Assembly: GCA_017991595.1 (NCBI GenBank)
Contig: JAGOQJ010000003.1
Coordinates: forward strand, 124,001 to 188,000
DNA from: Candidatus Didemnitutus sp.
Lineage (GTDB): Bacteria; Verrucomicrobiota; Verrucomicrobiia; Opitutales; Opitutaceae
Reading direction: 5' to 3'
DNA: 64,000 nt
In this document: positions 1 through 64,000 of the stretch, one piece after another
How the letters are laid out: each line of letters opens with the position of its first letter
How positions within the stretch are numbered: position 1 is the first letter of the stretch
The notes under the pieces: generated by a model
What the model saw: the letters and a program-made list of their open reading frames with translations, nothing else
Told to the model about the DNA's origin: nothing
The model's database searches: none
Made by a program: the position numbers and the translations under genes

Positions 1-926
1 TCGTGCGCATCACGGATGTCGGAGGTCGGGCGGGATATGGGGAAATCGCGCCGCTGCCGGACTTTGGCACGGAAACGCTGGCTGAGGCGGCGGAATTTTG
101 TCGTCGGTTGGGCGCTGGGATCGACGCCGACGGGCTCGCACTTGTGCCGGAACGTCTCGGTTGCGTGCGTTGCGCGCTGGGGTTTGCGCTGGCCGAGGTG
201 GGCGACGTCACACCGATCGCGCCCACGGCTGGGGCTACGAAACGGTTGCCCGTGGCGGCCTTGCTGCCGGCGGGCCGGGCGGCGCTGCCCGTGCTGACGC
301 AGCGGCTGGAGGCGGGTTATCTGGCTTTCAAGTGGAAGGTCGGCGTCGGCCGCGCGGAAGAGGAATTGCCCGTGCTGGACGATTTGCTGGCGCAGTTGCC
401 CGCCTACGCGCGGCTGCGGCTCGATGCCAACGGCGCCTGGGACCGCCGCACCGCGGAGCGCTGGCTCGAGCGTTGCGCGGAGCGTCCGGTGGAATTCGTC
501 GAGCAACCCGCCGCGCCCGCGCAGGTCGATCTGCTGCTCGGGCTGGCGCAGGATTATCCGGTGCCGCTCGCGCTCGACGAGGCGGTGGCGAACCTCGCCG
601 CGGCCCGCGAGTGGCAGGCGCGCGGCTGGCTGGGCGTCTTCGTGCTCAAGCCGGCCATCGCCGGCGCGTGGAGCGACGTGGCGGAGTGGATCCGCACGAC
701 GCAGGCCGACGTCGTTTTTTCGAGCGCACTCGAGACCGCGTTGGGGCGCGCGCAGATCGTGCGGCGCCTCGCGGCCGGGGACGGACTCACGCGGCGTGCG
801 CTCGGTTTCGGTGTGGGCGAACTTTTCGGCGACCGCCGCTGGGACGGCCCGCCGATCGGCCCGTTGCTCGATGCCGCGTGGGGCGAGGCCACGGAACCCG
901 TTGCGCTATGGAACGCCGCGAGCTAG
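1..926 (+). CDS. menC: o-succinylbenzoate synthase, 5' end outside window
   Basis: Enolase-superfamily enzyme that dehydrates SHCHC to o-succinylbenzoate in menaquinone synthesis. The visible 307 residues contain the family pattern in order: GYGEIAPLP near the start, the Lys pair in FKWKVG (about residue 110), RLDANGAW with a metal-binding Asp, EFVEQP with a Glu ligand, PLALDEAV with Asp-Glu, and VLKP with the late Lys. The frame is open to the window edge. An in-frame GTG lies at position 3, but the family normally has about 20-40 more residues before GYGEI, so the true start is upstream. The stop overlaps the start of menE by 19 bp, which implies co-transcription and probably translational coupling. 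Identification is firm at family level; a dipeptide epimerase is the main alternative, and the menE neighbour argues against it. Confidence 0.85.
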   Translation, partial: VRITDVGGRAGYGEIAPLPDFGTETLAEAAEFCRRLGAGIDADGLALVPERLGCVRCALGFALAEVGDVTPIAPTAGATKRLPVAALLPAGRAALPVLTQRLEAGYLAFKWKVGVGRAEEELPVLDDLLAQLPAYARLRLDANGAWDRRTAERWLERCAERPVEFVEQPAAPAQVDLLLGLAQDYPVPLALDEAVANLAAAREWQARGWLGVFVLKPAIAGAWSDVAEWIRTTQADVVFSSALETALGRAQIVRRLAAGDGLTRRALGFGVGELFGDRRWDGPPIGPLLDAAWGEATEPVALWNAAS

Positions 927-2149
927 CCCGCCTGCTCGGCGCCGGCTCCGCCGGCGATTCCGCCCCGCGCACTTTCCTCGCGGAGAACGATCCGGCGCGC
1001 TTCGCCGAGGCCTTCGCGCACGCGGCGGCGGGGCGCGGTGAGGTTTTCCTCTGCAACCCGGCTTGGGGACCGCGCGAGTGGGCGCAGGTCGAGCAGCTGC
1101 GCGCGCTGCCCCCGCGCAGCGATGATGGCGAACGCGGCTGGTTGATGATTCCGACGGGCGGCTCGTCCGGTGCGGTGAAATTCGCGCGGCACGACAGCCA
1201 CACGATCGCGGCGGCGGTGACGGGATTCGCGCAACACTTTGGCGTGCCGCGCGTCCACGCGCTCGGCACGCTGCCGTTGCACCACGTGAGCGGCCTGATG
1301 GCGTGGCTGCGCAGCGTGCTCACGGGCGGCACGCACGTTTCCGCGGCGTGGAAGGAAATCGAGTCCGGCGCACGGCCGGAGCTGCCGCCACGGCCCGAGG
1401 GCTGGCTGACTTCCGTTGTGCCCACTCAGCTGGAGCGATTGCTCCGCGATCCGGCCGCCGTGGCATGGCTGCGCGGGCTCCGCGTGATCTTTCTCGGTGG
1501 CGCTGCCGCCTCCACCGATTTGCTGGCCCGCGCTGCCGCGGCGCGCCTGCCACTGGCACCGAGCTACGGCATGACGGAAACGGCGGCGATGGTGACGGCG
1601 TTGCGCCCGGAGGAATTCCTCGCCGGCGTGCGCGGTTCGGGCGCGGCGCTGCCGCACGCGCAGCTCGAGCTGGGCGCGGAGGGCGAGGTGCGCATCCGCT
1701 CCGCGGCGAATTTCCTCGGTTATTATCCGGAGTGGCGCGAGGCGGGTGAGTGGTTCACGACGGCGGATGCCGGAGCGGTGGACGCGACGGGGCACTGGCG
1801 CATCCTCGGCCGGCGCGATGCGATCATCATCACCGGCGGTGAGAAAGTGCAGCCCGCGGAAGTGGAGGCCGTGCTGCACGCCGCGACCGGCGCGACCGAG
1901 CTGGCTGTCGTCGGCGTGCCCGATGCGGAGTGGGGCGAGCGCGTGGTGGCGGTTTTCCCCGCTGCGCAGACGCCCGATCTGGCGGCGGCCCGCGCCGCGC
2001 ATGCCCAGCTCCCGCCGCCGCAGCGCCCGAAGGACTACGTCGCGCTCCCGGAGTGGCCGCGCAACGCCGTGGGCAAGCTCAACCGCGCCCGCCTCGCGCA
2101 GCTCGCCGGCGCGCTGCTTCGCGCTGGCGCCGGCCCGTCGGCCGGGTAA
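908..2149 (+). CDS. menE: o-succinylbenzoate--CoA ligase
   Basis: ANL-superfamily adenylating enzyme expected to activate o-succinylbenzoate with ATP and CoA, the step after MenC. The 413-residue product is short for the superfamily but usual for compact MenE. The ATP-binding loop is [11 protein letters not shown] (about residues 82-92), the A5 motif is SYGMTET (about 219-225), and the C-terminal catalytic Lys is in GKLNR (Lys390). I chose the ATG at 908 because it overlaps the menC stop and gives a compact N-terminus; the frame is open far upstream but that part has no family character. It is followed 10 bp later by the PolX gene, so it may share a transcript with it, although the functions are unrelated. 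Confidence 0.85.
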
Positions 2150-2159
2150 CTTTTCCCCG

Positions 2160-3941
2160 ATGAACAAAGCCGGGATCGCCGCCGTCCTCACGGACATCGC
2201 CACGCTGCTCGAATTGAAGGGGGAGAACCCGTTCAAGGTGCGGGCCTACGTCACCGGCGCGCGCGTGATCGAGGCGATGAGCGAGGAGGAAATCGCTGAG
2301 CGCATCGCCGCGGAGACGCTCGGCGAGGTCAAGGGCCTCGGCGAGGCGTTGGTGCAGAAGATCACCGAGCTGCACCGCACGGGGAAATTGGAATTTCACG
2401 AGAAACTGAAGGCGTCACTGCCGCCCGGTCTCGTCGAGTTGCTGGAGATTCCCGGCGTGGGGCCGAAGAAAATCCGCGCGCTGCACGACCAGCTCGGCGT
2501 CGATTCGATCGCGAAGCTCGCGGCGGCCTGCCGCGAGGGCAAGGTGGCGGAGCTCGCCGGCTTCGGCGAGAAGACGCAGACCAAGATCCTCGAGGGCATC
2601 GCCAACCGCGAGGCCTACGGGCGGCGGCATCTGTGGTGGCACGCCTGGACGGCGGCCGAGCCGATCCTCGCGGGGCTGCGCGCCCTGCCGCAGGTGGAGC
2701 AGGCGGAGCACGCCGGCAGCCTGCGCCGGCGCATGGAGACGGTGGGAGATCTCGATTTTCTCGTGGCGACGCGCGACCCGCAGCCCGTGGCCGACTGGTT
2801 CGTGCGCTGGCCGGGTGTGAAGGAGATCACGGCGCACGGCGAAACCAAGGCGAGCGTGCGGCTGGAGTCCGGCTTGCAGGCCGATCTGCGGCTCGTGCCG
2901 CCGGAGCAGTTCGTGTTCGCGCTGCATCACTTCACCGGCTCGAAGGATCACAACGTCCAGATGCGTCACCGCGCGCTCGGGCGCGGCCTGAGCATGAGCG
3001 AGTGGGGCCTCGTGCCCGCCGAGGGCGAGGGCACGGCGAAGGAAAAGGCGGAACAGGCCGGACGCCGGACGGACATCCGGACCGAGGAACAGCTGTTCGA
3101 GGCGCTCGGGTTGCGCTTCATCCCGCCGGAGCTGCGCGAGGGGCTGGGTGAGATCGAAGCCGCCGAGGCCGGGCCGTTGCCGCGGCTCGTGGAGGAAGGC
3201 GACATCCGCGGGGCCTTTCACAATCACACCACCGAATCCGACGGCCACAACACGCTCGAAGAGATGACGCGTGCCGCCGAGGCGCTGGGCTGGGAATACC
3301 TCGGCATCGCCGACCACTCGAAATCCAGCGTGCAGGCGCGCGGTCTCGACGAGGCGCGGCTGCTATCACAGGTGGAGAAGATCCGGACGTTGAACGCCAC
3401 GGGCAAGTTCAAGACCCACGTCTTCGCCGGCACGGAATGCGATATCTTGCCGGACGGGCGGCTCGATTTTTCCGACGATGTCCTCGCGCAACTCGACTAC
3501 GTCGTCGCGTCCGTGCACTCGGCGTTCCGGCAGCCGCGCGAGGAGATGACGCAGCGCATCCTCCGCGCGATCGAGCATCCGCACGTCACGATGCTCGGGC
3601 ACCTCACCGGCCGGCTGCTGCTGGAGCGGTCCGGTTATGAGGTCGACATCGAGCGGGTGATCGACGCGGCGATCACGCACGGCGTCATCATCGAGCTCAA
3701 CGCGAGCCCGTGGCGGCTCGATCTCGATTGGCGGCACTGGCGCCGCGCCGCGGAACGCGGGTTGCTCTGCGCGATCAATCCCGACGCCCACGCGACGGAC
3801 CAGCTCGGCTACGTGCGCACCGGCGTTGCTGCGGCGCGCAAGGGCTGGCTCACGCGCGATCAGATCCTGACGACGCGTCCGCTCGCCGCCGTGCAGGCGT
3901 ATCTGACTGCGCGGCGTGCGCGGGCCGGCGCTCGCGGCTGA
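2160..3941 (+). CDS. polX: DNA polymerase X family protein with PHP domain
   Basis: A 593-residue bacterial family X polymerase, involved in gap filling and base-excision-type repair in the cytoplasm. The N-terminal half carries helix-hairpin-helix segments ([30 protein letters not shown]). The nucleotidyltransferase motif is GSLRRR (186-191) followed by GDLD with Asp197 and Asp199; a third Asp lies in ADLRLV (Asp242). All three metal-binding Asp are therefore present. The C-terminal PHP phosphoesterase domain begins at [11 protein letters not shown] (His354, His356) and continues with ADHSKS, GTECDIL, ASVHSAF, LGHLTGR and INPDAH, so 3'-5' exonuclease activity is likely retained. The length of about 570-590 residues is normal. 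Start: the ATG 10 bp after the menE stop. Confidence 0.92.
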
Positions 3942-4018
3942 GGCGGAGCGCCGCCTGCCGCGTCGCGGGTCAATGATGGGCTTGTCGGCGCGAACCGGCG
4001 CACCCAAGCTGCGCGGAC

Positions 4019-5053
4019 ATGATTTACCTCGTCACCGGTGCGGCCGGGTTCATCGCGGCGGAGGTGTGCGCGCAATTGCTCGCCGCCGGGCACACGGTCG
4101 TGGGCGTGGACAACCTCAACGCCTACTACGACGTGCGCCTAAAAGACTGGCGCTTGGCGCGGTTGCTGGGCGAGGACGGGCTCGTCCTCGGCGACGACCC
4201 GCGGCGCTCGCGCTATGCCGGTGCGGCCCGCTCGGCCGGGCGTTTCCATTTCCGGCCGCTCGACACGGAGAATCTGGCCGAGCTCGAGGCGCTGTTCGCG
4301 GAGTTCCCGTTCGATGCGGTGTTCAATTTGGCGGCACGCGCCGGCGTGCGCTACAGCCTCGAAAATCCGCACGTCTATCTCTCCACCAACGCGCACGGCT
4401 CGCTGAACGTCATGGAGGCCATGCGTCGCCGCGGCGTGAAGAAACAGGTGCTCGCCTCGACCTCGTCGCTCTACGCGGGTTGCCCGATGCCGTTCACGGA
4501 GGACCAGCCGGTGAACACCCCGCTCTCGCCCTACGCGGCGACCAAGAAGGCGGCGGAGCTCATGGCCTACACTTACCACCGTCTCTTCGGGCTCGATACG
4601 ACGGTCGTGCGCTATTTCACCGTCTATGGCCCGGCCGGGCGACCGGACATGGCGCCGTTCCGCTTCATCCAATGGATCGCGGAAGGGCAACCGCTCCAAC
4701 TCTTCGGCGACGGTTCGCAGGCGCGCGACTTCACCTACGTGGACGACATCGCGCGCGGCACCATCCTCGCGGCCAAGCCGCTGGGCTACGAGATCGTCAA
4801 CCTCGGCGGCGGCCGCAATCCCGTGCGCCTGCAGACGCTCATCCAGTTCATCGAGCAGGCGCTCGGTCGGCGCGCCGTGATCGCCGGACAGCCTTTCCAT
4901 GTCGCCGACGTGAAGGAGACTTGGGCCGACATCGCCAAGGCGGAGCGGCTGCTCGGCTGGAAACCCGAGGTCGGCGTCGAGGAAGGCTTTCGCCGCACCG
5001 TGGAATGGCATGTGGCCAACCGCGATTGGTTGCGCGCGATTGCGCTCTCCTGA
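4019..5053 (+). CDS. NAD-dependent UDP-glucuronate 4-epimerase-like enzyme
   Basis: Extended short-chain dehydrogenase/reductase of 344 residues, predicted to epimerise a UDP-hexuronate for cell-surface glycan synthesis. The nucleotide-binding glycine motif is TGAAGFI near the N-terminus, followed by VDNLNAYYDVRLK, a segment typical of UDP-glucuronate 4-epimerases. The catalytic triad is visible as Ser in STSSLY and Tyr172/Lys176 in YAATK. FTVYGPAGRPDMAPFRF is the usual substrate-side segment. Substrate specificity is inferred from motif similarity; UDP-glucose 4-epimerase is less likely because of the NLNAYYD segment. A small CAGCCT/AGGCTG hairpin follows the stop. The gene stands alone, between PolX and DUF1573. 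Confidence 0.85.
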   Translation: MIYLVTGAAGFIAAEVCAQLLAAGHTVVGVDNLNAYYDVRLKDWRLARLLGEDGLVLGDDPRRSRYAGAARSAGRFHFRPLDTENLAELEALFAEFPFDAVFNLAARAGVRYSLENPHVYLSTNAHGSLNVMEAMRRRGVKKQVLASTSSLYAGCPMPFTEDQPVNTPLSPYAATKKAAELMAYTYHRLFGLDTTVVRYFTVYGPAGRPDMAPFRFIQWIAEGQPLQLFGDGSQARDFTYVDDIARGTILAAKPLGYEIVNLGGGRNPVRLQTLIQFIEQALGRRAVIAGQPFHVADVKETWADIAKAERLLGWKPEVGVEEGFRRTVEWHVANRDWLRAIALS

Positions 5054-5069
5054 TCCTCGCCCGGACGCC

Positions 5070-5084
5070 CAGCCTCCCAGGCTG
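5070..5084 (+). terminator. weak hairpin after the epimerase gene
   Basis: The 6-bp perfect arms CAGCCT and AGGCTG enclose a CCC loop, 17 bp after the epimerase stop. There is no T tract, so it is at best part of a weak terminator. Confidence 0.3.
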
Positions 5085-5134
5085 ACGCGCGCCGGGATTG
5101 CGGAGACGGCCGTTTGCGCCATCATCCGTCCGAG

Positions 5135-5776
5135 ATGAAAGCCGCCGCCCTGCTTGGTTTCCTGTCGTTTGCGCTGACCGCCTCCGCCCAGCTCACATGG
5201 GAACGCACGCGCGCGGAATTTTTCCCCGCGCCCGGCGAGCCGACCGTCGTGGCGACCTACGCCTTCACCAATCGCAGCGCGGCCACCGTCGAGGTGCTGG
5301 AGCTGCACTCGTCCTGCGGTTGCACGGTGCCGACGCTGGAGAAACGACGCTACGCGCCCGGCGAGTCCGGCGTGCTCACTGCGGTCTTCACCATCGAGTC
5401 GCGCGAAGGGCTCCAGCAAAAACAGATCGACGTGCAGACCGACGCGGGCGTCACGACCCTCCAGTTGATCGCGCACGTGCCGGTGCGGCTGGCGATTGAG
5501 CCGCGGATGCTGGTGTTCCGCACTGGCGGCGAGCGCACGCAGACCGTGCGGCTGAAATTTCAGAGCAACGTGCCCGTGCGCGACGTCGCCATCGCCAACG
5601 TCGGCGCGCCGTTCCGCGCGGAGCTCGTGCCGGTGCGGGACGGACACGACTACGAGGTGCGCGTCACGGCCGCGGCCGCTCCCGCCGGCGACGTCACGGC
5701 CACCGTGGTGGTGCGCAGCCAGGGCGCGTCGGGCGCGGAGTATTTCGATTCGTTCTTCCTGCGGCACCTGCCGTGA
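5135..5776 (+). CDS. DUF1573 domain secreted protein
   Basis: A 213-residue protein with a signal peptide (MKAAALLGFLSFALTASA, cleavage likely before QLTWE). The body matches the DUF1573 pattern: a beta-rich segment with FTNRSAATVEVLELHSSCGCTVP, where the SCGCT cysteines are the family hallmark, then the proline/glycine run APGESG and a second immunoglobulin-like half. DUF1573 proteins are exported and of unknown function. I chose the ATG at 5135 over an in-frame TTG at 5114 because it places the signal peptide at the N-terminus. It is separated from the glycan operon by 261 bp that contain a LacI-type operator, so it is probably not co-regulated. Confidence 0.75.
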   Translation: MKAAALLGFLSFALTASAQLTWERTRAEFFPAPGEPTVVATYAFTNRSAATVEVLELHSSCGCTVPTLEKRRYAPGESGVLTAVFTIESREGLQQKQIDVQTDAGVTTLQLIAHVPVRLAIEPRMLVFRTGGERTQTVRLKFQSNVPVRDVAIANVGAPFRAELVPVRDGHDYEVRVTAAAAPAGDVTATVVVRSQGASGAEYFDSFFLRHLP

Positions 5777-5829
5777 GCGGCGGTCGCGCGCGCCGTGATG
5801 TGCGCGGTGGCGAGGTGCACCGCACGACA

Positions 5830-5844
5830 GGTTAACCATTGACC
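5830..5844. promoter_or_regulatory. candidate LacI-family operator, site 1
   Basis: GGTTAACCATTGACC is an imperfect 15-bp palindrome, 194 bp before the GH106 start. Its reverse strand differs by one base from site 2 at 29791. I infer it is an operator of the LacI-type regulator at 52014-53114. The rest of the 261-bp gap shows no other clear signal. Confidence 0.65.
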
Positions 5845-6037
5845 GGCCTCGGGTTTGCCCGGGCGTCGCCGCACACCTTGGGTGGACGCACCGGTCGGGC
5901 TCATCCCGCGCCGGTCTGCGCCGTCCCCTCGCGCCGTGCTGTTCACCCTTCCAGCCCCTCAGACTCGCCCGCGCGGCAGCGACTCCCGCTCCGTCGCGCC
6001 GGAGGTGTCGCCCCGTCCCGTTGCCTGCTTTCGTCCC

Positions 6038-9000
6038 ATGAGAAAATCGCTCCTGTCCCTGGCCGCCGTTTCCCTGCTTGCGCTCGTCGCGGGCCCGCAA
6101 CTTGCCGCGGCCGACGACGCGCTCGCTGCCGGCTTCGACGCGCCGCCCGTCTCGGCGCGCCCGCTGGGTTGGTGGCACTGGATCAACGGCAACGTCACCA
6201 AGGACGGCATCGCGGCCGACCTCGAGTCCTTCCAGCGCCAGGGCCTCGGCGGCGTGCAGATGTTCGACGTCGAGATCTACCTGCCGCCCGGTCCTGTGCG
6301 CTACGGCAGCGAGAACTGGCATGAGCACATGCAGTTCGCGATCCGCAAGGCCGCCGAACTCGGGCTCGATTTCCACGTGATGAACACGCCGGGCTGGTCC
6401 GCCAGCGGTGGCCCGTGGGTGACACCCGCGCTCTCCATGAAGCGCGTCGTCTTCACCGAGACCAACGTCGCCGGCGGCGCCGTGGCGCTCGATCTGCCGC
6501 CGCCCGATCTGAAACCGTTCTACGGTGCCCGCGGCGGACCGAAGGAGAGATTTTATCAGGACATCGCCGTGCTCGCCGTGCCGGTTAACGCGGAGCGGCT
6601 TGACGATCTGCCGGGCAAGATCGCGTGGAAGGCGAAGCCCGTCACGCGCCCCGCCGGACCCGCGAGCCCCGGCATCGCGCCCGAGCAGGTGATCGACCTC
6701 ACCGCGCAGATGGACGCGCGCGGCCGGCTGACCGCGACGCTGCCGCCGGGCGAGTGGACGCTGCTCCGCTTCGGCTTCACGTCGACCGGCAAGACCAACC
6801 ATCCCGCCGTGCCCGAGGGTCACGGCCTCGAGATCGACAAGCTCGATGCGACCGCCGTCGCGTTTCAATTCGAGCAGGCGATGGGCCGCCTCCTGCGTGA
6901 CGCCGGCCCGCTCGGCGGCAAGACGTTCAACGGGCTCCTCTTCGACAGCTTCGAGGGCGGCTTCCAGAATTGGACGGCCAATTTTCCCGCGGAATTCCGC
7001 CGCCTGAAGGGCTACGACTTCGTCCCGTGGCTGCCGCTCCTCGCCGGGCGCGTCATCGGTTCCACCGCGGCCTCCGAGGCTGTGCTGTGGGATTTCCGCC
7101 ACGTCATCGACGAGCTGATCGCGGAAAATTACTACGGCACCATGCACCGCCTCGCGGCCCAGCACGGCGTGAAGCTCTACTCCGAATCGCAGGGCGGCCC
7201 GATCAACCCGATGTCGGCCAACCGCCACGTCGACGTGCCGATGAACGAATTCTGGACGCCCGACGCGCTCGGGCGCGCCTCGCGCATCAAGCAGTCGACC
7301 TCCGCCGCCGCGTTCCACGGGCGTCACGTCGTCGCCGCGGAGGCGTTCACCTCGACGCCGGAGAACGGCAAATTCCAGAACACGCCCGGCTCGCTCAAGC
7401 GTTCCGGCGACCTCGCGTTCACGCTCGGCTTGAATCGCTTTGCGCTGCACAGCCTCACGCACCAGCCGTTCGGGCCGGAGCTCGCGCCGGGTTTTGCGCT
7501 CGGTCGTTACGGCGTGCACTTCGGGCGGCACAACACGTGGTGGCCCTACGCCGACGCGTGGTTCGCCTACCTCTCGCGCAGCCAGTTCCTCCTCCAGCAG
7601 GGCCGCACCTTCGCGGACTTTTGCCTGATGATCGACGAGGATCTCGGTTACGGCCTCGCGTCGAAATTCGCCGAGGCTTTTCCCGGTTACGATTACGAGG
7701 TCGCCTATCCCGACTACGTGCGCGCCATGTCGGTGCGGGACGGCTGCGTCGTGCATCCGGCCGGCGGTCGTTACCGCGTGCTGATGGTGCCGGACAAGAC
7801 CGTGGCGAAATCCTGGGTCGTGCAACTCGCCACGCTGCGCCACCTGCGCCAGCTCTTGCAGGACGGCGCCGTGCTCGCCGGCGAGCCGCCCACCGCACCG
7901 GCCGGCCTGCAGGATCTCGCGCAACGCGCGGAGTTCGACCGCCTCGTCAGCGAGATCTGGGGCGGGCTCGACGGCAAGAAGCAGAAGATGAAGCGCCTCG
8001 GCGCCGGCAAGGTTTACACCGGCCTGAAGCCGCTCGACCTCCTGCGCGAGGAAGGCGTCGCGCCCGACCTCGCCTGGCCGGGCGCCGCGGACACGGTGAA
8101 GTTCATCCATCGCACCGCGCCGGACGCGGAGATCTATTTCGTGTTCAACTACAGCGCCGAGGCGCGCACGCTCCCGCTCACGTTCCGCCAGACGGGCCGC
8201 ACGCCCGAGGTGTGGGACCCGCTGCGCGGCACGCGGCAGGATGCGCCCGTGTTCGCCGTGACGAAGGGTGGGGTGGAGGTGCCGCTGACGCTCGCGCCCT
8301 GGGGCTCCGCGTTCGTCGTGTTCCGCCGCCCGCTGCCCGCCGCTTGGCTCGCAAGCGTCGACGCGGACGCCGTGGAATTCACGCCCACCGCCGTCCTCAC
8401 GCCGACGCGCGAGGCGAAACTGAAGTCCTCCGACGGACGCCGCCGCACGGTCGCGCTGCCGGACTTGCCGCCGGCGCTCACCGTCGCGGGGCCGTGGGAA
8501 GTCGAGTTCAAGGACGGTCGTGGCGCGCCGCCGCGCGCGACGTTCGCGCAGCTCCAATCGTGGAGCGAGCACGCCGATGCCGGCATCCGTTTCTACTCCG
8601 GCACGGCCGTCTATCGCACGCAGCTCACGGTGCCGGCCGCCGCGCCGGCGCAGGTCGCGCGGCTCGACCTCGGCCGCGTGGCCGACATCGCGCGCGTCTT
8701 CGTTAACGGCCGCGAGGCCGGCGTGGCGTGGACCGCCCCGTTCCGACTCGACGTCACCGCCTTGCTCCAGCCGGGCGTCAACACGCTCGAGATCCACGTC
8801 GCCAATCGCTGGATCAACCGCCTCATCGGTGACGAAGCGATCGACGACGGGCTGAATTTCCAGAAGCAGGGCGTGAGCAAGTTCACCGACGGACGCCTGC
8901 TGCAATTGCCGGATTGGCTGAGCAATCCCGCCCAGCGCACGCAGCGGAAGCGGCACAGTTTCCACACCTGGAAACACTACGACGCCGACTCGCCGCTCGT

Positions 9001-9061
9001 GCCCTCCGGTCTGCTCGGCCCGGTGAAGCTCGAATGGCTCAACCGCGTGCCGGCGGAGTGA
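6038..9061 (+). CDS. GH106-type alpha-L-rhamnosidase, secreted
   Basis: A 1007-residue secreted glycosidase (signal [25 protein letters not shown]). The mature N-terminus shows the GH106 opening pattern [21 protein letters not shown], followed by [15 protein letters not shown] and [17 protein letters not shown], and later [13 protein letters not shown] and ENYYGTMH, all consistent with the rhamnosidase barrel. The C-terminal 200 residues form a jelly-roll of the GH2 sugar-binding kind ([10 protein letters not shown]...[25 protein letters not shown]). GH106 enzymes remove terminal alpha-L-rhamnose from pectic or other polysaccharides; this fits the RhaT gene at 46970. It is first of four same-strand genes (GH106, GH95, GH2, SGNH) behind operator site 1. 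A longer upstream open frame was rejected because it lacks a signal peptide. A second GH106 paralogue is at 31516. Confidence 0.85.
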
Positions 9062-9092
9062 GCGCGCCTTGGTGCCTGCAGCCCTTTTGCCC

Positions 9093-11546
9093 ATGAAGTC
9101 ATTCCGCCTGCTTTTTGACGCGGCTGTCGCCGCGTGCGCTCTCGCCGGTTCCGCTGCGGCCACCGAGACCGTTCTCTGGTATCGCCAACCGGCCGCGAAG
9201 TGGTCCGAGGCGCTCCCCGTCGGCAACGGCCGGCTCGGCGCCATGGTCCACGGCGGCGTTGAGCGCGAGCGGCTGGCGCTGAACGAGAGCAGTCTCTGGT
9301 CGGGGCAGCCCGGGAATTACGATCGCGTCGGCGCGCACCGTCATCTCGCGGAAGTGCGGCGCCTGTTGTTCGAGGGAAAATCCCGCGAGGCTGACGTCAT
9401 CGTGGCCAAGGAGTTCCTCGGCGAGCGTCCACTCGGTTCGTATCAGCCGCTCGGCGACCTGTGGCTCGACTTCGCCCCGGCGGCGACTCCGCCGGCGGAT
9501 TACCGGCGCGAGCTTGACCTCGCCGAGGCCGTCGCGCGCACGAGTTATCGCGTCGGGGACGTGACACTGCGGCGCGAGGTGTTTGTCAGCGCACCGCACC
9601 AAGCCGTCGTCGTCCGCCTCACCAGCGACCGGCCCGGCCAAATCAGTTTTCGCGCCCGCCTTGATCGCAATCCTGCCGCGGGCACGCGCGACACACCCGG
9701 CTCGATCGTATGGACGCCCGGTCCACTCGCTGGCGCCACGGTCGCGGTGATCGGCACGGACGAACTTGAATTGCGCGGGCGCGCCGACGAAGGCAAGCCG
9801 ACCGCCGGCGTGCGCTTCGCCGCGCGGCTCAAGGTCCTCGCTGAGGGTGGCCAGGTGACGCCCGATGGCGATGCGCTCGCCGTGTCGGGTGCGGATGCAG
9901 TCACGCTGCTGCTGGTGGCCGCGACGGATTATGCCGGCGACGAACCGGCCGCGGCTTGCGCGCGGCAGGTGGCGGCGCTGGCGCCGGTGACCTTCGCAAC
10001 GCTGCGCGCGGAACACGTGGCCGACCACCAACGCTTTTTCAACCGCGTCGCGCTCACGCTCGGCGCCGACGATCGCCGCGCGCGGCCCACCGACGAGCGG
10101 CTCGCGCGTCTGCGCGGTGGCGAGAGCGATCCCGGTCTGGCGGCGCTCTATTTTCAATACGGACGCTACCTGCTGCTCGGCTCGTCGCGCCCCGGCGGAT
10201 TGCCGGCGAATCTCCAGGGCATCTGGAACGACGACCTGAATCCGCCGTGGTTCTGCGGGTGGCACTTCGACATCAACGCGCAGATGAACTACTGGCTCGC
10301 GGAGACGGCCGCGCTGAGCGAGTGCCACGAGCCGTTCTTCACGATGATCGACCGGTTGCGCGCCAACGGGCGCCAGACAGCGCGCGATGTCTATGGCGCG
10401 CGCGGCTTCGTCGTCGCACACCGCACCAACGCGTGGTGGTTCACCAGCCCGGTGAAGGGTTTGAACGTCTGGCCTCCCGGCGCTGCGTGGCTCTGCCAGC
10501 ACATCTGGGAACACTACCGCTTCACGGGCGACCGCGCGTTTCTCCGCGATCGTGGCTACCCAGCGATGCGCGAGGCGGCGGAGTTTTTCCTCGATTGGCT
10601 CGTGCCCGACCCGCGCACCGGCCTGCTCGTCAGCGGCCCGTCGATCTCGCCGGAAAACAACTTCCTCCAGGACGGCAAACCGACCGCACTCGCGATGGGA
10701 CCCACGATGGACCAGCAGATCGTCGCGGAACTCTTCGACCACTGCGTCGCCGCCGCGACCGAGCTGGGCATCGACGATGCCTTCGTGCGCGAGGTAGCGG
10801 ACAAACGCGCCCGCCTCGCCGGCCCGCGCATCGGCTCCGACGGACGCCTGCTGGAATGGCTCGACGAAGTGCCCGAGCGCGAGCCCGGCCACCGGCACAT
10901 GTCGCATCTCTACGCCGTCTATCCCGGCGGCCAGATCACGCCGCGCGCGACGCCCGAGCTGGCCGCCGCCGCGCGCGCTTCGCTCGCCGCACGCATCGCC
11001 GCCGGCGGCGTGGGCAAGGTGAACGCCAGCGACGCAAGCAACGTCGGCTGGAGCCTCGCGTGGAATGCCGGCCTCTGGGCGCGGCTGCGCGAGCCGGCGC
11101 GGGCGCACGCCACGTTCCACGCGCTGCTCGAGCGCGCCGTCTTCGCCAACCTGCTGGACGGTCACCCGCGCAAGGGCCGCGAGAATGTCTTCCAAATCGA
11201 CGGCAACCTCGGCGGTGCCGCCGCGCTCGGCGAGATGTTGCTGCAAAGCCACGACGGCGGCATCGACCTGCTGCCGGCACTCCCGGCTGAGTGGAGCGAG
11301 GGCGCCTTCACCGGCCTGCGCGCGCGGGGCGGATATCAAATCGATGCCGCGTGGCGGAATCACGCGCTCGTGAGCGCAGTCATTGTCGCCAGCCAATCCG
11401 GACGCTGCGTCGTGCGCGCACCGCAGTCGTTTGTCGTCATGAGCGACGGTGCGACACTCGTTTCATCTGAACCAGACGGTGCGGGAGCGCACGTCGTCCG
11501 TTTCGACGCGGCATGTGGTCGCGCGTATCGGATTCATTCTCAATGA
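9093..11546 (+). CDS. GH95 alpha-L-fucosidase or alpha-L-galactosidase, secreted
   Basis: An 817-residue exported enzyme with signal [23 protein letters not shown]. The GH95 pattern is clear: [20 protein letters not shown] and [12 protein letters not shown] at the N-terminus, [27 protein letters not shown] (Asn395), GHRHMSHLY, and [13 protein letters not shown] near the C-terminus. The family inverts alpha-1,2-L-fucosides or alpha-L-galactosides, substrates found on xyloglucan, rhamnogalacturonan and exopolysaccharide side chains. The residue two before Asn395 is Asp, a position where I recall Asn in characterised alpha-1,2-fucosidases; this could shift specificity but needs an alignment. The ATG at 9093 was chosen because it starts the signal peptide. 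Its stop overlaps the GH2 start as ATGA. Confidence 0.88.
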
Positions 11547-14371
11547 AGCATCCCATGATTTTGCGATTGCTCGTCTGTCTGGCCATCTGCGCGACTGCGC
11601 TCGGCGCCGCCGCGGAAGATCGGCTCTCTCTCGCCGGAACGTGGCGCTTGCAGTTGGACCCGCAGGGGATCGGCGAGGCGTCAGGGTGGATGACCGCAGA
11701 ACTGCCCGAGACCGTGCGCCTGCCCGGGACGCTCGATGAGAGCCAACACGGTGTCTCGCCAACGCCGAGCACGACGGAGTTGAACCGACGATTTGTCTAC
11801 GATGGCGCCGCATGGTATCAGCGTGAAATTGAGATTCCTGCCGCGTGGGCGGGACGTCGCGTCGAGTTGTTCCTCGAGCGCACGCGCTTCACGCGCGTTT
11901 GGTTTGATGGGGAGATGGTGGGGCGCGGCGCAAGCCTGAGCACGCCCCACCGGTTTGTGCTCACCGAGCGCGCGCGGCCCGGACGGCACCGGCTTGCCGT
12001 CGAGGTGAACAACGATCCCAAGCTCTACCCGATGCACCTCAGCCATGTCTGGGCGGACCGGATACAGACAAATTGGAACGGCATCGTCGGTCGGATCGAA
12101 TTGCGGGTGACCGATCCGGTGTGGATTGACGACGTGCAGGTGCATGCGTCCGCCGGCGCGAGCTCGGCCCGCGTCGTGATTGCGCTCGGCAACCGCACCG
12201 GCGCAGAGGTGATGACTCGTGTCGTGCTGGACGCGGGCCGGCTTGGGCAGAGCGAGCATGCCGTTCACCTGCCAATCGGCACCAGCCAGCACGTGCTCGA
12301 GCTCGCGTGGAGCTCGGCGCCCGGACTGTGGGACGAATTTTCTCCGACGACGCATGCGTTGGAGGTGGCGACGAAATGTGAGCTGGCGGATGGGCGCAAA
12401 TTCGCGGATCGACGCGAACTCACGTTCGGCGTGCGTGACTTTGCGCGACAGGGAAAAAAGTTTGCGGTGAATGGGCGCGTGACGTTTCTCCGCGGCAAGC
12501 ACGATGCCGGCGTGTTTCCGCTGACCGGTTATGCGGCCATGGACGAGGCGGAGTGGGAGCGGGTCTTTCGCGTCGCCGCCTCATTCGGCATCAATTTCTA
12601 TCGGTTCCACAGTTGGTGTCCTCCGGAGGCGGCGTTCCGCGCCGCGGATCGGGTGGGCATCTATCTTCAGCCGGAGCTTCCCGCCTGGGGCTCGTTTGCG
12701 CGGCCCGGGCTGGCGGACTATCTGCGGCGCGAAGGCGAGGCGATTCTCCGCGAGTTCGGCAATCATCCGTCTTTCGTGATGTTCACCCTCGGCAACGAAC
12801 TCGCGGGCGATCTCGCGGGCCGGCGCGAGTTGGTGGCTCATCTCCGGGCGTTCGATTCGCGCCGGCTCTTCGCGCAGGGGTCCAACAACCATTTCGTTTC
12901 CCCGGAGCCGCTCGAGGTGGATGACTTTTGGGCTGTTTCGGCGACGCGTCGCACCGGCGGACGCGTGGTCCTGGACATCGAGCTCACACGCGGCTCGATG
13001 CTGCATGGCTATCTCGGCCATCTGAACAACGAGTATCCGTCTTCGACGCTGGTCGATTACGCGCGGGCGGCGGCGCGCAGCCCGGTGCCGCTGCTCAGCC
13101 ACGAAACGGGGCAATACCTGGTGTTCCCGGATTTTTCGGAAATGCGAAAATACACCGGTGTGCTGCGGCCCTATCCGATGGAAGTTTTTCAAGAGCGAAT
13201 GACCAAGAGCGGGCTGGAAGCGCAGGCCGACGCCTTTCACCGGGCCTCGGGAAAGCTCGCGGCACTCTGCTACAAGGAAGACATCGAATCCGTGCTGCGC
13301 ACCCGCGACATGGCCGGCTACGCCTTGCTCGATCTCCAGGATTATCCCGGTCAAGGCAGCGCTTGGGTGGGAATGTGCAATGCATTCATGGAACCGAAGT
13401 CGTTCGTCGAACCGGCGTGGTTCCGCCAATTCTGTGCGCCGGTCGTGCCGCTGCTGCGCTTCGCGAAGCGCACCTGGATCGAGAACGAGACGTTTCGCGC
13501 GCGGGTGGAGATCGCCCAGTATCACCGTGAGGCCCTGCGCGACGCGGTCGTGCAGGTGCGGCTGTTCGCCGGCAATGACGTGATATCCGAACGCACGCTG
13601 CGGCCCGCGGAGATCGCCGCCGGCGGCGTGCGCGAGGTGGGGGAGATTGAGTTTCCCCTGCGCGACATCGCCGCGCCGCAGCAGTTGCGCTGTGAGGTCT
13701 CGATTGCCGGCACCCCGTGGCGCAACGAATACGACGTGTGGATTTATCCGGGCGAAGTGAACTACGCCCATTCCGGCAAAGTTGAGATCGCCGAGTTCTT
13801 CGATGCGGAAGTGCGATCGAAGCTGGCGCGCGGTGGCACGGTGCTGTTGCTCCCGCGGCTGCATGAGCTTCGCAACACCATCGACGGCCAGTTCATCGCG
13901 AATTTCTGGACGGTTGCGTTCTTCAAGAACTACCGCGGGCCCGGCACGCTCGGCTTGTTGATGGACCCGGCGCATGCCGCATTCGGACATTTTCCGACGG
14001 AAGCGCATTCGAATTGGCAATGGTGGCCGATGGCGAGGCACGGGCGGCCGATGATCCTCGATGGCTTGCCCCGCGCGCTGAAGCCGTTGGTGCAAGTGAT
14101 CGACAATTTCGAAACCAGCCGGAAGCTCGGATTACTCTTCGAAGCGCGGGTGGGGAAGGGACGACTGATGGTTTCTTCCATCGATTTTCTGCAGCACCGC
14201 GACAAGCCCGAGGTGCGGCAGCTGCTTTTCAGTCTGTTGCGCTACATGGACAGCGAAGCGTTTGCGCCGGAAGTGGACGTGACTGAAGCGCAAATCGAGC
14301 AACTCTTTCGTGGTGCGGACGACAAATCCGATCGGGTGCAATCGGCCGTCGATCCCGGCATCCATGGCTGA
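11543..14371 (+). CDS. GH2-family glycosidase, secreted
   Basis: A 942-residue retaining glycosidase of the GH2 clan, with signal [24 protein letters not shown]. Domains in order: jelly-roll sugar-binding domain (about 25-190; [35 protein letters not shown]), immunoglobulin-like domain (about 195-310), then a TIM barrel with [14 protein letters not shown], the acid/base Glu in [10 protein letters not shown] (near 418) and the likely nucleophile Glu in SHETGQY (near 519). The last 300 residues ([34 protein letters not shown]) are an accessory region common in GH2 of polysaccharide loci. Beta-galactosidase and beta-glucuronidase are the leading activities and cannot be separated here. The start overlaps the GH95 stop (ATGA), so translation is likely coupled. 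Confidence 0.82.
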
Positions 14372-14384
14372 CCGACCTTTCCTC

Positions 14385-16037
14385 ATGCAATCCCCATCGA
14401 TGTTCTCCTCTCGCGCGGGCTGGTCAGTTTCCCTGCGGCTCGTTGCCGCCGGTTTGCTGTGGGGCGCGTGTTCTGTGCCTGCCTTGTTTGCCCGCGCCAA
14501 TCTCACGCCCTTCGCGGCGGTGTCCGTCGCAACCGCAGGCGCTGTCGTGCCCGGTGTCGATGCGCCGGGGCAGATTGTGCTGTCCAACGAGCCGAGCGGT
14601 GCGGCCGGCGCCGTGCTGGAGTATGATCTCGCGGCCTTCGCGGAAGGCGTCACGCCGCTCGCGCGCCTCAAGCTGGTCGACCTTGAGAAACTGAAGGTCA
14701 AGCGCCCCGGTGAGAAGGCCAGCGTCGAGCGCGGCGCGATTCACGTCTTCGTCGTGCAGCCGGACGGTCGCGAAGTCCTCGCCGGCAGCACGCACCTCAA
14801 GCCCGCAGGTGCTACGGTCAGTTACTTCATCGACGTCACCGAGGCGGCTAACGCCGTCCTCGTCCGTCCCGCCGCGGAGCGAAAGCTTCGCCTCGCCGTG
14901 CGCCTCACGGGCAAGCCGGTCGCCTACGAAGTTTATGCGTTGCCCGCCGGTGCGCCCGCGCTGGAGCTCGCGTCGCCGGCCGACTGGACCGCCGATGAGG
15001 AGAAGCGTGTCGCCTCGCTCCTGCACGGCGCGGAGGTTTACCGCGAGGCCTGCCTCCCGCTCGCGCCGGCCGCCGGCCAGGAAGTCACGTTGCGCCTGCT
15101 TTATCCGGCGAAAAAAGTCACCGAGGTCGTCGCCCTCGGCACGGGCGAGCGCCTGCAGGAAGGGCGCGATTGGATCCTGCGCGACGGACGCGTCATCCTT
15201 CCCCTCGGCACGCGCGCGCCGGTGCAGGTCGATGCGGAGTTTTTTCTCACCGAGCGCAAGGAGAAGGACGGGACCACCAAGACCGTGCGCACCACGGTGA
15301 AGCTGGTCTCCGGCTCCTGGTATCACGAGCGCCAGCTCGAGGTCAGCTACGAGCCCGCCGGACGCGATTGGAGCTGGCCCGCGCCGCGCTCCACGCTGGC
15401 CGACCTGCCGCGCACGCAGCAGCTGCTCGCGCGCAAGTCGCCGCTGACGGTCGTGCTCTTCGGTGACAGCATCTCCGAAGGCTTCGATTCCTCGGGCAAG
15501 AACGCCGTCTGGCCCTACCAATCCGGTTACGGCGAGCTCGTCGCGCGCCAGCTGCGCCGGGTTTACGGTGCGCCGATCACGTTCATGAATCACGCCCGCG
15601 CAGGTGGCACCTCGGCGCACGCGCTCACGCAGGTCGATGCGCAGGTCGCGTGGTTCAAGCCCGACCTCGTGCTGCTCGCCTACGGCATGAACGATCGCGC
15701 CGACGCGCGCCGGGTCGCCTACAAGGAAAACCTGGAGAAGATCATCGCCGCCGTTCGCGCCCGCGCGCCGGAGGCGGAGTTCGTCGTCATCACGCCGATG
15801 CTCAACAACCCGAAGCAGCCCACGGGCCTCGACCCGGTGAAATTCATCCGCGACGAGGCGCTGAGCCTGCAGTTGCGCGGTGTCGCCTTCGTCGACGTGA
15901 CTTCCGCGCAGCTCGCGATGCTGGAGCGCAAAGATTACCTTGATCTCTCCGGCAACGGGGCGAATCACCCAAACGATTTCCTGATGCGCATCTACGCGCA
16001 GCGCGTGCTCGAAGTCCTCGCGCCGGCGCCGCGTTGA
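14385..16037 (+). CDS. SGNH/GDSL-family hydrolase with N-terminal beta domain
   Basis: A 550-residue exported esterase candidate, last gene of the GH106-GH95-GH2 operon. After a signal sequence (SVSLRLVAAGLLWGACSVPALFARA) there is a beta-rich region of about 300 residues without a family I recognise. The SGNH domain follows: VLFGDSISEGF with Ser362, LAYGMNDRA with Asn436, and NHPND with His528. This is the arrangement of carbohydrate acetyl esterases that deacetylate pectin, xylan or rhamnogalacturonan. The start is uncertain: ATGs at 14364 (overlapping the GH2 stop), 14385 and 14400 are all in frame, and 14364 would also give coupling. Substrate cannot be assigned from sequence. Confidence 0.78.
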   Translation: MQSPSMFSSRAGWSVSLRLVAAGLLWGACSVPALFARANLTPFAAVSVATAGAVVPGVDAPGQIVLSNEPSGAAGAVLEYDLAAFAEGVTPLARLKLVDLEKLKVKRPGEKASVERGAIHVFVVQPDGREVLAGSTHLKPAGATVSYFIDVTEAANAVLVRPAAERKLRLAVRLTGKPVAYEVYALPAGAPALELASPADWTADEEKRVASLLHGAEVYREACLPLAPAAGQEVTLRLLYPAKKVTEVVALGTGERLQEGRDWILRDGRVILPLGTRAPVQVDAEFFLTERKEKDGTTKTVRTTVKLVSGSWYHERQLEVSYEPAGRDWSWPAPRSTLADLPRTQQLLARKSPLTVVLFGDSISEGFDSSGKNAVWPYQSGYGELVARQLRRVYGAPITFMNHARAGGTSAHALTQVDAQVAWFKPDLVLLAYGMNDRADARRVAYKENLEKIIAAVRARAPEAEFVVITPMLNNPKQPTGLDPVKFIRDEALSLQLRGVAFVDVTSAQLAMLERKDYLDLSGNGANHPNDFLMRIYAQRVLEVLAPAPR

Positions 16038-16317
16038 AGCGGTGCGCCCGGCGCGGGCGGACGGGAAAGTGAAGGCCACGTCGGGACTCGAACCCAAGGG
16101 GCTATCATCCCCTGCCGACCTGATGTGCAGCGCAGCCAGCTGGCACGCTAGCACAGGGGCCGGCACCGCCGCGGCGCGATTTATGCGCAAAACTCAGCAT
16201 GGATTGTCCTGCCACCGGGCGCGCTCCGGGAGCCCCGGAGGCGGTGGATCGCCCCGGGAGGCCGCGGCGCCCACGCCGGGGTTGCGCGCGGGCCGGAAGC
16301 CCCTTCAGTGTGGCGGT
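16038..16317. other. 280-bp intergenic stretch with tRNA-like and hairpin sequences
   Basis: On the minus strand, 16081-16095 reads as a tRNA T-arm (GGGTTCGAGTCCCGA). Just 5' of it on that strand, 16096-16113 folds as AGGGG and CCCCT around the loop ATGATAG, which would read anticodon GAT. The variable loop is missing and I could not build a D-arm or acceptor stem, so this is not a normal tRNA. A further hairpin with arms CTCCGGG and CCCGGAG lies at 16224-16240. Confidence 0.4.
16073..16160 (-). ncRNA. tRNA-like or degenerate tRNA sequence
   Basis: It contains a convincing T-arm with TTCGAGT loop, an adjoining 5-bp stem with a 7-base loop carrying GAT, and GTGC/GCAC arms around a sequence with GCTGG that resembles a D-loop. 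The arms GTCGG (near 16118) and CCGAC (near 16080) could close an outer stem. The order and spacing are wrong for a working tRNA. Possibilities are a tRNA remnant at the edge of the restriction island, another small structured RNA, or chance. Confidence 0.22.
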
Positions 16318-16677
16318 ATGAAAGTCGGAGCCAAAGTCGTGTGCGTGGATGACGTGTTTCCCGCGGTCATCAAGGAGTTCTATGTCGCGTTGCCGGTGAA
16401 GGGCGCGACCTACACCGTGCGCGAAGTCACGCTGGGCCGCGAGAAGCTGGCGATCGTGAAGGACGGCCAGATCGTGCCCAACGGCGCCTCCGACGAGAGT
16501 GTCACGGTGCGCATCCTGTTGCACGAGCTGGTGAACCCGATGGACCCCTTCAACGGCAACCGCGCCGAGCTCGGCTTCAACGCCGAGCGCTTTCGGGAAG
16601 TGGAGGAAGAACACGCCGAGGAACACCGTGAAGCCGAACTCGCGATCGGCGGCTTCGCCGGCCCCGGGAACAACTGA
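16318..16677 (+). CDS. hypothetical protein, 119 residues
   Basis: I do not recognise a family. The product starts MKVGAKVVCVDDVFP and has a beta-strand-rich N-terminal half (FYVALPVKGATYTVREV), suggestive of a small SH3- or KOW-like barrel, then an acidic charged helix (FREVEEEHAEEHREAELAIGG). There is no signal peptide or membrane segment, so it is probably cytoplasmic. The ATG at 16318 is chosen because upstream sequence in the frame has no coding character. Small genes with the pattern 'KVVCVDD.FP......LPVKG..YTVRE' occur in bacterial genomes near phage-type or island DNA, from memory and not verified. It is convergent with the YgjP-like gene. Confidence 0.6.
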   Translation: MKVGAKVVCVDDVFPAVIKEFYVALPVKGATYTVREVTLGREKLAIVKDGQIVPNGASDESVTVRILLHELVNPMDPFNGNRAELGFNAERFREVEEEHAEEHREAELAIGGFAGPGNN

Positions 16678-16714
16678 CGCAGGCGCGCCCCGCGCCCAAT
16701 CGCATCAGGCCGCG

Positions 16715-16737
16715 CAGCCAGCTACATTCAATGGCTG
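16715..16737. terminator. hairpin between convergent genes
   Basis: The arms CAGCCA and TGGCTG enclose an 11-base loop, 38 bp after the stop of the 119-residue gene. No T tract follows, so terminator function is a guess. Confidence 0.3.
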
Positions 16738-16750
16738 GCAGGGAGCTTCC

Positions 16751-16767
16751 CCATGGATCATCCATGG
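16751..16767. repeat. perfect 17-bp palindrome near restriction operon end
   Basis: CCATGGAT, one C, then ATCCATGG. It lies 13 bp beyond the 3' end of the YgjP-like gene. It may act in termination, or mark the left edge of the restriction operon. Confidence 0.4.
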
Positions 16768-16779
16768 TCTGGTCCGACA

Positions 16780-17493
16780 TCAATAAATCCACTCTTCATG
16801 TCGCACCGGCAGCCGATTGAGTTCGTCGCGGTAGTGGCGCCACTTGGGCAAGAAACGGTCCATCAGTTCTAGGAATCGCGGGCCATGGGTGGGTTCAATC
16901 AGGTGCATCAGTTCATGCACGATCAGATACTCCAAGCACGCGGGCGGCTTCTTGGCTAATTCGGTGTTCAGACGAATTGTGCCGGCACGGTGGTTGCAGC
17001 TGCCCCATTTGGTTTTCATGTGCTGCACGAAGAAGCGGTTCGCCTTCACGCCCAGTCTCGGCTCCCAGCGAGCCAGCAGCGACGGCACCGCTTCCTGCAC
17101 CTGTCGCCGATACCATCCGTCCAGCAAGGCCTGACGCTGCCTCACATTAGCCCCGCTCCGGGTCCGGAGCACCAGCCGCTTGTGGCTCAGCTCCACCTCG
17201 GATCGCGGCGCAAGTTCCAGCACCAGCAGGCAACGCCGGCCCCAGACGTAATGACTCTCCCGCTCAAGGTATTCACGCGGCGTTTCCCGGTCTTGTTCCC
17301 GGATGGTGTGCTGATGCCGTTTGATCCAGCCCAGCTTCGAGATCGCAAAAACCCGGATCGCATCCATGCCCATCCGCTCGGGCGCCGAGATGCGCACGCG
17401 GCCCGAGGGAGGATGCACGCTCAGGTGCAGGTGCTTGATGTCCTTGCGCAGGACATCGACCGACACTCCGCCGAACTCCAGTTGCATGACCAT
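16780..17493 (-). CDS. YgjP-like (DUF45) zinc metallopeptidase
   Basis: A 237-residue predicted metal-dependent hydrolase of the SprT/YgjP group. The zinc motif is HELMH (His193, Glu194, His197) with a third ligand His203 in PTHGP. KTKWGSCN (161-168) before it is the typical YgjP segment, and the N-terminal part (LHLSVHPPSGRVRISAPERM) is the usual beta region. There is no signal peptide. Genes of this family are often found directly after hsdR in type I restriction operons, where their role is unknown. Here its ATG overlaps the hsdR stop as TGATG, which implies translational coupling. It is the last gene of the operon. Confidence 0.85.
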   Translation of the reverse strand: MVMQLEFGGVSVDVLRKDIKHLHLSVHPPSGRVRISAPERMGMDAIRVFAISKLGWIKRHQHTIREQDRETPREYLERESHYVWGRRCLLVLELAPRSEVELSHKRLVLRTRSGANVRQRQALLDGWYRRQVQEAVPSLLARWEPRLGVKANRFFVQHMKTKWGSCNHRAGTIRLNTELAKKPPACLEYLIVHELMHLIEPTHGPRFLELMDRFLPKWRHYRDELNRLPVRHEEWIY

Positions 17494-20400
17494 CAGTATT
17501 CCTTTTGCGCGAAGAGCACCGGAAACAACCGCTCGACGGCGTCCTCGTCATTCTGCAGGAGCGGCAGCAGGGCCGCCTTGATGACGTTCTCCTTGGCCCG
17601 CACCCCGCGCCAGTTGTCCGGCCGGACTTCCCGGATCACGGCGTCCACACGGACCGCCTGCTCCATGACCACATTGCGCACCTTGCCGAGATAAGCCGCG
17701 GGGTCCTCCCCGGTCGACAAGCCCGCTTCCTTGACCAGCGTGCTGGCCAGATGGTTATACACCGCCCGCAGCGCCGGGCTCTGCTTCAGCGGTTCCGGCG
17801 TGTCGTCCCCCGCGCCAGCCTGCACCTGCGCGACCAGCTTCGCCATGCGTCGCAGGAAGTCCTCATACTCGATCCGCTTCGCCTTCAGGTCGGCGAGGAT
17901 TTCGCGCAACAGCGCCGACATCCGCTCGTAGAAGGCCGGATCGTTGAGCTGCTCCTTCACGATCTTGCTGCGCACGTTGTTGGCGATGGTCTCCGCCACC
18001 GCGCGACGGTCGCCCTTGATTCCTTCCGGCAGTGAACCGATGGCATCTGCCATCCCCGATTTCACGATCAGCTCCAGCAGACCGATCTCGCCGAACTGCG
18101 AAATGGGCCGCGGCTCCTTGGCCTCGATGTAGGTGTCGATCAGGTGCCGCATGTCGGCCTCGTAGGCCTTCAGGTCGATCGTCTCGCCGCTGGCCTGCCG
18201 GATGATCTCCCGCAGCTTCACCTGACGTTCCACGATCGTCTTGATCTGGACCACCCGACCGGGCGCGTAACCCGCCTGCGCCAGGTCGTCCGCGATGTTA
18301 GCGTAGGCCCGGACCAGCACCGCCGTGGCCTTGTAGAGGCCCGCCCGCTGCGGCTCGTGCGCCTGCAGGTCGTCCGGCAGCTCCGTGTTCCCGCAGAAAT
18401 AATGGATGTGCTCGAGGTCGCCCTTCGGCGGTTTCACCGGTTCGCAGATGGCCGCCACCGCCTCCAGGGCCTCATCCAGCCGCTCACGGCCTTTCAGCAA
18501 CCGGTCCTGCATCAACACCTCGGAAGTCTTCCCGTCGTCCTCCTCAGCCAGATCCGACGTATAAACCTGCAGGGCGCCGGTGCCGGCATCGTTCACCAGC
18601 TTCTTGAACAGGTCCTTGTAATCCACGATGTAGCCGAAGGTCTTGTCGTCGCCGTCGAGCCGGTTGGTGCGGCAGATGGCCTGGAACAGACCATGGTCCT
18701 GCATGGACTTGTCGATGTAGAGGTAGGTGCAGGCCGGCGCATCGAAGCCGGTCAGCAGCTTGTCCACCACCACGAGCAATCGCATCCGGGCCGGCTCCTT
18801 GATGAACAAGTTTTTCACCTCGTCCTCGTAGGTCTCGGTCTTCGTCTTGCCGGGCTTGGGCGTCACGTCCTTCAGCAACGCCATGTAGGTGTTGTAGAGG
18901 AACTGCTTTTCCGTCTCGGTGTTCGCCCCGGTCTCCTCCTTGGTCACATCCTGCGCCTGCGGGTTGTAGGAGGTCACGACGGCGCAAAGGCCCTTGAGTT
19001 CGGTCTTCTGGAAAAGCTCAAAATACTTGCAGGCCTCGTAGATGCTGGAGGCGACCAGCATGGCGTTGCCCTTCTTGCTGGAGAGGCGCGGCTTCACGCC
19101 GAAGTCGAACACGATGTCGCTGACGACCTTGTCCATCCGCGACCGCGAGCTGAGCACCTTCTGCATCGTGCCCCATTGCTCGCGCAGTGCGGCCTTCTGC
19201 CAGTCGTTGAGCGCTTTGGTTTTCGCCTCGAACCAGGCGTCGATCTTGTCCTGCGACCCGAGCGTCTGCTCGATGTCGCGGGCCTCGTAGACGAGATCGA
19301 GCACGACCTCGTCCTCGACCGCCTCGTCGAACTTGTAGGTGTGGATATAGCCGCCGAAGATTTCCTGGCTGGTGGCTTTGTCGTTCTTCAGCAGCGGCGT
19401 GCCCGTGAAGCCGATGAAGACCGCCCCCGGTAGCAGCGCCTTCATGGTCCGGTGCAGCTTGCCGCTCTGGGTGCGGTGACACTCGTCCACGAAGATGAAC
19501 AGCTCGCCCACCGCCGGGCTCGGCCGCGATTTCAGCTCCTCGATGAAGGCGTCGAAGTTCTCCACGTCCTTCTTCCCGAACTTGTGGACCAGCGAGCACA
19601 ACAGGCGCGGTTTCGCCTGGCCGAGCTGCGCCATGAGATCCCGCCCGCTGCTGGTGCGGTAGATGGCGTGACCGGCCTCGTTGAAGACCCGCTCGATCTG
19701 CTTGTCGAGTTCGTCGCGGTCGGTGACCACCAGCACTCTCGCCCGCGGCCGGTTCTCCACGATCCACTTCGCCAGCAGCACCATCACGATGCTCTTCCCG
19801 CTGCCCTGCGTGTGCCAGATGATGCCGCCCCGCATTTGGGTTACGTGCGTCTGCGCGGCCTTCACGCCGAAATACTGGTGCACGCGCGGCAGCTTCTTCT
19901 GCCCACCGTCGAACACCACGAAGTCGTGCATCAGCTCGATCAGGCGCTCCTTCCGCGCCATCTTGCGCAGGTATTTGTCGAGCTTGTAGCCGGCGTTGTC
20001 GGCCTCGTCTTCCTTCCATTGCAGGAAATACTTCTCCTCCGTGCCGATCGTGCCGTAGCGCAGGCCCTCCGAGTCGTTGCCGGCGAAGACGACCTGCACC
20101 GTCGCGAAAAACCACGCATTGAACTCGGGCTGCTGGTTGGAGAGCAGTTGCCGGATGCCCTCGCTCACCGCCACTGAGCCGCGCTTCAGCTCGATGACGG
20201 TCACGGCGATGCCGTTGACATAGAGCACGAGGTCTGGCCGGCGCTCGTGGCCGCCGTGGAGCGTGACCTCCTCTGCAATGGCGAAGTCGTTTCGTTCCGG
20301 GTGCGCCCAGTCGATGAGCGCGACCTGACCGGTGACCTCCCCGGCTTCGGTCTTCACCGGCACGCCGTAGCGGAGCCGGCTGTAAACGGCGCGGTTGTTC

Positions 20401-20636
20401 TCGTAGAGCCCGCGCGTGGCGTGGTCGGCGTCGGCCTTGAGCAGGTAGATGGCCCGGCTGATCTGGTCGGGCGTGTGGCCGGCCTTGGCGAGCCAGGCGG
20501 TCAGCATCGGTTCGTCGATGTTGCTGTTCCCGTTCCGCTCGGACCAGTCGCCGAGGTAGCGGTAGCCGAGGTCGTCCACGAACAGGGCGATGACCCGGTC
20601 CTGTGTCGCGCGCTCTGATTTGCCCAGGTCGCTCAT
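17493..20636 (-). CDS. hsdR: type I restriction enzyme, R subunit
   Basis: A 1047-residue motor and nuclease subunit. The N-terminal nuclease domain has the PD-(D/E)xK pattern with Asp135 in RPDLVLYV and Glu149-Lys151 in VIELKRG. Helicase motifs follow: Walker A GSGKS (278-282), DECH (384-387), FTGTPLL, and LLTGFDAPACTYLYIDK in the second RecA domain. The C-terminal helical part (from about 870) would contact the methylase core. Length is normal. The start is the ATG at 20636, which overlaps the stop of the upstream gene as ATGA; an earlier in-frame ATG at 20660 lies inside that gene. It acts with HsdM and HsdS encoded upstream on the same transcript and looks intact. Confidence 0.93.
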   Translation of the reverse strand: MSDLGKSERATQDRVIALFVDDLGYRYLGDWSERNGNSNIDEPMLTAWLAKAGHTPDQISRAIYLLKADADHATRGLYENNRAVYSRLRYGVPVKTEAGEVTGQVALIDWAHPERNDFAIAEEVTLHGGHERRPDLVLYVNGIAVTVIELKRGSVAVSEGIRQLLSNQQPEFNAWFFATVQVVFAGNDSEGLRYGTIGTEEKYFLQWKEDEADNAGYKLDKYLRKMARKERLIELMHDFVVFDGGQKKLPRVHQYFGVKAAQTHVTQMRGGIIWHTQGSGKSIVMVLLAKWIVENRPRARVLVVTDRDELDKQIERVFNEAGHAIYRTSSGRDLMAQLGQAKPRLLCSLVHKFGKKDVENFDAFIEELKSRPSPAVGELFIFVDECHRTQSGKLHRTMKALLPGAVFIGFTGTPLLKNDKATSQEIFGGYIHTYKFDEAVEDEVVLDLVYEARDIEQTLGSQDKIDAWFEAKTKALNDWQKAALREQWGTMQKVLSSRSRMDKVVSDIVFDFGVKPRLSSKKGNAMLVASSIYEACKYFELFQKTELKGLCAVVTSYNPQAQDVTKEETGANTETEKQFLYNTYMALLKDVTPKPGKTKTETYEDEVKNLFIKEPARMRLLVVVDKLLTGFDAPACTYLYIDKSMQDHGLFQAICRTNRLDGDDKTFGYIVDYKDLFKKLVNDAGTGALQVYTSDLAEEDDGKTSEVLMQDRLLKGRERLDEALEAVAAICEPVKPPKGDLEHIHYFCGNTELPDDLQAHEPQRAGLYKATAVLVRAYANIADDLAQAGYAPGRVVQIKTIVERQVKLREIIRQASGETIDLKAYEADMRHLIDTYIEAKEPRPISQFGEIGLLELIVKSGMADAIGSLPEGIKGDRRAVAETIANNVRSKIVKEQLNDPAFYERMSALLREILADLKAKRIEYEDFLRRMAKLVAQVQAGAGDDTPEPLKQSPALRAVYNHLASTLVKEAGLSTGEDPAAYLGKVRNVVMEQAVRVDAVIREVRPDNWRGVRAKENVIKAALLPLLQNDEDAVERLFPVLFAQKEY

Positions 20637-22108
20637 GCTTTCGATTGGCTCGCCAACCACGCCCGCCCCTTGGCGGTCAGACGGTATTTCTGAAGGCGGC
20701 TGTTGGGTTTGTCGGGAATGGTCATCTCCACCAAACTCTGCGCGAGAGCCGGACTGATGTAGGTCTCCCGCAGGCGGCGTCGGCTCTTCAACGAGAATGC
20801 ATCACGAATCTGCTCGTTCCCCAGTGGTTCTCGTTGACTCAACAGATGGAGGAGCTTCCCCACATAGTCTCCGACTGGTGCCGTGACTGGTGCCGTGACT
20901 GGTGCCGTGACTGATTCGGTGACTTGTTCGGTGACTTCACCTGCGACTTGACCTGTGACTTCACCTGCAAAAGCCGCCTTCGCAGAGGAAACGGCCTGCA
21001 AATACTCCGACGCATAACGGAATTCGAGGGTCAGACCCGTGCCGTCGAACGTGAGCTTGGGCCGGGGACCGCCCGCTTCCTTGCACGCGGCGAAGATGCG
21101 CTGGATGCCGCGACCCCAGGTCTCGATTTCGCCCGAGCGAAAAAAGACATTGGCGACGGCGGGATTGAAAGGCGTGGAGGCGTGCGCGCCGAGGAGGGTT
21201 TTTAAGGTCCACCCTTCCGGCAGCGCACCCGGGTTCCAGATGCTCAGGTGGTCGTCATAGACGCGGATCTGCACCGGGGCACCCACGGCATAATCGCGAT
21301 GCACGAGGGCGTTGAGCACGGCCTCGCGCAAGGCGGCATCGGGCACCGGGTAGCGCTCGATCCGCTGGATGCCTTGGTAGGTGATGGCGGCCTTGAGGTA
21401 TTTCGTCCGCAGCAGGTCGATGGTCTTCGCCGTCTGGGTAAAAAGGTCTCCGTGCAGCGTGTCGTGGTAGGCGAGGTCGGACTCCGAGCGGAAATAGCCG
21501 ATCTTCACGAAGGCACCGGTGACGAATCTCTCGGGGTCGTCGTGAAACAGGAGCACGGCGGCACGTTTCAGGTAACGGCCGTCGGTGAGCTGGAGCTTCT
21601 TGATGAGATCCGCTTTGGCGGCGCGCAGGTCGGCGGGATCGAGCCGCCCGCTGGTGCGGGCCAGATCGCGGAACTGGCGGATCGCGGCCGGGGAAAGGTC
21701 CGAGAGCTTCACGCCCGGCACCGGCACGCCGTCCCAGGTGCGTCCTTGTTTGCGCAGAAGGAAGCGATCCAGCGCCGCGCCCTTCAGCTCCTGCAGCGTG
21801 CTGCCGCTGCGCCGGTAGTAATGCCCGCGGTGGCTGATCGGGTGCGGATACGGCTCCACCCGGATTTCGATGAATTCGTGGCCGGCTTCCCGGCGCAGGT
21901 TCACGTCCACCAGAATGCCGAGGATGTCCCTCACTTGGTTGGGGAGGTCCACGAGGAGTTTCTTCGCGTCGGCCACACCGACGACCGCACCCTTGTCGTT
22001 GCGCCCGATGTGGAGCACCCCGCCCTCCGCATTGGCGAAGCCGCACACCCAGCGAAGATACTCCTCCCGCCACGCCTCCTTCCACTCGATGTGCTGGGTT
22101 TCCTTCAT
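20633..22108 (-). CDS. AlbA_2/HATPase_c_4 putative regulator within R-M operon
   Basis: A 491-residue protein of the class often labelled ATP-binding or RecG-related. The N-terminal AlbA_2 (Schlafen-type) domain runs from EWKEAWREEYLRWVCGFANAE to about 120. A HATPase_c_4 region contains EAVLNALVHRDY and IWNPGALPEG (about 270-310), then GEIETWGRGIQRI. A repetitive linker of V-T-x-x units (about 380-412) comes from eight degenerate 12-bp repeats. The C-terminus is a winged-helix-like segment (LGNEQIRDAFSLKSRRRLRETYISPAL). Such proteins are thought to be DNA-binding regulators, some in defence islands. Both ends overlap neighbours as ATGA, so it is made together with the restriction enzyme. A regulatory or accessory defence role is inferred. 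Confidence 0.82.
   Translation of the reverse strand: MKETQHIEWKEAWREEYLRWVCGFANAEGGVLHIGRNDKGAVVGVADAKKLLVDLPNQVRDILGILVDVNLRREAGHEFIEIRVEPYPHPISHRGHYYRRSGSTLQELKGAALDRFLLRKQGRTWDGVPVPGVKLSDLSPAAIRQFRDLARTSGRLDPADLRAAKADLIKKLQLTDGRYLKRAAVLLFHDDPERFVTGAFVKIGYFRSESDLAYHDTLHGDLFTQTAKTIDLLRTKYLKAAITYQGIQRIERYPVPDAALREAVLNALVHRDYAVGAPVQIRVYDDHLSIWNPGALPEGWTLKTLLGAHASTPFNPAVANVFFRSGEIETWGRGIQRIFAACKEAGGPRPKLTFDGTGLTLEFRYASEYLQAVSSAKAAFAGEVTGQVAGEVTEQVTESVTAPVTAPVTAPVGDYVGKLLHLLSQREPLGNEQIRDAFSLKSRRRLRETYISPALAQSLVEMTIPDKPNSRLQKYRLTAKGRAWLASQSKA
20874..20969 (-). repeat. eight 12-bp tandem units inside the AlbA_2 gene
   Basis: On the plus strand the unit is ACTGGTGCCGTG, three times perfectly from 20874, followed by five degraded copies. 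The unit is a multiple of three, so copy number can change without a frameshift. It encodes V-T-A-P and V-T-x-x steps in the linker before the C-terminal winged helix. Confidence 0.85.
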
Positions 22109-22839
22109 GCGTTCGGGATGTCCTGTGGAATCCAAATCCAGCCTTCATTGCGAGGCACATCGTCGGTCGGGGCGGCAAGCGCCTCTCTCTTTTGTGAAAA
22201 CAACTGCGCCACGACTGCGCATACCCGGGCATCATCCTGATCGCGATGGTGAAGGGATTTGTGGTGCCGTAGCAGCCTCTTGATCAACGGCGATTTTCCA
22301 GCCACAGCGGGATAAGATTCGATCGCGCAAAAACCCTGCCCGTCCGTCCACACGCCGCAGCTTTTGATCTGAGGTGCGAATTTGGCGAGGGCATGCATTC
22401 CCTTGGTCGCCTGACTGCCAATCATGTCTTTGATCGCCGACAAGGGCTTCAGTCCCCGTTCGAAGAGGTCGCGTTCAGTTTGGCGAAAGAGATACCGATT
22501 CCGTCCGGAGGTTGCGTCCGGTTCAACGCATACCTGCCGGGTGATCAAACTGACAAACTCGCTGGAAAATCCCAGCGGCGTATCGATGGCCATTGTGATT
22601 TTCACATCACCCTCCGGCAACTCCGCCTTGCACTTTGTGAACAGCGCTTTGAGCCAATCTCTTGTCGTGCGCGCGGTGGAGATGCACTCCCGCAGGTTAC
22701 CGCGCCAAGGTTGACCGACCATGTTTAACGCGAAGTCGAGGACGACAATGGCATCGCGGCTCTTGGCATTTTTGTCGCAGTTCCATCCGCCGACGTCCCA
22801 GCCAACGAAAAACGAAGGTGTGGCGGTTGCTGCCTTCAT
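22105..22839 (-). CDS. DUF429-like predicted RNase H-fold protein
   Basis: A 244-residue protein with the features I associate with DUF429: an N-terminal GWDVGGWN acidic loop, TMAIDTPLGF, RQTERDLFERGLKP, an IESYPAVAG segment, then DDARVCAVVAQLF and the closing EGWIWIP. These match the acidic positions of a predicted nuclease fold, but no member has a function I can state. The gene sits between hsdS and the AlbA_2 gene with ATGA overlaps on both sides, so it is an integral part of the restriction operon, not a passenger with its own promoter. It is possibly an accessory nuclease or a modulator of restriction; this is inference from position only. Confidence 0.7.
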   Translation of the reverse strand: MKAATATPSFFVGWDVGGWNCDKNAKSRDAIVVLDFALNMVGQPWRGNLRECISTARTTRDWLKALFTKCKAELPEGDVKITMAIDTPLGFSSEFVSLITRQVCVEPDATSGRNRYLFRQTERDLFERGLKPLSAIKDMIGSQATKGMHALAKFAPQIKSCGVWTDGQGFCAIESYPAVAGKSPLIKRLLRHHKSLHHRDQDDARVCAVVAQLFSQKREALAAPTDDVPRNEGWIWIPQDIPNA

Positions 22840-24119
22840 ACCAGCCGGATCCTTCCGGTGAGGAGTTCTTGCATCATGGCTTGTTTGAGGGCGCGGGTCT
22901 TGGCCCGGCGCTGCTCCAAGGCATCCAGTTCCGTGTCCATGTCCGTCAGCACCTCGGCGATGGCGGTTTGCTCGGCTTTGTCCGTCGGGGTGAATAGCTC
23001 CAAATTCCGGAGTTCGGAAAGCCCGATGCGGCGGCGAGTAGATCCGGTCCCGGCGTTAAACGCTTTCGCCCTGAACTCTGGAGCATTGATTTGGAAATAG
23101 ATGAACCCGGCATCGTATCGCCTGGGATCAACCGCCAATCTGATGCCGTCGGAACACATCAGGTATCGCTCGTGATTCGCGGGTATCAGGCAGGCGCGAG
23201 CTACAGGATCGCCCATCTTGGAGAGAATGATCTCTCCGGGATAGATATTGCAGCTGATAAGGGCGTCAGCCTTGGCCGCAGAGGTAAATATCGCGTAGTC
23301 ATTCAGGAATTCCCCGTCGCCAATGTTTTGTAGCTGGATGATTCGCACACCATCCTCCGTGTAATCTGAAGACTTGAGATTGGATCCAAACGGTCCGCCA
23401 GTGAAACTCCACTGTTTCCGCGGGTCCGCTACATCTCCAAGATGGCTGAGAGTCCAATTCTCGCGAAAACCTGGGAGACGGGTTTGGCCGGTGAGCAGTT
23501 GCTGCATGGCGGCCTGTTTGAGGTCGCGCTTCTTGGCGATCAGCCGGTCCAGCCCGCCCAGCAGCCCATCCACATCGCTCAACGCCTCGGCGATGGCGCG
23601 TTGCTCGGGAAGAGGGGGAACCGGAGCTACGACGCGACTCAGGTTTTGCTGGCCTATGTTGGCGCGAATGCCGCCTTGGCCCATTGGAATGATCTGCCCG
23701 CGTATAGCAGGAGATCGAAGCGCATATCCTGAGTAACTGGGGTCGAGGCTCTCGTCGAAGGGACGTCCACGGATTACGAATCCCCCGAATACAACTGGTT
23801 CTGTCCCGAGATACGTCGCAGCTAAGCCCAACTCAGTTTCGGTCTCAGACGTCCGATTAAAGAGAACATCACCACGTTTGACTGAGTAGGCGGCGGAAAC
23901 CTCCTGAGGTAGTGAAACTCGACCGGGAATCTCTGGACCGTGGAGATGCGAATAGGTAATGGGTTCGAGAACGTTGATAAAACGCCCTCCCTTTCCATAG
24001 CAGTCTTTGTCCGCGTTTACTCCGTTACTAAACGCGAAGAGCTCACCAAAAGTCTTCACGGTCCATTCATTCGGAATGACGCCTGCCTCGGTCCGCTTGT
24101 AGCCAGGCTTCACTTCCAT
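22836..24119 (-). CDS. hsdS: type I restriction enzyme, specificity subunit
   Basis: A 427-residue HsdS with two target-recognition domains. Each is followed by the conserved helical spacer: LPEQRAIAEALSDVDGLLGG...LTGQTRLPGF after the first, and AEQTAIAEVLTDMDTELDAL...LTGRIRLV at the C-terminus. The near-repetition of the two halves is normal and sets the spacing of the two half-sites. The recognition sequence cannot be predicted from here. I chose the ATG at 24119 (MEVKPGYKRTEAGVIPNEW); the frame is open for 59 more codons upstream inside hsdM but without family character. It overlaps the hsdM end by 10 bp and the next gene by ATGA. Confidence 0.92.
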   Translation of the reverse strand: MEVKPGYKRTEAGVIPNEWTVKTFGELFAFSNGVNADKDCYGKGGRFINVLEPITYSHLHGPEIPGRVSLPQEVSAAYSVKRGDVLFNRTSETETELGLAATYLGTEPVVFGGFVIRGRPFDESLDPSYSGYALRSPAIRGQIIPMGQGGIRANIGQQNLSRVVAPVPPLPEQRAIAEALSDVDGLLGGLDRLIAKKRDLKQAAMQQLLTGQTRLPGFRENWTLSHLGDVADPRKQWSFTGGPFGSNLKSSDYTEDGVRIIQLQNIGDGEFLNDYAIFTSAAKADALISCNIYPGEIILSKMGDPVARACLIPANHERYLMCSDGIRLAVDPRRYDAGFIYFQINAPEFRAKAFNAGTGSTRRRIGLSELRNLELFTPTDKAEQTAIAEVLTDMDTELDALEQRRAKTRALKQAMMQELLTGRIRLV

Positions 24120-26710
24120 GACGCCCCCATTTTTTTGAGGTGGCCGGAAACCTTTTCGGAAAGCTTCTCCACTTCGTCTTCCAGGGCTGGCAACGGGGTG
24201 GCGTAGCGTTCGGCGAGTTGGCGGATGCGGCCGGTGAGGGTCTGGGAGACGCGATCGAGTTCGCCCTGCACGGCGGCGGCGAGTGTGGCCAGCCACTTGT
24301 CGTCCACCACGAGGGTCTTGATCTCGTCCACGGTGAGCTTCGGGAATTTTTCGAGGGTTTGGCGAGCGAGGGATTCCTCGGCTTCGCGGTGGGCGGATTT
24401 TTTGTCGGTGAGGGCGGTGTGGAGGTCGAGCCAGCGTTGGAGGATTTGGGCTTCGGTATCGGCGGGGTCGCCGTAGGGGGCGGAATCTTCGGCGACCGCA
24501 AGAAGCGGCTCGTCGGGACGACTCGCCCTACCTTTGGCGGGAAGCCCGCGCGGAGCGCGGGCTCCACCTAATTCATCGAGGGCTTCTTTGACGGTGGGGC
24601 GGGTGATTTTTTCGAGGGAACCGAACGCGGCGTCTTCGGCGCTGTGCTCTTCCTCCAGCTCGGCGAGTTGGGCGGTGAGAGACTCGACCTCGGCGGCGAG
24701 GGCGTCCACGGCGGCCTGCTCCTTCGCGAACCAGCGGGCGATGACGAGGGCGGGCGGGATCAGCTCGCACTGGTATTTCTTCTTCCCGACGACGAGGTCT
24801 GGCCGGGCCTTGGTCTTGGCCTTCTTGTCCTCGACGATCAGGCGCGGCTGCGCGGCGTCGCGCCAGCCGTCGCCGACGAGGAGGTAAACGTCGTCCTGCA
24901 TCGTCTCGGCCCAGTAATCCATCAGGTGCTGATAGACGTCGTAGGCGTCGAGCAGCGGGGCGGTCTCGAAGGCGGAGAGCAGGTCCTCGGAGATTTCCTC
25001 GATCAGGGCCTTCGGGTGGGTTTTCGCACCGATGCCGGTGAGCTTGGGCTCGGTGGCGTTGCGCCACTTGGTGAAGCGCTTTTTCGCGGTGGCGGTGAAG
25101 GCGGTGAATTCGGGCTGGCTGAGGATGGCGGACTTCAGGTCGGATGTCGGGATGCGGAGCTGGCTGTAGGTGGCGTTCGACGGCGCTTTCGGAGAAAGCG
25201 CCCTACCTTCAAACAGGGCGGTGCGGACCGAGGGGAGGACTTTCCAGTAGCGGTCCAGGGCGTCGAGGTCGGCGTTGGGGATGCCGCCGCGGAGGTGGGC
25301 GGTGATGTCTTGGCGATCCTCGGGCTCGGTGCCGTCGATGTAGCGCGGGAGGTTGAGGTTGTAGTCGTTCTTCGGGCTGGCGATCTCGGTCACGGGCACG
25401 AGGCGCGAGTAGCCGGTGATCTCCGTCTGGTGCGCGAAGGTGTCCACGATCTTGTGGATGTCCTGCTCGCGAAGGCGGTTCTTGTTGCCGTCCTTCCGGA
25501 AGCCCCGGGAGGCATCGATCATGAAGATGCCCTTGCGAGCGGCGGCGCCAGCCTTGTCCAGCACGACGAGGCAGGCGGGGATGCCGGTGCCGTAGAAGAG
25601 ATTGGCCGGGAAGCCGATGATGCCCTGGATGACGCCGCGCTGGACGAGGGCGCGGCGGATGGCGCCCTCGGCGTTGCCGCGGAAGAGCACGCCGTGCGGG
25701 AGGATGCAGGCGCCGCGGCCGGTGCTCTTGAGGGATTTCAGGATGTGGAGCAGGTAGGCGTAGTCGCCCTGCTTGGCGGGCGGGATGCCGTAGCCGTCGA
25801 AGCGGTGGTAGTTGCGGCTGGTGACGGTGCCATCGTCGGCGGGCTTGCCGCCCTCGTCGGGGTGGAGGCCGGTGCTCCAGCGCTTGTCGCTGAAGGGCGG
25901 GTTGGCGACGACGTAGTCGAAGGCGCGGAGCTGGTCGCCGTCGAGAAAGTGCGGGCTGGCGAGGGTGTTGCCCTGCTTGATCTCCGCCGTGGCGTAGTCG
26001 TGCAGGATCATGTTCATGCGGGCGAGGCCGGCGGTGGCGTTATCCTTCTCCTGGCCGTAGAGGGTGACCTTCACGGCCTTGCCGCCGTGGCGGGCCTCGT
26101 CGCCGATCTTGAGGAGCAGCGAGCCCGAGCCGCAGGTGGGGTCGTAGACGGTGGTCTTGTTCGTGGTGGCGGCGTCGCGGATGCCGAGCACCCGGGCGAT
26201 GACGCGGCTGACCTCGGCGGGGGTGTAGAACTGGCCCTTGCTCTTGCCGCTCTCCGTGGCGAAGTGCCGCATGAGATACTCGTAGGCGTCGCCGAGCAGG
26301 TCGTCGCCGTCGGCGCGGTTGCGCGAGAAGTCGAGGGCGGGGTCCTCGAAGATGGCGATGAGGTCGGTGAGGCGGTCCACCATCTCCTTGCCCGAGCCAA
26401 GCTTGGTGGCGTCGTAGAAATCCACGCCGCCGAAGTTGAGGCCGTTCTCCTTTTCGAGCGGGGCGATGATGCGCTTGTTGATCTGGTCGCCGATGTCGGG
26501 CTTGCCCTTGAGCGCGACGAGGTCGGCGAAGCTGGCGCCCTTGGGCACGATGATGGCGGCGTATTTCTGGCCGGCGTATTTGTCGCTGACGTATTTGATG
26601 AAGAGCAGGACGAGGACGTAGTCCTTGTATTGGCTGGCATCCATGCCGCCCCGCAGCGCGTCGCAACCGGCCCAGAGAGAGGAGTAGAGTTCGGACTTCT
26701 TGATGGCCAT
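24110..26710 (-). CDS. hsdM: type I restriction enzyme, methylase subunit, C-terminally extended
   Basis: An 866-residue N6-adenine methyltransferase subunit. The N-terminal helical domain (MAIKKSELYSSLWAGCDALR) is followed by KGQFYTPAEVSRV (159-171), the AdoMet motif DPTCGSGSLLL (190-200) and the catalytic NPPF (270-273), all intact. Most HsdM proteins are about 500 residues; this one continues for some 350 more, with a coiled-coil stretch (ALAAEVESLTAQLAELEEEHS) and an acidic C-terminal part, as in the longer HsdM group. Two stretches of the gene (24502-24575 and 25181-25205) are copies of a dispersed hairpin element translated in frame (GRALSPKAP; GRASRPDEP). It is the first gene of the operon. 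No convincing Shine-Dalgarno or promoter is visible in the 83 bp upstream. Confidence 0.92.
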   Translation of the reverse strand: MAIKKSELYSSLWAGCDALRGGMDASQYKDYVLVLLFIKYVSDKYAGQKYAAIIVPKGASFADLVALKGKPDIGDQINKRIIAPLEKENGLNFGGVDFYDATKLGSGKEMVDRLTDLIAIFEDPALDFSRNRADGDDLLGDAYEYLMRHFATESGKSKGQFYTPAEVSRVIARVLGIRDAATTNKTTVYDPTCGSGSLLLKIGDEARHGGKAVKVTLYGQEKDNATAGLARMNMILHDYATAEIKQGNTLASPHFLDGDQLRAFDYVVANPPFSDKRWSTGLHPDEGGKPADDGTVTSRNYHRFDGYGIPPAKQGDYAYLLHILKSLKSTGRGACILPHGVLFRGNAEGAIRRALVQRGVIQGIIGFPANLFYGTGIPACLVVLDKAGAAARKGIFMIDASRGFRKDGNKNRLREQDIHKIVDTFAHQTEITGYSRLVPVTEIASPKNDYNLNLPRYIDGTEPEDRQDITAHLRGGIPNADLDALDRYWKVLPSVRTALFEGRALSPKAPSNATYSQLRIPTSDLKSAILSQPEFTAFTATAKKRFTKWRNATEPKLTGIGAKTHPKALIEEISEDLLSAFETAPLLDAYDVYQHLMDYWAETMQDDVYLLVGDGWRDAAQPRLIVEDKKAKTKARPDLVVGKKKYQCELIPPALVIARWFAKEQAAVDALAAEVESLTAQLAELEEEHSAEDAAFGSLEKITRPTVKEALDELGGARAPRGLPAKGRASRPDEPLLAVAEDSAPYGDPADTEAQILQRWLDLHTALTDKKSAHREAEESLARQTLEKFPKLTVDEIKTLVVDDKWLATLAAAVQGELDRVSQTLTGRIRQLAERYATPLPALEDEVEKLSEKVSGHLKKMGASWK
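24502..24575. repeat. double hairpin element inside hsdM
   Basis: Two adjacent copies of the GGA-loop element. In the first, arms around CGTCG and CGACT-type sequence enclose GGA and are followed by CCCTACC. In the second, the 8-bp perfect arms GCCCGCGC and GCGCGGGC enclose GGA and are followed by TCCACC. Translated in frame on the minus strand they give GGARAPRGLP and GRASRPDEP. Confidence 0.6.
25181..25207. repeat. GGA-loop hairpin element inside hsdM
   Basis: The 9-bp perfect arm GGCGCTTTC pairs with GAAAGCGCC around a GGA loop, followed directly by CTACC. Same design as the copies at 24502, 37969 and 51937, but with a different arm sequence. On the minus strand it encodes GRALSPKAP. Confidence 0.65.
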
Positions 26711-26793
26711 GAACTACCGCAGAACAGCGGGAAGCCGGCAGCGGTGCAAGGCCCGGAATTACGATCTGCGCGGCGCGATCTCTGCGCTCGCGC

Positions 26794-29754
26794 TTACCAT
26801 GTCGCGGTCTCGAGGCGGAGGCGGAGGAAGCGGGTGGGGCTCGTGGTGAGCGCGACGGGGTCGGTCACAGTGACGGGGCCGGCGGTGTTTTGCGCTCCCG
26901 TGCTGGTCCAGATCGAGGTCCACGGCCCCGCGGGGCTCGTGGCTGCTTCGACCGTGTAGGTGAGCGCGGGCTCGGCGCGGCGGGTGAAGGTGAGCGTGAG
27001 GCGGTCGGTCGCGGTCGCGAGCGCGAGGGCGGCGGAGCCGTCGACGGCGAGCGGGTCGAGGCCGAGCGCGAATTCGGCGAGGTTGGCCCAGCCGTCGGCG
27101 TCGGGGTCGGCGGTGGCGGCGCTGCCCGGGTCCACCGCGGCCGAGCCGAAATGCTCCGTGCGCCACGCGGCGGCGGCGCTGACGGTGATGCTTTGCAAGG
27201 TGAAGCGCAGCTCGTTGCTGACGACGGCGAGGCTGCCCTGCCACCCTGCGGGGAGCGCGAGTTGCGGGAGCGGCCCGGTGAAGGCGGAGGCGCGAAGGAG
27301 TGTCCAGGTCGAGCCGGCGGCGGCGGTGGCGCCGTCGAGCGCGAGCGTGGCGCCGGAGGCGAAGGTGGCGGTGCCGTCGACGCGGAGCGGCGCGAGCGCG
27401 GCCGGTGTGGCGGGCAGCGTGGCGGCGAGGCGTCCGTCGGCGGCGCAGGTGAGGGTGGAGGCGATGCGGCCGGTGCCGGTGAGCGTGCCGCCGGAGACGA
27501 GGACGGGGCTCGCGACCTCGCCGAGCAGGCGGAGCGTGCCGGCGGCGACCGCGGTGCCGCCGGTGTGGCGGTTGACGGCGGTCAACTCGACCGTGCCCGG
27601 ACCTTCGATGCGCAAGGCACCGGGGGCGGTGTCGTCCTGCGCGATGCCTTCGAGGCGGACGGTGCCACCCTCGGCGGCGCGGACGGTGAGTTCGCGTTGG
27701 AGGAAGATCGCGCCGGTGAAGCGCGAGACGGTGGCGCCGGTGTTGCCGATGACGGCGGCGGCGGGCTGGTTGCCGGCTTCGATCTGGAGCGGGCGCGCGA
27801 CGGTGTAGGCGCCGTCGATGAGGAGCGCAGCTTCCTCGCCGGCGACGGCGTAGGCGGCGGTGCCGAGGCGGACGCGGTAGCTGGAACGGCCGAGGGCGCC
27901 GGGTGCGTTGTTGGGCGCGTCGGCGGCGATGAGCGCGGTGCCGCGGGCGACGAGGAGCGTGCCGTTGGCGGCGGCCTCGGCGGTGCTGCCGAAAGTGCTG
28001 TCGGAGTTGGAAAGTCGGAGTGTGCCCGGGCCGCGGTGGATGACGTTGCGCAGGCTGTGCACGGGGCCGGCGAGTTCGAGCGTGCCCGGGCCGGTGGCGG
28101 TGAGCTCGGTGGCGGTGGTGGATTGCACGGTGCCGGTGAGCGTCAGGCGTCCGCCGGCGACGGCGGTCGCCAAGGTGGTGGCGGCCTCGAGCGTGAGCGG
28201 CGAGGCGAGCGTGGCCGCGGTGGCGTCGAGGAGTTCCAAGGCGCCGGAGCGGCCGGCGGCGCCGGTGCCGGCGAGGGCGACGGGCTCGGCGGCGGCGCTG
28301 GCGACGCCTTCGCCCAGGGCGAGCGTGCCGCCGGAGGAGATGCGCGTGCCGGCGGCGGTGCCGCCGAGTGCGCCGTTGGCGGCGATGAGCAGCGTGCCGC
28401 GCAGGACCTGCGTCTCGCCGGTGTGGGCGTTGGCGGCGCCGAGGCGGGTGGTGCTGGGACCGATGAGGCGCAGCGGGCCGAAGGTGCCCTCAATGGGCGC
28501 GCGGAGGTCGATCGCGCCGCTGTTGAGGATATTCAGTGTCTCCCCTGCGAGGGTGGCGCGCAGAGGTGCGGTGAAGGCGAGGGTGGCGCCGGGAGCGGTG
28601 CTGAATTGGTTGAGGTGCAGGGCCGCCTCGGCGATGACGGGCAGCGCGACGGTCTGCGGCGTGGTGACGCGGGCGTTCACGGTGACGGCGCCGGCGCCGG
28701 AGCTGCCGAGGCGGAGGACGGCGGCGGGAAAATCGGCGCGCGCGACGAAGGTGAGCGCGGGCAGCTGCGGGTGATCGAGGTAGATCTCGCGCGCGGCCTT
28801 GTCGGCGCCGGCGATGGTGATGGTGGCGGGCACCGTCGGGCGGTTGAAGATGGCGGCGTCGGTCGAGCGCGGGTAGCGGCCGGAGGCCCAGTTGGTCTCG
28901 GTGCCCCAGTTGTTGCTGGCGGTCGAGGTGAAGCCGGGCGTGTCGTAGGCGCGCACGTAGTCGACGCTCATGCGGCTGCCGTCGAGGCCGGGACCGGGCG
29001 TGCCGGCGAAGTCGGCGACCTTGGTGGAGAAGAGGAGTTCGAGCGGGATGAAGGTCTCGGCGTCGCGCAGGGTGGTGGCGGCGAGGGTGAGCTTGAGTTC
29101 GCCGTTGAAGTAGAAACGCAGGGTGTTGTCGTGCGCCCACTCCATGGCGTAGGTGTTATAGCCGGCGGAGAGATCGACGCTGGCGGTGGCCTTGCCGCCC
29201 TTGCCGATGTGGGTGGGCGCCCAGTCGTGCGTGTTGTAGTTCAGCTTGTTCGTGTAATGCGCCTCCATGATGTCGAGCTCCATGCGGTCGATCACATTGG
29301 CGGCGATGCTGTAGGGCGCGGGCGTGTTGAGCCAGAAGGCGTTGTTCAGGCCCGTGGCGGCGCCGATGCGGAAACGCGCCTCGTAGTAGCCGAAGCGCTG
29401 CATCCAGACGCGCGTGGCGAGCTTGCCCTCGCGCCAGAGGTCGTTGCCGGAGCCGTCCTGACCGATCTTCTCGGTGATGAGGTGCAGCGCGCCGTTACTC
29501 ACCGCGACGTTCGGGCGCGCGGGATCGATGGCCCAGACGGCGGCGTCGAGCGCGGAGCCGTTGAAATCGTCGGAGAAGGTCAGTTCGTAGCCCGCGGGCG
29601 CCTGCGCGCGCAGCAGGTGGGGCGTGACAAGAATGGGCAGCACGAACAGCAGCGCCACGCCGACGAGCGGACGTCGACGGACAAACCGGACCGGGGACGG
29701 GGCAGACAGCATGGGGTGGAACGACGCAGGCAAACGAAACGGGGCGACCATCAT
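26794..29754 (-). CDS. GH16-type beta-glucanase/galactanase with long repetitive region
   Basis: A 986-residue exported protein. A hydrophobic signal (RRRPLVGVALLFVLPILVTPHLLRAQA) leads into a GH16 domain (about 54-275) with the catalytic motif ELDIME (Glu159, Asp161, Glu164). From about 330 to 800 it is a low-complexity, Ala/Gly/Thr-rich beta-helix-like region with repeats such as GPGTLELAGP and GGTLRL, resembling autotransporter-type passenger repeats. The C-terminus carries DPDADGWANLAEFALGLDP and LTLTFTRRAEPALTYTVEAA, a module also present at the end of the protein at 43262. It is probably displayed on or released from the surface. An internal ATG at 29712 would give a more compact signal. 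It has its own operator (site 2), 37 bp upstream. GH16 substrates range over beta-glucans, galactans and others. Confidence 0.85.
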   Translation of the reverse strand: MMVAPFRLPASFHPMLSAPSPVRFVRRRPLVGVALLFVLPILVTPHLLRAQAPAGYELTFSDDFNGSALDAAVWAIDPARPNVAVSNGALHLITEKIGQDGSGNDLWREGKLATRVWMQRFGYYEARFRIGAATGLNNAFWLNTPAPYSIAANVIDRMELDIMEAHYTNKLNYNTHDWAPTHIGKGGKATASVDLSAGYNTYAMEWAHDNTLRFYFNGELKLTLAATTLRDAETFIPLELLFSTKVADFAGTPGPGLDGSRMSVDYVRAYDTPGFTSTASNNWGTETNWASGRYPRSTDAAIFNRPTVPATITIAGADKAAREIYLDHPQLPALTFVARADFPAAVLRLGSSGAGAVTVNARVTTPQTVALPVIAEAALHLNQFSTAPGATLAFTAPLRATLAGETLNILNSGAIDLRAPIEGTFGPLRLIGPSTTRLGAANAHTGETQVLRGTLLIAANGALGGTAAGTRISSGGTLALGEGVASAAAEPVALAGTGAAGRSGALELLDATAATLASPLTLEAATTLATAVAGGRLTLTGTVQSTTATELTATGPGTLELAGPVHSLRNVIHRGPGTLRLSNSDSTFGSTAEAAANGTLLVARGTALIAADAPNNAPGALGRSSYRVRLGTAAYAVAGEEAALLIDGAYTVARPLQIEAGNQPAAAVIGNTGATVSRFTGAIFLQRELTVRAAEGGTVRLEGIAQDDTAPGALRIEGPGTVELTAVNRHTGGTAVAAGTLRLLGEVASPVLVSGGTLTGTGRIASTLTCAADGRLAATLPATPAALAPLRVDGTATFASGATLALDGATAAAGSTWTLLRASAFTGPLPQLALPAGWQGSLAVVSNELRFTLQSITVSAAAAWRTEHFGSAAVDPGSAATADPDADGWANLAEFALGLDPLAVDGSAALALATATDRLTLTFTRRAEPALTYTVEAATSPAGPWTSIWTSTGAQNTAGPVTVTDPVALTTSPTRFLRLRLETATW

Positions 29755-29790
29755 TCAGTCGCCCCGGGAGAACTCCGCAACGGGAGCACG

Positions 29791-29805
29791 GGTCAATGGT
29801 TGACC
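29791..29805. promoter_or_regulatory. candidate LacI-family operator, site 2
   Basis: GGTCAATGGTTGACC, nearly perfect; the match extends to 17 bp with one more G/C pair (29790-29806). It lies 37 bp upstream of the GH16 start, so the GH16 gene can be controlled apart from the operon above it. Confidence 0.75.
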
Positions 29806-29836
29806 CTGTGGACGGGCCGCGCGCCCGGCGCTGGAC

Positions 29837-29865
29837 CGCCCTCGCCGGCGGATCGCCGCAGGGCG
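29837..29865 (-). terminator. hairpin after the alpha/beta hydrolase gene
   Basis: The outer arms CGCCCT and AGGGCG enclose a second small stem (CGGCG/CGCCG), directly after the hydrolase stop on the minus strand. There is no T tract; it may attenuate read-through into the GH16 gene. Confidence 0.3.
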
Positions 29866-30663
29866 CTACGGTTTTTTGACTCCGGCCTGGTGCAGCACGA
29901 AGTCGATCAGTTCGGCGTTCTCGAAGAAGGAGGGCGAGACCTTGTGGCCTTCGCCGGGAATGAGGCGCAACGTGATGGGGCCGCCCGCGGAAGTGTAACG
30001 CTCCTCCAACAGGAGCGCGTTTTCGCGGTGCGGCACGGCTTTGTCCACGTCGCCTTGCACCACGAACATTGGCACTTTCCGCTCGGCCAAGCTGCGCAGA
30101 TTGTCCAGCGGGTTGAACTCGGCGAGGCGGGCGCGCAGCTCGCCTTCCGTCATCTGGTAATCCGCGAGCGTGACCGGGAGGTTCTTCATCGCCCACGTGG
30201 CCAGGTTGCACACCGGGTAAATGCCGACGAAGGCCTGCACCTTGTCGGGATGCCGCATCGCCCAGCCGAGCATCATCAGGCCGCCGCGACTCTGCCCGAT
30301 CAAAATCGGCTTCGGGGAGAAACCGCGCCGGACCATCTCCTCATAGAAGCGCGTGAAGTCCGCCGTGCTGCGCGGCGCGCCGCGGACTTCGCCCAGATCG
30401 CAGCCGGCGAGGCTGACGCCGTGCTCGAGGAAGCTCTCGAAATACACCCGGCGTTGCGCGAGCGAGATGCCCTTCAATGTCGGTGCGAACCAGACCCACG
30501 GTTTGCCCTCCGCGGGGTTGGGCGCGGCGAAGAGGTAGGCGGTGCGGCCGTCGATGTCGAATTTGGTCGCCGTCCGCGGCAGCGGTTCGGCGGCGGTCGC
30601 GAGCGAGGCGCCAAGCGAGAACAGCGCGAGCGCGGCCAGGCGAAGCGGATTCAGGTGTCGCAT
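29866..30663 (-). CDS. alpha/beta hydrolase, exported esterase candidate
   Basis: A 265-residue protein with signal peptide (MRHLNPLRLAALALFSLGASLATAA). It has the alpha/beta-hydrolase nucleophile elbow GQSRGG (Ser125), the acid in VVQGDVDKAVP (Asp205 or Asp207) and His240 in GEGH, so a complete triad is present. It lies within the reverse glycan operon, downstream of an SGNH hydrolase and a GH106 rhamnosidase. Removal of acetyl, feruloyl or similar esters from the polysaccharide is plausible but not shown. The ATG at 30663 was chosen because it begins the signal peptide; the frame stays open upstream into the neighbouring gene without family character. Confidence 0.78.
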   Translation of the reverse strand: MRHLNPLRLAALALFSLGASLATAAEPLPRTATKFDIDGRTAYLFAAPNPAEGKPWVWFAPTLKGISLAQRRVYFESFLEHGVSLAGCDLGEVRGAPRSTADFTRFYEEMVRRGFSPKPILIGQSRGGLMMLGWAMRHPDKVQAFVGIYPVCNLATWAMKNLPVTLADYQMTEGELRARLAEFNPLDNLRSLAERKVPMFVVQGDVDKAVPHRENALLLEERYTSAGGPITLRLIPGEGHKVSPSFFENAELIDFVLHQAGVKKP

Positions 30664-30716
30664 GGCGGGAGGTGGAACGGTGATTTCGGAGGCCGCGCGG
30701 TTAGGCGCGGTTGTCT

Positions 30717-31493
30717 TCAACGCATCAGCTCGGCGAGGCGCGGCGCGAGGTCGGCATACCAGACGTCGTAGCCTTGGTGTCCGGGGTGGAGCTTGTCGGG
30801 CATGATGTCGGCGGGGATCTCGCCCTGGGCGTCGAGGAAGCCGGCGCCGATGTCGATGAAGCGGATGTGCTGGCCGTCGGCGAGGGGCGCGAGGTGACGG
30901 TTGAGCTCGGCGACGCGGGTGCGGAGCGCGCTGCCCGCGGTGGCGCGCGGGAACACGGCGTAGAGCAGGATGGTGGCGCGCGGGAGCTTGGCGCGGATCG
31001 TCTCGAGGAGGCGCTGCACGCCGGCGGCGGCCCACTCGGGGCGCTCGTCGGCAAAGTGGCCGAGGTTGTTCGTGCCGATCATCATCACGACGACCTTGGG
31101 ATCGATGCCGTCGAGCTCGCCGTTCTGCAGGCGCCAAAGCACGTCCTCGGTCCGCTCGGCGCTGATGCCGAAGTTGGCGGGTTGGTAAGGCGCGAACTTG
31201 AGCCAGGTGAGCTCGCCCTTGCGCGGCCAGCCATCGGTGATCGAGTCGCCGAGGAAGAGCACGCCGACCGGGCCGTGCTGGATGCGGGCGAGAAACTCGG
31301 CGTGGCGGCGCGGGTTGCGGTTGTTCGGCGTGACCGCGCTCGCGGGCGTGCGCGGCGGTTGCGCGGGCGCGGCGACCGGCGGCGTGGCGGCGACCGGAGC
31401 GGCGGGCGCGGCGGGTTGCGCGCGGCTGGTGACGCAACCGGCGAGGCCGAGCGCGAGCAGGAGGGCGAGGGACGCGGAATGATGACGTTTCAT
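30717..31493 (-). CDS. SGNH/GDSL hydrolase lipoprotein
   Basis: A 258-residue lipoprotein: the signal MKRHHSASLALLLALGLAGC has a lipobox with Cys20, followed by an Ala/Pro-rich linker to about residue 60. The catalytic domain shows all SGNH blocks: LFLGDSITDGW (Ser nucleophile), NFGISAERTEDV (Gly), MIGTNNLGH (Asn) and MPDKLHPGHQGY (Asp and His). This subtype resembles PAF acetylhydrolase-like lipases, commonly involved in removing acetyl groups from glycans. It probably sits in the outer membrane or periplasm, next to the GH106 of the same operon. The ATG at 31493 was preferred to an upstream in-frame codon because it begins the lipoprotein signal. Confidence 0.82.
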   Translation of the reverse strand: MKRHHSASLALLLALGLAGCVTSRAQPAAPAAPVAATPPVAAPAQPPRTPASAVTPNNRNPRRHAEFLARIQHGPVGVLFLGDSITDGWPRKGELTWLKFAPYQPANFGISAERTEDVLWRLQNGELDGIDPKVVVMMIGTNNLGHFADERPEWAAAGVQRLLETIRAKLPRATILLYAVFPRATAGSALRTRVAELNRHLAPLADGQHIRFIDIGAGFLDAQGEIPADIMPDKLHPGHQGYDVWYADLAPRLAELMR

Positions 31494-31515
31494 GGGTGAA
31501 AGCGGAACGAGGAGA

Positions 31516-34500
31516 TCAACGCAGCAACGGGACGCTCTCCTGCATGACAAGACGCACCGGACCAATCAACCCTGCGGGCAAAAGCGGCGTGTCAACGGCG
31601 TGGAAGCGCCAGGTGGAGAACGCCGCGCGCTCACGTCGGGCGATCGCCGCCGCGTCGTGCCACCACGCGGGAAATTCCGCGAGCGCGCCGGCGACGTTGC
31701 CGCGCGCGTGATAGGTGGCATCGGGCGGGAGTTGCTCGTCGCCGATGAGGCGGTTGACCCAGCGGTTGGCGACTTCGATGCGCAGGCGGTTGACGCCGGG
31801 TTGAAGCGCGGCGGTGACGTCGACGACGAAGGGCGCGCGCCAGAGCGAGGCGAGCGGGCGATCGTTGAGCGTGACGCGCGCGAGATCGTGCACCGCGCCG
31901 AGGTCGAGCCACGTGCGGCGCGCGGTGCTGGATGGGTTCGCCGGTGGAAGTGTGAACGTCGTCTCGTAAGTGGCCACGCCGGAGAAATAGCGCGCGGCCG
32001 CGTCGGGTTGCTCGGTGAGCGAGTCGAGTGCGTCCAGCGTGCGCGTGGCTGGTGCGTGGCGCGGCGCGGCAAAGCTCACCTGCCACGGTGCGGTCAGCGG
32101 CTGCGTGGTGGTCGGTGCGTCGACGCGGTGCGTGCGGGTGTGGCCGTCGGAGAACGTGACGGTGTAGGTGCCGGGATGGTCGACCGTCCAGGCGTCCGCG
32201 AGCGTGGCGCGGAGCGCGAGCGGCAGCGTGACGCCGTCGCGTTGCACGCGCACGGGCCAAGTGGCGGGACGCGGTGCGCGGAAGACGACCCAGAGCGAAT
32301 CGCCGGCGTCGAGCGCGAGTGTGAGCGTGGTGCGTCCGGCGGTGACGGTGTAGGCCGCGGCGGGCACGATGCGTCCGGTCTCCGCGTCCCACAGCTCGGG
32401 CGCGCGGTCGCCGACGCGGAAATCGAAGTCCGCCGTCACGCGCGCGCCGCTCTGGTTGGTGAGGAAATAGAAATCGCCTTCGCTCGACGCGCGGTGGGCG
32501 AAGCGCACGTCGGCGCCCGTGGCGCCGTGGCGCACGAGGAGATCGGGCGCGGCGTCGGTGCGGGCGAGCGCGGCCGTCAGATCGGCGGCGGGCGGGCGGG
32601 CGGATTGCCAGATCGCCGCGACCGCGGTGTCCCATGCGGCGCGGGCGTGCGTGGCGTCGGGCAACCCGGCCGGCGCGAAGGGCGCGGGGCCGACGAGCGT
32701 TGCGCCGGCGGCGTGCAGGCGCGCGAGTTCGCGCAGCGTTTCAGCGGTTGCGGTCCATTGCGCGGGGAGTTGCAGCACGCGGTAGCGTGCGCCGCCGGCG
32801 CTGACGAGCGCGCCGTCCGCCACGCGGAGCTGCGCCAGCTGGGCCGGAGTGAGGTTGTCCTGCCGGTAACCGTCGAGCGGCGGCGCGGGCGGTTCGCGGT
32901 ATTCCGTCTTCAGGCGGTCCTCGTGCAGACGCAGCAGATCCACGACGGCGCGGCCGTGCTGGAGCAGGAGCTGGTTGCGCTTCACGTAGTCGAACCAGCC
33001 GCCGGCGAGCGGCCACCAGGAATTGAGGCGGCCGAACTGCGTGCCGTAGCGACCGTGCGTGAAGCCCGGCGCGAGTTCGCTGCGCGGCTGGTGCACATAG
33101 GAATGGAGCACGAAGCCTGTCACGCCCGCGGCGAAGGCCGCGTCGCCGAGCGTCTTCAGCGCGGCGGGATGCTCGGTCCAGCCCGAGACGGGCGGGCGCG
33201 ACGTGAACGCCTCGGCGAGCACCAGCGGGTTGCCCGCGAGGTGCGCGGCGCCGGGCGTGAAATCGAGCGCCTTGAACAGGCCGTGATTCCAGAACTCGAT
33301 CATCGGCACGTCGACGCGCGCGAGCGCGCGGGGCTCGTCGAGCACGCCGCCATAGGGCTCGGCAAAGAGCTTCAGGCCGTGCGCGTGGCAGAGTTCCTGG
33401 AGTGTGCCGTAGTAATTCTCGGCGTAGAGCTCGCCGAGCGTGCGGCGGTAATCGGCGAGGAAGGCCTCGGTCGCGGCGCGGTCGCCGACGACGTGGCCGG
33501 CCAGCGCCGGCAGGAACGGGGTGAGCGCGTAGCCGCGGCGGCGCGCGAACTCCGCCGGGAAGGCGTCGGTCCACGTCTGCGGGCCGGCTTCCCAGCTATC
33601 GACCAGCACGCCCGTGAGGCTGCGTCCGGCCAGCGGGCCGGCGTCGCGGACGATGCGGCCGAGCGCGTGCTCGAAATGGTGCGCGACGGCGGCGCGGTCG
33701 AGCTTGTCGACCTCGAGGCCGGTGCCTTCGGGCGGCGCGGGGTGGTTCTTGCGCGCGGCGGTGGTGAAACCGAAGCGCAGCACGCGCCAGCGTCCGGCGG
33801 GCGCGGTCCAGTCGAGCGTGCCGTCGGGACGCAGGTGCGCGGTGAGATCGACGACCTCCGCCGCGGCGAACTCGCCGGCAGCGGACGCGTCCCACTCGGC
33901 CGGCGCGGAGGTGGCGGGCGAGGATTTGAGGCCGGTTTTTTCCGCGAGAGAACCGACGCGCACGGGCGCGCCGCGGTCCGGCAGGGCGAGCACGGCGAAG
34001 TCGCGGTAGAAATCGAGTTGGGCGGGCGGACGCGCCAGCGGGCTGCGCAGGGCTGCGCCGCCTTCGAGCGTCGTCTCGCTCCACGTGAGCATCTTCATGG
34101 ATTGTTCGACGGAGTTCCACGGGCCGCCGCTCGTGGCCCAGCCGGCGCAGTTCATGAGCACGATCTCGACGCCGACCTCGGCGGCGGTGCGGATCGCGTA
34201 TTGGACGTTGGCGTGCCAGGCGTCGGTGCCGTAGCGCGTCGGTCCGGCAGGCAGGTAGAGGCTGCCTTCGAAAAGCATCGCGCCACGGATGCCGGTGCGG
34301 CGCATGTCCTCGAGGTCGGCGCGGATGCCTTCCTGAGTCACGTTGCCGTTGATCCAGATCCAGTAAACCCATGGACCGGCCGAAGCGGGCGGCGCGCGGA
34401 ATTGCGCCGCGAGCGAGTCGGCGAACGCGGGCACGGTGGCGCTGCCGCAGAGCAGCGCGAGCCCAAGAAGGAGGCTGCGCCACGCTCTCGCGCGACGGGA

Positions 34501-34569
34501 TGAACGGAAGCGGGAAGTGGAATCAGCCGGCGCGCGGCAGGGGGCGGAGGGCTTTGGTCTTGTCGCCAT
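31516..34569 (-). CDS. GH106-type alpha-L-rhamnosidase paralogue, secreted
   Basis: A 1017-residue paralogue of the enzyme at 6038. After a long basic N-region and a signal core (WRSLLLGLALLCGSATVPAFA), it shows the matching opening VYWIWINGNVTQEGIRADLEDM, GAMLFEGSLYLPAGP, LMNCAGWATSGGPW, GVLVDSWEAGPQTWT and AENYYGTLQ. The C-terminal jelly-roll (YFSGVATYETTFTLPP, DLGAVHDLARVTLNDRPLASLWRAPF, ANRWVNRLIGDEQLP) also aligns by eye. The central part differs clearly from the first copy, so the two probably act on different linkages. Only one ATG is available and it overlaps the end of the lysozyme-like gene by 47 bp, hence co-transcription. It supports rhamnose as a main product of the locus. Confidence 0.83.
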   Translation of the reverse strand: MATRPKPSAPCRAPADSTSRFRSSRRARAWRSLLLGLALLCGSATVPAFADSLAAQFRAPPASAGPWVYWIWINGNVTQEGIRADLEDMRRTGIRGAMLFEGSLYLPAGPTRYGTDAWHANVQYAIRTAAEVGVEIVLMNCAGWATSGGPWNSVEQSMKMLTWSETTLEGGAALRSPLARPPAQLDFYRDFAVLALPDRGAPVRVGSLAEKTGLKSSPATSAPAEWDASAAGEFAAAEVVDLTAHLRPDGTLDWTAPAGRWRVLRFGFTTAARKNHPAPPEGTGLEVDKLDRAAVAHHFEHALGRIVRDAGPLAGRSLTGVLVDSWEAGPQTWTDAFPAEFARRRGYALTPFLPALAGHVVGDRAATEAFLADYRRTLGELYAENYYGTLQELCHAHGLKLFAEPYGGVLDEPRALARVDVPMIEFWNHGLFKALDFTPGAAHLAGNPLVLAEAFTSRPPVSGWTEHPAALKTLGDAAFAAGVTGFVLHSYVHQPRSELAPGFTHGRYGTQFGRLNSWWPLAGGWFDYVKRNQLLLQHGRAVVDLLRLHEDRLKTEYREPPAPPLDGYRQDNLTPAQLAQLRVADGALVSAGGARYRVLQLPAQWTATAETLRELARLHAAGATLVGPAPFAPAGLPDATHARAAWDTAVAAIWQSARPPAADLTAALARTDAAPDLLVRHGATGADVRFAHRASSEGDFYFLTNQSGARVTADFDFRVGDRAPELWDAETGRIVPAAAYTVTAGRTTLTLALDAGDSLWVVFRAPRPATWPVRVQRDGVTLPLALRATLADAWTVDHPGTYTVTFSDGHTRTHRVDAPTTTQPLTAPWQVSFAAPRHAPATRTLDALDSLTEQPDAAARYFSGVATYETTFTLPPANPSSTARRTWLDLGAVHDLARVTLNDRPLASLWRAPFVVDVTAALQPGVNRLRIEVANRWVNRLIGDEQLPPDATYHARGNVAGALAEFPAWWHDAAAIARRERAAFSTWRFHAVDTPLLPAGLIGPVRLVMQESVPLLR

Positions 34570-35104
34570 AAATCCAGCGCTGGCCGAAGGCGCGGTTCTT
34601 GATCGTGTCGGGCCAGTTGCCGAGGCCGCGCACGTAGAGATGGTCGTCGAGCAAGGCGTCCCAGTCGGCGCGTAACACGGCGGCGGCGAAGGCGCGGTTC
34701 ACCTGCGCGACGCCCTCGGTGTAGGCGTGGTCGACGAGCAATTCCTGCTGCGTGCGGTCGAGCGCGGCGAAGGGGCGGTCGGGAAACTCGCGCGCGAGCC
34801 ACGTTGCCAGTTCCGCGGCGGTGGCGGCGAGTCCGGAGCGGAGGTGCTGATCGGCGGCGGCGGGTGTTTCGCCGGCGCGGTAAAGTGCCGTGTCGCCGAC
34901 CGCGCGACCGTAGCCGATGCGGCGGCCGTAGCGCGTGGAGTAGGGGAAGAATTTTCCGTCCCGCCGCCCGAAGTCGTGCGGGTTTGTGACGCTCTTCATG
35001 TAGGCGACAAAGTCGTCGGTGAGCGGAAAGGACTCGGCGGCCGACGCGGACACGCCGCCGAGGCAGGCGAGCGCGAGCAGGAGAAGGCGATGCAGCGGCT
35101 TCAT
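34523..35104 (-). CDS. small secreted lysozyme-like protein
   Basis: A 193-residue exported protein (signal MKPLHRLLLLALACLGGVSASA). The stretch DGKFFPYSTRYGRRIGYGRAV followed by RAGETPAAADQHLRSGLA and QQELLVDHAYTEGV resembles the GH24 phage-type lysozyme layout (substrate loop YxxxxGxxTIGYG, then a helix). I cannot point to a sure catalytic Glu, so a muramidase activity is uncertain. It is clearly homologous to the protein at 42644; both are directly next to a member of the ~1000-residue family, here in the reverse operon with an ATGA overlap at its 5' end. A shared role with the large partner, such as local peptidoglycan opening for export, is a guess. Confidence 0.6.
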   Translation of the reverse strand: MKPLHRLLLLALACLGGVSASAAESFPLTDDFVAYMKSVTNPHDFGRRDGKFFPYSTRYGRRIGYGRAVGDTALYRAGETPAAADQHLRSGLAATAAELATWLAREFPDRPFAALDRTQQELLVDHAYTEGVAQVNRAFAAAVLRADWDALLDDHLYVRGLGNWPDTIKNRAFGQRWIYGDKTKALRPLPRAG

Positions 35105-38070
35105 GGGCGGAGCGTGACGGCGGGAGCGTGTTCGACGCGTTGGGCGGCGGTCTCGACCGCGAAGTCGAGCTCGAGCGGGCCGGCGCCCTCGGTGTAGGGC
35201 GGCGAGAATTCGTAGGGGAAAATCGCGTCGTGCAGTTCCATCCATTCGCCGTCGCCCTGCCGGTAGCGCAGCGTGGCGGAGATGGTGTCGTCGGGCAGCG
35301 CGTCGGTGTAGACGAAGGCGCTGGTGAGGCCGCGGCCGGGCGAGAGCAGCTGGGCGTAGACGCGGCCGAACGGCGCCTGCACCTGCGCGAAGCTTTGCGG
35401 GCCGAGCGGCGCGGATGTCGGATCGAAGAGTTTCGCGTGCAGCTGCGTGCGGACGCGCGCGCCCTCGAGCGCGAAGGCGACGATGCCCTTCGCGGGCACG
35501 CGCACGGTGAGCGCGGCGGCGTCGAAGGGTTGCGGGCCGGTGGAGCGGTTGTCGCGCCAGATCTCCATGCGCGTGACGCCGCTCAGGTCGACGCGCGCAG
35601 GGTCGAGCGCGACGGCGAGCGTCTCTTCGGTGAAGGACTGGTTCCAGAACGCGAGGTAGAGTTTTCCGTTGCCGTGGCCGGCGAGGTAATCGAAGGCCCG
35701 GTGCTCGCTCGTGACGAGGCGGCGCGGCAGCCAGAGATGCACGCCGCGCTCGCCGTGGAACGTGCCGGGGCGGTCGCCGTAGGCGCGGCAGCGGAAGGAC
35801 GTGCCGGGCATCGGCCGGCCGGGGAAATCGATCGCACCGCGCGAGCGGTGGAAGGCGTCGCTGACGAGGAAGTCGATCACCTCGCCGGCGAATTCCCAGG
35901 CGTGGCCGGGATTCACGGTGGCGAAATTCCAATCCCAGATTGGCCGCTCGATGGCGTCGGCGCTCTCTGGGATGAGCGACAAGTTGGAGCGGTTGTCGCC
36001 GGGATAATTGCCGAAGCGACCGACCATGCCCCAGCGCGCGATGTCGCGCAGGAAATCGTCCTGCGCGAGTGCGGCGAGCCGCAGGAGCTGGCCGTGATGG
36101 TTCATCCAGTATTCGCCGCGGTAGGCGGGCGACTGCAGGCCGGTGAGCGAGAGGCGCCACGCGGGCACGCTTTGCTCGGGCGACGGGACGCCGCGCGGCG
36201 GTTGGAAACCCCAGAGGCGGTGGCGGCCGAAGGAATGCTCGTGCACTGCGACTCGGCCGCCGGCGTCGGCGACGAGTGTGCCGTCCGGCGTGGCGGGCGA
36301 GAGGTTGATCGTGGTGCTGAGGCCGTAGGCGCCTTCCTGCGCGGCGCCGAGGTAGCGTGGCTCGCCGGTGGCGAGGTAGAGTTCGAGCCAGTCGAGGTAG
36401 TCGTCGCCTTCTCCGGTCGGGCGGCGCTGTTTCAGCTCTGCGTCGGCGGCGCGGCGGGCGGCGGCGAGGTCGGCGGGGTCGCCGGTGAGTTCGTGGCGGG
36501 CGAGGAGGGCGGTGAAGTCCTTCGCGTCGAAGCCGGCCTTCCGCGCGGCGGCGGCGATGAGCGGCGTGCGGTGGCCGTAGAAGCCCGCGAGTTGCACGAG
36601 TTGCGCGGCGTTGAGGTAGGGGCGGCCGAGCTCGCGGTTGCGCGCCTTCACCTGACCGTTCTGCTCGACCTCATAGGGCGCGAAGGTGTTGTTGGCCCGC
36701 GAGAGCGCGAATTCGACCTGCGGCAGCGCGCGCGACCAGTAGAAGTCCTCGTCGTCGGTGACGATCGCGGCGCCGAGACCGAAGAGCGGCGAGAAGGGTT
36801 TGAAGATGCCGGAGTTGTCCGTCCAGTAGTCGTAGTATTTCTGCTCGGCGTGCCAGAGGGCGCGGTTGCCGCCGCGGCGGTCGGCGAGAAAATCCATCGT
36901 CGCCTCGAGCGTGCGGTTGAGGGAGCCGGGGCCGGAGTTGTCGCGCTGGTCGCGGAAGCCCGCGTGCGTGCGCGCGAGGTAAACGTAGGTGTCCTTCCAA
37001 TCTCCCGGGCGCACGATGCAATGCAGCGCGAAGGTGCGCACGTCGCCGGCGGCGAGGCGGGATTCGGGGCCGCCCATGATCGGTGCGAAAGAAACGGGGC
37101 GGAGCCGGTCGTCGGCGAGCTGCAGCATCAGGCCGAAGCGCGAGTTCTGGCGCACGGGGATGCGGAAGGGCGATTCGCGCGCGTCGACGACCAGTGCGGT
37201 GTTCCACGCGCCGGCGGCGAGGTGCGCGCGCGGGAGGCGGAGGAAGGCTTCGTTGACGAGGTGGTTGAACTGGCGGCGTCCGCGCCCGGCGCATTCCTGC
37301 GGAATGGACAACGCCTGCTTGCGCGGCAAATCGGGCGCGCCGGTGAAGGCGACGGAATACCAACCGGGCGCGTGCGCCACGAGGCGGTGCTCGATCCGCG
37401 GATCGGCGTCGCCGGCGGGCAGCGTGAGCGTGGCGGTGAGCGTGAAGCGTTCGGTCGGCGCGAATTCCCAATGCACGGTGCGGCCGTCGAGGCGGACGCG
37501 TGGGGCCGTGAGATCGGTGCGTTCGCCCGCGAGCAGCGGGTTCGTGGTGCCGCGCGCGTAGGCGCCGCTGACGCGGAGCACAACCTTGCCGGCGTTGTCG
37601 CGGTAGGTCCACGTGCGAGCGCCTTTCGCGTCGGCGGTGACGACGGCGTCGTAGCGCCGCAGCTCGCGCTCGACGGGCGAGGCGAGGCGGCGGTTCAGCG
37701 CGCCGAGTTCCTCCTCGTAGGCGGTCCAGCGCGGCGCGGTGCGAGGCGCGACGTGATAATTCTGGTGGTTGACGTGGTAACCGGGATCACGGTCGCTGCT
37801 CAGCACGGCGAAACGCGGTTGCACCGTCTGCGGCGGCACGCCGTCGACATGCAATGTGACCGTGCCGTCGTCGGCGAGGTCGAGGCGGTAGCGGTCGTTG
37901 GTGAGCGTTGCGGCGTCGAGTGCGGAGGTCGCACACGCCAGTGCGGCGGCGAACGCGAGCGCGCGGCGGAGGGCGGTCGGGACGACCGCCCCTACCGGAG
38001 CACGGCTTGAGCGGAGAGCGGGACCAACGTCAGCGAGGTGCACGGCCGAAGGCGGTGAATTCGAGGACAC
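35101..38070 (-). CDS. large secreted protein of unknown function, subtype A
   Basis: A 989-residue exported protein. The N-terminus is unusual: about 33 residues precede the signal core (RRALAFAAALACATSALDA), and part of it (APVGAVVPTAL) is encoded by a dispersed hairpin element. The mature part opens with a beta domain (LTNDRYRLDLADDGTVTLHVDG), then an alpha-helical region with LWHAEQKYYDYWTDNSG, VTDDEDFYWSRALPQVEFALSRANNTF, VPAWRLSLTGL, NPGHAWEFAGEVIDFLVSD, GAIDFPGRP and AYGDRPGTFHGERGVHLWLPR, and a C-terminal beta region. This is the layout of an (alpha/alpha)-toroid enzyme flanked by beta domains, as in several polysaccharide lyases and hydrolases, but I know no named family with this signature. 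Closest relative in the window is 43262. Its ends overlap its neighbours. Confidence 0.75.
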   Translation of the reverse strand: MSSNSPPSAVHLADVGPALRSSRAPVGAVVPTALRRALAFAAALACATSALDAATLTNDRYRLDLADDGTVTLHVDGVPPQTVQPRFAVLSSDRDPGYHVNHQNYHVAPRTAPRWTAYEEELGALNRRLASPVERELRRYDAVVTADAKGARTWTYRDNAGKVVLRVSGAYARGTTNPLLAGERTDLTAPRVRLDGRTVHWEFAPTERFTLTATLTLPAGDADPRIEHRLVAHAPGWYSVAFTGAPDLPRKQALSIPQECAGRGRRQFNHLVNEAFLRLPRAHLAAGAWNTALVVDARESPFRIPVRQNSRFGLMLQLADDRLRPVSFAPIMGGPESRLAAGDVRTFALHCIVRPGDWKDTYVYLARTHAGFRDQRDNSGPGSLNRTLEATMDFLADRRGGNRALWHAEQKYYDYWTDNSGIFKPFSPLFGLGAAIVTDDEDFYWSRALPQVEFALSRANNTFAPYEVEQNGQVKARNRELGRPYLNAAQLVQLAGFYGHRTPLIAAAARKAGFDAKDFTALLARHELTGDPADLAAARRAADAELKQRRPTGEGDDYLDWLELYLATGEPRYLGAAQEGAYGLSTTINLSPATPDGTLVADAGGRVAVHEHSFGRHRLWGFQPPRGVPSPEQSVPAWRLSLTGLQSPAYRGEYWMNHHGQLLRLAALAQDDFLRDIARWGMVGRFGNYPGDNRSNLSLIPESADAIERPIWDWNFATVNPGHAWEFAGEVIDFLVSDAFHRSRGAIDFPGRPMPGTSFRCRAYGDRPGTFHGERGVHLWLPRRLVTSEHRAFDYLAGHGNGKLYLAFWNQSFTEETLAVALDPARVDLSGVTRMEIWRDNRSTGPQPFDAAALTVRVPAKGIVAFALEGARVRTQLHAKLFDPTSAPLGPQSFAQVQAPFGRVYAQLLSPGRGLTSAFVYTDALPDDTISATLRYRQGDGEWMELHDAIFPYEFSPPYTEGAGPLELDFAVETAAQRVEHAPAVTLRP
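37969..37995. repeat. GGA-loop hairpin element in a signal-peptide region
   Basis: The 9-bp perfect arm GGGCGGTCG pairs with CGACCGCCC around a GGA loop and is followed by CCTACC. It lies inside the N-terminal coding region of the subtype A gene and reads APVGAVVPTAL there. Confidence 0.65.
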
Positions 38071-39556
38071 CGATCTGCACGCCGGCGGGCGCGCCGACGA
38101 TCTCCAGTTTCAAGCGCCGCGCGAGCACGGGCGCGAAGGTCCGGTAATCGATGACGAGATCGGTCGTGTTGCCGCTGCAATCCAGCGCGACCTGCCAGGT
38201 GTCGCTGCGCTTGGGTTGATAGAGCAGACGGTAGCGCACGGGGCCGCCGAGGATGTTCTGCTTGTGGTCGAGGTTGGGCTCGGCCCAGAGCAGACGGATG
38301 CCGGCGACGTCGTAGGTGGTCTTGAGGTCCACGATGAGCGACGGGTTGGCGTCGTCGGGCGCGGGCTGCCACCAGGTGCGCGCGCTGTCGTCGATCGCGT
38401 AGTCGGCGGTGCGGCCGGACGCGACGCTGCTGCCTTGGGCGATGGTGCGGACGCTGACGGGCAGCCAGCCGGCTTCGTTGCCCTTGTCGGGATGAGGGTT
38501 GGTGCCGGGTGCGAGTTGCGGGACATCGCGCACAGGCAGGCCGACGAGATCGCCGTCGGCGTCGATGCCGACGGGGTAGAGGCCGACGCGGCGTTCGAAG
38601 ACATGGTAGTTGCCCACGACGCTCGTGACGAAGGCCCAGAGCGTGTGGTTCGGGCCGCGCACGATGGAGCCGTGGCCGGCGCCCGGGACGACGCCGGTGG
38701 TTTTGCGCAGGACGGGGTTTTTCGCCTGATACGTGAAGGGGCCGAGCGGCGACTTGCCCTTGTAGGCGCCGAGCGCGTAGGTGCCGAGCGCGGTGCCGGG
38801 GCCGGTGAAGGTGAGGTAGTAGGTGTCGCCGTGTTTGAACATCCAGCCGCCCTCCATGAAGCTGCGGCGCGGGTCCTCGTTGTATTCGCCGTAGTGCTCC
38901 CACTCCTGATCGGGGCGGAACGCGGCGAGCTTTTGCGGCACGCCGACCATGCGCGTGGGCTGGGCGGAGTTCAGCTCGACGCCCACGAGGTCGCCGGCGA
39001 CATGGTAATAGAGATAGAGCCGGCCGCCGTCGGAGAACAGCATCGGATCGAAGATGACGCGGTCGATCGGGTTCGTGCCGTCGGCGGCCGTGATCGGACC
39101 GAGCGAACGGAAGGGCCCGAGCGGGCCGTCCGCGACGTAGAGCTCCGAGAAACAGCCGACGAGGTAGAACTTGCCGCCGTGCTCCGCGACGCTCGGCGCA
39201 TAACCGTCGCCGATCTTGCCTGGCGTGACGTCGACCTTGCGCCACGTGATGAAATCCTCGCTCACGTAGGCCATCGCGACAGACGGATACATGATCCACT
39301 TGCCGTCGTGGTAAATGACGGACGGATCGGCGAGCTCGCGGAAGTCCTGCACGTAGCCCTTCAGCCAGCGGTCGAGCGAAGGCGAGGGCTTCTGCGTCCA
39401 GTTGCCGAGCGGGTAATTGGGCAACGGCAGCGGATTCACGAACGTGTTGGCCAGCGGACCGGCCGGCGCGGGCGGCGGAGGCGCGGCGAAGGCTGGTGCG
39501 CAGGCTGCGAACGCGAGGGCGGCGAGGGAGAGGAGGCGCGGCATGGCGGGACTCAT
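38030..39556 (-). CDS. GH43-like glycosidase with F5/8 (CBM32-like) domain
   Basis: A 508-residue exported enzyme (signal MPRLLSLAALAFAACAPAFA). The five-bladed propeller of GH43 is suggested by ADPSVIYHDGKWIMYPS near the start, FDPMLFSDGGRLYLYYH, RSFMEGGWMFKHGDTYYLTF and GHGSIVRGPNHTLWAF; the Asp-Asp-Glu trio of the family can be placed in the first three. From about 360 an F5/8 type C domain follows (SGRTADYAIDDSARTWWQPA ... LLYQPKRSDTWQVALDC). GH43 enzymes release arabinose, xylose or galactose from side chains, and the attached module binds such sugars. I chose the ATG at 39556, which overlaps the upstream stop as ATGA; 39544 is also possible. Confidence 0.82.
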   Translation of the reverse strand: MSPAMPRLLSLAALAFAACAPAFAAPPPPAPAGPLANTFVNPLPLPNYPLGNWTQKPSPSLDRWLKGYVQDFRELADPSVIYHDGKWIMYPSVAMAYVSEDFITWRKVDVTPGKIGDGYAPSVAEHGGKFYLVGCFSELYVADGPLGPFRSLGPITAADGTNPIDRVIFDPMLFSDGGRLYLYYHVAGDLVGVELNSAQPTRMVGVPQKLAAFRPDQEWEHYGEYNEDPRRSFMEGGWMFKHGDTYYLTFTGPGTALGTYALGAYKGKSPLGPFTYQAKNPVLRKTTGVVPGAGHGSIVRGPNHTLWAFVTSVVGNYHVFERRVGLYPVGIDADGDLVGLPVRDVPQLAPGTNPHPDKGNEAGWLPVSVRTIAQGSSVASGRTADYAIDDSARTWWQPAPDDANPSLIVDLKTTYDVAGIRLLWAEPNLDHKQNILGGPVRYRLLYQPKRSDTWQVALDCSGNTTDLVIDYRTFAPVLARRLKLEIVGAPAGVQIGVLEFTAFGRAPR

Positions 39557-42441
39557 TTGAGCAGCACGCGACCGACGGGGGATTTTTCCACGCGACCGTC
39601 GCGCAACTCCACCTCGACGTAGAACTCGACGGGCGCGTCGCCCGCCGTGGGGATCGTGTAATCGAACGGGTAGGCGCGATCCTCGCGCGCGGTGTAGGCG
39701 CCGTCGCCCTGCCGATGATGCAGCGTGCAGCGTACGATCTCGCGCTCGAAGTCGGGCAGGTAGGCGTAGATGCTGGTGAGATCGCCGGCGCCGAAGCGCA
39801 TCGCCACGGCGCGCGCGCCGCGGAAGCCGAGCTCGCACACGCTGCCCTTGGCCGGGAGCGGCGGCACGTCGCGGGCCAGCGCCTGTTGCTGGAAGCGGAC
39901 CTTCGCCTGCGCGCCCTCGATCACGACCGCGCTGACGCCTTCGGGGCTCACCGCGATCTCGAAGCTGCCGTCGGCGGCGGGCGTCGCGACCGGGCCGGGC
40001 TGGCCGTCGTGCCAGACGCGCAGGCGCGCGTCGGCGGCGAGCGTCACGAGCTCGGGCGCGAGGCGCACGCGGCTCGTCACGGCGGATTTGGACTGGTTGG
40101 TGAACGCGAGGGCGACGCGATTGTCGCCGCGCGCGACGAGGTAGTTGAGCTCCGGATGCGCGACCTGCGCGACGCCGCGCGGCATCCAGAGGTGCAGGCC
40201 GGCGGTGTCGTAGATCTTTCCCGGGCGGTCGCCGTAGATCTTTTGCTGGAGGTAGCCGTAGCCTTCGGCGTAGCGACTCGGGAAATCGATCGCGCCGCGC
40301 GATTTCGCGTAGGCGTCGGACACGAGGTAATCGAGCACGAGCGCGATCTGCGGCCAGATGTGGTTGTAGTGGATGGACGTCATCGCGTTCAGCTCGTCCT
40401 TCGGGCGCTCGGCGAAGTCGGGCTTCATGTAGGCCGTGGTGCGCGCGGTGTTGAGGTGGTAGCCGGGGAAGCTCGTGTAGCGGCCGATGACGGCGGAGCG
40501 CGCGACGTCGTGCAGGAAGCGGTCGCCGGTGAGCGCGGAGAGGCGCAGCATCCAGGGCGCGTAGCAGGCGAGGAGGATGGCGCGGTGGCCGCGGCTGGTG
40601 CCGGAGGATTCAGGCGTGAGGCCCATCTCGGAAACCAGCCACGCGGGCACGCGCTCCTCGGCGAGCGGCACGCGCGGGAATTTCGGGCCGGAGCGGTAGT
40701 TGGGTGCGAAGCCGCCCTCGTTCACCGTGACTTCGCCGTCGGGGATCGCGGGCGCGAACCAGATGTAGCGCGTGTAGTTGCGCGCGCCCTTGCGGGCCGC
40801 CTCGAGGTAGCGGGCATCGCCGGTGGCTTCGTGGAGTTCGAGCAGCTCGATCCACTGCGGGGCGAACGAGGTCCAGAAGAAGAGTCCGCGCGAGTCAGGG
40901 TCCTCGAAGTTCGCCGGCGGAGTGTCGATGCGCGTGCGGAGATAGTCGTCGGCGTCGCGCTTGGCGCGCTCGAGCCAGGATTTGTCGCCGCTCGCATCGT
41001 AAAGCGCGAGCGAGTTGGCCCAGAAGGCGCCGCGGAGCTCGGAGACGAGGTTGAGCACCCGGTTCTGACCGAAGAGCGACTGCGCGGTCTGGAGAAAGAA
41101 CGGCGTGCGGCCGCCGGCGAGTTCGTGCAGCGCGGCGTATTCGGAGAGCGGGGCGCCGAGGCCGCCGAGGCGCGAGGAGACGGACTGGCCCTTGGCGTTG
41201 GGATCGATCGAGAAGAGGAAGCGTTCGCGTGAGACGAAGAACTCGGCCAGCGGACGCGCGAGGGTGTCGAAGATCACGCGGTCGTCCGTCACGAGGGCGA
41301 GCGAGTAGGGGTGCAGCGCGGAGACGTTCTTCACCGAGCCGGGCACGTCGGTGTCGTAGGCGAAGCCGCGCAGGTCGGCGTTGAAGCGCGCATGTTCGCT
41401 CAGGCCGAATTGCAGCATGCGCTCGAAGGTGGCGTTGAGGGAACCGAGGGCGTTGTGGCGCACGTCGGCGAAGCCGAAGCTCGTGCGCGCGAGGTGCTCC
41501 TGCGTGGCGTCGATGTCGCGATGGGTGACGACGAGCCGGTGGGTGAAGGAGAACCCCGCACCGGCGGCGAGCTTCGAGCCGGCGCCGCCGAGGATGGGCG
41601 CGAACAGCATCGGTTGCGCCTCGCCCGCGCGGTTGCGCAGCGCGACGCCGAAGCGCGAGGTGGCGAAGACCGGCATTGGCTGGAAGGGCAACTCGGCCGG
41701 ATCGGCCATCACGCCGACCGTCACGCCGGCGCGGCGCACGAGCGTGGTGGGGATCGTGAGGCGGGCCGAAGCCTCGAGGTAAGGACCCTCGGGGAAGCGG
41801 CGGTCGGTGTAGATGAGCGGTTGCCAGAGTTCCTCGATCTCCGTCGGCGCGCAGCGCGGCGCGCCCGTGTAACCGAAGGAATACCAGCCCGGCTTCGTCA
41901 CGCGCGCGTGCAGCGTCAGGCGCGGCTCGGCACCGTCGGCCGCCGGCGCGAGCTCGGCGCTGAGGGCGACGCCGTCCGTCTCCGCGAAGGTCCAGAGGAT
42001 GCGGCCGCCCTCCTCGCGCGCGCCGGTGGCGCGCAGCGTCATGAGCTTGCCGGCCTGGAACAAATTGGGCGAGCGACCCGCGCCGTAATGGCGGTCGGCG
42101 TCGGGATCGTAGCCGTCGGCGACATGCTCGTCGGTGACGACGGCGCTCGTCGGCTTGCCCCAAGTGAGAACGTGGTAGATGGAGCCTTGGTCACCGCTCG
42201 CCAGGCCCTTGTCGGTGTAACGGCCCCAGCGGGTCTGGAGGTTCGGGTTTTGCGCCGCGTAAAGCAGGGTGAATTCCGGGGCGAAGCGCGCGCGGGCGCC
42301 GTCGGGTGCGACCACCTCGACCGAGGCGTCCGTCGCGAGGACCAGGCGGTGCGCGGGGGCGGCGGCGTGGCCATGCACAGCCACGAGGGCGAATGAAGTC
42401 AGGACGAGGGCGCGGCGCAGCCAGCAGGGAATCGATAGCAT
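39553..42441 (-). CDS. large secreted protein of unknown function, subtype B
   Basis: A 962-residue exported protein, first gene of the long reverse operon. The signal is MLSIPCWLRRALVLTSFALVAVHGHA. Its plan matches the family: an N-terminal beta domain (FAPEFTLLYAAQNP, FGYTGAPRC), PMPVFATSRFGVAL, FAPILGGAGSKLAAG, LGSLNATFERMLQFG, VPGSVKNVSALHPYSLALVTDD, FWTSFAPQWIELLELHEATGD, GLTPESSG, SIHYNHIWPQIALVLDYLVSD, GAIDFPSRY, YGDRPGKIYDTAGLHLWMPR. It is much closer to the copy at 54774 than to subtype A. Conserved His, Tyr and Asp positions (HYNHIWP, IDFPSR, YGDRPG) are candidate active-site residues. I chose the ATG at 42441 because it starts the signal; a TTG at 42498 is in frame. Operator site 3 is 104 bp upstream. 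Confidence 0.75.
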   Translation of the reverse strand: MLSIPCWLRRALVLTSFALVAVHGHAAAPAHRLVLATDASVEVVAPDGARARFAPEFTLLYAAQNPNLQTRWGRYTDKGLASGDQGSIYHVLTWGKPTSAVVTDEHVADGYDPDADRHYGAGRSPNLFQAGKLMTLRATGAREEGGRILWTFAETDGVALSAELAPAADGAEPRLTLHARVTKPGWYSFGYTGAPRCAPTEIEELWQPLIYTDRRFPEGPYLEASARLTIPTTLVRRAGVTVGVMADPAELPFQPMPVFATSRFGVALRNRAGEAQPMLFAPILGGAGSKLAAGAGFSFTHRLVVTHRDIDATQEHLARTSFGFADVRHNALGSLNATFERMLQFGLSEHARFNADLRGFAYDTDVPGSVKNVSALHPYSLALVTDDRVIFDTLARPLAEFFVSRERFLFSIDPNAKGQSVSSRLGGLGAPLSEYAALHELAGGRTPFFLQTAQSLFGQNRVLNLVSELRGAFWANSLALYDASGDKSWLERAKRDADDYLRTRIDTPPANFEDPDSRGLFFWTSFAPQWIELLELHEATGDARYLEAARKGARNYTRYIWFAPAIPDGEVTVNEGGFAPNYRSGPKFPRVPLAEERVPAWLVSEMGLTPESSGTSRGHRAILLACYAPWMLRLSALTGDRFLHDVARSAVIGRYTSFPGYHLNTARTTAYMKPDFAERPKDELNAMTSIHYNHIWPQIALVLDYLVSDAYAKSRGAIDFPSRYAEGYGYLQQKIYGDRPGKIYDTAGLHLWMPRGVAQVAHPELNYLVARGDNRVALAFTNQSKSAVTSRVRLAPELVTLAADARLRVWHDGQPGPVATPAADGSFEIAVSPEGVSAVVIEGAQAKVRFQQQALARDVPPLPAKGSVCELGFRGARAVAMRFGAGDLTSIYAYLPDFEREIVRCTLHHRQGDGAYTAREDRAYPFDYTIPTAGDAPVEFYVEVELRDGRVEKSPVGRVLLK

Positions 42442-42544
42442 GAGTGACTTGAGTTGGGGATTCGGGACGAGTCGGGCAGGGGAGACCGACCGGGACAACG
42501 CCGACCGCTTACCGTTTTTGCGGCACGCTGGGGAGGCTGCCGCA

Positions 42545-42559
42545 GCTCAACGGTTGACG
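42545..42559. promoter_or_regulatory. candidate LacI-family operator, site 3
   Basis: GCTCAACGGTTGACG, with an 11-bp perfect core. It lies in the divergent gap between the subtype B gene (start 42441) and the lysozyme-like gene (start 42644), so it could control both directions. Confidence 0.72.
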
Positions 42560-42643
42560 AGGGTGGAAATTGCGGACGCGGTGGAGCGCGGTTTCTTTGA
42601 TCGTATCCTCATCGCCGAGGCTGCCACCCCTGTTTTTCACCCC

Positions 42644-43255
42644 ATGATTTGCCGAGTGCCATGTCCGCGCTTCCTGCGCGCGGTGCTCTTGTTCGCTTTG
42701 CTCGCCGGCATCGGCGGGGTCGCCGCGCCGCGCGCGCAGGCCGCGCCCTACGAGCTGACGGAGAGCTTCGTGCTTTTCCTGATCGAGGGCCGCAATGCCC
42801 ACACCGCCGCCTCGGCGCGCAAGGTCAGCGTGATGAACCTCGGGATGCGCGCGGATGGGCGCTTCTATCCGTATTCGACGCCGAAGGGGCGGCGCATCGG
42901 TTACGAGCTGCCGCTCGAAAGCGTTTTCGACCACACGCGCGGCATCACGCGCGCGGAGGCGGATGCGCGCCTGCGCGCGGCGGCGTTGGCGACCGCGGCC
43001 GAGTTGGCCACGCGGTTGCCGCAACTCTTCCCCGGCCGCAACTTCGAGCAACTCGACCTCGCGGGACAGGAGATGCTCGTCGACCACGCGCTCTCGGAGG
43101 GCGTCGAGAATCTGCCGGCGGCCTTCGTCGAGGCTGTGTATGCGCCCGATCGCGTCGCGCGGCTCGGCGCCGACGGCCTGCATCTGCGTTGGTGGGGCGG
43201 GATGATGCAGATCCTGAAGAACCGCGCCTTCGGTTACCGTTGGCTGGGCAACTGA
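42644..43255 (+). CDS. small secreted lysozyme-like protein, second copy
   Basis: A 203-residue exported protein (signal around FLRAVLLFALLAGIGGVAAPRAQA). It shares with the protein at 34523 the segments DGRFYPYSTPKGRRIGYE, ITRAEADARLRAAALATAAELAT, FEQLDLAGQEMLVDHALSEGV and ILKNRAFGYRWLGN. The pattern is like a GH24 lysozyme, with a possible catalytic Glu in FLIEGRN; note that the last Gly of IGYG is Glu here, so activity is doubtful. It is separated by 6 bp from the large subtype C protein, and the pair repeats the 34523/35101 pairing. It starts the forward unit behind operator site 3. Confidence 0.6.
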   Translation: MICRVPCPRFLRAVLLFALLAGIGGVAAPRAQAAPYELTESFVLFLIEGRNAHTAASARKVSVMNLGMRADGRFYPYSTPKGRRIGYELPLESVFDHTRGITRAEADARLRAAALATAAELATRLPQLFPGRNFEQLDLAGQEMLVDHALSEGVENLPAAFVEAVYAPDRVARLGADGLHLRWWGGMMQILKNRAFGYRWLGN

Positions 43256-43261
43256 ACGACG

Positions 43262-46200
43262 ATGCACCCGCACCGCGCTCTGCTCTTTCTCGGCCTCGTT
43301 TTGCTGCTCGGCGGCCCGGCGGTCGCGCAGACTTTCCAGAACGACCGCTACACGCTGACGCTGAACGGCGACGCCACGATCACGGTCGCGGTTGCCGGCG
43401 TCGCGACGCCACACGTGCTCGCGCCGGAGTTTGCCGTGATGTTCAGTGCCACCGCGCCGGGCTTCAACGAGAACCACGACAACTATTACCTCGCACCGCG
43501 CACCTCCCTGCTGTGGACGGCCTACGAGGTCCCGGCGGACGAACTCAACACCACGCTCAACACTCCGGAGTGGCGCACGCAGCTTTCCTACCCGGTGCGC
43601 GTGGAAGGCAGCGGCGCGTCGCGCACCTGGACCTATTACACGAACGACACGCTCTCCGAGGTGAAGCTCGCCATCAGCGGCACCTACGCGCGCGGCACAA
43701 TCGATCCGTTCCGCGCGGGCGTGCGCCACGCGCTGCGCGCCGCCGGCGCGAGCCTCGCGACGACCGCCGACGGCACGACGGTGACATGGACCTTCACCGA
43801 CGATGCGGCGCGGCCCTTCACCTTCAGCGCCAGCCTGCTGCTGCCGCCGGGCGACGAGACGCCGCGCATCGAGACGCGCATCGTCGCGCGCACCGCCGGC
43901 TACTACATGGCGGCGTTCACCGGCGTGCCCGGCGTGGCGTCCGCTGATTACGTCGTCGGTCCGCAGGATGCGCTCGGCGCCAACAACAAGCATTTTAACC
44001 ACGTCGTGTGCGAGGGTCAGCTCATGCTCCCGCGTGCGCAGGTGACCTCGAAGGCCGGCTGGAGCGCGGCCATCGTCATCGATCCCAGTGAAAGTTATTT
44101 CACCGATGCGGCCGGCGATGCCCGCGCGCCGACGCGCGCGAACTCGCGCTTCGGCGTCATGCTGCAGCGGCAGGACGGGCAGATCCGTCCGCTCGCGTTC
44201 GCCCCGTTGCTCGGCGGCGCGGAGTCGCAGCTCGCCGCCGGCGCGGATCATCGCTTCCGCGTGCGCTACGCCGTGCAACCCGGTGGTTGGAAGGAAATCT
44301 ACCGCCACGTCGCCGAATCCGTTTTCCACCTCGACGACCCGCGCGACAATACCGGCACGGGCTCGCTCAACCGCACCTTCGAGCGCGTGATGGATTACCT
44401 CGCCGACCGCAACGGCCGGAACTACGCGATGTGGCACGCGGAGCAGAAATACTACGACTACTTCTCGGACCAGCCCAACTCCTTCAAGCCGTTCTCCCCG
44501 CTCTTCGGGCTCGCGGCGGCCGTCATCACCGACGACGAGGACTTCTACTGGCAGCGTGCGCTGCCGCAGGTGGAGTTCGGCCTGTCGCGCGCGAGCAACA
44601 CCTTCGTGCCCTACGATACCGAGGACACCGGCCTGCTTAGCAACCCGAGCCGCAGTCTCGGTTCGCCTTACCTCAGCTCGGTGCAGCTCGCGAGCCTGCA
44701 CGCGTTTTACCAGCAGCGCGTCGATGCCCTCCGCAGCCTTGCGACGGAGAAGAATTTCTCGACCAGCGTCTTCGCCCAGCTGCTGGCGAAATATGCGCTC
44801 ACCGGCGCGCCGGCCGACCTGACCGCCGCGCTGAACCGCGCCAACGCACGCCTCGTGAGCGATCCGACCGGTTTCAGCGACCACTACATGGACTGGCTCG
44901 ACATCTGGGAGGCCAGCGGCGCGACGCCTGCACAGCGCGATCCGCGCTACCTCGCCGCCGCGCTCAACGGTGCCTACGAATGGGCCGCGCGCACTGCAGT
45001 GCTTTCGCCCGCGGTCCCGGCGACGAGCATCACCGTCGACCGCGGTGGCCGTGCGCCGATCCACGCGCATTCGTTCGGCCGTTGGACGCGGTGGGGTTTC
45101 CCTTTGCCGCTCGGCTATCCGACGCCCGAGCAGACCGTGCCGGCTTGGCGCGTGGCGCTCACCGGCCTCGCCTCCGAGGCTTATCGCGGCGAGTTCTGGC
45201 TCGATAACCACGGCCACCTGATGCGGCTCTCGCATCTCGCGGGCGGCGACACCTTCCTGCGCAGCGTGAGCCGCTGGGCGATGGTCGGGCGTTTTGCGAA
45301 TTACCCCGGCGACAACCGCTCCGTTCCCTCGCTCGTGATCGAGCGCCCCGAATTGCCCGACCAACCGATGTGGCTGCTCAGCCACGCGACAATGAATCCC
45401 GGGCACGCGTGGGAATTCGCGGGCGAGATCCTCGATTTTCTCGTCTCGAACTTCTACGCGCAGTCGGGTGGGGCGATCGATTTTCCCGCGCGTTCGATGC
45501 ACGGCGGCGCGTTCCGCGTGCGGCTTTACGGCGATCGCCCCGGCCGCTTCTACGGCGACGATGGCGTGCGGCTCTGGCTGCCGCGCGGGCTCGCCACGCC
45601 GGACAATCCGCAAGTCGACTACCTCGCCGGCTACGGCAACGGGCGGCTCTATCTCGCCTTCATCAACCAGGCGGCCACACCGCAGACCGTCAGTGTCGCG
45701 CTCGATCCCGCGCGCGTCGGCGCGTGGTCGGGCATGGGCGGACGCCGCTGGGTGAACAACGGAGCGGCCGAGTCGGTGGGTTTCAGCGGCAACACGCTCC
45801 CGGCTTTCACTATTCCGGCGCGTGGCATCGTGGCGTTCGCGCTCGATGGCGTGACGCCGCGCACGGCGCTCCAGCGGCGCATGCTCGACGTCGCGTCGCC
45901 GAAGCTCGGGGCGGCGGCGCTTTCCCGGCAGACTTTCCCCGTCGGGGGCACGACCGCGAAGGTGAACGCGATGCTGCTCTCGCTCGGACGCGGTCTGACC
46001 AGCGCGTTCGTTTACACCGACCTGCTCGCGGAGCGCGTGATCTCCGCGCGCCTGCGCTACCGGCAAGGCAGCGACGCGGCGTGGCAGGAACGCACGGACG
46101 AGATTTTCCCGTTCGAATTTTCCGTGCCGTTCGCGGAGGGCCGAGGCGCCTTCGAGGCTTACCTTGATTTGACCGTGCCCGACGCCGAGCTCGGCTCCGT

Positions 46201-46630
46201 CGTCGTGACGGCTCCGCTTCTCACACTGGCGACGGAAAACGCCTACGCCGGTTTCGCCGCCGGCAACGGCCTGTCCACGTCGCCGCAGGGCGCTCCCCTG
46301 GCGGATGCTGATGGCGACGGCGTGAACAACTTGCACGAATTTTTCCTCGGCAGCGAGGCGACCGCGGCCGACCGCGTGCGCTGGCCGGAGTTGCAATTCG
46401 CGGCGAACGGCGAGCCGGTCTTCGCCTTCACTCGCCGCACCACGGCCGCCGGCGTGGCGTTCGATGTGCAACTCTCGCAGGATCTCGTCACCTGGGTGAA
46501 TCTCGCCGGCAGCGAGGACGAAAATCTCTTCGAAATCGTGGCCGAGACCGCGACCCTCGAACGTCTTTCGCTGCGCCTCATGCCGGAGCTGGAGCGTTTT
46601 TTTCTGCGCCTGCGCGTCGTCAACGAGTGA
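43262..46630 (+). CDS. large secreted protein of unknown function, subtype A-like with C-terminal surface module
   Basis: A 1122-residue exported protein (signal MHPHRALLFLGLVLLLGGPAVAQ). It aligns along most of its length with the protein at 35101: FQNDRYTLTLNGDATITV, APRTSLLWTAYE, TYARGTIDPF, SLNRTFERVMDYLADR, MWHAEQKYYDYFSDQP, ITDDEDFYWQRALPQVEFGLSRASNTF, VPAWRVALTGL, NPGHAWEFAGEILDFLVSN, GAIDFPARS and LYGDRPGRFYGDDGVRLWLPR. Unlike that copy it ends with DADGDGVNNLHEFFLGSEA and VFAFTRRTTAAGVAFDVQLS, a Verrucomicrobia-type C-terminal module also present on the GH16 protein, probably for sorting or surface attachment. No enzyme family is recognised; an alpha/alpha-toroid catalytic core is inferred. 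Convergent with rhaT across a 339-bp gap with palindromes. Confidence 0.75.
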   Translation: MHPHRALLFLGLVLLLGGPAVAQTFQNDRYTLTLNGDATITVAVAGVATPHVLAPEFAVMFSATAPGFNENHDNYYLAPRTSLLWTAYEVPADELNTTLNTPEWRTQLSYPVRVEGSGASRTWTYYTNDTLSEVKLAISGTYARGTIDPFRAGVRHALRAAGASLATTADGTTVTWTFTDDAARPFTFSASLLLPPGDETPRIETRIVARTAGYYMAAFTGVPGVASADYVVGPQDALGANNKHFNHVVCEGQLMLPRAQVTSKAGWSAAIVIDPSESYFTDAAGDARAPTRANSRFGVMLQRQDGQIRPLAFAPLLGGAESQLAAGADHRFRVRYAVQPGGWKEIYRHVAESVFHLDDPRDNTGTGSLNRTFERVMDYLADRNGRNYAMWHAEQKYYDYFSDQPNSFKPFSPLFGLAAAVITDDEDFYWQRALPQVEFGLSRASNTFVPYDTEDTGLLSNPSRSLGSPYLSSVQLASLHAFYQQRVDALRSLATEKNFSTSVFAQLLAKYALTGAPADLTAALNRANARLVSDPTGFSDHYMDWLDIWEASGATPAQRDPRYLAAALNGAYEWAARTAVLSPAVPATSITVDRGGRAPIHAHSFGRWTRWGFPLPLGYPTPEQTVPAWRVALTGLASEAYRGEFWLDNHGHLMRLSHLAGGDTFLRSVSRWAMVGRFANYPGDNRSVPSLVIERPELPDQPMWLLSHATMNPGHAWEFAGEILDFLVSNFYAQSGGAIDFPARSMHGGAFRVRLYGDRPGRFYGDDGVRLWLPRGLATPDNPQVDYLAGYGNGRLYLAFINQAATPQTVSVALDPARVGAWSGMGGRRWVNNGAAESVGFSGNTLPAFTIPARGIVAFALDGVTPRTALQRRMLDVASPKLGAAALSRQTFPVGGTTAKVNAMLLSLGRGLTSAFVYTDLLAERVISARLRYRQGSDAAWQERTDEIFPFEFSVPFAEGRGAFEAYLDLTVPDAELGSVVVTAPLLTLATENAYAGFAAGNGLSTSPQGAPLADADGDGVNNLHEFFLGSEATAADRVRWPELQFAANGEPVFAFTRRTTAAGVAFDVQLSQDLVTWVNLAGSEDENLFEIVAETATLERLSLRLMPELERFFLRLRVVNE

Positions 46631-46723
46631 GTGAACGAGCCGCGCCGCTCGCTCTGCTCAATTCCACTCCTCGTCACCGGCGGCCGGCACCACCGCACGC
46701 AACACCGCAGCCGATACACGCCA

Positions 46724-46756
46724 GGATGTTTGTAGTCTATTAGACTACAAACATCC
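46724..46756. repeat. perfect 33-bp palindrome, unit 1
   Basis: A 16-bp arm beginning GGATGTTTGT and ending GTCTA, a central T, then the exact reverse complement. The inner 21 bp (arm TTGTAGTCTA) recur in units 2 and 3. Confidence 0.85.
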
Positions 46757-46794
46757 CGACCTATCACGACTGTGTTCGCGGCGTATCACGACAC

Positions 46795-46815
46795 TTGTAG
46801 TCTAATAGACTACAA
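46795..46815. repeat. perfect 21-bp palindrome, unit 2
   Basis: Arm TTGTAGTCTA, central A, arm TAGACTACAA. The centre is 65 bp from the centre of unit 1. Confidence 0.85.
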
Positions 46816-46860
46816 ATATTCCCGGCGTATCCTGAATGAGGAAACGGTGTCCAACGGAAC

Positions 46861-46881
46861 TTGTAGTCTATTAGACTACAA
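46861..46881. repeat. perfect 21-bp palindrome, unit 3
   Basis: Arm TTGTAGTCTA, central T, arm TAGACTACAA. The centre is 66 bp from the centre of unit 2. Confidence 0.85.
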
Positions 46882-46969
46882 AATGGGTTGAGCGCGGGTG
46901 CGTGGCAGGACGCAGTTTTCCGCGCGCGGGTCGAGTGGCCCTGGCGGGCTGCGCGGTGGCGGGCGCGGC

Positions 46970-48124
46970 TCAGTGCGCGGCGGCGACGGTGGCGCTGAGG
47001 TGGTTGCCCCAGCCGATGATCACGGTCGAGCCGATCAATGCAGCGAGCATGAGCGCTACGAGCCAGCGCGTGCGGCGGCTCGCGCCCTTCCACTCGGCGA
47101 AGTAGATGCCCCAGAGCGTGCTGAAGATGATGATGCTCGCCATGTGCAGCGTCCAACTGGAGAAGCGGTAGTCGCCCATCTGGCTTTCGCCCATCTGATA
47201 GAAGAAGAACTGCAGATACCACGTCACGCCCGCGAGTGCGCAGAAGATCCAGTTGCCGAGCCGCGGCACCGGGCTGCCGACCGGCGCGTCGTCGCCGAGG
47301 CCGGAGACGGCGGCATGGCCGATTTCGCCGCTGCCGGCGGTGGAGCCCTTGAGCGGTTGCACCGTGGCGGCGAAATACTGGTGTGCGCTGCCGTTGCGCC
47401 AGTGGAGGAGTGCGCACCACAGCAGATTCGTGGTGAGACCACCCAGCAGGATGACCACGAGCACAGGCAACCCGACCCAGAGCGGGCCGGTGCCGTGCGC
47501 GGCGGCGATGCGCGTGATGGGCTCGCCGAATTGGAAACCGAACGCGAAGCACGCGCTCATGATGCCGGAGAACGTCGCGATGAGCAGGCCCTTCGGCAGA
47601 TTGAATTCCTTGATCGCGGACTGCTTGGTGCCGGCGAGTTCCTTCTCCTTGCGGATGCCCGCGAAGCCGCCGAGCGCGATGCCGGCGAGGCAGACCACGA
47701 CACCGAGCAGCACGAGCCGGCCGCCGGGCGTGTCGAGCAGGCGCGCGGCGAATTCACCCTTCACCAGCGGCGGGATCAACGTGCCGAACGCCGCGCAATA
47801 GCCCAGCGCCACCGCCATGCCCAGTGACATGCCGAGGTAGCGCATCGTGAGGCCGAAGGTGAGGCCGCCCATGCCCCAGAGCGCGCCCATGAGATAAGTC
47901 ATGCCGAACGTGCGCGCGGGGATCTCGGCGAGCACGCCGATCAAATTTTCCGAGAGCAGGAAGCCCGCGACCCACGGCGCGATCAGCCAGCTGAAGATGC
48001 CGCCCGCGAGCCAGTAGGTTTCCCAGGACCATTTGCGCACGCCCTTGAACGGGACGTAGAAACTGCCGGAGGCGAGGCCGCCGAGCCAATGGAAGATCAC
48101 ACCGAGGAACGGATTGGGGGTCAT
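46970..48124 (-). CDS. rhaT: L-rhamnose/proton symporter, RhaT-type
   Basis: A 384-residue inner-membrane carrier with about ten membrane segments. It matches the E. coli RhaT sequence as I remember it at many points: GVIFHWLGGLASGSFYVPFK, VRKWSWETYWLAGGI, GLTMRYLGMSLGM, EFNLPKGL, GIMSACFAFGF and TWYLQFFFYQMGE. RhaT imports L-rhamnose with protons. This is the strongest single clue to the sugar released by the locus and agrees with the two GH106 enzymes. No rhamnose catabolic genes (isomerase, kinase, aldolase) are in the window, so they must be elsewhere. It is divergent from the TonB receptor; the 237-bp gap has two operator copies, so both genes are probably repressed together. Confidence 0.9.
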   Translation of the reverse strand: MTPNPFLGVIFHWLGGLASGSFYVPFKGVRKWSWETYWLAGGIFSWLIAPWVAGFLLSENLIGVLAEIPARTFGMTYLMGALWGMGGLTFGLTMRYLGMSLGMAVALGYCAAFGTLIPPLVKGEFAARLLDTPGGRLVLLGVVVCLAGIALGGFAGIRKEKELAGTKQSAIKEFNLPKGLLIATFSGIMSACFAFGFQFGEPITRIAAAHGTGPLWVGLPVLVVILLGGLTTNLLWCALLHWRNGSAHQYFAATVQPLKGSTAGSGEIGHAAVSGLGDDAPVGSPVPRLGNWIFCALAGVTWYLQFFFYQMGESQMGDYRFSSWTLHMASIIIFSTLWGIYFAEWKGASRRTRWLVALMLAALIGSTVIIGWGNHLSATVAAAH

Positions 48125-48219
48125 GGGGAGGGAAGGGGTGGAGCGCTGCGCATCAGTCGGCGAAGGCCAGCGCGCACGACATGCTTCTTTCAGCGCTGGC
48201 GCGGGGAAAGGCGGGTCGC

Positions 48220-48234
48220 GCTCGACCGTTGACT
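48220..48234. promoter_or_regulatory. candidate LacI-family operator, site 4a
   Basis: GCTCGACCGTTGACT, in the divergent gap between rhaT and the TonB receptor gene. Its centre is 19 bp from site 4b, about two helical turns, so two dimers could bind on one face. Confidence 0.6.
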
Positions 48235-48238
48235 CTCA

Positions 48239-48253
48239 ACTCAACGGTTTACC
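48239..48253. promoter_or_regulatory. candidate LacI-family operator, site 4b
   Basis: ACTCAACGGTTTACC, the second copy in the rhaT/TonB-receptor gap. It is 109 bp before the receptor start and 114 bp before the rhaT start. Confidence 0.68.
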
Positions 48254-48361
48254 TGCCGTGACCTTGTGCACGACGCTCGCCCGGGCGCTAATCGCGCCGT
48301 TATCTCGGTCTCCCGCTCGGCGGGGCACGCCTCTCACCCAAACCCTCACCCCCATCGCATC

Positions 48362-50716
48362 ATGCACGTGGCTCAACCCACTCGTTTTCGCTTTACCCGC
48401 CTGTTGCTGGCCACGACGGCCTTGGCCGGCACCGCCCTCGCGCAGCCCGCGCCGGCCGAGCCGGAGGAACAATCCCAGGACGTCGTCACGCTGCCGGAGT
48501 TCAGCGTGAACACCTCGAAGGATGACAGCTTCGTCGCCACCGAGAGCACCTCGGGCACGCGCGTCGCCACCGACATCATCAATCTGCCGTTCTCGGTCTC
48601 CGTTCTCACGGAGGATTTCGTGAAGGAGTTCCAGCTGTTCGACCTCGACCAGCAGGCGCCATTCTTCTCCGGCATGGCGGCCGGCGACCCCGCGCAAGGC
48701 GGCGGCGGCGGCACGCGCCTCCGCGGTTTCTCGGTGCCTTACTTCCGCAACGGCTTCGCCCGCTCGCAGGCTCCCGATTCCAACAGTATCGCCCGCACCG
48801 AGGTGGTGAAGGGCCCGCAGTCCGCCATCTACGGCCGTGTTTCGCCCGGCGGCGTCATCAACTACATCTCCAAGAAGCCCGGCACCAAATTCGCCAGCGG
48901 CATCAGCAACGTCGTCGGCACCTACGACTACCAGCGCATCAGCGGCGACATCACCGGCCCGCTCATCCCGGGCAAGGTTTACTACCGCGTCGACGCCGCC
49001 TACTACGACTTCGAGCGTCCCACGGATTTCTGGTTCAACCGCACCACCAACGTCTCCGCCAGCGTCACCTACAAGATCTCGCCCAACACCCAGCTCACGG
49101 CTGAGCATGAATACACCCGCCGCATCATGCAGGGCGGGCAGGCCTTCTCCCGTTGGACGCGTGTTGCCAACGGCATCACCATCACCGAAGGCTCCGTGTT
49201 CTACCTGCCTGATCAGGAACTCGCCGATCGCTTGGCCCGTTTCTCCAGCAACGGCGCTCTGAGTCGCGTCACCCGCGAATCCAACTCGAGCTACCTCACG
49301 CTTGAGCACCGCATCGCGCAGGACCTCAGCCTCCGCGCCAACTTCTCCTACTCGACGCGCGAGTATTTCCGCCACGGCACTTCGACGCCCGCCACTTGGG
49401 CGACGAATCCTACGACTGCCCGCCAGAACGTGCTCAACACGCTCACCGGCATCTGGCTCGACACCACCAAGGGCATCTGGACCGGTGACCGCGCCGGCGC
49501 GCACCAAACCATCGATTACGAAGAGAAGGGTTTCCAGATCGACCTGACCAAGAAGTGGGACGGCAAGATCAAGCAGCGCACGCTCCTCACCTTCGACGTC
49601 TACGGCAACGATCAGGACCAGAAGACCTGGGCACTCAGCGGCACCCCGTTGAACAACGCGCTCAACGCCCTCGGCTTCACCACCACGGCCCAGCTCAACG
49701 CCTGGAAAAATCCCGATCCGCTCAATCCCTCCGTCTCGGGCTACTATGCCCTCCCGGCCTTCGATCCCGCCACGTGGAGCGTCACCGCCTCGAGCACGAA
49801 CACCTTCAAGCGCTTCTACTACGGCAGCCTGCTCAACCACACCGTCGACCTCATGAACGGCCGTCTCTCCCTGACCGGCTCCGTGCGCAAGGACTGGGCG
49901 GAATTCGATGTCAGCCAGCAAAAGGGCGACCGCCAGCAATTCACCTATAACACCGGCGCCAACTTCCACATCATCAACCGTGCGATGGTCGCCTACGGCA
50001 ACGTCGCCACCGGCTTCAACCCCGCGCCGCAATTCGACCCGAACACCAGCGAGCTCCTCGGTAACCAGGAGTCCTTCGGCGGCGAGATCGGCCTCAAGGG
50101 CCTGCTGAAGAACGACGCCTTCTCCTACACGCTCGCCATCTTCAACGTCGAGCAGGACAATGAAGTCACGGACAACCCCGACAATCCCGGCGGCTCCGAC
50201 CTCGACCTCCCGCGCTACATCCCCGGTGCCACGACCCGCGCGCGCGGCATCAGCCTCGACGTCGGCGGCAAGGTGACCAGCAACCTCACGCTGCTTGCCA
50301 ACATCGCCTGGACCGACGTTCGCATCATCGAGCACGCCAGCTCGCCCGCGCTCGTCGGCACCCGCCCGACCGGCACGCAGGGTGTTCCGCCGCGCACCTA
50401 CTCTTTCGCCGCGCGCTACAACTTCCGCGAAGGCGCGCTGAAGGGTCTGCGCCTCGGCCTCACCTATCAATACGCGCAGCAATACCTGCGCATCACCGGC
50501 ACGCAGACCGCCACCACGCTGCAGGTCCCGTATTACATCGACGAACGCAAGGAGTGGGGCGCCGTCGTCGGCTACGCCTTCAAGAAGTTCAGCAACGGCA
50601 TGCGCCTCGACATGTCCATGAACGTCGCGAACGTCCTCGACGAACGGAAGATGACCGTCGCCGCCTACTATCCGGAAGGTCGCACGTTCCGCTTCACCAC
50701 CAATCTGCGCTTCTGA
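48362..50716 (+). CDS. TonB-dependent outer-membrane receptor
   Basis: A 784-residue outer-membrane transporter. The signal ends near TALAGTALAQ; a mature segment VVTLPEFSVNTSKDDSFVATESTSGTRVATDI is typical of Opitutaceae receptors. The plug domain shows INLPFSVSVLTEDFVKEF, RLRGFSVPYFRNGF and VVKGPQSAIYGRVSPGGVINYISKKP; the barrel ends with an aromatic residue (FRFTTNLRF), as required for insertion. No SusD-like gene is present, so uptake follows the Verrucomicrobia pattern without SusD. Oligosaccharide import is inferred from the operators and neighbours; family resemblance to siderophore receptors means iron uptake is the alternative. The ATG at 48362 starts the signal peptide. A strong terminator follows. 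Confidence 0.9.
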   Translation: MHVAQPTRFRFTRLLLATTALAGTALAQPAPAEPEEQSQDVVTLPEFSVNTSKDDSFVATESTSGTRVATDIINLPFSVSVLTEDFVKEFQLFDLDQQAPFFSGMAAGDPAQGGGGGTRLRGFSVPYFRNGFARSQAPDSNSIARTEVVKGPQSAIYGRVSPGGVINYISKKPGTKFASGISNVVGTYDYQRISGDITGPLIPGKVYYRVDAAYYDFERPTDFWFNRTTNVSASVTYKISPNTQLTAEHEYTRRIMQGGQAFSRWTRVANGITITEGSVFYLPDQELADRLARFSSNGALSRVTRESNSSYLTLEHRIAQDLSLRANFSYSTREYFRHGTSTPATWATNPTTARQNVLNTLTGIWLDTTKGIWTGDRAGAHQTIDYEEKGFQIDLTKKWDGKIKQRTLLTFDVYGNDQDQKTWALSGTPLNNALNALGFTTTAQLNAWKNPDPLNPSVSGYYALPAFDPATWSVTASSTNTFKRFYYGSLLNHTVDLMNGRLSLTGSVRKDWAEFDVSQQKGDRQQFTYNTGANFHIINRAMVAYGNVATGFNPAPQFDPNTSELLGNQESFGGEIGLKGLLKNDAFSYTLAIFNVEQDNEVTDNPDNPGGSDLDLPRYIPGATTRARGISLDVGGKVTSNLTLLANIAWTDVRIIEHASSPALVGTRPTGTQGVPPRTYSFAARYNFREGALKGLRLGLTYQYAQQYLRITGTQTATTLQVPYYIDERKEWGAVVGYAFKKFSNGMRLDMSMNVANVLDERKMTVAAYYPEGRTFRFTTNLRF

Positions 50717-50753
50717 GCCGCGCACGTGCGCGGCCTGGTTGGGATTAAATTCA

Positions 50754-50787
50754 CGCGGCTCCCGGTTCCGGGGGCCGCGTTTTTTTT
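50754..50787 (+). terminator. rho-independent terminator after TonB receptor
   Basis: A GC stem with arms around CGCGGC and GCCGCG extended by CCC/GGG, a GGTTCC loop region, then eight T residues. It is the clearest terminator in the window. Just before it, 50717-50734 is a perfect 18-bp palindrome (GCCGCGCAC plus its complement). Confidence 0.85.
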
Positions 50788-50803
50788 GCGTCCGCGACGT
50801 GGC

Positions 50804-50818
50804 GCTCAACGGTCAACC
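50804..50818. promoter_or_regulatory. weak LacI-type operator, site 5
   Basis: GCTCAACGGTCAACC. The left half is identical to site 3, but the right half has CAA where TGA is expected. It lies between the terminator and the secreted-protein gene at 50937. Confidence 0.45.
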
Positions 50819-50936
50819 CCGGGCACGCTTGCCGGCCTGCGCCAGTCGCCGTGGACTGGCCGCGCTGATTATTTCGCGGGAGTCGGCGGCGCCGCCGTCC
50901 ACTCCCGGCATCGCTCCTCCCTCAACCCCGATTGCC

Positions 50937-51746
50937 ATGTCCGCTTCGCTCCGTCTCATCGCCGCCGCCCTCACCGTCGCCGGCTTCGCTTCGACCGGCC
51001 TCGCGCAGGTGAAATTGTCCACCTTGAAGGACCTCACCTACGAGCAGAACTTCGACCAGTTGCCCGCTCCGGCGGAGCAGTCGCCGTGGGAATGGGCCAA
51101 CGACGGCAAGCAGACGCGCTACGGCATGGGCGGGTGGTATCTCGCCACCGTGACCGGCGCCGCGGCCAAGCCGCTCGCGGGCGCCAACGCCTACGTGTCG
51201 AGCGCAGGCAAGTTCCCGAACGTCGTCGCCACGGTGAACTATGGCCTCGCCGGCGCGGCTGACCGCGCGATCGGCTTCCGCTTCGGCGGCAAGGCGGAGG
51301 CGAACGGCGCGACGAAATTCTACGCCGGCGTCGTGTTCGTGAACGACACGAAGCATCCCATCGGCCGCGTGGAGATCGCCTACCAAGGCGAACAGTGGGT
51401 GAAATACGGTGGCAACGTGGAGACCCTGCAGACGCTGCGCGTTGCCATCGCCAACCTCGGCCCCAAATTCCCGGCCGACAAGTTCGCCGTGCACCGCGTC
51501 GCGCCCGTCGCCGAGGTCGGCTCGCTGGAGTTCCGCTCGCAGGATGACGCCACGGGCGTCACCCGCCACGCCAGCAAGGGCCCCGTGCACGTCGCGCCGA
51601 TCATCGGCGCCATCGCCTTTCCGCGGCCGCTCGGCCCCGGCGAACATTTCCTGCTCCTCTGGACGGCCACGGGCAACGGCACGGAGAACGGCGCGCACTC
51701 GCTCGCGCTCGACGACGTGAAGGTGCGCTTCGAGCCCGCGCGCTGA
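50937..51746 (+). CDS. small secreted protein of unknown function
   Basis: A 269-residue exported protein (signal MSASLRLIAAALTVAGFASTGLAQ). The body begins YEQNFDQLPAPAEQSPWEWANDG and GWYLATVTG, a layout often found in beta-sandwich exported proteins of Verrucomicrobia and Planctomycetes, where it resembles a concanavalin-like jelly-roll. I see no catalytic motif. No C-terminal sorting signal is apparent (ends DDVKVRFEPAR). It follows the TonB receptor after a terminator and a degenerate operator, so it may be a separate member of the regulon, for example a glycan-binding protein. That role is a guess. Confidence 0.65.
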   Translation: MSASLRLIAAALTVAGFASTGLAQVKLSTLKDLTYEQNFDQLPAPAEQSPWEWANDGKQTRYGMGGWYLATVTGAAAKPLAGANAYVSSAGKFPNVVATVNYGLAGAADRAIGFRFGGKAEANGATKFYAGVVFVNDTKHPIGRVEIAYQGEQWVKYGGNVETLQTLRVAIANLGPKFPADKFAVHRVAPVAEVGSLEFRSQDDATGVTRHASKGPVHVAPIIGAIAFPRPLGPGEHFLLLWTATGNGTENGAHSLALDDVKVRFEPAR

Positions 51747-51776
51747 GCGCGCCCGCCGCGGAACGCAGACCGGCCG

Positions 51777-51871
51777 CGTAGGCAGCGCGCTTGCTCGCGC
51801 CAACCCGCCGACGGAGCGCAGCCCAACTCGCTGCCCACGGGGAGAAGGCGCGAGCAAGCTCGCTGCCTACG
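51777..51871. repeat. 25-bp inverted repeat pair with one mismatch
   Basis: The arms are 51777-51801 (starting CGTAGGCAGCG) and 51847-51871 (ending CGCTGCCTACG), with one mismatch and 45 bp between them. Each arm also contains a small GCGAG/CTCGC-type stem. A degraded third copy lies near 51895-51920. Confidence 0.75.
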
Positions 51872-51936
51872 GGTTGCACGGGGCCGGGGCAGGGTGCTTG
51901 TGCGTTCGCTGCCTGCACGGCGACCACCTCACTCGT

Positions 51937-51961
51937 GGCGAGCGGGACGCTCGCCGCTACC
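51937..51961. repeat. GGA-loop hairpin element, intergenic copy
   Basis: The 8-bp perfect arm GGCGAGCG pairs with CGCTCGCC around GGA and is followed by GCTACC. Same plan as the copies inside hsdM and at 37969, with a different arm sequence. Confidence 0.65.
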
Positions 51962-52013
51962 CTTTGGGGCCTGTGGTGGCAGATTGCGCTAACCTGTGCG
52001 GGAGTGAAGCGCC

Positions 52014-53114
52014 TCAGTCGACGAACCCGCGGAAGGCGGGCTCGGGCTTTTTGCTGGCGCGCGCGCGGCGCGTCGGCTTCACGGGGGCGGCGGCCCGTTT
52101 CGTCGGGAGCGTGTAGCCCTCGCGGCGGTGGCTGTCGACGAGCACCACCTTGGGGCTGTCCGGCACGCCGGTGAGATTCAGGTTAAGCATCGTCAGCACC
52201 TGCTTGAGTGCCTCGCGGCCCACGAGGTTGTAGCGATGGTCCGCGCCGGCGGCGTCGGTGGGGGATTGCGAGACGTCGATGCTGGCGAAGGCCACGTCGC
52301 GTGGCACGCGCAGGCCGATCTCCTCCAGCGTGGCGAAGACGGAGCCGGCGCTGATGATGACTTCCGGCCGGTAGCGATCGAACCAGCGGCGGAGGTTCTC
52401 CGGTGTGATCTGCACCTTCGGCAGCACGGGGATGCGTTCGGCTGAGGAAATCGTGGACTGCCAGTAGAGGAACGATGAAGTGAAGAGTTTCTGGCCGATG
52501 CCGCCTTCGCCGTAGGTCATGACGAGCCCGACGCGATGGTAACCGCGCTCGGTGCAGTCGGCGATGAGCTCATCCATCATCTGCAGGTAGTCGGGGCAGG
52601 CGCGGTGCAGGCGCGGCTCGATGATGCTGTAGCCCGCGGTCGCGACGCAGAGCCCGGTGCAGTCGAAGTTGATCCGCGCCACGCCGCTGGCGCAGGGGGC
52701 GATGAGCACGCCCTTCACGCCGCGGGCGAGCAGGATCTGGCGCACGCGGCGCGGCGACATACCCGGATCGGTGAGGTGGAAAACATCGAGCCCGAAGCCG
52801 GCCACGGCGGCGATCTCCCGCGCGCCCTCGATCAGGCCCTGGATCGGCGGGTAATGCGCCAGCTGCTCGCGCGTCAGCTCGGGGATGATCATCGCGATGG
52901 TGGATGACGCGCGCTGCGGGCGCGCCGTGCGCAGGTGCTCCATCAGCTCGGTGATGCGCGGGTCGCGCCGGTAGCCAAGCTCCTCGGCGATCTTGAGCAC
53001 GGCATCGCGGCGGTCGGCGGAGATCTTGGGGCTGTTGCGCAGCGCGAGCGAGACCGCCGAGACGGAGACTCCCGCGGCCCGGGCCACATCGCGCATGCTC
53101 ACTTGGTAAGTCAC
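52014..53114 (-). CDS. LacI-family transcriptional regulator
   Basis: A 366-residue DNA-binding regulator. The N-terminal helix-turn-helix is VSMRDVARAAGVSVSAVSLALRNS, followed by the hinge region (AEELGYRRDPRITELMEHLR) and a periplasmic-binding-like sensor domain (IAMIIPELTREQLAHYPPIQGLIEGAREIA ... VGLVMTYGEGGIGQKL ... VIISAGSVFATLEEIGLRVP). The C-terminal tail is basic. I chose the GTG at 53114 (VTYQVSM); the ATG at 53096 is the alternative. A candidate operator lies 30 bp upstream, suggesting self-regulation. The same motif stands before most glycan genes here, so this is the likely local repressor, released by a sugar or oligosaccharide. The effector is unknown; rhamnose or a uronate are candidates. 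Confidence 0.9.
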   Translation of the reverse strand: MTYQVSMRDVARAAGVSVSAVSLALRNSPKISADRRDAVLKIAEELGYRRDPRITELMEHLRTARPQRASSTIAMIIPELTREQLAHYPPIQGLIEGAREIAAVAGFGLDVFHLTDPGMSPRRVRQILLARGVKGVLIAPCASGVARINFDCTGLCVATAGYSIIEPRLHRACPDYLQMMDELIADCTERGYHRVGLVMTYGEGGIGQKLFTSSFLYWQSTISSAERIPVLPKVQITPENLRRWFDRYRPEVIISAGSVFATLEEIGLRVPRDVAFASIDVSQSPTDAAGADHRYNLVGREALKQVLTMLNLNLTGVPDSPKVVLVDSHRREGYTLPTKRAAAPVKPTRRARASKKPEPAFRGFVD

Positions 53115-53143
53115 GCGCGGATTGCGGCGGGACGAGGCAGGAA

Positions 53144-53158
53144 AGTCAACGGTAGACC
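53144..53158. promoter_or_regulatory. candidate LacI operator, site 6 (lacI promoter)
   Basis: AGTCAACGGTAGACC, 30 bp upstream of the GTG start of the regulator gene. It points to autoregulation. It is also in the gap shared with the divergent galK gene. Confidence 0.62.
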
Positions 53159-53314
53159 GATTTCCGGCCGGAGAATCCCCGGCGCACACTCCGAGCGCTC
53201 CTGGCCGAGTGAAAAACCGCGCGCGCGATGACGCACGGCGTGGCGCCGCGCGGCGCAAATGGGTTTGCCGCGTCCGCGCAGTTGTATGCGAATCGCGCGC
53301 CGTTTTTCCCCATC

Positions 53315-54463
53315 ATGGACCATCCTTCGCTGCTGGAGACTTTCACCCGGGTTTATGGCCGTCCGGCCACCGTCGTCGCGCGCGCCCCCGGGCGCATCGA
53401 ATTTGTGGGCAACCACACCGACTACAACGGCGGCGAGGTGCTCGGCGCTGCGATCGACCGCTTCGTCTGGGTGGCCGCGGTGGAGAACGACACGGGTCGC
53501 TGCCGCTTCCACACCGTGGGCGGCGAGAACGTCGTCGAGTGGTCGCCGGAGATCACTGCGCGCCCGGCGGGCGACGAGGCTTGGATCAACTACCCGCTGG
53601 GGGTCTGGCACAGTTTGGCCGATTTTGGGTTGGCGCGACCGGCTGGTTTCGACGTCGTCGTCGCAGCCGATCTGCCGGCGGGCGCCGGTTTGAGCAGCAG
53701 CGCGGCGCTCGAATTGGCCACGGCGCTCGCCTTGCTCGCGCTGGCCCGCACCCCGATCCCGGGCAAGGACGTGCTGGCGAAGATCGCGCGACACGCGGAA
53801 AATCGCTACGTCGGCGTGCCCTGCGGCATCCTTGATCAAGGCACGAGCGCGCACGGCGAGGCCGGCCGGCTCGTGCGCATCGATTGCCGCGGCCCGCGCT
53901 TCTCGCTCGTGCCGTTGCCGGCGGGGCTGACGCTGTGGGTCTTCAACACGCGCGAGAAGCACGCACTCGTCGACGGCATGTATGCGACGCGGCACCGCGA
54001 GTGCCTCGAGGCCGCACGCCTGCTCGGCGTCGAATTACTCTGCGACCTGCAACCGGGTCCGGCGCTCGACGCCCGCTTGGCGGCGTTGCCCGAGAATCTC
54101 CGCCGGCGCGCGCGGCACGTCATCGAGGAACACGACCGCGTGGGTCGCGTCGTCGCCGCCCTGCAGCGGGGCGAGATCCGCACCGTGGGCGAGCTGCTGT
54201 TCGCCTCGCACGCCAGCTCGCGCGACCTGTTCGAGAACAGCACGCCGGCGCTCGACACCTTGGTGGAGCTGCTGCGCACGCAGCGCGGCGTCATCGGCGC
54301 GCGCCTGACCGGCGGCGGCTTCGGCGGGGCCGTGATGGCGTTGACGGACGACAGTTTCACGCCGGCGGACGCCGCGATCGTGCAGCGCGCCTATGCGACG
54401 CGGCATAACCGCGAGCCCGAGGTCATCAAACTCGCTGTCGCCGACGGGGCGCGTCTGCTCTGA
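53315..54463 (+). CDS. galK: galactokinase
   Basis: A 382-residue cytoplasmic GHMP-family kinase that phosphorylates galactose at C1, the entry to the Leloir pathway. The galactokinase signature is APGRIEFVGNHTDYNGG, motif 2 is PAGAGLSSSAALELA and motif 3 is RLTGGGFGGAVMAL; the length fits the family. GalT and GalE are not in the window. Its place beside the LacI-type gene suggests that galactose, probably from GH2 or GH43 action, is a product of the polysaccharide. Other GHMP kinases (for example arabinokinase) are less likely given the FVGNHTDYNGG signature. The ATG at 53315 is preferred to a start at 53228, which would add 29 residues with no family similarity. Confidence 0.9.
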   Translation: MDHPSLLETFTRVYGRPATVVARAPGRIEFVGNHTDYNGGEVLGAAIDRFVWVAAVENDTGRCRFHTVGGENVVEWSPEITARPAGDEAWINYPLGVWHSLADFGLARPAGFDVVVAADLPAGAGLSSSAALELATALALLALARTPIPGKDVLAKIARHAENRYVGVPCGILDQGTSAHGEAGRLVRIDCRGPRFSLVPLPAGLTLWVFNTREKHALVDGMYATRHRECLEAARLLGVELLCDLQPGPALDARLAALPENLRRRARHVIEEHDRVGRVVAALQRGEIRTVGELLFASHASSRDLFENSTPALDTLVELLRTQRGVIGARLTGGGFGGAVMALTDDSFTPADAAIVQRAYATRHNREPEVIKLAVADGARLL

Positions 54464-54498
54464 ACGCTTCGCCACCGGGCGGTTCGCGCAGGGCGTCC

Positions 54499-54513
54499 GG
54501 TCAACTGTTCACC
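54499..54513. promoter_or_regulatory. candidate LacI-family operator, site 7
   Basis: GGTCAACTGTTCACC, one mismatched pair in the arms. It lies 36 bp after the galK stop and 261 bp before the next start. Confidence 0.65.
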
Positions 54514-54714
54514 CTGAGGCCCGTTGCTCCGCTGCGGGCGGGCTGGCGTTATAGCTTTGTTTTGCTGTCCTAAGGTCCGTCGGGTGCCCCAGCTTTCGCC
54601 CGCCGGCCCGCCTACCAACTCCCGGTTCAGTCCTGCTTCTGCCCATGCAGTTTCTCCGTCTGCCTGTCTCGTCCTTCCGCTCGATCTGCGCTGCGTCCGT
54701 CGGTGCCCTTGCGA

Positions 54715-54729
54715 GGTGGACTGTTGACC
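54715..54729. promoter_or_regulatory. candidate LacI-family operator, site 8
   Basis: GGTGGACTGTTGACC, 45 bp before the start at 54774, a good position for blocking transcription. Confidence 0.68.
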
Positions 54730-54773
54730 TAGCCCCGGCTCGTCGCACCGCCCGGAATACGGAGACTCGGAAC

Positions 54774-57647
54774 ATGCGTTTGTCCTTGGCCACCTTCCTC
54801 TTACTGGGCATCGGCTGCGCCGTGCCGGCGATGGCGGCCCCGGAGCTGGCGAATGCGCGCTATGCGCTCGCGCTCGCGCCAGACGGCGCGCTGCAAGTGA
54901 CGCCGCGCGGTGCCGCGCCGCTCGTTTTCCAACCTGAGTTCACGGTGCTGATCACGCGCACCGATCCGAAGCTCGCCATGCGTCCGAGCGGGGCGAAGGA
55001 GATTTCCTACAACGTCGCCACGTGGGAAGTGACGGGCGCGCCCGCGCAGGCGGAGTTGAAGGCCGTCAAACGTTCCAACGCCCAAGGCGGCGACGGCTTC
55101 GACGACCGCATCCTCGATGGCTCCACGAAATCTCGCACGGCGAACCTCTTCGCGTCGGCCCCGGCCGTGACGCTGCGCGCGCAGGCGTGGGAGCAGACCG
55201 CGGCGGGCATCCGCTACACTTTTGCCGACCACGCCGACTTTGCGCTCACGGCGACGGTCACACTGCCGGCGGCGGAGCCGGCCGAGCCGGTGCTGACCTT
55301 CACGCTGACGCCGAAGTCGGCGGCCTTTTTCTCCGTCGGCTTCACTGGCGCGCCAGTCACGGCGCTAGCGGACGCGGCCGAAATCTGGCAGCCGTTCCTC
55401 TGGCAGGAGAAGCGTTTTCCGGTGCAGTCGTTTCTCACCGCGGCGTTCCAGTGTCCGGTGCCCGCGACCTTCGTGCGCCGCGACGGCACGGTGTCGGGCG
55501 TGGTGGTCGACGTCGATGAGTTCCCTTTCAACCCGTTGCCGGTGCTCGAGAACAGCCGCTTCGGCGTCGCGTTGCGCACGGCGGACGGCGCGGCGCGCCC
55601 GATGGTCTTCGCGCCCGTGCTCGGCGGCGCCGGATCGCGTCGCGCGGCGGGCGAGGCGTTCAGCCTGAAGCTCCGGCTCTACGCGGCGCCCGCGGCGGAT
55701 ATTACCACCGCCTACGAAGACGTCGCGCGTCGCCTCTATGGCTTCCACGATTACCGCTCCAACGCCATCAGCTCGCTCAACCAGACGCTCGACCGCATGA
55801 TCGATTACGGGATGAGCCGCTACAGCTGGTTCATCGACGACCTGAAGGGCTGCGCGTATTCGACCGACGTGCCCGGTGCGGTGAAGAACGTCTCCGCGCT
55901 CAACCCGCTCAACCTCGCCCTCGTGGCGGACGACGAGCGCATCTTCCAGCAGCGTGCCTATCCGATCGTCGAGTATTTGCTCTCGCGCGAGAAGTTCCTG
56001 TTCTCGCTCGATCCGGAGCAGAAGATCCAGAGCCCATCCCGCGCGTTGAAGGGCCCGGCCTCGCCGATCAGCGAACTCACCACGCTCTACGGCATCACCG
56101 ACGGCGCCACACCTGTCTTCCGCTTGCTCGCGGAACGGCTGCTGACCAAGACGCGCACGCTCAACCTCGACGACGTCTCGCCCGGCGACACCTGGCCCAA
56201 CAATCTCCAACTCTACCGCTCGACCGGCGAGCCGGGTTACCTCGCCAAGGCCCGCGCCGGGGCGGACGACTACATCGCCACGCGCCTCGTGCCCGGCGCG
56301 CAGACCTTCGATCAGGGCGCGTTCTTCTGGACGGCCTTCGCGCCGAAGTGGATCGACCTCTTCGAGCTGTTCGAGGCCACGCAGGACCGCCGTTACCTCG
56401 AGGCCGCCCGGCTCGGGGCGCGCCGCTTTGCGATGTTCACTTGGGCCGCGCCGCGCATCCCGGACGAAAACGTCACGGTCAATCCCGGCGGCAACGCGCC
56501 CGTTTACTGGTATTTGAAGAGCAAGGGGCACAAACCCATGCACGCCCCCGAGGAGTCCGTGCCCGCGTGGCGCCTCTCCGAGATCGGCCTCACACCCGAG
56601 TCCTCCGGCACGATGTCCGGTCACCGCGCCATCTTCATGGCGAATCACGCGCCGTGGATGCTCCGCATCGCCGCGCTCACCGGCGACACGTTCCTGCACG
56701 ACGTCGCGCGCTCCGCCGTGATCGGGCGCTACCGCAATTTCCCCGGCTACCACATCAACACTGCGCGCACGACGATCTACGAGCAGGCCGACTACCCGCT
56801 GCGTCCGCACGACGAGCTGAGCGTGAATTCCTTCCACTATAACCACATCTGGCCGCACATGAGCATCCTGCTCGACTACCTCGTCACGGATGCGTTCGCG
56901 CGGTCGAAGGGCGAGATCGATTTCCCGTCGCGCTTCATCGAGGGCTACGCGTATCTGCAGAGCAAGTTCTACGGCGACCGCCCGGGCAAGTTCCACGGCT
57001 TCACCGATGCGACGCTCTGGATGCCGCAGCGGCTGCTCCAAGTCGGCGACGTCGAGCTGAACTACCTCACGGCGCGCGGCGAAGGGCGTTTCTACATCGC
57101 GCTGACGAACCAGTCGCGCACGGCCGTGACGACCGAGGTCGCGTTCAATCCTGACGTGCTCCCGGCGGCGGGGCAGGGCACCTACCGCGTGAAACTGATC
57201 GCCGACGGCCAACCGGCCGGCGAGACGACGCTCACGGGCGGCAAGTTCAATGTCACCGTCGCGCCGATGGGCCTCACCGCCGTCGTCATCGAAGGCCTGA
57301 CGGTCGCGCCGAAATTCCAGCACAAGCTCCTCGCCACCGCGCCCGCGCAGGCGTGGAAGCAGGACTACGCTGAGCTGCCTTGGGGCAACGCGCGCGCCAT
57401 GATCCTCAACTTCGGCCCCGCAGCGAAGACCGCTTACGTTTACCTGCAGGCCGACGACGCCAAGTTCAAGGAGGTCACGCTCCACTACAGCATCGGCGGC
57501 CGCAAGGCCGAGGTCACCGATGCGGCCTATCCCTTCGAGTTCACCGTGCCGCTGCCGGCGGACGCGACCTCGTTCCGCTTCCAACTCACGGGCCTGACGG
57601 TGGACGGCCGCCGCCCGGGTTCTGCCTACGTCACGCTGGAGAAGTAA
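54774..57647 (+). CDS. large secreted protein of unknown function, subtype B, second copy
   Basis: A 957-residue exported protein (signal MRLSLATFLLLGIGCAVPAMA). It is the close paralogue of the protein at 39553: VPGAVKNVSALNPLNLALVADDE, FFWTAFAPKWIDLFELFEAT, VPAWRLSEIGLTPESSGTMSGHRAI, HDVARSAVIGRYRNFPGYHINTART, FHYNHIWPHMSILLDYLVTD, GEIDFPSRF, FYGDRPGKFHGF and LWMPQRLLQVG are shared almost residue by residue. The core is alpha-helical between beta domains, like an alpha/alpha-toroid enzyme; function is unknown. A GGAG ribosome-binding site lies 9 bp before the ATG. It heads the operon with a transporter (4 bp later), an oxidoreductase and a fifth family member, and has operator sites 7 and 8 upstream. 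Confidence 0.77.
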   Translation: MRLSLATFLLLGIGCAVPAMAAPELANARYALALAPDGALQVTPRGAAPLVFQPEFTVLITRTDPKLAMRPSGAKEISYNVATWEVTGAPAQAELKAVKRSNAQGGDGFDDRILDGSTKSRTANLFASAPAVTLRAQAWEQTAAGIRYTFADHADFALTATVTLPAAEPAEPVLTFTLTPKSAAFFSVGFTGAPVTALADAAEIWQPFLWQEKRFPVQSFLTAAFQCPVPATFVRRDGTVSGVVVDVDEFPFNPLPVLENSRFGVALRTADGAARPMVFAPVLGGAGSRRAAGEAFSLKLRLYAAPAADITTAYEDVARRLYGFHDYRSNAISSLNQTLDRMIDYGMSRYSWFIDDLKGCAYSTDVPGAVKNVSALNPLNLALVADDERIFQQRAYPIVEYLLSREKFLFSLDPEQKIQSPSRALKGPASPISELTTLYGITDGATPVFRLLAERLLTKTRTLNLDDVSPGDTWPNNLQLYRSTGEPGYLAKARAGADDYIATRLVPGAQTFDQGAFFWTAFAPKWIDLFELFEATQDRRYLEAARLGARRFAMFTWAAPRIPDENVTVNPGGNAPVYWYLKSKGHKPMHAPEESVPAWRLSEIGLTPESSGTMSGHRAIFMANHAPWMLRIAALTGDTFLHDVARSAVIGRYRNFPGYHINTARTTIYEQADYPLRPHDELSVNSFHYNHIWPHMSILLDYLVTDAFARSKGEIDFPSRFIEGYAYLQSKFYGDRPGKFHGFTDATLWMPQRLLQVGDVELNYLTARGEGRFYIALTNQSRTAVTTEVAFNPDVLPAAGQGTYRVKLIADGQPAGETTLTGGKFNVTVAPMGLTAVVIEGLTVAPKFQHKLLATAPAQAWKQDYAELPWGNARAMILNFGPAAKTAYVYLQADDAKFKEVTLHYSIGGRKAEVTDAAYPFEFTVPLPADATSFRFQLTGLTVDGRRPGSAYVTLEK

Positions 57648-57651
57648 GACC

Positions 57652-59064
57652 ATGCGCAAGATTCCTCATTTCCGTTGGTGGATCATCACGCTGGTGTTCC
57701 TCGCCGCCGTGTTGAACTACGTCGACCGGCAGGTCCTCTCGGCGCTCGCGCCGACGATTCAGAAGGACCTCGGGATGACCGATCGCGACTACGCGAACAT
57801 CGTCAATATCTTCCTCGTCGCCTACACGATCGCGTATCTGATCTCGGGCAAGCTTGTGGACATGCTCGGCACGCGCGTGGGCATGGTGCTCTTCGTCGGT
57901 TGGTGGTCCGTCGCCAACATGCTCACTGCCGCGGCGCAAGGCGTGCGTTCGATGGGCGGCTTCCGTTTTGCCCTCGGCCTCGGCGAGGCGGGCGTCTGGC
58001 CCGCGGCCTCGAAGGTCGTTTCCGAGTGGTTCCCCGCGCGCGAGCGCGCGCTGGCCATCGGCGTTTACACGATGGGCGCCACCATCGGTGCCACGGTCGC
58101 GCCCTACATCGTCATCCCGCTGGCCGCCTATCCCTACGCGGAGAAATTGCCCTTCCTGAACGATCTCATCGGCCACGGCATCGGCTGGCGCATGGCTTTC
58201 ATCATCACGGGCGGGCTCGGTCTGCTCTGGCTCATCCCGTGGCTCTGGTTCTACCGCCAGCCGCGCGAGAGCAAGCTGGTCACGGACAAGGAACTTCAAC
58301 TGCTCGACCAATCCGCGGCCGACGAGGCCAAGGCCGGCGGCGCGACTTCCGGCGCCGCGTGGACGTGGAAGCAGGTTTTCACCAGCAAGGTCGTGTGGCT
58401 GCTGCTCATCGGCCGCCTCATCACCGATCCGGTCTGGTATTTCTACCAGTTCTGGTTCCCGAAATACTTGAATGCCGAGCGCGGCTTCGAACAGGGCCAG
58501 CTCACCATCACGTGGGTGGTCTATGCCGCGGCCGGCGTCGGCAGTCTCCTCGGCGGCTGGCTTTCGGGCGTGCTCGTGAAACGCGGCATCGCTCCCGCGC
58601 GGAGCCGCCTCTGGATCATGCTCGGTTGCGCGTGCCTGCTGCCGGTCTCGCCTTTCATCGCGAAGGCCGCGGGCGTGAACGTCGCCCTGACACTCACCGT
58701 CGTCGCCGTCTTCGCCTCGCTGGCTTGGCTGATCAACATCAGCTCGCTCGTCGTCGACGTCGTGCCCAAGGCCTGCCTCGGCACGGTGTTCAGCGTCGTC
58801 GCCGCGGGCAGCACCGTCGGCGGCATCCTCATGAACACGCTCGTGGCCTCGATGGTCTCGTCGGGTCCGTTGACCAAGCCCGCGGGCTTCCTCGATCAAG
58901 CCGTCCACTCCGTGCTCGGCCCCGTCCTCGATGCGGTCCACGGCACCGGCTACGCGCAATGGTTCCTCATCATGGCCTGCCTGCATCCGCTCGCGTGGGC
59001 GATGCTCTACTTCGGCGGCGTGCACCGCACCGCGCCCAAGACCCCCGCTCCCGCCGCCGCGTAA
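57652..59064 (+). CDS. MFS transporter, ExuT-like anion:cation symporter family
   Basis: A 470-residue inner-membrane carrier with twelve predicted membrane segments. The N-terminus FRWWIITLVFLAAVLNYVDRQVLSALAPTIQKDLG, the segment AYTIAYLISGKLVDMLGTRVG and FRFALGLGEAGVWPAASKVVSEWFP are characteristic of the ACS group, which includes hexuronate and sugar-acid carriers. It is therefore a good candidate for import of a uronate or an unsaturated or oxidised sugar made by the neighbouring enzymes. A GGAG site lies within the end of the upstream gene and only 4 bp separate the genes, so they are co-expressed. Substrate is inferred from family, not shown. Confidence 0.85.
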   Translation: MRKIPHFRWWIITLVFLAAVLNYVDRQVLSALAPTIQKDLGMTDRDYANIVNIFLVAYTIAYLISGKLVDMLGTRVGMVLFVGWWSVANMLTAAAQGVRSMGGFRFALGLGEAGVWPAASKVVSEWFPARERALAIGVYTMGATIGATVAPYIVIPLAAYPYAEKLPFLNDLIGHGIGWRMAFIITGGLGLLWLIPWLWFYRQPRESKLVTDKELQLLDQSAADEAKAGGATSGAAWTWKQVFTSKVVWLLLIGRLITDPVWYFYQFWFPKYLNAERGFEQGQLTITWVVYAAAGVGSLLGGWLSGVLVKRGIAPARSRLWIMLGCACLLPVSPFIAKAAGVNVALTLTVVAVFASLAWLINISSLVVDVVPKACLGTVFSVVAAGSTVGGILMNTLVASMVSSGPLTKPAGFLDQAVHSVLGPVLDAVHGTGYAQWFLIMACLHPLAWAMLYFGGVHRTAPKTPAPAAA

Positions 59065-59106
59065 TCCCGCGCTACGGCTCTCCGCTCCCTTTCGCCACTC
59101 TCCGTC

Positions 59107-61395
59107 ATGCAAATCGAATCTCCCGTCTCACACCGTGAGCTCCAACGCGTCTGCCTTTCCCCCGACCTCGCGGTCGTGGGCGGAGGGTTGAGCGGCGTCT
59201 GCTGCGCGATTTCCGCCGCGCGCGCCGGGCTCAAGGTCGTGCTGGTCCAGGACCGCCCCGTGCTCGGCGGCAACGCCTCCAGCGAGGTCCGCCTCTGGAT
59301 CCTCGGCGCCACCTCGCACATGGGGAACAACAACCGCTGGGCCCGCGAAGGCGGCGTGATCGACGAGTTGCTCGTCGAGAACACCTACCGCAACCGCGAG
59401 GGCAATCCCTACATCCTCGACACCATCCTCCTCGAGAAGGTCGTCGCCGAGCCCAACATCACGCTCCTCCTGAACACCGCCGTCTTCGAGCTCACCAAGG
59501 GCGACGACGACGCCATCAAGACCGTTCGCGCGTTCTGTTCGCAGAACTCCACCCGCTACGAGATTTCCGCGCCGCTCTTCTGCGACGCCTCCGGCGACGG
59601 CATCGTTGGCTTCATGGCCGGCGCGGCCTTCCGCATGGGCGCCGAGTCGAAAGACGAGTTCGGCGAAAAATTCGCGCCGTCGAAGGAATACGGCGAACTC
59701 CTCGGCCACTCGCTCTACTTCTATTCCAAGGATGCGGGCCGCCCCGTGAAATTCACGCCGCCGTCCTACGCGCTCAAGGACATCACCAAGATCCCGCGTT
59801 ACCGCTCGTTCAACGCGAAGGAATTCGGCTGCCGCCTCTGGTGGGTCGAATACGGCGGTCGCCTCGACACCGTCCACGCCACCGAGGACATCAAGTGGGA
59901 GCTCTGGCGCGTCATCTACGGCGTGTGGAACCACATCAAGAACTCCGGCCAGTTCCCGGAGGCCGAGAACCTCACGCTCGAGTGGGTCGGCACCATCCCC
60001 GGCAAGCGCGAGAGCCGCCGCTTCGAGGGCGACTACATCCTGCGCCAGCAGGACGTGGTCGAGCAGCGCGCGCATGACGACGCGGTCGCCTTCGGCGGCT
60101 GGTCGATCGACCTGCACCCGGCCGACGGCGTCTTCAGCGAGAAGCCCGGCTGCAACCAGTGGCACGCGAAGGGCGTTTACCAGATCCCGTATCGCACGCT
60201 CTACAGCCGCAACATTCCCAATCTCTTCCTCGCCGGCCGCATCATCAGTGCGACGCACGTCGCCTTCGGCTCCAGCCGCGTGATGGCCACCTGCGCCCAC
60301 ATCGGTCAGGCCGTCGGCCTCGCCGCCGCCGAGTGCCACCGCGCCGGTGTCGCCCCGCGCGCGCTCACCGAGCCCGCGCGCATGCGCCAGCTCCAGCGCG
60401 CCCTCCTGCGCACTGGTCAGCACATCCCCGGTCTGCGCCTGCAGGATGCCGAGGATCTCGCCCCGCGCGCGACGCTGTCGGCTTCCAGCGAGTTCAAGCT
60501 CGCAGCCCTCGCGCCCGACGGACCGCTCGTGAAGCTCACCGACGGCTGGGCCATGATGCTGCCGGTCCACTCCGGCACGTCGCTCAATCTCACGCTGCTC
60601 GCCGACGTTGCCGCCGCCGCGGACCTCCGCGTCGAGTTGCGCCAGAGCGACCGCGCTGACAACCACACGCCGAACGTCACGCTCGAGACGATCCGGCTCT
60701 CCTTGGCGCCCGGCTCCAGCCAGCCGCTGCGCCTCCCGTTCCGCCACGTCTTCACCGACGAGCGCTACGCCTTCGTCTGTTTCTTCGGCAATGGCGACAT
60801 CAGCCTCCGCTGCAGCGAGCAGCGCCTCACCGGCGTGCTCTCGCTCTGCCACACGGTCAATCTGGCCGTGGCGAAGTCCGCCGTGCAGCAGCCGACCGAG
60901 GACATCGGCGTCGACACCTTTGAGTTCTGGCAACCGAAACGTCGTCCCGCCGGACACAACCTCGCGCTCGCGCTCGCGCAGCCGCTGGAGTGCTTCGGTG
61001 CGGCCAACGTCGTCAACGGCGTCGCCCGTCCCACCACGCAGCCCAACGCCTGGGTTGCGGATCTCGCCGACGAGCGGCCGACGCTCACGCTGCGCTGGTC
61101 GCAGCCACAGACGATCGCGCGCGTGGAGCTCATGTTCGACACGGATTACGATCACCCGATGGAGTCGGTGCTCTGGGGACATCCCGAGGATCGCATGCCC
61201 TTCTGCGTGCCGGCCTACCGCGTGCTCGACGAGGCGGGCAATGTGCTCGCGTCTGCGACCGGCCACTATCAGACCCGCGCCAGCCTCGTGCTGCCGCAGC
61301 CGGTGAAAACCTCCGCGCTCCGCATCGAGCTCGAACGCCCCGCGGCCCACATCCCCGCGGCGCTCTTCGAGGTGCGCTGCTACGCCTCGGCCTGA
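59107..61395 (+). CDS. FAD-dependent oxidoreductase (FAD_oxidored family) with C-terminal beta domain
   Basis: A 762-residue protein. The N-terminal dinucleotide-binding motif is AVVGGGLSGVCCAISAARAG with VVLVQDRPVLGGNASSE just after; DASGDGIVGFMAGAAFRMG and NLFLAGRIISATHVAFGSSRVMATCAHIGQAVG complete the FAD_oxidored pattern. From about 440 the chain is different: a beta-rich region, then NVVNGVARPTTQPNAWVAD resembling a galactose-binding jelly-roll. No signal peptide is visible, so it is probably cytoplasmic although it carries a sugar-binding-like domain. Genes of this family recur in Verrucomicrobia polysaccharide loci with unknown substrates; oxidation of a sugar or uronate taken up by the preceding transporter is a reasonable guess. 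Confidence 0.82.
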   Translation: MQIESPVSHRELQRVCLSPDLAVVGGGLSGVCCAISAARAGLKVVLVQDRPVLGGNASSEVRLWILGATSHMGNNNRWAREGGVIDELLVENTYRNREGNPYILDTILLEKVVAEPNITLLLNTAVFELTKGDDDAIKTVRAFCSQNSTRYEISAPLFCDASGDGIVGFMAGAAFRMGAESKDEFGEKFAPSKEYGELLGHSLYFYSKDAGRPVKFTPPSYALKDITKIPRYRSFNAKEFGCRLWWVEYGGRLDTVHATEDIKWELWRVIYGVWNHIKNSGQFPEAENLTLEWVGTIPGKRESRRFEGDYILRQQDVVEQRAHDDAVAFGGWSIDLHPADGVFSEKPGCNQWHAKGVYQIPYRTLYSRNIPNLFLAGRIISATHVAFGSSRVMATCAHIGQAVGLAAAECHRAGVAPRALTEPARMRQLQRALLRTGQHIPGLRLQDAEDLAPRATLSASSEFKLAALAPDGPLVKLTDGWAMMLPVHSGTSLNLTLLADVAAAADLRVELRQSDRADNHTPNVTLETIRLSLAPGSSQPLRLPFRHVFTDERYAFVCFFGNGDISLRCSEQRLTGVLSLCHTVNLAVAKSAVQQPTEDIGVDTFEFWQPKRRPAGHNLALALAQPLECFGAANVVNGVARPTTQPNAWVADLADERPTLTLRWSQPQTIARVELMFDTDYDHPMESVLWGHPEDRMPFCVPAYRVLDEAGNVLASATGHYQTRASLVLPQPVKTSALRIELERPAAHIPAALFEVRCYASA

Positions 61396-61402
61396 TCCAA
61401 TC

Positions 61403-61422
61403 GCGCCGTCCCCCTTCGGCGC
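61403..61422 (+). terminator. weak hairpin after the oxidoreductase gene
   Basis: The arms GCGCCG and CGGCGC enclose an 8-base loop, 8 bp after the stop, followed by a short CGTCAATTTT tail. It could be partial termination before the last gene. Confidence 0.35.
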
Positions 61423-61497
61423 CGTCAATTTTCCCCGTTCGTCCGTCGCGACGGCGGCCTTCCCGGCCGCCCGGTCGCGGCTGTTTCCCCTTTGCCC

Positions 61498-64000
61498 ATG
61501 CTGTCCGCCCCTCGCTTCACCCCTGTCCTGATTGCCTGCCTCGCGCTGGCGAGCGCTGCCGCTCACGCCGTGCAGGAGCCCGCGCCTGCGCTCGAAAGCG
61601 CAGCCATCCGACTCGCGTGGAAGCAGACCGATGCCGGCTGGCAACTCGCCACCGCCGCGGTCCGCACCGTCGACGGCGTGGAGATTCCCGCAGGCGAGCC
61701 CTCGGGGCGTTACACGGTCCTGTATTCGCCCACGTCTCCCGACGCACCCTCGTTGCCGTTTCACCTGCCCGGACACGCGGAACCGTTCCCCGAGCCGTCC
61801 TACATCTACAACACCAAGAAGTGGGAGCAAACGACGAAGCCCGTGGCGCTCAACCTCGCGGGCGAGGAACACGCGCTTTATCCGCGTGACGTGCGGCGCG
61901 GCGCCGATGGCACGCTCACCTTCACGGGAGAGACGCCGGTCGCAACGCTGACGGCCGAATGGCGCCTCGATCCCTGCGCGCCTGGCGATGTCGAGGTTGC
62001 CGTCACGCTCACCGCCAAACGCGATGGCTTCTACTCGCTTGCCACGCCGACGCTCGCGCAACTCGCGCTGCCGGACCTGCAGTGGGCCGTCGTGCCGGGT
62101 TATTTTCAGGGGCGGGAGATCAATCCCAACCTCGTGCTCTCGCTCGTCTATGGTCACGGCTTGCCGGACCGGCCAGTCTTGGTCCGCGAGCGCTCCGCGT
62201 CCACGCTCGCTTCCGTCATGACCAACCGGCAGGGCGTCACGCTCGCGGTCGCAGCCGAGCCCGGCACCGCGGCCGATCCGTGGACGCAGGACCAGAGCAC
62301 GCGCCAAGTCTGGCAACTCGGCCTCTCGCACATGAACCGGCAGGGCCGGCTCTCGCCCACGCTCTACCATCCGGTGCTGGGCGAGGAGGGCTCGCAACTC
62401 GCCGCGGGCGACTCCCGCACCTTCCGCTTTCGCTACGTGCTGCGCCAAGCCGACTGGTTTGCCGCGCTGAAGCACGTCATCACGCACGTCTATCGCCTGC
62501 CCGAGTTCCTCGCGCTCAAGCAGCCGCCCCGCTCCCTCTCGCACCGCCTGCTCGCCTTGCACGATTACGTGGTCGACGACCGCACCTCGCTCTGGCGCAC
62601 GGAGGAGTTCGGCGGCTACACGATCGGTGCGCAGGCTTATCTCGGCGGCATCCTCGGTTCCGACAAGGACGGGATGAAGAACTCCGACTACGGTGCGATG
62701 TGGATGCTGGCGAAGCTCACCGACGATCCGCGCCTCGTGCGCGACCGGCTGCCCTTTGCGCGCAACTTCAAGCTCGTGCAACAGCAGCGCGAGCCCGGCT
62801 TCTTTCAGGGCGCGGCGCTCGGCCAGTATTATCTCTCGAAGAGCCGGCGCTTCACGGAAGAGTGGGGCGACTACGTCGAGCCCGTGGCGCTGACCTATTA
62901 CGTCATGCTCGATCTCGGCAACGTCCTGCTCTTCGCGCCCGGCGACACGGAGCTGCGCGAACGCCTGCGCCTCGCCGCCGACCGCCTGCTCGAGTGGCAG
63001 AAACCCGACGGCAGTTGGGAAGTCGCCTACGATCACCGCACGCAGAAGCCGCTCTTCACCGAGACGCCGGATCTGCGTCCGACTTTCTACGGCCTGCTCG
63101 TGGCGCACCGCATCTTCGGCGACGAAAAATACCTCGCCGCTGCCCGCCGCGGCGCCGATTGGCTGCTGAAGAACGCCGTCGAGCCCGGCCGTTTCCTCGG
63201 CGTGTGCGGCGACAACCGCTTTGCTCCTGACTTCGCCACCGCGCAGATCTCGCAGGCGCTGCTCGATCTTCACGCCATCACGCAGCACGAGCCTTACCGC
63301 GAGGCGGCCATCGCCACCGCGCGCTACTACGTCACGTCGATCTTCACGCATCCGCTCGCCACCGCGGCGAGAAAATCCGTCAAGGGCACGCCGCGTTTCG
63401 ATTGGGAGATCAACCAGTCCGGCCTCGGCTTCGAGCACGGCGGCACCATCGGCTCGGCCGGCGGCGGAGGCCCGATCCTGCTCGCGACGCACGCCGGTTG
63501 GTTCATCCGCCTCTACGCGCTCACCGGCGAGCCGCTCTTCCGCGACCTCGCGCGCGCGGGCGCGATCGCCCGCGACGCCTTCGTGGAGCGCGAGACGAGC
63601 GTTGCCTCTTATTACTGGAACAGCATGGACCGCGGCGCTGGCCCATTCCCGCACCACGCGTGGTGGCAGATCGGCTGGATTATCGACTACCTCGTTTCCG
63701 AGGCCGCGATGCGCACGGCGGGGCAGGTCTCGTTCCCGGCGGGCTTCATCACGCCCAAGGTCGGTCCGCACCGCTGCTACGGCTTCGCGCCCGGCCGTGT
63801 GCTGGGCGAGGCGGCCGAACTCGCCTGGGGTCGCGTCGAATGCGACGAGCCCGCCGTCGAATACCTCGTCGCCCGCGCGACGGACGCGCGTCGCGTCTTC
63901 GTCGTGCTGCTCAACAACCGCACCACCGCCACGCGCGCGCAGGTCAAAGTGCCGGCCGCGACCTTCGCTTCCGGCACCAGCGCCTGGACCGCGGCCCGGT
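61498..64000 (+). CDS. large secreted protein, divergent family member, 3' end outside window
   Basis: An open frame of at least 834 codons from ATG 61498 to the window end, with signal MLSAPRFTPVLIACLALASAAAHA. The N-terminal third is beta-rich (AAIRLAWKQTDAGWQLATAAV, FHLPGHAEPFPEPSYIYNTKKW). The middle is helical, with repeats of toroid type (LADRLLEWQKPDGSW, AARRGADWLLKNAV, AAIATARYYVTSIF). Near the end, PFPHHAWWQIGWIIDYLVSEAAMRTAGQVSFPAGF corresponds to the YNHIWP...LDYLV...IDFPSR segment of the four other large proteins, so it is a distant relative. Conserved aromatic and His positions there may be catalytic. It is fourth in the operon after the oxidoreductase, 102 bp away. Function not known. 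Confidence 0.75.
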   Translation, partial: MLSAPRFTPVLIACLALASAAAHAVQEPAPALESAAIRLAWKQTDAGWQLATAAVRTVDGVEIPAGEPSGRYTVLYSPTSPDAPSLPFHLPGHAEPFPEPSYIYNTKKWEQTTKPVALNLAGEEHALYPRDVRRGADGTLTFTGETPVATLTAEWRLDPCAPGDVEVAVTLTAKRDGFYSLATPTLAQLALPDLQWAVVPGYFQGREINPNLVLSLVYGHGLPDRPVLVRERSASTLASVMTNRQGVTLAVAAEPGTAADPWTQDQSTRQVWQLGLSHMNRQGRLSPTLYHPVLGEEGSQLAAGDSRTFRFRYVLRQADWFAALKHVITHVYRLPEFLALKQPPRSLSHRLLALHDYVVDDRTSLWRTEEFGGYTIGAQAYLGGILGSDKDGMKNSDYGAMWMLAKLTDDPRLVRDRLPFARNFKLVQQQREPGFFQGAALGQYYLSKSRRFTEEWGDYVEPVALTYYVMLDLGNVLLFAPGDTELRERLRLAADRLLEWQKPDGSWEVAYDHRTQKPLFTETPDLRPTFYGLLVAHRIFGDEKYLAAARRGADWLLKNAVEPGRFLGVCGDNRFAPDFATAQISQALLDLHAITQHEPYREAAIATARYYVTSIFTHPLATAARKSVKGTPRFDWEINQSGLGFEHGGTIGSAGGGGPILLATHAGWFIRLYALTGEPLFRDLARAGAIARDAFVERETSVASYYWNSMDRGAGPFPHHAWWQIGWIIDYLVSEAAMRTAGQVSFPAGFITPKVGPHRCYGFAPGRVLGEAAELAWGRVECDEPAVEYLVARATDARRVFVVLLNNRTTATRAQVKVPAATFASGTSAWTAAR

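Follow-up and report, generated by a model that had tools for sequence, protein, structure and literature searches.

Family members and their gene setting

The analysed window, a DNA stretch of 64,000 nucleotides from an Opitutaceae genome, carries the genes of five homologous proteins, which are named below by their start coordinates (Table 1).

Table 1. Features of the locus, with positions in the window
Feature	Position	Strand	Remark
GDSL-type esterase	30717..31565	-	
GH106 alpha-L-rhamnosidase	31516..34569	-	
Subtype A protein	35101..38070	-	989 aa ORF
Subtype B protein	39553..42498	-	
Subtype A protein	43262..46630	+	1122 aa
RhaT, L-rhamnose/proton symporter	46970..48124	-	NCBIfam 504.3 bits, cut-off 468
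TonB-dependent receptor	48266..50716	+	
LacI-type regulator	52014..53258	-	
Galactokinase-type GHMP kinase	53228..54463	+	TIGR00131, above cut-off
Subtype B protein	54774..57647	+	structure predicted; its group occurs with FAD_oxidored and importers
Invariant His codon of 54774	56844..56846	+	residue 666 of the modelled chain
MFS importer	57652..59064	+	nearest NCBIfam model a D-galactonate transporter subfamily, below cut-off
FAD_oxidored (PF12831) protein	59107..61395	+	no leader by eye
Subtype C protein	61498..64000	+	continues outside the window for 104 bases (L001:3104)
Corresponding His codon of 61498	63655..63657	+	HHAW motif

The five proteins comprised about 870-1120 residues and are apparently secreted; leaders were seen on them by eye, and the codon-position GC bias was strong in all five ORFs. 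The ORF of 54774 opens at 54645 (54645-57647, + strand), and its hydrophobic leader starts at the internal ATG at 54774, in agreement with the preliminary description. When the own genome was searched with 54774, E-values of 1.7e-245, 5.6e-101, 2.6e-81 and 2.4e-15 were obtained for 39553, 35101, 43262 and 61498, respectively. The homology is far above chance, and the five secreted-type proteins lie where they had been placed initially. The earlier picture of a family in one locus holds for these five, but it did not include two further members of 1864 and 2019 aa on contig C7, with which the genome has at least seven.

The subtypes proposed earlier were mostly recovered. Proteins 35101 and 43262, both of subtype A, shared 50% identity, and 61498 was found to be a distant third type, the profile of which matched that of the 54774 type with a probability of 100 (E 1.8e-51, 704 columns). 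Proteins 39553 and 54774 both belong to subtype B with 47% identity, but they are not sisters in the tree, where 39553 pairs with the relative L061 and 54774 with the relative L016. The five proteins therefore come from at least four groups.

The distribution of the family was patchy, with strong matches in 18 of 387 Verrucomicrobiota genomes and 5 of 344 Bacteroidales genomes; the carriers were labelled Verrucomicrobiota, Bacteroidota, Acidobacteria, Lentisphaerae and others. No members were detected in one viral-contig scan or in plasmid searches.

Among the neighbours in the window, the identities of RhaT and GH106 were borne out. The MFS importer scored 210 bits (4.6e-62) with the D-galactonate transporter subfamily, for which the cut-off is 395 bits. 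By its sequence it is compatible with a sugar-acid carrier; to this extent the label of an ExuT-like carrier stands, but the score stays below the cut-off.

Comparison with known families and predicted architecture

None of the five window proteins reached a curated cut-off of Pfam (newest models of 2025) or NCBIfam (June 2026), and two of them, searched singly against PDB sequences, gave no match, in line with the initial failure to place them in a known family. Sequence membership in Pfam, NCBIfam or PDB families was accordingly rejected, the only signals being partial and of the six-hairpin (GH127-like) kind. With PF07944 (GH127), 61498 scored 21.3 bits (cut-off 24.9, E 1.5e-04, positions 71-201 of 376) and 39553 scored 11.0 bits; the other three had no match. 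The GH127 catalytic domain was the commonest weak Pfam match in the family (25 of 46 members). The best E-value, 6.4e-06 for one relative, is known without its bit score, and this distant relative might therefore pass the cut-off. With PF07470 (GH88/GH105, cut-off 26.6 bits), 61498 scored 12.3 bits and the C-type protein of L051 25.0 bits. The NCBIfam model of aceric acid hydrolase matched one of the 46 members (4.9e-05). A mixed C/D/B profile found the PDB entries 4MU9 (2.9e-05), 4V1R, a mannanase (3.0e-04), and 6EX6, a six-hairpin glycosidase (0.0013). The PDB sequence matches did not span the whole profile, and the best ones from this and one other profile extended over about 105 positions or fewer.

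The GH127, aceric acid hydrolase and PDB profile matches favour glycoside hydrolases, either a new family of the (alpha/alpha)6 fold or a distant GH127-like branch, which would use E584 together with D340 (numbered as in 54774) or another acid as catalysts and remove sugars from the same polymer that a lyase would cut. The family shares the toroid fold and the weak matches in the helical part with GH127 beta-L-arabinofuranosidase and the six-hairpin hydrolases (GH88/105, GH76), but the window proteins remained under the curated cut-offs, with the GH127 match extending over part of the profile, and the PDB matches were partial. Hydrolysis is regarded as a possible reading of the family.

It was also considered that the family is already in CAZy, numbered or unclassified, which would be compatible with either mechanism. 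CAZy families can come before Pfam models, and named strains of Pedobacter, Parapedobacter, Alistipes and Lunatimonas have the family. However, no Pfam or NCBIfam cut-off was reached by the window proteins and no description of the family was found in open-licence PMC papers, and such a prior classification is judged rather doubtful.

The structure prediction and fold comparison that had been proposed earlier were performed with AlphaFold models of two of the five proteins, 54774 (pLDDT 92.3, pTM 0.93) and the window part of 61498 (pLDDT 78.9, pTM 0.86). In both models a beta-sandwich at the N-terminus was followed by an (alpha/alpha)6 toroid of 12 helices, with further beta domains at the C-terminal end, and the expected beta domains around a helical toroid core were thus seen in the predictions. 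In the Foldseek search of the PDB with the 61498 model, the top two matches were 5NOK (3.8e-10) and 5NO8 (7.9e-10), both of PL27. With the 54774 model, 5NO8 was at rank 49 by E-value (5.0e-04) and had the highest query-normalised TM among the best 50 matches. The TM-scores to PL27 were low, 0.28-0.38, with an rmsd of 12-16 A.

Enzymes of GH94, GH116 and GH65 have a beta-sandwich and an (alpha/alpha)6 core; they followed PL27 among the structural neighbours of the 61498 model, which speaks for hydrolases, but their TM-scores were about 0.2-0.3 and they were absent from the sequence search results. The query TM of GH116 was equal to that of PL27 (0.29), and that of AGE epimerases was slightly higher (0.31). 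Since the PL27 scores were low and matched or exceeded by these enzymes, the fold does not single out elimination. AGE-type epimerases use His chemistry, and their target TM to the 61498 model was 0.53-0.56 over about 450 columns. Nevertheless, isomerisation or epimerisation of sugars in the manner of AGE-type toroid enzymes, or mere polymer binding, is very improbable: the leaders seen by eye, the large beta domains and the occurrence of several subtypes per genome favour depolymerisation, and the loci lie beside genes of glycoside hydrolases, esterases and TonB-dependent receptors.

The relation to PL27 (L-rhamnose-alpha-1,4-D-glucuronate lyase, BACCELL_00875, 5NO8/5NOK) suggested earlier was retained at the level of fold for 61498 but not of sequence. 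According to PMC8377490, the PL27 layout is an N-terminal beta-sandwich followed by an (alpha/alpha)6 barrel, the same order as in our models, and the rhamnose genes near the family in this window are a further likeness. In contrast, PL27 has 669 residues and its layout does not include the additional C-terminal beta domains of this family, whose members are longer. The chains 5NO8/5NOK were not found among PDB sequences with any of four profiles, for which matches were listed up to E 5 (A4) or E 10 (A5, A6, A7). A bridge to PL27 via weak Bacteroidales matches failed for the candidates of about 700 residues that were compared: L114 and L127 matched a thioredoxin-domain protein (7TKV), L113 and L132 were 44-51% identical to L114/L127, and L126 gave no useful match. 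The relation to PL42 was not borne out: the PL42/GH145 rhamnose-glucuronate enzymes have a beta-propeller fold (PMC8377490), unlike the helical toroid and beta domains of the models, and have only the previously proposed linkage in common with the family. GH154 was not named among the best 50 Foldseek matches per model.

Conserved residues across subtypes

One His was invariant in all 42 homologues of the alignment, which represents six subtypes and includes 29 rows not chosen via search patterns. According to the models it presumably sits on the long-loop face of the toroid. Position 337 was Tyr in 36 of 42 rows and position 346 was Lys or Arg in 33; the Lys at 346 was absent from eight of nine D-type rows, a point against lyases. 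D340 was Asp or Glu in 36 rows and Gly in all six C rows, where the alignment may misplace it. E584 was Glu in 37 rows and was missing from five of six A-type rows, 35101 among them. The high retention of both acids counts for hydrolases and against lyases, since a pair for hydrolysis is possible; the loss of E584 in most A rows and of D340 in the C rows counts against hydrolases and means that there is no family-wide acidic pair in this alignment.

The block of motifs that was initially considered common to the family was confirmed in part. Y-G-D-R-P-G and L-W-M/L-P were present in four window proteins as described, but D-Y-L-V was replaced by DFLV in both A-type proteins, and I-D-F-P-x-R, found in four of the five, by VSFPAG in 61498. 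Of the block, the His is the one element that all subtypes retain on the face presumed to carry the site. IDFPxR/YGDRPG were rejected as the active site, being located past the last toroid helix in the models and not kept across subtypes.

Neighbouring genes and proposed function

Neighbours were counted at 38 well-flanked loci. FAD_oxidored was the commonest of the tested neighbours, occurring near 22 loci, 17 of which also had an importer (MFS in 10, SSF in 7); neither importer was seen without FAD_oxidored at these loci. The B-type enzyme, importer and FAD_oxidored thus formed a recurring module at 17 of 38 loci. The carbohydrate neighbours included GH106, GH97, GH95, GH43, GH31, GH3, GH2, GDSL, SASA and sulfatase, and they support the carbohydrate-degradation setting assumed from the beginning. 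Rhamnose was rejected as the common theme because GH106 was near only 7 of 38 loci, compared with 22 for FAD_oxidored; among relatives of 39553 the share was 4 of 7 loci, and among those of 54774 it was 3 of 31.

The predicted shape and the neighbour genes suggest that the proteins help to break down an acidic sugar polymer. In the best reading, the five are secreted, degrade polysaccharides and make up one enzyme family, unnamed in Pfam and NCBIfam, CAZy lying outside this comparison. Tentatively, we infer that they are uronate lyases, which is slightly likelier than hydrolases. The site would most likely be on the long-loop face of the toroid around the invariant His, and uronate-containing linkages would be cut by beta-elimination, with the His transferring the proton and Tyr and Lys/Arg probably assisting in most subtypes. 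The PL27 fold matches, the invariant His and the frequent Tyr and Lys/Arg count in favour of this reading, as do the association of FAD_oxidored with the importers and the similarity of the importer to the D-galactonate subfamily. The linkage cut may differ between subtypes. Side groups would be trimmed by GH106, GH97, GH95, GH43 and GDSL/SASA enzymes. The acidic sugar products would be taken up by an importer of the MFS or SSF kind, and the FAD_oxidored protein would process them in the cytosol.

GH88 is the usual companion of uronate lyases. It was scarce here, one of the 79 neighbour representatives scanned (243 in all), which speaks against lyases, and the strong GH88 of the genome is on a different contig.

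A more specific proposal, which is rather unlikely as a whole, is that the family is a new PL27-fold lyase class with several subtypes and that it makes up, together with a sugar-acid importer and a cytosolic FAD_oxidored enzyme, a module conserved in several phyla. The FAD_oxidored enzyme may have as its substrate the uronate that is imported in unsaturated or oxidised form. If true, this would mean a redox route for acidic sugars alongside the usual GH88/105-KduI steps. No role of the PF12831 subgroup in such loci was found described in the open-licence PMC literature, and its recurrence with a B-type enzyme and an importer provides a concrete handle on this subgroup. As the enzyme family occurs in several phyla and its window members reach the cut-off of no Pfam or NCBIfam model, its step of polysaccharide breakdown would be missed in current annotation.

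Family members and their distribution

The five window proteins, named by window position (35101 and 43262, subtype A; 39553 and 54774, subtype B; 61498, subtype C), were all supported as coding sequences by codon-position GC. In the own genome, 54774 retrieved the other four and two larger proteins on another contig, C7, with E-values of 1.7e-245 to 2.4e-15. The weakest link was that to 61498; at the profile level it reached a probability of 100 and an E-value of 1.8e-51 over 704 aligned columns, and 39553 was matched at 1.6e-24 by a profile built from nine C-type proteins only. The five paralogues of the preliminary description are thus real and mutually homologous. The C7 proteins carry Ig-like repeats on both sides of the core (by eye) and other added domains. 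Because the assembly is 87% complete, seven members are a minimum.

With two candidates scored per genome, strong matches (E <1e-30) were detected in 18 of 387 Verrucomicrobiota genomes, own genome counted; at E 0.001 the number was 33, the remaining 15 reaching profile positions 468-591 only. Among close genomes the family was present in 4/57 (own counted), with 5-8 matching segments each. The Bacteroidales (order of the Alistipes An66 genome) sample contained strong members in 5/344; 75 were listed at E up to 0.05, 70 of them weak. Record titles name Pedobacter, Parapedobacter, Pinibacter, Lunatimonas and Alistipes sp. An66 as carriers, and further Acidobacteria, Lentisphaerae, an Alteromonadaceae and a Clostridia MAG. 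The best 80 of 99 relatives resulted in 74 distinct loci.

Coordinates of further family members, associated genes and other window features (L-numbers denote loci)
Feature	Location	Strand	Remarks
Two further members, side by side	L002:4768-16585 (own-genome contig C7)		1864 and 2019 aa
Subtype D member	L051:3262-6693		~1150 aa
Subtype D member	L043:6293-9730		~1150 aa
Subtype D member	L036:6361-9795		~1150 aa
Member with CBM96 domain	L058:12800-16615		weak, below-cut-off C-terminal secretion-tail match
PSCyt1/PSCyt2/PSD1 and DUF1501 proteins	L037:5072-9783, L061:19370-21742		flank B-type genes; sequence clusters in five loci each
Lower-GC stretch	window 20001-24000		GC 0.61; may be an inserted island
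HsdM-type N6 DNA methylase	window 24110-26710	-	type I restriction-modification system; adjoins the lower-GC stretch
GH16 enzyme	window 26794-29754	-	986 aa; autotransporter-type PATR repeat
335-residue ORF	window 50739-51746	+	3' of the TonB-dependent receptor; no match in Pfam (E 0.01) or NCBIfam (E 0.001)

Predicted fold and conserved residues

AlphaFold2 was applied to 54774 (932 residues, 46-row alignment) and to that portion of 61498 which lies inside the window (809 residues, 19 rows), resulting in pLDDT values of 92.3 and 78.9 and pTM values of 0.93 and 0.86, respectively. The 54774 model has twelve toroid helices, the first at 310-321 and the last at 664-685, with inter-hairpin turns of 2-6 residues and long connections at 322-350, 380-406, 433-448, 481-500, 529-599 and 625-663. 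Conserved Y337, D340, K346, E584 and R627 are located in the long loops, and the last helix carries H666 in its first turn. Since (alpha/alpha) toroids of such type have their long loops on one common face, these six residues should, judging from the helix list, lie on that face.

In the fold search with the 54774 model, the best E-values came from multi-domain proteins, GH101 among them, whose TM stayed <0.2. Among the best 50 matches listed, 5NO8, an L-rhamnose-alpha-1,4-D-glucuronate lyase (PL27), was 49th by E-value (5.0e-04) and had the highest query-normalised TM, 0.30. With the 61498 model, the PL27 entries 5NOK (3.8e-10) and 5NO8 (7.9e-10) were first and second over ~840 columns; GH94, GH116 and GH65 enzymes came next. 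GH116 had the same query TM as PL27, 0.29, and AGE epimerases had 0.31 (target TM 0.53-0.56). A TM of ~0.3 is a sign of common layout and no proof of kinship; the layout of PL27 is described in PMC8377490. The relation to PL27 raised earlier is favoured by the top two fold matches of 61498 and weakened by low TM and by four family profiles (A4-A7), which gave no sequence link to PL27.

None of the five proteins reached a curated cut-off in Pfam or NCBIfam, which agrees with the earlier view that no known family can be assigned, and two of them searched singly against PDB sequences gave no match. GH127 scored 21.3 bits on 61498 vs the cut-off of 24.9 and was found in 25/46 relatives, the best of which (E 6.4e-06) may pass that cut-off; the aceric acid hydrolase model was matched by one of the 46 (4.9e-05). 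The best PDB matches of the family profiles were 4V1R for A4 (0.0013) and A7 (0.0016), 4BOK for A5 (0.0058) and 4MU9 for A6, a mixed C/D/B profile (2.9e-05). Where coordinates were given, six-hairpin signals were located in the helical part. Such signals speak for a six-hairpin fold, not for a named family.

The residue counts come from 42 proteins in six groups chosen by hand (A 6, B 13, C 6, D 9, E 2, F 6). His 666 was invariant (42/42) in this set. The homologue loci had been chosen by two search patterns, one including this His; selection of the 29 rows from groups A, C, D, E and F did not use them, although two of these rows, the A proteins of the window, had helped to define the patterns. 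Arg/Lys 627 and Asp/Glu 676, the latter within helix 664-685, were also present in 42/42, and Tyr 337 in 36/42. Lys/Arg 346 (33/42) was absent in 8/9 D rows and one F row, E584 (37/42) in 5/6 A rows, and position 340, acidic in 36/42, was Gly in six C rows. The sequence block named earlier holds for its His; however, IDFPxR (690-695) and YGDRPG (708-713) follow the last toroid helix, and of YGDRPG the glycines alone persist (G709 in 40/42, G713 in 42/42). Elimination is mildly favoured by the invariant His together with a basic residue and by the lack of an acidic pair shared across all subtypes; hydrolysis stays plausible through the acids kept within most subtypes.

Subtype D, which was not seen in the window, has a ~200-residue N-terminal extension and HH in place of NH.

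Gene neighbourhood

Neighbours were identified by searches with genes of the window and counted up to 8 kb from the main member. In the 38/74 loci with at least 4 kb on each side, FAD_oxidored was found in 22, a second A/B member in 11, MFS in 10, GH106 in 7 and a C-type member in 5; these loci are not independent because many come from related Opitutaceae. The corresponding numbers in the other 36 were 12, 6, 8, 2 and 1. Rhamnose as the common theme, proposed earlier from the co-occurrence with GH106, was thus weakened, FAD_oxidored being the commoner neighbour. By chance, FAD_oxidored would be expected near an estimated ~3-4% of loci, given five full-length PF12831 matches >300 bits in the 2.88 Mb own genome. 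The listed NCBIfam matches of this flavoprotein are confined to the FAD-binding segment within the first ~100 residues. An importer stood beside FAD_oxidored in 17/22 loci (MFS 10, sodium:solute symporter 7), and neither type occurred without it in the 38 loci. The symporter cluster covers ten loci: 6/9 Bacteroidota loci and L042, L048, L049 and L052.

In Pedobacter nanyangensis (L051) the genes run C, D, GDSL, GH97, B, FAD, symporter, and in the own genome B, MFS, FAD, C, followed just beyond the window by a protein with 96% identity to the GH97-GDSL fusion of L014. By sequence clusters, GH95 (13 loci), GH43 (11) and Gfo/Idh (11) recurred. GH88 was found in 1/79 scanned neighbour representatives (79 of 243), in a table listing 25 of 121 families.

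Probable function and subtype history

Very probably, the proteins are secreted, degrade carbohydrates and belong to a family that lacks a library model of its own. As leading mechanism, elimination on uronate linkages is put forward tentatively, because PL27 heads the fold matches of the C model, the His is invariant and the closest model of the importer is the D-galactonate transporter subfamily. Hydrolysis instead, in our estimate only slightly less probable, would agree with the GH127 signals and the partly kept acids; the low TM, the missing sequence link and the rarity of GH88 also count against a lyase.

In the tree of the 42 rows, groups A, C and D form clades (100/100, 100/100 and 100/99, respectively), and the B and F rows are intermingled. 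Rows from Verrucomicrobiota and from Bacteroidota occur together both in the C clade and on the 54774 branch, so the subtypes are either old or widely transferred.
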